A DNA stretch of 24,389 bases from a bacterium (lineage in GTDB: Bacteria > SM23-31 > JAUVVT01): contig JAUWXV010000027.1 of the NCBI GenBank assembly GCA_030616165.1, positions 1-24,389 of the forward strand. Direction: 5' to 3'. How positions within the stretch are numbered: the first letter of the stretch is position 1; every line of letters starts with the position of its first letter. The translations under genes were made by a program, and so were the position numbers. Of the stretch, positions 1-24,389 are shown one piece after another. Under the pieces are notes generated by a model. The model was not told the DNA's origin. It saw only the letters and a program-made list of their open reading frames with translations, and did no database searches.

Positions 1-102
1 TTTTAAATTAGGGTTCAATAAATCGAATCCTTACATTTAACAATAATATGTTAATATAAAATTTGTTAGGGCTTGATTTATCAAGTCCTATTTAAATATT
101 TC
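1..102. repeat. Two hairpin-forming repeats downstream of the left-most gene
   Basis: Two palindromes of the same design lie just past the stop codon of the 971-residue gene. The left one (10-31) pairs GGGTTC at 11-16 with GAATCC at 25-30, with one A/C mismatch inside and a TAAA loop. The right one (67-90) pairs TAGGGCTTGA with TCAAGTCCTA around a TTTA loop. Both are preceded by TTAGGG on the plus strand. Both also carry the same G.T wobble at the third G of GGG, so they look like two diverged copies of one element about 56 bases apart. The right copy could act as a weak stem-loop at the mRNA 3' end, but it lacks a convincing T-tract on the minus strand. The rest of the stretch is AT-rich and featureless. 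Confidence 0.5.
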
Positions 103-3018
103 CTAAAAATCCCATCCGAAAAAGAATTGAGTAAAAAGTCCACGTTGAAAAGACTTGAAATTATTTTCGATTCTTTTTCCAACATCAAACCTTAACACAA
201 AAAACCCAATATTAAATCTTACTCCTGTTCCCACACTGCCAAGCAGTCCATCAAAATTGTCATTCCACGCATTCCCCACATCAAAAAAGAGTGCACCTCT
301 GAAAGAAGGAAACGTGAACCCTCCAAATGGAAACCTAAGCATAATAGCATCAATGAGAGGATATCTCAGTTCGGTACTTATCAGTCCTAACCTTGTTCCC
401 CAGAGGCTGAATCTTCTATATCCTCTCAAGTCCCAGCTTCCACCCATATAAAACCTCTGCGGTTCTTTTCCGTGATTCATCAACAGCATTGTACGAACCG
501 CCAATGCCGATCTTAGACCAATTCTAAAATACCTCCGATAATCTAAATTTATAGTCCAGTAACCAACGTTTGAGTAAACAAGGTCTGTGGTATAGCCCAG
601 AGTCATTATATATCGCTCGCCATCAAGCGGTCCAGAGGGTCCCCAAAGCGAATTATCCTTCACAAATGAACCAAAGTTGGATATTAAAAATGCCTTTCTT
701 CTATTAAATGAACCATAATTATATTCCCTGTCTGAACTTGTTAAAGTAATATTAGCCTCGACCCGCTTAAATTGGGAAAGCGGATACCTCAAAGTAAAGA
801 ACCCTCCATACCTTTCTTCAACATAATAATCTAAAAAACTTGTATAGTCTAAATAATATCTGTGGTAAAAGTGGAAAAGTCCATAGAAGAAATTCTTACG
901 CCTCGCAAGGGAAATCCGCGTAAGAGCAAAGTTGAAACTGTTGAAAAAATCATCGCCTGTCTGAGCATTGTTATAAATCAGCATATTGTAATGATCATTC
1001 CCAAGCATATCAGAGACCGCAAAGGCAGTTCCACCCATAGTTCCGAAAACAGGGTCCTGAGAAATTTGTCCCTGTGCTATATCCAGATTATAGTGTTTTT
1101 TATATATTGAAGTATTTTTCTCGCTTCCGGGAATCTTTTCAGGAATCCAGGCAATGTGTTCTATTTCTTGAATTGAATGGACCGTTTCATCTTCCATTGA
1201 GAATTTGTTTTTTAAATCTTTAATCATCTGAACCTGAAATCCAAAGTTCTCAAAAGATGTAAATAGCAAACCTCCATTATTCACCCAGGCAGGATCAAAT
1301 GTTGCGGTAACCATATTAGTGATTTTCCTCAAACCACGATCAGGCAAAGTAAAATTTGAGACCCTGTATATACTGCTCTGCGGTTTTTTTAATAGTGAAA
1401 CCTTATATATTGCAACTTTATCCTCTTTTTCAATTTTCTCGATAAACTCAGTACTTACTACCCAGATGTTGGTTGATTTTTCACGGTCAGAAGTAAATGC
1501 AATATATTTATTATCCGGCGACCAGGAAGGAGAATAATCATTATGTCTCCCATAAGTTAAATAATTTATAGAATTATTCTTCAAGTCATATAAAAATAGA
1601 TTATAAAATCCCTCATTCCCAAAAGTAGTGCGGTCTGAACTGAACGCTATATATCTTCCATCCTTTGACCAGGAAGGATCATTGTCATCATAAAAATCAT
1701 CAGTTAATTTTATCAGTTCTTTACTTTTAATATCCACAATATAAAGGTCTCTATTTCCTGTTTCATTTAACCCTGTAAATATTATTTTTTTCTCATCTGG
1801 CGACCAGCAAGGAGATGCAAGAGATATAAGTTCCTTAAATCGGAAGCTATCTACTATTTCACCCTTTTTAATATCGTAAAGATACAATATATCTTGTTCA
1901 CCACTTTTCGTTACAAATGATAAAATACTATTTTTATTAACATCTATCCTACTCTGAAAAAGATGAAACGTTTCAAATTCAGAACTCCTCTCACCCTTTA
2001 TAATAATTTCTGATTCTTCTTTTTCATCACTCTGATTTAAATTTTTCATATATATATTAGTATAACCGGTTTTGTTAGATACAAACAGCACCTTTTCCCC
2101 ATCATCTGATTTGTAATATACAGGCTTGCTGTTGTTTCCCAAATCGGTTATCTTTATCGCGCCCATACTGGGCATGTCTTCGGTATCAATAATAGGGTAA
2201 TATTTTTTCTTAAGATAATAAATCCATTCGTTATTCAACTCTTTAAGTGTTTTTCCCATATATGTTAATTCAAATACTTTATCAATATTCTTTGTCCTCC
2301 AGTAATTTTCCATTATCAGAAGTATTTTTTCCTCACCATATTTATCAGAGAGAAATCTTATAAAACTTTCAGCTTCTTTATACATAAGATAAGAACCCGA
2401 TATGGAATATATGTCAGTAATCGGGACTAAATATCCATTAAGCACTGCGTCCCGCATTACCATTTCAGACTGCATATCCCAATCACCAGACCATGCCTCG
2501 GCAAGTCCTTCTGTAAACCAGAGTGGAAGTACCGAGCGCGCAAACTGCTTATGAGCACGGTTTACACTGCTGAGTTTACTATGCATAAATACATGAACAA
2601 GTTCGTGATTTATTACATTTCGGAATTTACTCATTGACCCCTGACTTGGTATAACAACTCTCCCTTTTAAATATTCAAAGAATCCCTGAACACCTTCGGG
2701 TAAAAATATTGGAATTACATTGGTCTGCTGAAAATGAATATGACTGCTGTAAAATATAAGTGGTATCTTCTTATCAACCGTATGATTAAATCTATCCTCA
2801 AGTTTTTTAAATGCCACTTCTGCATAATATGCCCCTCTCTCTGCAAGTTCTTTCATCTCCGGATAAAAGTATATATCTAAATGTTCAACATCAAGCACTT
2901 TCCACCCAAACTTTGTGTATTGAACCTTGTTCCTTCCAAAATAATCATATATCTGGGCAGAGATTCCTTCTGAAAGAAATAACGTCAAAATTAAAAATAT
3001 CAAATTTCTCTTAATCAT
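103..3018 (-). CDS. Secreted metallopeptidase-like / PD40 beta-propeller / Omp85-like outer-membrane barrel fusion protein
   Basis: A 971-residue protein with a signal peptide (about 1-21, cleavage after ISA). Residues about 40-275 form a peptidase-MA-like gluzincin domain: HELVH at 138-142 fits HExxH, and the downstream WFTEGLAE at 167-174 supplies the expected third zinc ligand (E170). Residues about 285-650 hold TolB/PD40-type propeller blades with recurring SPxWSPDxxxIxFTS motifs. The last roughly 280 residues look like an Omp85/surface-antigen barrel: amphipathic aromatic-rich strands, an LRGY motif at 864-867 matching the conserved xRGF/Y of Omp85 barrels, and a C-terminal phenylalanine. 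The mature protein is probably anchored in the outer membrane with soluble domains in the periplasm or at the surface; the substrate is unknown. The ATG start gives a good signal peptide. It lies 58 nt past coaE and may be co-transcribed with it. Domain calls are by eye; the barrel and propeller are more certain than peptidase activity. Confidence 0.85.
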   Translation of the reverse strand: MIKRNLIFLILTLFLSEGISAQIYDYFGRNKVQYTKFGWKVLDVEHLDIYFYPEMKELAERGAYYAEVAFKKLEDRFNHTVDKKIPLIFYSSHIHFQQTNVIPIFLPEGVQGFFEYLKGRVVIPSQGSMSKFRNVINHELVHVFMHSKLSSVNRAHKQFARSVLPLWFTEGLAEAWSGDWDMQSEMVMRDAVLNGYLVPITDIYSISGSYLMYKEAESFIRFLSDKYGEEKILLIMENYWRTKNIDKVFELTYMGKTLKELNNEWIYYLKKKYYPIIDTEDMPSMGAIKITDLGNNSKPVYYKSDDGEKVLFVSNKTGYTNIYMKNLNQSDEKEESEIIIKGERSSEFETFHLFQSRIDVNKNSILSFVTKSGEQDILYLYDIKKGEIVDSFRFKELISLASPCWSPDEKKIIFTGLNETGNRDLYIVDIKSKELIKLTDDFYDDNDPSWSKDGRYIAFSSDRTTFGNEGFYNLFLYDLKNNSINYLTYGRHNDYSPSWSPDNKYIAFTSDREKSTNIWVVSTEFIEKIEKEDKVAIYKVSLLKKPQSSIYRVSNFTLPDRGLRKITNMVTATFDPAWVNNGGLLFTSFENFGFQVQMIKDLKNKFSMEDETVHSIQEIEHIAWIPEKIPGSEKNTSIYKKHYNLDIAQGQISQDPVFGTMGGTAFAVSDMLGNDHYNMLIYNNAQTGDDFFNSFNFALTRISLARRKNFFYGLFHFYHRYYLDYTSFLDYYVEERYGGFFTLRYPLSQFKRVEANITLTSSDREYNYGSFNRRKAFLISNFGSFVKDNSLWGPSGPLDGERYIMTLGYTTDLVYSNVGYWTINLDYRRYFRIGLRSALAVRTMLLMNHGKEPQRFYMGGSWDLRGYRRFSLWGTRLGLISTELRYPLIDAIMLRFPFGGFTFPSFRGALFFDVGNAWNDNFDGLLGSVGTGVRFNIGFFVLRFDVGKRIENNFKSFQRGLFTQFFFGWDF

Positions 3019-3076
3019 ATAAAAAACCTATTTAAATTACAATTTTTACAAACTCTCTAAAATAAATAAAATTCTA

Positions 3077-3766
3077 TTAATCGGATTTTTTAAAATCCTC
3101 CAAAATCTTGTTAAATATAACATTTCCACATTTTTTTAAATCTTCAATTGTTCCATTGTTTTCAATATTATAATGAGATTTAGACTTTTTTACTTCTGTT
3201 GATATTTGCGTTTTCATTCTTTTTTTAATCTCATTTACAGACATTCCATCTCTTTTGGATAACCTTTTTATTTGATTTTCAAAATTGGAATAAAGATTGA
3301 TAATATAATCGAATTTATTTTCCACTTTTGCTTCGAATATCAGAGCAGCATCAACCACTACCATTGGGCTTCTATTTAATTTGAATTCATTTTTCATTCT
3401 CTTTTCAATCAGCCTAATCATCGTTGGATGAATAATTGAATTGAGTTTTTTAAGTTTTTCATGATTGGTAAATACAACTTCTGCCAATTTTATTCTATCA
3501 ATCTTTTTATCATTTTCGAGAATATTCTCCCTAAAATGTTTTAATATTTCTGCAAAAACCTTTTTATCCTTTTCAAGAACTTCTTTTCCTATTTTATCTG
3601 CATCTATAACAAAAGCACCGAATTCTTTAAACATTTCTGCAAGAAGGCTCTTTCCACTCCCTATCCCTCCGGTAATCCCAACCAAAGGTACAGGATGCTT
3701 TTTTTTATTTTTTCTGACCACAGTATTAATATAATGGTTTTTCCAATTCCAAAAATTCTTTCTCAA
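3077..3766 (-). CDS. coaE: Dephospho-CoA kinase
   Basis: CoaE catalyses the last step of coenzyme A synthesis, ATP-dependent phosphorylation of the 3'-OH of dephospho-CoA, in the cytoplasm. The sequence shows the P-loop GITGGIGSGKS (30-40), the DAD motif (56-58) that binds substrate, the VVVDAALIFEA core strand, and an arginine-bearing lid (KRLSKRDGMS). At 229 residues it is slightly longer than usual because about 27 residues precede the P-loop strand, where typical CoaE starts only a few residues ahead. The frame opens right after a stop and contains no ATG before the P-loop. The first possible start is TTG at 3764-3766; GTG at 3719-3721 and TTG at 3683-3685 are alternatives that would remove the lysine-rich leader. 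No strong ribosome-binding site decides between them. It lies 153 nt downstream of mutL. The function is clear; the start is not. Confidence 0.9.
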   Translation of the reverse strand: MRKNFWNWKNHYINTVVRKNKKKHPVPLVGITGGIGSGKSLLAEMFKEFGAFVIDADKIGKEVLEKDKKVFAEILKHFRENILENDKKIDRIKLAEVVFTNHEKLKKLNSIIHPTMIRLIEKRMKNEFKLNRSPMVVVDAALIFEAKVENKFDYIINLYSNFENQIKRLSKRDGMSVNEIKKRMKTQISTEVKKSKSHYNIENNGTIEDLKKCGNVIFNKILEDFKKSD

Positions 3767-3919
3767 TTGCTCAACTTATCATACTAAACAGTCCTCTTTT
3801 ATGTTTAAAACATATTGGAAAGATAATTTATTTTTGCTAATACTTATTAAATACTTTATTTTACACTAAATTAATTAAACTTCCGTTCCAAATTAATAAT
3901 AAATAAACATAAAAATTTA

Positions 3920-5659
3920 TCATCTTAAAAATCTTTTATCGATTTCAGATATTGGGATATTGATGATTGTCGGTCTTCCATGCGGACAGAAATACGGGAA
4001 ATCAGTGGCAAAAAGCTCATCTATAAGGTTAATCATCTCTTCAATAGTGAGTCTATCTCCTGCCATTATAGCAGCCCTGCATGCGTATGAACTGGCAATC
4101 TTCTCATATATTCCGAAATCCTCCTTATCTTCCTTTTTATAAGAATCGATAATACCTTTTATTATCTCCTTTTCGCCTCCTTTCTTTAAATCATTTGGGA
4201 CTCCTTCAAGTATAATGGTATTTTCACTGAACACCTTTATCTGGAAACCAATCATTGTCAAAAATGGGAAAATATCATCAAAAACAATCCTGTCTTCCAG
4301 TGAGAGATTCACTGTTACCGGAAATATCAAATGCTGAGACTCTCCGCATTTCTTTTCTTTAATTCTTTTCAAAATACGCTCAAAAAGGATGCGTTCATGG
4401 GCGATATGCTGGTCAATGATAATTATACCGCTTTTGATTTGAGAAAATATATACTTATTATGCATCTGCCATATCTTTTCTCTTTCAAAATATTCCAACT
4501 TTTCCTCTTTTTCTACCGATTTTTCACCCATTACCTCCCTGTCATAATTCATTTCAAATTGCACCTTAACATCATTCTGCTCATAAGGTTCAGGAATTGA
4601 ATATTTTCTTTTCTGGAAAATTTTAGCCCCATTATCGAAGAAAAAGGTAGTAGGAGAAGATTTATCATCGCTTAACCTTTTTCTGAGCGATTCATAAATA
4701 AAATTATATATTCCCCTTTCATCTTTAAATCTCACCTCAAGTTTAGCAGGATGAACATTAACATCGAACCTTAATGGATTCAACTTAAGAAAAATAACAA
4801 AAAGGGGATAATCACCAGCAGATATTGAAGAGCCATACCCCGTAAAAACAGCCCTGCTTACTCCTTTATTTTTTATAAATCTATTATTAAGAAATAGATA
4901 CTGTTCACCATACCAGCTTCCTACCAATTGAGGTTTACCTATATAACCTTCGATTTCGATTTCATCCTGCTTTTCGTCCACTTCTATTATCATATCAACA
5001 ATATTTTCTCCAAAAAAAGTTTCCATCCTTTTTAAAAGGGTGCTTTTTTCAATCTGCCACACAAGGGCATCCTCACTGTAAATTGTAAAGTTTTTATCAC
5101 AATTAGCAAGGCTCATCTGCTTAAAAGTTTTGAGAATATGCCTAAATTCAGTATTTTTTCCCTTAAGAAATTTTCTTCTACCAGGAGTATTATAAAAAAT
5201 ATTTCTAACATTTACAGTAGTTCCCCCTTCCCACGCTATTTTTTTCACCTCTTTAATAATTCCCCCTTCCACACGGACAAATGAGCCTTCTTTGTTATTT
5301 TTAAGTCCTGTCTTCATCTCAATCATAGAAACAGCAGCAATGCTTGAGAGAGCCTCTCCACGAAATCCAAGAGTTCTAATCTGCTCAAGGTCAGAATATC
5401 CCAATAGCTTGCTTGTAGAATGCCTCTCAAAACACAACAGAGCATCATCTTCACTCATACCAAACCCATCATCCGAAACCATTACACCACCTCGACCTCC
5501 ATCTCTTACCTGAACAACAATTTTGTTACTCCCCTCATCAAGGGAATTTTCCATCAACTCCTTTAACACAGATGCAGGCCTTTCTACTACCTCCCCAGCA
5601 GCAATCCGATTTATAACTTCTTCAGGGAGTATTCTAATTTTATTGGTGAGATTAGACAA
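3920..5659 (-). CDS. mutL: DNA mismatch repair protein MutL (endonuclease type)
   Basis: MutL couples MutS mismatch recognition to strand incision and excision. The N-terminal GHKL ATPase is intact: catalytic E34 and N38 in KELMENSLD, DGFGM (64-68), and GFRGEAL (98-104). The C-terminal half carries the metal-dependent nicking motif as DQHIAHERILFE (416-427, DQHAx2Ex4E with Ala replaced by Ile), plus ACRAAIMAG (526-534) and CPHGRP (558-563). This indicates the endonuclease-proficient MutL found in bacteria without MutH. The length of 579 residues is normal. The start is a TTG (5657-5659) immediately after an in-frame TAA; it places the N-terminus a few residues before IRILPEEV, as expected for the family, and no ATG is available nearby. 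No mutS is in the window. Confidence 0.95.
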   Translation of the reverse strand: MSNLTNKIRILPEEVINRIAAGEVVERPASVLKELMENSLDEGSNKIVVQVRDGGRGGVMVSDDGFGMSEDDALLCFERHSTSKLLGYSDLEQIRTLGFRGEALSSIAAVSMIEMKTGLKNNKEGSFVRVEGGIIKEVKKIAWEGGTTVNVRNIFYNTPGRRKFLKGKNTEFRHILKTFKQMSLANCDKNFTIYSEDALVWQIEKSTLLKRMETFFGENIVDMIIEVDEKQDEIEIEGYIGKPQLVGSWYGEQYLFLNNRFIKNKGVSRAVFTGYGSSISAGDYPLFVIFLKLNPLRFDVNVHPAKLEVRFKDERGIYNFIYESLRKRLSDDKSSPTTFFFDNGAKIFQKRKYSIPEPYEQNDVKVQFEMNYDREVMGEKSVEKEEKLEYFEREKIWQMHNKYIFSQIKSGIIIIDQHIAHERILFERILKRIKEKKCGESQHLIFPVTVNLSLEDRIVFDDIFPFLTMIGFQIKVFSENTIILEGVPNDLKKGGEKEIIKGIIDSYKKEDKEDFGIYEKIASSYACRAAIMAGDRLTIEEMINLIDELFATDFPYFCPHGRPTIINIPISEIDKRFLR

Positions 5660-5814
5660 TTAATTAATCACTAAATTTATTGTTTTTTTTAATTTTATAT
5701 TTAATTTAATGTCAAAATTTACAAAAACAATATAACATTTTCAAGGGAAAATCTCTTTATTGAATAAATATTATTAATAATCTAATTTAACATTAAAATT
5801 TTTTTATATAAATC

Positions 5815-6414
5815 TTATATTTTATTTAATTCAAGAAGCCGCTGATACTTCGTTTTTTCCTGAATCTGGTATTGAACTTTTAACTCCTTGAAAAGAGCGT
5901 TCAATTTATTTCTTGCTTCTTTCTCATTTCCTGATTCAACTTCAATTTCATAATCTATAAACCCTTTTCCGAAGTTTGTCTTGTCTAGTTCAAATTTCAT
6001 ATCCTCATAATAGAAAGTCCTTCTTTCGGTTTCTGATTTACCAATTAAAATGAGTTTTGAATTACCAATTATATTTTCAATTATCTTTCCACATTCTGAA
6101 CCTAATATATCAAGTATATATTTTTCACCTGTAAGAATCTTTTGAAAAGTGCCTAAATTACAAATCTCCTCAATCTCTTCAGAAACAAAATAACCATCAT
6201 TGACATCTTTTTGTTTTTTAAATGTGATTAATACCTTCTCCTGTTCAATCCTTCCTCTCAAGATTGAATTGTTCATAAGAAGGAGCATATTTTCTGTGTC
6301 ATAATAATGATTTTCCTGAATCGAGACAGTAAATCTACTTTTCTTTTTAAGAGCGTCAAAAACATCTATATAATCATCTTCATTTAATATTTTGTATTTT
6401 AATTCTTTTTCCAT
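5815..6414 (-). CDS. CYTH-domain protein (CyaB/thiamine-triphosphatase-like)
   Basis: A single-domain 199-residue CYTH (triphosphate tunnel) protein. The signature ExExK is present as EKELK at residues 2-6. Further charged residues expected to line the tunnel are visible: LRGR with R53 and R55, K66 in TFKKQ, R131/R132 in SETERRTF, D144 in ELDKTNFG, and E156/E158 in DYEIEVE. HYYDT (36-40) matches the family's YFDT turn. Members hydrolyse inorganic triphosphate or thiamine triphosphate, or act as class IV adenylate cyclases, using divalent metal; the sequence alone does not tell which. There is no signal peptide, so it is probably cytoplasmic. It sits between the subtilase and mutL with gaps on both sides, so it may be a separate unit. 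The ATG is well placed because ExExK normally lies at the extreme N-terminus. Confidence 0.85.
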   Translation of the reverse strand: MEKELKYKILNEDDYIDVFDALKKKSRFTVSIQENHYYDTENMLLLMNNSILRGRIEQEKVLITFKKQKDVNDGYFVSEEIEEICNLGTFQKILTGEKYILDILGSECGKIIENIIGNSKLILIGKSETERRTFYYEDMKFELDKTNFGKGFIDYEIEVESGNEKEARNKLNALFKELKVQYQIQEKTKYQRLLELNKI

Positions 6415-6436
6415 CTTTGAATGATTATATTAATTC

Positions 6437-6462
6437 GGTCAGACAAGAATGTCTGACCTACC
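6437..6462 (-). repeat. REP-like palindrome, family 1 (copy 1)
   Basis: A perfect 9-bp stem, GGTCAGACA (6437-6445) with TGTCTGACC (6450-6458), around an AGAA loop. On the minus strand GTAG overlaps the hairpin foot (CTAC at 6458-6461 on the plus strand). It lies 22 nt upstream of the CYTH gene's ATG and 26 nt past the stop of the subtilase. No T-tract follows, so it is not a standard terminator. Related copies are at 10865, 11776 and 24340. Confidence 0.75.
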
Positions 6463-6484
6463 ATCTGCAAGTTTGTTTATTGTT

Positions 6485-9400
6485 TTATCTTATAATTGCC
6501 AGTTTTCCTTTAAAAGTAGTTCCGTTTCCCTCAACATAATAAAGATATACACCACTTGGAACTTTTTCACCGTTTTGGTTGTCGAGATACCAGTTAACCC
6601 CACCATCTCCATCGTTCTCTTCAAGAATTTTTATTAATCTGCCAGACATATTAGTAATCCATATCTCTGCCTTTTCTGTCAGATTTGCAAACGTTATATA
6701 TCCATTCCCGCTCAACGAGTTATAGGGATTAGGATAGCTAAATACTTCTGATAAATCACTTTTGCTTAATAAAAGCGATATAGTATTCCCTTTTCCATCA
6801 ACAATTTCTTTTCCTTCACTGCTCTTCAAATTATTAACAGTAATCAAATAACTTTTACCCAAAGCCCCCACCGGATACTTTGGATCAATCTTTAAAATAA
6901 TCTCATCCGGATTTTTTTCATCAAATATAATCTCTTTAATTTTTAACTCAGGCTCAAAAAGATAATTTTCTTTCATTAGTATGGTAATTTTATCCATAGG
7001 AATATTGAATTTTAGTATTATGGAATTATTACTTCCTGCTTCGATATTGGTTATATACGGAGATCCTGGTTCAATCGAAACATAAAAATCCAACAAAGTT
7101 GATGATGTATCAATTGGGGTAAAATCAATATCCTTTAATTCTTTTGAAACCGCGATTTTATAATATCCACTCCCAGAAAATTCCGGCACCAAAGTTAATA
7201 TCACCTCTCTCCCCGATTTGGAGTATGCAGCAGAAGAAACAGAAAAATTGCCGGGAGAAATTTTATATTTCGTCTCATCTATTACTTCCTTACTCATAGG
7301 TTCACTGAAGGTTATCTTTATTTTATCTTTAGGAATAAAATCCAAATTTTTAATAAAAGGTTTCTCATTAGGTTTTGCAGAAACTACAGCAGACTTAAGG
7401 CTCTCTTTTTGTTTAAACATACTATTAACCGCAGAAACAGAATACCAGTATATACTATCTCTTTTTAAATTTTCATCGTAATAATAATTTTCATTAACCG
7501 ATGTAACCTTGAAAAGTTCATCTTCATTAAAACCCCGATAAATATTGAAATAGTCGGCACTGCTTGAAGATTTCCAACTAAGATAAATTCTGTCGGTATC
7601 AACAGGCACGACAGTAAGATTAAATGGCGGTAATGGTCTTTCTGAAACGATATTATTTTCAAAAGATACTATTTTCTCACCATCGTTAAAAAACAACTCG
7701 TTAACTCCATTGCCATCGATATCGTCGATTATGAACCTGCTGCATCTGCTTTTTTCATAATGCCAGACAATCTGATAATCATTTCCGTTATAGTCAACAA
7801 TATACAAATCAGGATAGGCGGATATCACTATTTCCTTATTCTCATCATTATCGATGTCTCCCGAAAAGCAGCCGCTGTCGAATATACTCAAAGGATTATA
7901 CCCAAGTATATTCTTTTCCCAAACTTTGTAAAAATCATTATCTCCTTTCGATTTAAAAATTGCATACGACCAGTATCTCATTTTTGGGTCGCTTGATTCG
8001 CTCGGATAATCCTCCGAGTGACAGCCTGCAATAAATTCCTCCATACCATTGCCATCAAAATCACCAGCGGAGATAAAATCGACCGCATCTATCTGGTCCA
8101 ATCCATAACTCCATATATAATCAAAAGAACCAGTACCATTATATTCATATATATAAATATCACCGTCACTATCACCAAAAAGAATTTCACTTTTACCATC
8201 ACCATCAAAATCACCAATTTCACACCTTGGGATGCCTGCACCATTAGTGCCACCTGTAGGATTAGGAAACGTGAATCTTACCGAATAATTATTATCACCC
8301 GTATTTTCAAGTAAAACAAATTCATTTTCAATTCTTGCAATCATTTCCTTTTTTCCATCATTATCAATGTCACAAAATTTACTTGCCCATAATCCTTCTT
8401 CTGATTCCCAAACTATCCCGGATGGAAACAAATTTTCTTCTTCAGCCTCGATTATCACACTCTTTGCACCCATCCCCCCGAGTATTTCACCCTTACCATC
8501 CATATCAAAATCCCCTGCATCCCTTGGAATTATCCTGAAATCTGTAGTTACGATAGGTGTAAATGAACCATTCTCATATTCAAATATTCCAAGTGTTCCA
8601 AATGAAAATTTATTCTCATAAACATTAGCAACTATCTCTTTTTTGTTATCATTATTAAAATCAGTTGTGACAGGCAAAAGAAATGAAGATGGTAAATAGT
8701 ATCCCTCTTTTACCATTTCCCAACTTGAAAAAGGATAATCTTTATTTTCATAGATAAAATAGTCACCATTATTATCATACTTATTTTTCAATCCTTGTTC
8801 ATTTTCAACCTCAACATAAAATTCGATTGTTTTATCTATTTCTTCCCCCGGAATTACCATTTTGTGAAATTTAACAGCATACTCCGATTCCTTTATTCTA
8901 AAATTTTCATCTGAATCCTTCTTTCTATAAAATATCCTGCATCTCGTGGGTTGTTCCGTTTCAAATCTGATAAAAGGTGAGATTTTATCTTTATCAATTA
9001 TATCAGAATACAAAAAATTCTTGACTTCAGGATATGACCTAACAATTTTTACAATTACTCTGTCTTCGACTGAAGAGTTAGAATAGTTTTCAACAACGAG
9101 CCTTAAACAATATGTATCATCGGGTAGAGATTCGATATTCCAGTATCCAAGTGTATCTTCAACAACCTGACTTTTTATTTCTCTCTGAATTAGTTCCCAA
9201 TTTTCTGGATTTTTCCCAATACCATAATAGAATGAGTAATGCTTCATATCCAGACCTGCTGCAGTTCCCGTAATGTCAATTCTCTTTTCTTGCGGATATA
9301 TATTTGGCGTGTGCAGTTTAGCGACAGAAAATTTATTAACATTTAAAGCTTTCAACGCATTAACTCTTCCCGCGCCAAACCTGAAATCGCAGCCACCTTG

Positions 9401-10729
9401 CCCCAAATCATCAGCAGATAATAAAATTATAGAACGGACTTGCTCTGGAAAAAGATTTCCATTATGAGAAATGAGTAATGCAGCCAATCCGCTAACAAAA
9501 GATGCAGAAACAGATGTTCCACTTATAAATCCATAACTATTACCAATTTTCGTAGAATATATACTTGTACCCGGAGCGGTAACATCAACCGTATTTCCAA
9601 ATGATGAGAACTGAGCGAGACTGTCATCTTCATTTACTGCTCCCACTGAAATAGTCTCGTCAAATGTGGAAGGATAGGTTAATCTATCATCCCCGTTATT
9701 CCCACTGGATGTTACAACCACACATCCATTATTATAAGCAAATCTAATAACATCCCCCAATACTCTGGAGTATATTAAATCCCCAAAACTCATATTTATA
9801 ATACGAGCACCATTTTGAACAGCGTAAATCACTGCAGAAGCAATATCGTCATCCTGAAGAAATCCCTTTGATGTACCTGCACGAAGATTCATTATCCTGC
9901 ATCCCGGTGCAACCCCAGATATACCATCACTGCCCAAAGCAGCAACAATACCAGCAATTGATGTTCCATGCCCCATTTCGTCCATTGGGTTATTATCAGG
10001 CTCAAGATAATCACCATCGTCCGGATAAGAGGGAACATCAGTAAAATCCCATCCCTGTATATCATCAATAAATCCATTTCCATCATCATCAATTCCATTC
10101 AAATCAGACGAATCTGCAATACCATTTTTATTCAAATCCTCTCCCGGATTTATCCAGATATTCTCCTTTAGGTCTTTATGAAGATAGTCTATTCCAGTGT
10201 CAATTATTCCAACCAATACATCCCTTGAACCCTTTTCAATTTCCCACGCTTCGTAAACATTAATTCTTTCTAAACCCCATTGCTCGTTTGAATCCGCATT
10301 ATTTTTACTCTGATGGAGATGATAAAGATAATTTAACTGCGTATATTCTACTTCCGGTATAGAAGTATATTCTCTCAAAATATCATTAACATTAATAGAA
10401 TTCTCAAACCTGATTAAATATATTCCATCGACTAATTCAGAAAAGTTATTCTTTTTTAATGAAACACTTCTATTGTATGGAATCAAACTTTTTATTTTAA
10501 CTGCATTATATTTTTTATTAAGATTATCAACAGATACTATACCCATATAATTATCAAATAAATCTAATTGCGAAGAAATCTTTTTTAGATTTTCTGAAGA
10601 TAGAGATTTTAGCTTAATAATTATTTCATTTGGAGTATATTCTTGCGAGAAAATAATTTTGACAAAAAATATATCTAAAAGCAAAAATAATAAAAATATT
10701 TTTTTATTTTTAAATAATTTTCGATACAT
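6485..10729 (-). CDS. Secreted subtilisin-family (S8) protease with FG-GAP repeats and T9SS-like C-terminal sorting domain
   Basis: A 1414-residue exported serine protease. A signal peptide (about 1-29, ending IIFSQ) precedes an inhibitor-like propeptide (about 31-140). The S8 catalytic domain (about 150-465) has the full triad: D177 in GIIDTG, H254 in MGHGTS and S406 in SGTSVS, with the oxyanion asparagine N344 in SGNNG. An Asp/Asn/Gly-rich, probably calcium-binding insertion lies at about 196-230. Residues about 685-1020 contain seven FG-GAP/VCBS-type calcium-binding motifs such as DFDGDGKSEI and DIDNDGKKEM. A fibronectin type III domain (about 1033-1120) and two SbsA-like Ig domains (about 1123-1320) follow. 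The C-terminus (1327-1414) has SYPNPYN and PSGVYLYYVEG, typical of type IX/FlgD-like sorting domains. It is probably displayed or released outside the outer membrane. The substrate is unknown. The gene stands alone, with repeats on both sides. Confidence 0.92.
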   Translation of the reverse strand: MYRKLFKNKKIFLLFLLLDIFFVKIIFSQEYTPNEIIIKLKSLSSENLKKISSQLDLFDNYMGIVSVDNLNKKYNAVKIKSLIPYNRSVSLKKNNFSELVDGIYLIRFENSINVNDILREYTSIPEVEYTQLNYLYHLHQSKNNADSNEQWGLERINVYEAWEIEKGSRDVLVGIIDTGIDYLHKDLKENIWINPGEDLNKNGIADSSDLNGIDDDGNGFIDDIQGWDFTDVPSYPDDGDYLEPDNNPMDEMGHGTSIAGIVAALGSDGISGVAPGCRIMNLRAGTSKGFLQDDDIASAVIYAVQNGARIINMSFGDLIYSRVLGDVIRFAYNNGCVVVTSSGNNGDDRLTYPSTFDETISVGAVNEDDSLAQFSSFGNTVDVTAPGTSIYSTKIGNSYGFISGTSVSASFVSGLAALLISHNGNLFPEQVRSIILLSADDLGQGGCDFRFGAGRVNALKALNVNKFSVAKLHTPNIYPQEKRIDITGTAAGLDMKHYSFYYGIGKNPENWELIQREIKSQVVEDTLGYWNIESLPDDTYCLRLVVENYSNSSVEDRVIVKIVRSYPEVKNFLYSDIIDKDKISPFIRFETEQPTRCRIFYRKKDSDENFRIKESEYAVKFHKMVIPGEEIDKTIEFYVEVENEQGLKNKYDNNGDYFIYENKDYPFSSWEMVKEGYYLPSSFLLPVTTDFNNDNKKEIVANVYENKFSFGTLGIFEYENGSFTPIVTTDFRIIPRDAGDFDMDGKGEILGGMGAKSVIIEAEEENLFPSGIVWESEEGLWASKFCDIDNDGKKEMIARIENEFVLLENTGDNNYSVRFTFPNPTGGTNGAGIPRCEIGDFDGDGKSEILFGDSDGDIYIYEYNGTGSFDYIWSYGLDQIDAVDFISAGDFDGNGMEEFIAGCHSEDYPSESSDPKMRYWSYAIFKSKGDNDFYKVWEKNILGYNPLSIFDSGCFSGDIDNDENKEIVISAYPDLYIVDYNGNDYQIVWHYEKSRCSRFIIDDIDGNGVNELFFNDGEKIVSFENNIVSERPLPPFNLTVVPVDTDRIYLSWKSSSSADYFNIYRGFNEDELFKVTSVNENYYYDENLKRDSIYWYSVSAVNSMFKQKESLKSAVVSAKPNEKPFIKNLDFIPKDKIKITFSEPMSKEVIDETKYKISPGNFSVSSAAYSKSGREVILTLVPEFSGSGYYKIAVSKELKDIDFTPIDTSSTLLDFYVSIEPGSPYITNIEAGSNNSIILKFNIPMDKITILMKENYLFEPELKIKEIIFDEKNPDEIILKIDPKYPVGALGKSYLITVNNLKSSEGKEIVDGKGNTISLLLSKSDLSEVFSYPNPYNSLSGNGYITFANLTEKAEIWITNMSGRLIKILEENDGDGGVNWYLDNQNGEKVPSGVYLYYVEGNGTTFKGKLAIIR

Positions 10730-10864
10730 CTAAAAAGTAATACGATATTATAATTATATTAAATTATGAAACTTCAGGAATTTTTTTAATTTGCGACTTT
10801 TAATAAAAAATAAATGTTTGAAAATACATTCCAGTATGTTCTATCGTTTTTGTTGTTTATATTT

Positions 10865-10889
10865 GGATAGACAAGAATGTCTGTCCTAC
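10865..10889 (-). repeat. REP-like palindrome, family 1 (copy 2)
   Basis: The stem is GGATAGACA (10865-10873) with TGTCTGTCC (10878-10886) around AGAA, nine pairs including one G.T wobble. CTAC follows at 10886-10889, giving GTAG at the foot on the minus strand. It adjoins the GC-rich element at 10892-10955, together forming a composite repeat region between the nuclease-like gene and the subtilase. Confidence 0.7.
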
Positions 10890-10891
10890 TT

Positions 10892-10955
10892 ACTTCTATG
10901 AAAAAGAAAGGCTCCGCCATAGGCGGATCTGCCTCTGGCGGAAAAGAAACTTTAA
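10892..10955. repeat. Dispersed GC-rich double-hairpin repeat (family 3, long copy)
   Basis: Two tandem mini-hairpins: TCCGCC(ATA)GGCGGA at 10913-10927 and TCTGCC(TCT)GGCGGA at 10928-10942. They are flanked by A-rich GAAAAAGAAA on the left and GAAAAGAAACTTTA on the right. The same flanks and a single hairpin recur at 20008-20057. It lies 39 nt past the stop of the 195-residue gene and is far more GC-rich than its surroundings. There is no GTAG foot, so it is a different family from the neighbouring REP-like palindrome. Confidence 0.65.
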
Positions 10956-10994
10956 ACCTATTTCTTGCGAAACAAGTAATAATGGCAAGTTTAT

Positions 10995-11582
10995 TTACTT
11001 ACTTTTTTCAAGTCTTTCCTGAATAAAATCTTTGAACCATCTTACATCTTCTTCTTTTTCAGCACTTAATTTACACCAAATGCGTTCGTCTTGGAGTATT
11101 CTAATAGTAGGAAGAATATGCAACGAAACCGAAGAAAAATCCCTGAGAGTATCATACCAAGCCCTTTTTTCATCTCTATCAAATGGATCATTATCATGCC
11201 TATTTAATTTGACACAAAGATTAATCCATTTGATTTTATCAAATCCCAGTCTCAATGTTTCAGGATAATTTCTAAGCGTAATTTCACGAGGCTTTGTAAA
11301 ATGTTGAGATTCATCAACTTCAACTACAAATCCAGGATTTACAACATAGTAGTCCACATTCGGAAGTTTTTTTGCACGAACAAACTCTCTAAATCCTCTA
11401 TAATTTTGTAGTTCAGTGTAAATTGTTTTTAAAGCATTGTAAAAATCGTACCCTTTATATTCTTCTAACTTTGATGGTAAATTCAGATTATATCCTATTT
11501 CTACCTCACCGTAATTTTTTGTCAAAAGTTCAAAAATCTTTCTCTTACATTCCTTGTATCGTTCACTATGTTTTTTCGTCAT
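10995..11582 (-). CDS. Putative small nuclease-like protein (DUF559/Vsr-like motif), function unknown
   Basis: A 195-residue soluble protein with no signal peptide or membrane segment. I do not recognise the full-length family. The centre reads VDYYVVNPGFVVEVDESQHF (76-95), with D77, E88, D90 and QH at 93-94. This resembles the core of DUF559/Vsr-type endonuclease-fold proteins (DFYxPxxxLVIEVDGxQH), so a PD-(D/E)XK-like fold is a reasonable inference but not certain. The N-terminus is basic and helical. The C-terminal half has a Trp/Arg/Asp-rich stretch (DERIWCKLSAEKEEDVRWF) with no assignable role. It is a lone gene, with gaps of 265 and 238 nt holding repeats on each side and its own candidate promoter. 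That suggests an accessory or acquired gene rather than part of the neighbouring envelope genes. ATG start, with an AGG about 9 nt upstream. Confidence 0.7.
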   Translation of the reverse strand: MTKKHSERYKECKRKIFELLTKNYGEVEIGYNLNLPSKLEEYKGYDFYNALKTIYTELQNYRGFREFVRAKKLPNVDYYVVNPGFVVEVDESQHFTKPREITLRNYPETLRLGFDKIKWINLCVKLNRHDNDPFDRDEKRAWYDTLRDFSSVSLHILPTIRILQDERIWCKLSAEKEEDVRWFKDFIQERLEKSK

Positions 11583-11639
11583 ACTAATATACCTAAATCA
11601 CACAATTACATAATAATTTTCTTATAGTTTTGATATAAC

Positions 11640-11667
11640 ATTATACCAAACTGTACAAAAGTCTAAA
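11640..11667 (-). promoter_or_regulatory. Candidate sigma-70-type promoter for the nuclease-like gene
   Basis: Read on the minus strand there is a perfect -10 TATAAT (11645-11640), a 16-bp spacer and a -35-like TTTAGA (11667-11662; four of six matches to TTGACA). The predicted start would leave a leader of about 50 nt before the ATG at 11582. The region is AT-rich, so chance matches are possible. Confidence 0.35.
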
Positions 11668-11775
11668 GATCTAATTTATAACGCAACTTCTTTGTAACAA
11701 CCACAACTAATTTCTGAAAACCACCTTTTTTACACTTATTAATGTATTATCAATATAATAAGACAAATAATAATG

Positions 11776-11800
11776 GTAGGTCAGACATTCCTGTCTGACC
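11776..11800 (+). repeat. REP-like palindrome, family 1 (copy 3, inverted)
   Basis: A perfect 9-bp stem, GGTCAGACA (11779-11787) with TGTCTGACC (11792-11800), around TTCC. GTAG is on the plus strand at 11776-11779. This is the only family 1 copy in the opposite orientation. With the copy at 10865 it frames the 195-residue gene as inverted repeats whose GTAG feet face inward. It lies 20 nt past the glycosyltransferase stop. Confidence 0.75.
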
Positions 11801-11820
11801 ATATTAAAAATTTATTAAAG

Positions 11821-12729
11821 TTAATTTAAATTAACTGAATTTCCCTTACGTTTCGGTTTAAAAAGCAAGACGGCTATTCTAATAAATGCTGTTGTAAAAA
11901 GTATGATTCCAGATAAAATGTTTAATATTCTATGCCACCATTTTTTGTAATATTTTTGAAGATATAAGAAAAAAGCAATATGAGAATGAAGAATCATTGA
12001 GTATCTTTTCTGCATTACGCTGTGTCCGACCAAATGATATATCTTTATTTCGGGATTAAAAACTACCTTGTATCCATTTTCTTTAAATCTTCTGCACCAG
12101 TCAACATCATTAAAAAACATAGTAAATCTTTCATCCATAAATCCAATTTCGTTTATAACCTTTTTTCTTCCCATCAGACATGAAGCCATAGGCTGGTCAA
12201 CTTCCATTTTTGATTTATGGTCAAAGTATCCCATTCTCCACCTGCCAAATATTTTACTCCTTTTGAATAAAATACTCAACCCTGTTATCTCCCATAGAAG
12301 TGTCAAATGGTCAGGAAACTCCCTGCAGGATGGAATTATCTTATTTTCCATTGATAGATGCTGCGGGGCAACCAGACCGATATCACGACTTTCATTAAAA
12401 AAATCGATTATTCTATTAAAAAATCCATCGGTTATAAATACATCTGGATTAATAAGCAAAATAAAATCTCCAGATGCAATTCTTAATCCCTGATTTACTC
12501 CTCCTGCATAACCAATATTTTTTGAATTTTCTATTATTCTAAAGGTAGGGCTTTTCTGGCTGATAGGAAAAAAATTTTTAACTACCGTCAAGGTTTCATC
12601 TTCAGAATTATTATCTATAAGGATTAATTCAACATTGAAGGAAACAATATTATTTTTAATGCAGGAAAGACATTTTTTTATAACACCAGCACTGTTAAAA
12701 GTAACAATTATTATTGAAATATCAACCAT
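11821..12729 (-). CDS. Family 2 glycosyltransferase (WbbL/rhamnosyltransferase-like)
   Basis: A GT-A fold glycosyltransferase of 302 residues that transfers a sugar from a nucleotide donor, probably to a lipid-linked or LPS/exopolysaccharide acceptor. Visible motifs: the N-terminal strand DISIIIVTFNS (3-13), LIDNNSEDET (37-46), NIGYAGGVNQG (71-81), the DxD-equivalent NPDV (94-97), NDVDWCRR (207-214, equivalent to the ED-W catalytic region) and HLVGHS (232-237). A hydrophobic segment at about 268-290 followed by a basic tail (KPKRKG) would anchor it to the inner face of the cytoplasmic membrane. The arrangement resembles WbbL-type rhamnosyltransferases, but donor and acceptor cannot be read from sequence. 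It starts 76 nt past the aminopeptidase stop and could belong to the end of that operon. It also fits the LPS theme set by rfaE1/rfaE2 and lptE. Confidence 0.88.
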   Translation of the reverse strand: MVDISIIIVTFNSAGVIKKCLSCIKNNIVSFNVELILIDNNSEDETLTVVKNFFPISQKSPTFRIIENSKNIGYAGGVNQGLRIASGDFILLINPDVFITDGFFNRIIDFFNESRDIGLVAPQHLSMENKIIPSCREFPDHLTLLWEITGLSILFKRSKIFGRWRMGYFDHKSKMEVDQPMASCLMGRKKVINEIGFMDERFTMFFNDVDWCRRFKENGYKVVFNPEIKIYHLVGHSVMQKRYSMILHSHIAFFLYLQKYYKKWWHRILNILSGIILFTTAFIRIAVLLFKPKRKGNSVNLN

Positions 12730-12805
12730 TAACGGTATATATTATAAGTCATCTTAATTAATTTTATAAATCGGTGAGAAAATTCTTTATCATAAATCCC
12801 AAATT

Positions 12806-13870
12806 TCAAACACATATTAATTCTTTTGGAGATTTAGTGAGAACTGTGCAACCATTTGGTTGCACTACTACATCGTCCTCAATCCTGACTCCACCATAAT
12901 TGGGGATATAAATACCAGGTTCTATAGTGATAACATTCCGTGAAATAAGCGTTTCATGATTAAGTTGAGATATTTTTGGCGTTTCATGAATTTCAAGTCC
13001 CAATCCATGTCCTAAAGAATGACCGAAATACTGACCGAATCCCTTTTCGGCTATAAAATTTCTTGCCACAGAATCAAGTTCACTGCAATTCATTCCCTCT
13101 CTTACAGATTTTACTGCATTCTTCTGCGCTTCAAGAACTGTGGAATATATTTCATATTCTTTTTTATTCGGTTTCCCGAGAAATACAGTCCTTGTCATAT
13201 CAGAATGATAACCATTATATACACAACCAAAGTCTAAAAGAACAAACTCTCCCAATTTTAATTTATTTTTATCTGGTTTCCCATGAGGGAGTGCAGATTT
13301 GGAACCAGTTAAGACTATCGAGTCAAAGGCGTCCTTCTCTCCACCATATTTCTTTATTTTATATGATATTTCAGCAGATATTTCAATCTCTTCGATTCCT
13401 GATTTTAGCATGGGAATAATTTCATTGAAAATCTTATCACCAATCTTGGATGCTTTCTTTATATTTTCAATCTCTTCATCATCTTTTACACTTACCATCT
13501 TATCAATCAAATCATTAACTGGAATAAGGCATTCCGATGGAATAAACGCCAATAACTCCTGATAATCAAAAAAATTAATTCTTTTTGCCTCAAATCCTGC
13601 TTTTCTGCCCTTTAGTAAATTTTTCTCTTTCAATTCATCAAACAAATATTCATTTGAGATTAAAACATCAAAATCACGCACCTCCTCTTTTACCTGCTCC
13701 TGATACCTGAAATCAGTAATAAAATATCTTTCATCCTCAGCAATCATGCACAAACCGTTACTACCAGTAAATCCAGATAGATACCTCACACTTCGTGCAT
13801 TTGAAACGATAAAACAATCAATTCCCAAACTATCAAACTGTGCAATTAATTTATCAATCCTTTTTTTCAT
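12806..13870 (-). CDS. pepP: M24-family Xaa-Pro aminopeptidase
   Basis: A cytoplasmic dinuclear-metal exopeptidase that removes an N-terminal residue ahead of proline. It has an N-terminal creatinase-like domain (about 1-128) and a pita-bread catalytic domain. The five metal ligands are visible: D213 in LLDFGC, D224 in HSDMTR, H288 in LGHGLG, E317 in IEPGIY and E331 in VRIEDD. PHGKP supplies the substrate-binding histidine. The length of about 354 residues matches the short PepQ/YpdF-like M24 proteins. I chose the ATG at 13868-13870; a TTG two codons upstream is also in frame. The gene overlaps the end of the TPR gene by 17 nt, implying translational coupling. The narrower symbol (pepP versus pepQ) is uncertain. 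Confidence 0.9.
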   Translation of the reverse strand: MKKRIDKLIAQFDSLGIDCFIVSNARSVRYLSGFTGSNGLCMIAEDERYFITDFRYQEQVKEEVRDFDVLISNEYLFDELKEKNLLKGRKAGFEAKRINFFDYQELLAFIPSECLIPVNDLIDKMVSVKDDEEIENIKKASKIGDKIFNEIIPMLKSGIEEIEISAEISYKIKKYGGEKDAFDSIVLTGSKSALPHGKPDKNKLKLGEFVLLDFGCVYNGYHSDMTRTVFLGKPNKKEYEIYSTVLEAQKNAVKSVREGMNCSELDSVARNFIAEKGFGQYFGHSLGHGLGLEIHETPKISQLNHETLISRNVITIEPGIYIPNYGGVRIEDDVVVQPNGCTVLTKSPKELICV

Positions 13871-16226
13871 TTTCAATCAGTTTTAAAACTTTACGAATTT
13901 TTGCACTTAATTTTTTATTATCAGGAACCTTTTCCCTTAATGCCATAAATACTTTCAAGGCTTCTTCATATTTTTTTTGAGATAAATAAATTTCCCCCAA
14001 TGTCATAGTATTGAAATGACCGGTTATTTCAAAATCTTTATCTTTCCCAGGAACAAATTCCCCAGTTTTAAGCCCTGGTTCTTCTCTAAATTCTCTTTCC
14101 AATAATCCTTCTTTTAGTTCATCTTCCCGCAGTTCCATATCAAGTTTTCCTGTTTTCAACTCTTCTTCATCGCGGAGTTCTCTATCTATTTTGCCGGTTT
14201 TCAATTCTTCCTCTTCGCGCAGTTCCCCACTAATCTCCCCTTCTTTGAGACCTTCTTCCTCTCTAATAGGTTTTCTCTTAATTTGTGGAATCTCTTTTTC
14301 CTCTCTTAATTCCCTTTCAGGCTTTTTCTCTTCATCCATAACTTCTCCCACTAAAAAGGAGAGTTCATCTTCACCAGTTTCACCTGGAGGTTCCTCTTCC
14401 TTTTCGGTAATTTCTTCGCTTTCAATTTCTTCTTCCTTTTCGAACAAAGGTATATCCTCAAGTTCCAACTCTTCTTCCTCCTCCATTGTTCCTTCATCTT
14501 CCGTAAGTAAGATTTCTTCTTCTATATCTGATTCAGGTGCTTCTTTTAATTCTTCTTTTTGTTCGGGCTCAAATATGACCTTTTCTTCCATTGATTCTGG
14601 TTTCTGTTTCTCTTCTTCTGTCTCTTCTGCTAATATCTCTTCATCTTTAACTGATAAAAATTCAGTCTCACCCTCTTCTGGTTCCTTTTTCAATTCAGAG
14701 ATTTCAGAAGTTTCCTTAAATATTTCCTCCCCCTCTAAAACATCCTCTTCTTCTATTACTTCCTCTGGCAAAATATCCTTGGGACTTTCTTCATCTCCTT
14801 TTTCCTCCTCAAAGACTTTCTCAGGTTCCTCGACTAAAAAAACATCTTCTTCTTTGGATTCAGGTTTTATTTCTTCCTTTTCTTCTTCAGTCAGTTGTAC
14901 TTCTGGCATTTTTTTTTCTAAATCCTCGATTTCTTCTTCCACTTCTGGCGGTTTTTCCTCTTCAGGTTTTTCCTCCTCTTTGGTCGGTTCTTCTTCATCC
15001 TCTATCATCGGCAACTCTTCAATAACCTCCTCGTGTTTTCCCTCTTCTTCGACCAATTTTTCCTCTTCTTTGGGATGCTCTTCTTCAAACTCGATTTCTT
15101 CTTCGGCTTTTTCCGGTTCCTCTTCAAACTCAACCTTCTCTTCACCTATCACTTCCGGCTCTCCTTCTAAAGGCTGGGCTTCTAACTTTTCTTCTTCTGT
15201 CTCAGCCTGTTCTTCTACCTTCTCTTCTGGAAACTCTTCTTCAACTACTTCACTTTTTTCCTCTTCTACTAATTCCTCTCTTTTCTCTTCAGGCTTTTCC
15301 TCATCCTCTTTGATGGAGACCTCTTCTTCGGTTTTAATTTCTTCTTCAGGTGCTTCTTCCTCTGGCAATGAGGGTATTGGGGGAGTCTCTTCAGATTTAA
15401 TTTCTTCTCCTTCTTCGACAGTTTGAACTTCCTCTAATGGTTCCTCCTCAACAGTTTCAATTTCTTCACCAATACCTTCTTGTTCTTCGAAATCTTCCTT
15501 TTCTTCTGTTGGTTTGGTCGTTATAGGTTCTTCTTCTAAAGGTTGCTCTTTTATAATTGTAGAAACCTCTTCTTCAGGAACTTCTTCTTTCTCTAAAACA
15601 GTTTCAACCATCTCTTCTGGTAATTCCTCTTTTTCCATTTCCATCTTTTCTGGTAATCCCTCTTCTTCCTTTTCCATTTCTTCAAGTTCTTTCTCTACCT
15701 TGCTTTTTTCCACATCTTCTGGCTGATATTCAGTTTCAACCCCTTCTTCAATTGACTCCTCTTCAAGGGATGGTAACGCTTCTTCAACAGGAGCTTCTTC
15801 AAACGTTTCAACTACTTGCTTAACCTCCTCATTTAAAGGGTCGAGTTTACTTAACTCCGTATAACTTTCTTTATAAAGGTCATCCATCCCTTTTTCTTTC
15901 ATCACATCACCAAGCGCCTTATGGGCAGAAATGCATGTCGGATCAAATGTAATGGCTCTTTTTAATTCTTTTCCTGCCTCTTCATTCATCCCTAACATTC
16001 GATAACATTTACTTAACACTATATGAGCGGTATGATAATATGGGTGAATTTTAAGCCCATCCTCACAAATTTTTCTGGCTTTTTCAACCTCACCCATCTC
16101 AAGATATTTATCAGCAAGGCGTGCAAAGAGCGGTGAATTGGAATCTTTGGATATCTTCTTATTTAAATTTTTAATCTCTTTTTTTAATTTTTTTTGCAAT
16201 TTTTTCTCCAATTTTTTCACTCCCAT
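13854..16226 (-). CDS. TPR protein with very long glutamate-rich acidic linker
   Basis: A 790-residue protein with no signal peptide or clear membrane segment. The N-terminus is a lysine-rich helix (1-25), followed by about three TPR units (30-140, e.g. FARLADKYLEMGEVEKARKI and ALGDVMKEKG). Residues about 144-690 are dominated by Glu with Pro, Val and Lys: a low-complexity, strongly acidic, probably disordered or coiled stretch. Five 14-15-residue tandem repeats follow (about 656-729), then one TPR-like hairpin at the C-terminus (LGEIYLSQKKYEEALKVFMALREKVP). TPRs mediate protein contacts, so a spacer or scaffold joining two docking ends is a plausible inference. FimV-like proteins also pair acidic regions with TPRs, but no LysM domain or membrane segment is seen. 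It lies 48 nt after lptE and overlaps pepP, so it is part of the sigma-54/lptE operon. No function is established. Confidence 0.8.
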   Translation of the reverse strand: MGVKKLEKKLQKKLKKEIKNLNKKISKDSNSPLFARLADKYLEMGEVEKARKICEDGLKIHPYYHTAHIVLSKCYRMLGMNEEAGKELKRAITFDPTCISAHKALGDVMKEKGMDDLYKESYTELSKLDPLNEEVKQVVETFEEAPVEEALPSLEEESIEEGVETEYQPEDVEKSKVEKELEEMEKEEEGLPEKMEMEKEELPEEMVETVLEKEEVPEEEVSTIIKEQPLEEEPITTKPTEEKEDFEEQEGIGEEIETVEEEPLEEVQTVEEGEEIKSEETPPIPSLPEEEAPEEEIKTEEEVSIKEDEEKPEEKREELVEEEKSEVVEEEFPEEKVEEQAETEEEKLEAQPLEGEPEVIGEEKVEFEEEPEKAEEEIEFEEEHPKEEEKLVEEEGKHEEVIEELPMIEDEEEPTKEEEKPEEEKPPEVEEEIEDLEKKMPEVQLTEEEKEEIKPESKEEDVFLVEEPEKVFEEEKGDEESPKDILPEEVIEEEDVLEGEEIFKETSEISELKKEPEEGETEFLSVKDEEILAEETEEEKQKPESMEEKVIFEPEQKEELKEAPESDIEEEILLTEDEGTMEEEEELELEDIPLFEKEEEIESEEITEKEEEPPGETGEDELSFLVGEVMDEEKKPERELREEKEIPQIKRKPIREEEGLKEGEISGELREEEELKTGKIDRELRDEEELKTGKLDMELREDELKEGLLEREFREEPGLKTGEFVPGKDKDFEITGHFNTMTLGEIYLSQKKYEEALKVFMALREKVPDNKKLSAKIRKVLKLIENEKKD
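14040..14261 (-). repeat. Tandem 14-15-codon repeats within the acidic TPR gene
   Basis: Five in-frame units of 15, 15, 15, 14 and 15 codons with the pattern (E/D)EExLK(T/E)G(K/E)(I/L)xxELR, for example EEEELKTGKIDRELR and DEEELKTGKLDMELR. The middle units are the most alike and the end units more diverged, as expected from duplication by slippage or unequal exchange. They separate the Glu-rich linker from the C-terminal TPR. Confidence 0.8.
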
Positions 16227-16274
16227 AATTTTAAATAAAAAAAATTTATACTGCTTTTTAAATCCAGAAAAGAT

Positions 16275-16763
16275 TTACCATCCCGAGATTACCAAATTTA
16301 ATACATCGGTAGAAATCTTATCCACCGCTTCATCAATACCCTCATCTCTTTGTGAAGGGTCAGAATAAGTTCCTCTTCCCCTTAAATTCTTTTTAAAAAT
16401 GATTTTTTTAGACTTCCTATCCTGGTATTCCAATTTAAGATAAACATACAATTCAAATGCTTGAGCGGTTTCATCCGCTCTGAGAGAAACAGGGTTATCT
16501 TCCACTCTTTCAATCGTGCCTTTTAATATTGAATCCGCCTCTTCTGGAGATACGACTTTCAGGTTGTTATCTATAATAAATTTCTCTATAACTGAACTTG
16601 TGATCTTTTCTCTTATCTGAAATTCAGATGAAACATCATCAAAAACAGGTATGGCAATTGACCTAATCCCGGGATTCATCGACCCAGAAAACGAATAATA
16701 CGAACAATAAATAAACAATATAAAAATAGAAACCGCTATCAAACCAAATATTTTAGACTTCAT
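16275..16763 (-). CDS. lptE: LptE-like LPS-assembly lipoprotein
   Basis: LptE plugs the LptD barrel and helps insert LPS into the outer membrane. This 162-residue protein has an N-terminal hydrophobic segment (about 5-19) ending at C20, followed by SYYSFSGS and then GIRSIAIPVFDDVSSE, which is how LptE homologues of the Bacteroidota and relatives look to me. ADSILKGTIERVEDNPVS further fits the LptE beta-sheet core. The lipobox (FIYC) is poor, because a Tyr precedes the Cys where Gly/Ala/Ser is usual, so lipidation is likely but not certain. The start codon overlaps the stop of the sigma-54 activator gene (ATGA, 4 nt), so the two are translationally coupled. The family assignment rests on sequence pattern and context; lptD is not in the window. 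Confidence 0.75.
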   Translation of the reverse strand: MKSKIFGLIAVSIFILFIYCSYYSFSGSMNPGIRSIAIPVFDDVSSEFQIREKITSSVIEKFIIDNNLKVVSPEEADSILKGTIERVEDNPVSLRADETAQAFELYVYLKLEYQDRKSKKIIFKKNLRGRGTYSDPSQRDEGIDEAVDKISTDVLNLVISGW

Positions 16764-17932
16764 CTGATTTTTTCAAAAAATTGTAAATTTAACTCTTTAA
16801 GTTTTCTGTATAAAGTCCGCTCGCTTATTCCAAGTTCTTTTGCAGCCTTTTTTCTGTTACCTTTATACTTTAATAGTGCCTTTTTTATCAATTCTTTCTC
16901 GTTATTTTTTATAGAAATCTCTCCATATTCATTGTCCTCTTTAAAAGGGATTTCTTCTTCAAAAACATGTTCTCCGAATCTGGATTTTTCATCTGGGATA
17001 TATCTTTGTTCTCCTCTATAATTTTCAATTATTATCCTTTTGATTTCTGATAATTCCGCCCCTAATGCAAGAAGTGTCCTGTAAATAAGTTCCCTTTCAG
17101 CCTGTTCAGCAGTAATCTTCAGAGGAACAGGCAGTGACCTATCAAACTCTGTCTGGTCTTTTATATTTTCTGGCAGGTCAGAAACTTTTATTACTTCACC
17201 TTTATTTAATACTACAAGACTTTCGAGTAAATTTTTAAGTTCTCTGACATTCCCAGGCCAGGAATACTCTTTAAGAAGATGCATAGATTCAGGTGAAATC
17301 CCCTTATATTGGATATTCATCTTTCTACAATATTCCTCTAAAAAGGCATTGGTAAGCATTTCAATATCTTCTGTTCTTTCCCTTAATGGCGGTATATATA
17401 TTGTTACAGCTTTTAGGCGATAATACAAGTCCTTTCTGAATTCTCCCTTATTAACAGCGGTTTCAAGGTCTTTGTTTGTGGATGCAATAATCCTTGTATC
17501 AACATTAACTGCTGCAGTTCCTCCAACCCTCAGAAACTCGCGTTCTTCAAGTACTCGGAGCAATTTAACCTGTGTATATAGACTCATTTCACCGATTTCA
17601 TCAAGAAAAATCGTTCCCTCATCAGCAATCTCAAAGTATCCCTTTCTCTTACTAACCGCACCAGTAAATGCTCCTTTTTCATGGCCAAAAAGTTCACTCT
17701 CAAGAATACCTTCTGGAATGGCACCACAGTTAACGGAAATCATCGGGCCATTCTTACGATTGCTTCTCTGGTGGATTTCTTTTGCTACTATCTCTTTTCC
17801 AGTTCCGCTCTCTCCTACTATTAATATCGATATATCAGTAGGTGCTACCTGTTCTATTATCTTTTTTACTTCAAGGATTCTATCAGATTCCCCAGTTATA
17901 TCCCATTTATTATTTTCTTTAATATTTCCCAT
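16760..17932 (-). CDS. Sigma-54-dependent transcriptional activator lacking a receiver domain
   Basis: A bacterial enhancer-binding protein of 390 residues that hydrolyses ATP to open sigma-54 promoters. The AAA+ domain begins almost at the N-terminus: Walker A GESGTGKE (40-47), the sigma-54-contacting GAFTGA loop (87-92), Walker B TIFLDEIGE (107-115), the FRKDLYYRL region with candidate arginine fingers (165-173), and WPGNVREL (225-232). A linker (about 265-345) contains AERELIYRTLLALGAELSEI (278-297), resembling half of the Fis-type region. The C-terminal HTH follows at about 355-385 (NRKKAAKELGISERTLYRKL). There is no response-regulator, GAF or PAS domain, so activity is not controlled by phosphorylation of this protein; control may be by a partner or by expression level, as in PspF. 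ATGA coupling to lptE suggests a role in envelope homeostasis. I found no convincing -24/-12 promoter in the flanking gaps. Confidence 0.92.
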   Translation of the reverse strand: MGNIKENNKWDITGESDRILEVKKIIEQVAPTDISILIVGESGTGKEIVAKEIHQRSNRKNGPMISVNCGAIPEGILESELFGHEKGAFTGAVSKRKGYFEIADEGTIFLDEIGEMSLYTQVKLLRVLEEREFLRVGGTAAVNVDTRIIASTNKDLETAVNKGEFRKDLYYRLKAVTIYIPPLRERTEDIEMLTNAFLEEYCRKMNIQYKGISPESMHLLKEYSWPGNVRELKNLLESLVVLNKGEVIKVSDLPENIKDQTEFDRSLPVPLKITAEQAERELIYRTLLALGAELSEIKRIIIENYRGEQRYIPDEKSRFGEHVFEEEIPFKEDNEYGEISIKNNEKELIKKALLKYKGNRKKAAKELGISERTLYRKLKELNLQFFEKIR

Positions 17933-17993
17933 TTACCAAATTTATTTATTTCACAATAAAAGTTAAGCAATAACAATTTTAAATACATTAATA

Positions 17994-19973
17994 TTATATC
18001 ATTTCTTTAATTCTTTTTATTTCATCTCTGATTTTTGCTGCTTTTTCAAATTCAAGTTGTTTTGCTGCCAGTCCCATCTCTTTTTCAAGATGTTCAATAA
18101 TATCTTCTCTCTCCATTTTTGTTCTATAATCTGTCCCGCCTTTTTCTCTTAGGAATTTTTCCGGAATCTCATCCGCAACTGAGGTCGTCATTAATACCTC
18201 ATCAATTGACTTATATATAGACCTGGGTTCGATCCCCATCTTTTTGTTATACTCTTGCTGAATTTTCCTTCTTCTCTTGCACTCTTCAATAGTTTTTTTC
18301 ATAGAATTTGTTATTTTATCAGCATAGAATATCACCATACCCGCTTTGTTTCTTGCTGCTCTCCCGGCAATCTGCATAAGAGACTTATCAGACCTCAAGA
18401 ATCCTTCTTTATCCGCATCAAGTATCGCTACCAGCGATACCTCCGGTAAATCAAGACCCTCCCTCAGTAAATTTATACCCACAAGAACATCAAACTCTTT
18501 CAGCCTCAGATTTCTCAATATTTCTACTCTGTCCAGCACTGCTATCTCAGAATGAAGATACCTTACTTTTATATCAAGACCAGAAAGGTATTCGGTTAAA
18601 TCTTCAGCCATTCTCTTTGTAAGGGTGGTGACAAGCACCCTTTCATTTTTGCTAACACATTTTCTGATTTCATCAATCAAATCATCAATTTGCCCTTTTA
18701 CCGGTCGGACCATAATTTTTGGGTCAACAAGTCCTGTAGGACGAATAATCTGCTCAACAATCACTCCTTTTGACTTTTCAAGTTCATACTCGGCAGGAGT
18801 GGCTGAAACAAAAGTTACCTGGTTAATCATTGATTCAAACTCATCGTACTTTACTGGTCGATTGTCAAGTGCAGAAGGAAGCCTGAATCCATGTTCAACA
18901 AGAACTTCTTTTCTTGAACGGTCACCATTGTACATCCCATGTACCTGCGGAACCGTAACATGCGACTCATCTATGAACATTAAATAATCCTCAGGGAAAA
19001 AGTCAATAAGTGTATATGGTCTCTGACCAGGAAGTCTCCCCGATAAATATCGCGAATAATTCTCTATACCTGTACAATAACCTATCTCCTGCATCATCTC
19101 AATATCATAGTTTGTTCTCGTCTCAAGACGCTGTGCCTCAAGAAATTTTTGTTCACTCCTGAAATATTCAAGCCTCTCTTTTAATTCTTTTTTTATCTCA
19201 ACAATTGCTCCTTCTAATTTTGAATACGGTGTAACAAAGTGCTTGGCAGGGAAAATAACTATCATCTCCTTTTCTTCGATTATCTGTCCAGTCAATGGGT
19301 CTATAATGCATATTCTTTCAATCTCATCTCCGAACATCTCCACTCTCACCCCCTTTTCCTCATAAGCAGGAAAAATCTCAATTACATCTCCCCTTACACG
19401 AAATACACCCCTATAAAAATCTATATTGTTCCTAACATAATGTATATCAATAAGTTTCACAAGTATTTTTTGCCTGTCAATGACTTCGCCCTTTTTTAAG
19501 ATTAGAATCATATCAATATAATCCTGCGGAGAACCTAACCCGTAAATGCAAGATACCGAAGCAACGATAATAACATCACGCCTCGAAAGCAGTGAACTCG
19601 TCGCCTTAAGACGAAGACGGTCTATTTCATCATTTATTGAAGTATCCTTCTCAATATATAAATCAGTTTCCGGAATATATGCTTCAGGCTGATAGTAATC
19701 GTAATAACTGACGAAATATTCAACAGCATTATTAGGAAAAAGCCCCTTAAACTCACCATATAACTGAGCGGCAAGTGTCTTGTTATGTGAAATCACCAGA
19801 GTCGGTTTCTGAGTATTCTGAATAACATGTGCCATCGTAAAAGTCTTCCCCGAACCTGTTACACCTAAAAGGGTCTGAAACTTATCCCCTCTTTCTGCAC
19901 CTTCCGTTAACTCACATATCGCCTTCGGCTGGTCACCACAAGGCTTGTATTTTGATTCTAATTTGAATCCCAT
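17994..19973 (-). CDS. uvrB: Excinuclease ABC subunit B
   Basis: UvrB is the damage-verifying helicase-like subunit of nucleotide excision repair, loaded by UvrA and then recruiting UvrC. The 659-residue length is standard. Seen: Walker A GVTGSGKT (37-44), the aromatic beta-hairpin [12 protein letters not shown] (89-100) that inserts between DNA strands, Walker B-like FIDESH, helicase motifs including [20 protein letters not shown] and QIAGRAARN, and the C-terminal UVR domain (about 625-657, [22 protein letters not shown]) that binds UvrC. The ATG at 19971-19973 gives the normal N-terminus. The leader upstream contains a dispersed GC-rich hairpin (20008-20057), and the 122-nt gap from the PHP gene suggests its own promoter, although none is clear. 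The gap to the sigma-54 gene downstream is 61 nt. Confidence 0.98.
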
Positions 19974-20007
19974 TATATATAATATCTTTTACTTCCTCTT
20001 GAATACC

Positions 20008-20057
20008 ACTTTCTTTGAAAAGAAAACGGGCTCCGCCTATAGCGGAAAAGAAACTTT
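20008..20057. repeat. Dispersed GC-rich hairpin repeat (family 3, short copy)
   Basis: A single hairpin, TCCGC (20032-20036) with GCGGA (20042-20046), around CTATA. It is flanked by GAAAAGAAAACGGGC on the left and GAAAAGAAACTTTA on the right. The left and right flanks match those of the element at 10892-10955, which has two hairpins instead of one. It lies 38 nt past the PHP gene stop and within the uvrB leader. Confidence 0.65.
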
Positions 20058-20095
20058 ATGCTTATAATTTAAATAATTTTTTAAATTAAAACAAG

Positions 20096-21298
20096 TTATT
20101 GTGATAAATTTTTTGAAACAAAAATAGGATTTGAGATAATCCAGGGCCTTTCTATTTTTTTGAAAAATGGTAATTTTTTTCTTATTTGAAAGACTTCAAC
20201 CCAGTATGCTCCCGGCTTAGATGTTGTATATTCCAGTTTGTAATAATCAGAAAAATAAACAATTTCATCGTTATTATATAACTTTATAATGATATTGGTC
20301 GTATCTGGAACGAAAACAGTAAATTTAACTTTTCCTTTTATATCATCACCAATATGAGCAATCTTATAATCATTTTCCCCTTTAAAAATAAATCCACCGG
20401 GTCGTGAAAAATTCCCAATCTCTGTGTAGCATCTCCCTTTTTTCAAGCAGTCAAATACGATAATTTTGTCTCTATCTGCAGCACCTGACAATTTTTCTTC
20501 TGTTAATATATGTGTCTTAGCAAATCTTAAAGTCTGCTCATAACTCGGGAATTTTATTGAAAAATTTGCAGATATCTTAATATTTGCATGCGCATCTGCT
20601 GAACCAATTTGGAATATTTTTCTTCCTTTAATAAGTTCAGACCATTTTTCGATATTTTTTTCAGGACGGTCAACTAATTTATTCAGTGGATTTTTATATA
20701 AAAATGAACCTAAAACTGTCTCAAAAATCTCAAAAAGGGTATCGTCTCTCCACTGGGAATCCCCATTGAATATTTCCACTGCATCGAATCCATCGTAATT
20801 CCAATTTTTTATTGGTGTTTTTGGATGAAATGGATGACACATTTCAGAATAATATTCGGTTGATTTATTGTTTTTTAGTTGATACAGTGAATTTTTTACA
20901 TCATATAATCTAAAATCTGGTGAAGGGCTATAAACAAGATAATGTCCAATCTCTGATGAAATTTCAATTCCTACCAAAACCAAAACATTATTGTAATATC
21001 CCTCTTTGTTATCAATCAAAGCTCCAAGAGTATCATGGTCAGAAATAATTAAAAAGTCGATTCCAAGTTGATTTGCAACTTTTGCTATTTCTTCGGGAGT
21101 TCCACTGCCATCTGAATATTTTGTATGAATGTGAATCAATCCTGTATAGTCGTATAACTCGCTATCACGAACCGCTATATCCGGAGGGATATACCTATCA
21201 CTATATAAATCGAAAAATATATAAAAGAACAATACAACTACACAAGATGAAAATATTATTATTAGCCTTCTAATTAAATTATTTCTCAATAAAATCAC
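20096..21298 (-). CDS. Membrane-anchored PHP-domain metal-dependent phosphoesterase-like protein
   Basis: A 400-residue protein with a basic N-terminus and one transmembrane segment (about 11-30), so the catalytic part is probably in the periplasm. A PHP domain follows with its metal ligands visible: HIHTKYSDG (H56, H58, D63), SDHDT (86-90), E112 in GIEIS, H119, CHPFHP (H155, H158) and GSADAHAN (D235, H237). PHP domains carry out metal-dependent phosphoester hydrolysis; the substrate here is unknown. The last about 110 residues (from about 290) form a beta-rich region with no recognised motif. Translation starts at GTG (21296-21298), overlapping the rfaE2 TAG by one base. The rfaE1-rfaE2-PHP overlap chain implies a link to heptose/LPS metabolism, but periplasmic placement argues against it replacing cytoplasmic GmhB. 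Confidence 0.88.
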   Translation of the reverse strand: MILLRNNLIRRLIIIFSSCVVVLFFYIFFDLYSDRYIPPDIAVRDSELYDYTGLIHIHTKYSDGSGTPEEIAKVANQLGIDFLIISDHDTLGALIDNKEGYYNNVLVLVGIEISSEIGHYLVYSPSPDFRLYDVKNSLYQLKNNKSTEYYSEMCHPFHPKTPIKNWNYDGFDAVEIFNGDSQWRDDTLFEIFETVLGSFLYKNPLNKLVDRPEKNIEKWSELIKGRKIFQIGSADAHANIKISANFSIKFPSYEQTLRFAKTHILTEEKLSGAADRDKIIVFDCLKKGRCYTEIGNFSRPGGFIFKGENDYKIAHIGDDIKGKVKFTVFVPDTTNIIIKLYNNDEIVYFSDYYKLEYTTSKPGAYWVEVFQIRKKLPFFKKIERPWIISNPIFVSKNLSQ

Positions 21299-21777
21299 TA
21301 TTTACAATATGACTTAATAATTTTTTCGATAATTTCTTTTGTTGACTTACCCTCTACCAAAGGTATAGTGACAACTTCACCACCAACACTATAGACACTT
21401 TCTCTTCCAACTACTTCATTAATCTTATAATCACCTCCCTTTACTAATATATCAGGTTTTAATTTATTAATAATCTCAGCAGGAGTTTCCTCATCAAACA
21501 AACACACAGCATCAACACATTTTAGAGAAACGAGTATGTAAGCGCGATCGTTTTCATCCAAAATAGGTCTTTTCTCCCCTTTAATCTTCTTCATTGAAGA
21601 ATCACTGTTCAGTGCAACTATCAAAAAACCTCCCAAACTTTTTGCCTTTTCTAAAAGTTCCACATGACCGCGGTGGAGAATATCAAAACATCCATTCGTG
21701 AATACGACCTTTCTCCCCTCAATTTTTGCTTTCTCCCTGAATTTAACAAGTTCATCAATTTTGAAAATCTTCCCCAT
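21298..21777 (-). CDS. rfaE2: D-glycero-beta-D-manno-heptose 1-phosphate adenylyltransferase
   Basis: Transfers AMP from ATP to heptose 1-phosphate, making ADP-heptose for the LPS inner core. The 159-residue protein is a stand-alone version of the C-terminal half of HldE: nucleotidyltransferase motif TNGCFDILHRGHVELL (27-42) with HxGH at 35-38, NSDSS (57-61), LVKGGDY (110-116) and the GKSTKEII motif near the end (equivalent to ISSTK). The ATG overlaps the rfaE1 stop by one base (TAATG), and the PHP gene overlaps its own stop in the same way, so the three are coupled. Splitting of HldE into two genes is common outside the Proteobacteria. A glycerol-3-phosphate cytidylyltransferase-like role is a less likely alternative given the neighbour. 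Confidence 0.93.
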   Translation of the reverse strand: MGKIFKIDELVKFREKAKIEGRKVVFTNGCFDILHRGHVELLEKAKSLGGFLIVALNSDSSMKKIKGEKRPILDENDRAYILVSLKCVDAVCLFDEETPAEIINKLKPDILVKGGDYKINEVVGRESVYSVGGEVVTIPLVEGKSTKEIIEKIIKSYCK

Positions 21778-22766
21778 TATTCCTCTACAAAAGCCTTTTC
21801 AAGTTGTTCAATTTTAATTGGGACAACACCAACCTCTCCACACACCACACCAGCAGCATAATTAGCAATAGTCGCTGCCTCTTCCACATCCCCCCCAGCA
21901 ACCATCACCGCGGTCAAGGTAGCAATTACAGTATCACCAGCACCCGAAACATCGTGTATCTCTTTTGCACGTGCACCAACATTTATAACTTCACCCGAAT
22001 CTTTGAAAAGTGTCATCCCCTTTTCACCGCGTGTTATCAGGACATTTCTACATTCGAGCCTATTTAATAACTCTTTGCCCGCATACAAGAGTTTATCATC
22101 ATCGGTAAATCGAATGCCAAGTTTTGACTCGATTTCACGCAGGTTGGGTTTGAACACGGTAGCCTTTTTACATTCAAAAAAATTGTCGAACTTCGGGTCG
22201 ATAGTTACAGGAATATCATTGGAATTTGCAAGGGAAATTGTCCTGTGAATTATCTCTTTCTTTAAAAGTCCTTTATTATAATCTTCAATGATAATTCCAT
22301 CAAATTCTTTAATCTTCTCCTCAATAATATTGATTATCTTTTTTTCAATTTTTTCGTTAATCTCCTGTCGAGATTCCCTGTCGGTTCTCACTACATGCTG
22401 ATTATCAGCGATAATCCTGGTCTTAATAGTAGTTGGTCTTGATGGGTCAACAATAATTCCGCTTGAATCAAATCGACCCGATTCAAGCAGTTCAATCAGA
22501 AGAGTGCCTGTATTATCATCCCCAATCACCCCAATAAGAAAAGTTTCCCCCCCGAGATATTTAATATTATTTCCAACATTTGCCGCACCTCCAAGCTGGG
22601 AGAATTCTCGTTCTATATCTACAACAGGGACAGGTGCCTCTGGAGATATACGCGAAACTATTCCCCAAAAATAGCGATCAACCATCAAATCGCCAATAAC
22701 TGCTATCTTTTTACCTTTAATGTTAGAAATTAAAGAATTAAACCTTTTTACTGATATATTTCTCAT
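21777..22766 (-). CDS. rfaE1: D-glycero-beta-D-manno-heptose-7-phosphate kinase
   Basis: A PfkB/ribokinase-family kinase that phosphorylates heptose 7-phosphate at C1, the step before GmhB dephosphorylation and RfaE2 adenylylation. The 329 residues correspond to the N-terminal half of HldE. Motifs: IAVIGDLMVDRYFWG (21-35), SPEAPVPVV (41-49), GGAANVGNN (59-67) and the anion-hole/catalytic DVSGAGDT (272-279, base D278). The start is the ATG at 22764-22766; a GGTAAAGAG stretch lies directly before it. A REP-like hairpin sits 17-37 nt upstream, between this gene and rtcB. No gmhA or gmhB is in the window. Confidence 0.95.
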   Translation of the reverse strand: MRNISVKRFNSLISNIKGKKIAVIGDLMVDRYFWGIVSRISPEAPVPVVDIEREFSQLGGAANVGNNIKYLGGETFLIGVIGDDNTGTLLIELLESGRFDSSGIIVDPSRPTTIKTRIIADNQHVVRTDRESRQEINEKIEKKIINIIEEKIKEFDGIIIEDYNKGLLKKEIIHRTISLANSNDIPVTIDPKFDNFFECKKATVFKPNLREIESKLGIRFTDDDKLLYAGKELLNRLECRNVLITRGEKGMTLFKDSGEVINVGARAKEIHDVSGAGDTVIATLTAVMVAGGDVEEAATIANYAAGVVCGEVGVVPIKIEQLEKAFVEE

Positions 22767-22782
22767 CTCTTTACCACTTTCC

Positions 22783-22807
22783 GGGCAACCCGCCGGGTCG
22801 CCCCTAC
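22783..22807 (-). repeat. REP-like palindrome, family 2
   Basis: A GC-rich stem: GGGC (22783-22786) with GCCC (22800-22803) and ACCC (22888-style arm at 22788-22791) with GGGT (22795-22798), separated by one A/C mismatch, with a 3-nt GCC loop. CTAC follows at 22804-22807, so GTAG stands at the foot on the minus strand, as in family 1, although the stem sequence is unrelated. It lies 33 nt past the rtcB stop. The base composition is very different from the AT-rich surroundings. Confidence 0.7.
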
Positions 22808-22836
22808 ATGTTTTTTTTCAAAAACGGATATATTTT

Positions 22837-24285
22837 TTATCCCTTTATTACTCCAATAGGTATTAGTTTCGCAATTTTTTCAGAAAGTCCAGCATTATGT
22901 ACCACCTCTACAACATCTTCTACATTTTTATAAGCCTCAGGGCATTCTTCTTTCAAAGTGTCCCTGCCTCTGCTCATTACAAAAATGCCTTTATCTTCAA
23001 GTTCACGATTTATCGCTCTGCCCTTTGCACTTTTGATAGCCTTTCTTCTGCTCATCAGCCTACCTGCTCCATGACATGTCGAACCGAATGAATATTCCAT
23101 TGCCTTATCCTTTCCCACAAGCAGAAATGAACTTCTTCCCATATCACCAGGAATTATCACCGGCTGACCGATTTCATAATATTTTTCTGGAAGCACAGGA
23201 TTATGGGAAGGGAATGAACGAGTTGCACCCTTTCTATGAACACAGAGCCGAACCTTCTTTCCATCTACATTATGTTCCTCAACTTTTGCAGTATTATGAG
23301 TAACATCGTAAACCAGATGCATCCCCATACTTTCGGCACTCTTTCCGAGTACCTTCTCAAAACTCCCCCTGACCCAGTGCAAAATACATTGTCGGTTAGC
23401 ATAAGCATAATTTGCTGCTGCTTTCATTGCCGAAAAGTATTGTTTTCCCTCTGGAGAATTAAGTGGAGCACAAGCAAGCTGTCTATCGGGGAGTTCAATC
23501 CTATACTTTGATACAGCACGTCCCATCTTTTCAAGATAATCATCACAAACCTGATGCCCAAATCCCCTCGAACCACAATGAATCATCATACAAATCTGCC
23601 CCTTAAAAATCCCGAGTTTTTCTGCCTTTTCCTGATTAAATATAGCATCAACGATCTGTATCTCAAGAAAGTGATTACCTGAGCCGAGAGTTCCAAGTTG
23701 GTCGCGCCCTCTGTCTAATGCCCTATTGCTAACCGCAGAGGGATCAGCACCTTCTAATCTCCCGTTGTCCTCAGTAAAATCTGCATCATCTGCCCATCCA
23801 TAGCCATTCTTTACTGCCCACTGAGACCCCTTTATTAATACATTCTTTTCGTCCTCCCTTGATAATTTTATCCTTCCTCTTGAACCAACGCCGCACGGAA
23901 TCTCCTGAAAAATCACAGAAATAAGTTTTTTTACATAGTCCTTTACATCCGAATGAACCAGGTCTGTCCTTACCAGCCTCACACCGCAGTTTATATCAGA
24001 ACCAACACCACCCGGAGAAATAATCCCGCTATCAATATCCGTGGCTATTACTCCCCCAATTGGAAGACCATACCCCCAGTGAATGTCGGGCATTGCCATT
24101 GAATATTTCACTATTCCCGGCAGAGTCGCAGCATTCTTCACCTGAATCGGGGCTTCATCCGAGAATATTTGCTTTAGCATATTTTCACTGGAAAATATCA
24201 AACCAGGGACTCGCATCTTCCCCGTCTTTGGTATCATCCATCTGTAATCGTCTATTTTCTCTAAATTTTTATACAACTCTATCAT
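22837..24285 (-). CDS. rtcB: RNA-splicing/repair ligase RtcB
   Basis: A GTP- and Mn-dependent ligase that joins RNA ends with 2',3'-cyclic or 3'-phosphate to 5'-OH; used for tRNA splicing in archaea and RNA repair in bacteria. The 482-residue length is normal for the long form. Metal-ligand motifs are visible: D97 and C100 in GVGSDINCG, H205 in SGNHFLE, H236 in IHCGSRGFGH, and H330 in THNTAK. HRKGATRSF (350-358) and GSTCHGAGRLMSRR (401-414) are intact; His405 is the position expected to be guanylylated. No archease gene is adjacent. The ATG at 24283-24285 is preceded by GGATAATAAA, a reasonable ribosome-binding site. A REP-like palindrome lies 54 nt upstream, and another 33 nt after the stop. 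Confidence 0.97.
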   Translation of the reverse strand: MIELYKNLEKIDDYRWMIPKTGKMRVPGLIFSSENMLKQIFSDEAPIQVKNAATLPGIVKYSMAMPDIHWGYGLPIGGVIATDIDSGIISPGGVGSDINCGVRLVRTDLVHSDVKDYVKKLISVIFQEIPCGVGSRGRIKLSREDEKNVLIKGSQWAVKNGYGWADDADFTEDNGRLEGADPSAVSNRALDRGRDQLGTLGSGNHFLEIQIVDAIFNQEKAEKLGIFKGQICMMIHCGSRGFGHQVCDDYLEKMGRAVSKYRIELPDRQLACAPLNSPEGKQYFSAMKAAANYAYANRQCILHWVRGSFEKVLGKSAESMGMHLVYDVTHNTAKVEEHNVDGKKVRLCVHRKGATRSFPSHNPVLPEKYYEIGQPVIIPGDMGRSSFLLVGKDKAMEYSFGSTCHGAGRLMSRRKAIKSAKGRAINRELEDKGIFVMSRGRDTLKEECPEAYKNVEDVVEVVHNAGLSEKIAKLIPIGVIKG

Positions 24286-24339
24286 TTTATTATCCGTTTT
24301 AATTTTTATTGCTGATTAAACTTTTTTATATTTACACCA

Positions 24340-24364
24340 GGACAGACAGGAATGTCTGTCCTAC
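24340..24364 (-). repeat. REP-like palindrome, family 1 (copy 4)
   Basis: A perfect 9-bp stem, GGACAGACA (24340-24348) with TGTCTGTCC (24353-24361), around GGAA. CTAC at 24361-24364 gives GTAG at the foot on the minus strand. Compared with the copies at 6437 and 11776, the third pair is A-T instead of T-A, a compensatory change. It lies upstream of rtcB, presumably past the end of a gene outside the window. Confidence 0.75.
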
Positions 24365-24389
24365 TTATGATTCAAAAAAGCTTCACAAA

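Follow-up and report, generated by a model that had tools for sequence, protein, structure and literature searches.

The survey by Di Nocera et al. 2013 (PMC3733652) divides the GTAG-tagged REP superfamily into 24 families and reports that most genomes have few or no head-to-tail dimers. That survey and PMC6006769 already document GTAG REPs, REPtrons specific to a family or missing from a host, intragenic REPs and the horizontal spread of RAYTs, and features of the loop or stem have been shown experimentally to matter, along with GTAG, for RAYT activity (PMC8266576). The palindromes that we describe here, from a 24,389-nt stretch of bacterial DNA (the window, meaning the whole stretch analysed), share with the families as described in PMC3733652 the GTAG foot, a short stem with a loop, an intergenic location, compensatory stem variants, the link to RAYTs and the presence of several families in one genome. 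However, the window family differs from them in that its neighbouring copies are mostly head-to-tail and that the same 25-mer occurs across many phyla. Judged against the descriptions of the 24 families, it probably represents a new family within a known class of element. Similarly, as in the REPtron and TnpA_REP literature (PMC6006769, PMC8266576, PMC2817692), a Y1 HUH transposase gene lies between GTAG hairpins of its own, patchy taxonomy is ascribed to horizontal transfer, and REPtrons are missing in some hosts. On the other hand, the partner clade identified here has an RRxLPHW start, and RAYTs in frame in R-M genes are undescribed in the accessible parts of that literature, in which the survey dropped unexpectedly long fusion proteins. 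Palindromes in frame in protein genes are also known from the Rickettsia RPE and the other intragenic REPs, as reviewed in PMC3733652; whereas those insertions consist of the palindrome only, here an entire RAYT gene has been inserted, sometimes with flanking REPs. The inserts occur in other genomes, for the most part in genes for DNA modification or restriction, the copies of the window family being almost all extragenic. Pieces of the 25-mer looked up in the literature gave unrelated matches only.

We consider it very probable that the window palindromes belong to the GTAG superfamily of REPs and serve as substrates of a specific RAYT clade, the partner having been lost or left unassembled here. 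Their REP identity is supported by the copy number, the GTAG motif, the asymmetric foot, the stem covariation, the intergenic sites and a hairpin-bracketed RAYT clade elsewhere; counting against this reading are the lack of a partner RAYT in the host assembly and the excess of head-to-tail over inverted pairs. Read directly from the sequence, the four REPs of the window are 25 nt long, with a GTAG foot, a 9-bp stem and a TTCY loop, and together with an unrelated GTAG hairpin they were found where the first-pass annotation had placed them, all five in gaps separating called genes (Table 1). The G.T wobble that it had described in the second copy is a T.G pair on the + strand, but a C.A mismatch on the GTAG-bearing strand, so that its wording does not hold for the latter.

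Table 1. Positions of the GTAG hairpins in the window, of head-to-tail arrays in the host genome, and of partner-type RAYTs and RAYT fusions in other genomes
Feature	Position or locus	Strand	Genome or lineage	Sequence	Context or remark
REP copy, T-A subtype	6437..6461	-	window	GTAGGTCAGACATTCTTGTCTGACC	short gap, CYTH-domain gene / subtilase gene
REP copy, A-T subtype, one C.A mismatch	10865..10889	-	window	GTAGGACAGACATTCTTGTCTATCC	5' of subtilase gene
REP copy, T-A subtype	11776..11800	+	window	GTAGGTCAGACATTCCTGTCTGACC	ORF 10995-11582 on one side, glycosyltransferase gene on the other
REP copy, A-T subtype	24340..24364	-	window	GTAGGACAGACATTCCTGTCTGTCC	5' of rtcB gene
GTAG hairpin, unrelated stem, second family	22783..22807	-	window	GTAGGGGCGACCCGGCGGGTTGCCC; arms GTAGGGGCGACCC-GGC-GGGTTGCCC	pfkB-like / rtcB gap
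GTAG-footed hairpin	12868	-	window	GTAGTGCAACC-AAAT-GGTTGCAC	within M24 peptidase gene; probably chance
Head-to-tail REP array	C192:15455-15595		host (G000)
Head-to-tail REP array	C77:4566-4674		host (G000)
Head-to-tail REP array	C182:4615-4815		host (G000)
Hairpin-flanked partner RAYT	L144		Ignavibacteria
Hairpin-flanked partner RAYTs	L145, L148		Zixibacteria
Hairpin-flanked partner RAYTs	L146, L149		Pyrinomonadaceae
Hairpin-flanked partner RAYTs	L147, L173		Acidobacteriia
Hairpin-flanked partner RAYT	L151		B46_G16
Hairpin-flanked partner RAYT	L152		G004, same class as host		in-frame stop
Hairpin-flanked partner RAYT	L153		Ktedonobacteria		GGAG foot
Top-scoring RAYT without hairpin	L150		Calditrichaeota
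RAYT fusion	L304:3083-7000		G160		Eco57I-type (Pfam)
RAYT fusion	L305:1363-3813		G059		Eco57I-type (Pfam)
RAYT fusion	L317:2509-4038		G005		Eco57I-type (Pfam); without clear YxxxNP
RAYT fusion	L310:2350-7293		G066		type ISP (Pfam); in-frame hairpin copies inside
RAYT fusion	L307:3986-7501		G188		HsdR (Pfam)
RAYT fusion	L306:4288-8001		G258		DUF1156-type or related methylase (Pfam)
RAYT fusion	L314:3346-7029		G258		DUF1156-type or related methylase (Pfam)
RAYT fusion	L308:206-4402		G053		DUF1156-type or related methylase (Pfam)
RAYT fusion	L309:3370-7218		G382		DUF1156-type or related methylase (Pfam)
RAYT fusion	L316:98-1999		G003		methylase (weak N6_N4_Mtase match and alignment); frame cut by contig end
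RAYT fusion	L315:3220-6276		G021		SNF2-type helicase gene (Pfam)

The host assembly comprises 3.74 Mb in 343 contigs and is 90% complete. Scanning it with the pattern GTAGGNCAGACATTCYTGTCTGNCC at up to 3 mismatches returned 148 matches genome-wide, and none for the reversed-pattern control, so the selfish-looking REP family proposed from the window alone has many further copies. To leave the foot out of the search, we used only the 16-nt core with up to 2 mismatches and recovered 134 copies in 1.16 Mb of host contigs, partly picked for carrying hits; GTAG precedes 99 of the 134, followed by GTAA (10) and GCAG (5), and GTAG is thus kept when many copies are aligned, as the first-pass annotation had expected. 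The side opposite the foot has no conserved motif in the aligned copies of this sample, and conservation ends abruptly at the edges of the 25-mer, with 0.65-1.1 bits in the foot columns and mostly less than 0.35 in the flanks. Since information is near background beyond the 25-mer, the repeat unit is the hairpin with its foot, not a piece of a longer repeat. Some copies are identical, for instance 17 of GTAGGACAGACATTCTTGTCTGTCC, which is compatible with recent spread without proving it.

The claim that the stem is preserved although both arms changed is borne out by pairing covariation. Among 73 distinct sequences, stem pair 5/22 is A-T in 38 and T-A in 17, and these 55 Watson-Crick pairs compare with 33.8 expected by shuffling, none of 20000 shuffles being as high; the A-T/T-A swap is compensatory. 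Pairing at 4/23 also lies above the shuffles (91 of 20000 as high), while in the same test pair 3/24, which contains the last foot base, pairs no more often than the shuffles. In the copies of the host genome, A.C mismatches on the GTAG strand outnumber G.T at pairs 5/22 (15 vs 3) and 9/18 (20 vs 2), which places the wobble on the opposite strand, an excess owed partly to a subfamily, e.g. GTAGGACAGACATTCCTGCYTGCCY.

With genes called by simple ORF length on contigs enriched for hits, only 6 of the 134 copies overlap an ORF, against a sample that is ~79% coding, and in five of these six the copy sits where the ORF begins, at its 5' end; relative to the genes, 54 copies stand in the same orientation and 41 in the opposite one. 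Where neighbours are present on both sides, the flanking genes are co-directional for 84 copies, convergent for 8 and divergent for 5, gaps between divergent genes being under-represented (p 0.003). Neighbouring copies within 200 bp are arranged head-to-tail in 31 cases, head-to-head (HH) in 10 and tail-to-tail (TT) in 6, and 58 copies are singletons. Head-to-tail arrays with a period of 28-29 or 44 bp (Table 1) contrast with the inverted pairs that are usual for REPs.

The window family is not the only one with this foot. In the 1.16 Mb sample, a search for perfect hairpins found GTAG at the stem edge in 95 of 778, the next most frequent foot reaching 28, and the GTAG-footed hairpins fall into several families that differ in stem and loop. 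The hairpin at 22783 is, as had been proposed, a separate stem family with the same foot: its pattern has 39 raw matches genome-wide, which include single palindromes read on both strands, and none in the control. The suggestion of more than one RAYT was likewise sound, as the host genome has 7 Pfam Y1_Tnp matches and up to 14 RAYT-like profile hits, several with GTAG families of their own. The RAYT gene of contig C182 is flanked by tandem copies of GTAGCCGAGCCTG-TCCC-CAGGCTCGG, another hairpin than that of the window, and other resident RAYTs by GTAG hairpins with GTAGGGGCG or TTTA loops. At none of the 7 resident RAYT loci examined does the window hairpin adjoin the gene, the nearest copy lying ~1.1 kb off.

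In an exact search of named genomes, the matches listed for the same 25-mer include records labelled Zixibacteria, Planctomycetota, Acidobacteriota, Chloroflexi, Ktedonobacteria, Latescibacteria, Ignavibacteria, Bacteroidetes, Spirochaetia and Calditrichaeota; a MAG binning error is possible for any single one of them. A RAYT starting with RRxLPHW adjoins some of the copies in other genomes. We built a partner profile, A1, from three RAYT genes found beside the hairpin and ran it on 31 genomes. The hairpin lies within ~210 bp of 10 of the 11 top-scoring genes (at least 142 bits), often on both sides, versus none of 26 lower-scoring RAYT loci, which count the C182 gene twice (Fisher 3e-8); the profile and this flank test are partly dependent on each other, the former having been seeded from hairpin-adjacent genes. 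The partner clade carries the signature RRxLPHW...DHVH...YxxxNP, with HVH invariant in 10 of 10 aligned sequences and the catalytic Tyr nearly so, the exceptions being L152, which stops before the Tyr, and L145, which has YxxxNS. In a tree of 69 RAYTs the hairpin-bearing ones cluster in one well supported superclade, outside which lie those host-genome RAYTs that the tree includes. The hairpin label changes 5 times on this tree, against 13.8 under shuffling, and none of 500 shuffles gave so few changes. Across 386 genomes the hairpin and a partner-like RAYT co-occur (6/9 vs 18/377, p 2e-6), and a CATTCYTG core is largely kept across RAYT lineages while the stem varies. Some genomes (G218, G307 and G003) have 15-23 hairpin copies without a strong partner RAYT, which weighs against this pairing. 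A sister RAYT, L279 in G376, has ~10 flanking copies of a related hairpin, GTAGGACAGGCTTTCCAGCCTGTCC. Virus-borne spread was discarded, the exact pattern being absent from 2.9 million viral contigs.

A RAYT flanked by the same hairpins, which the first-pass annotation had suggested looking for, exists in other phyla (L144-L149, L151-L153, L173) but not in the host's own assembly, where no partner-clade RAYT was found at 90% completeness and the best match, the C182 gene, scores 80 bits. Genomes of the same class have from a few to 23 hairpin copies, and one of them, G004, retains a broken partner-clade RAYT with a flanking hairpin (L152). The simplest reading is that the REPs spread first and that the partner gene was then lost, or is missing from the assembled contigs. 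An active or recent REP system is not demonstrated by these results, as the partner-clade gene is absent from the assembly and the resident RAYTs examined lack the window hairpin.

Alternatively, a resident RAYT outside the partner clade could have mobilised the hairpins in trans, the family expanding without a partner RAYT. Although all of the up to 14 resident RAYT-like hits lie outside the partner clade, and their hairpins have the GTAG foot in common with that of the window, the hairpins beside those resident RAYTs that were inspected have other stems and loops, and published work finds loop or stem features recognised besides GTAG (PMC8266576); we regard this alternative as unlikely. Dispersed sites of a chromosomal DNA-binding protein, maintained by host selection, would also appear as a conserved palindrome with many copies outside genes, but such sites fit poorly with an asymmetric foot, with stem swaps that are compensatory instead of a fixed sequence, with tandem arrays at 28-29 bp, and with a patchy distribution across phyla that includes positions beside RAYT genes, making this explanation very improbable. 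Intergenic stem-loops, mostly between co-directional genes, might further be intrinsic transcription terminators or another class of RNA hairpin. However, the flank columns are near background, with no U-tract, a terminator scan of 6380-12000 listed none of the three REP copies there, and Rfam gave no family match in the window, on which grounds the terminator and Rfam readings were rejected; as the copies also stand in both orientations relative to genes, we give them almost no credence.

Under the preferred reading, that of REPs served by a specific RAYT clade, the 25-nt units with their GTAG foot, 9-bp stem and TTCY loop would be non-autonomous substrates of a single-strand HUH transposase of the RAYT/TnpA_REP type. 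The putative partner is the RRxLPHW...DHVH...YxxxNP clade, which in other phyla resides in a REPtron with this hairpin on its flanks. It would have moved the copies as single-stranded DNA by GTAG-guided cleavage and rejoining, the family expanding to ~150 mostly intergenic copies in the host lineage, and would afterwards have been lost, or lie within the unassembled 10%; other GTAG families of the host have RAYTs of their own. The cross-phylum spread probably has a horizontal origin, and the family is probably now inactive in this host.

In other genomes, 11 RAYTs of this superclade, recovered with the partner profiles, are embedded in long frames that run on beyond the RAYT, 10 of them in R-M or methylase genes by Pfam; since the set was chosen by long frame, it is uninformative on the frequency of out-of-frame gene breakage. 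The L304 insert, absent from a Lactococcus plasmid methylase, is bracketed by window-type hairpins, all readable in frame, and in L307 ~347 residues separate the flanking matches, versus ~68 in EcoR124 HsdR. G258 has two DUF1156 genes with the RAYT at different sites, so that each is the other's empty site. Uninterrupted relatives confirm, at the level of sequence comparison, that RAYTs were inserted into R-M genes. As the L305 frame ends within the methylase domain, its host gene may be broken. By contrast, none of 19 ORFs near free-standing RAYTs gave a match to an R-M family. Three further candidates were left uncounted: L313 (G103) and L319 (G376) look like GC-rich chance frames, and L324 (G414) has no Pfam domain besides Y1_Tnp. 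Searches extended to the G258 and G053 phyla comprised 5 genomes and 1 genome, respectively, and added little. RAYTs inside R-M genes are not described in the open-access full-text literature that we searched, most subscription papers being unsearchable. We tentatively raise the possibility, which we hold to be somewhat doubtful, that RAYT-REP units of this superclade enter recurrently in frame into R-M or methylase loops that tolerate 200-300 residues, with R-M genes, which move between phyla, serving as a vehicle of spread and excision as a two-form switch. Under this R-M reading, host gene and RAYT would be read as one protein.

The host documents a genome with ~150 REP copies whose partner gene is absent from the assembly, and one REP sequence tied to one transposase clade across phyla offers natural pairs for tests of RAYT-REP recognition. 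The recurrence of in-frame RAYTs in R-M genes provides a testable route for horizontal spread and, if the R-M reading is true, precise excision of the RAYT insert could toggle the enzyme between two forms.
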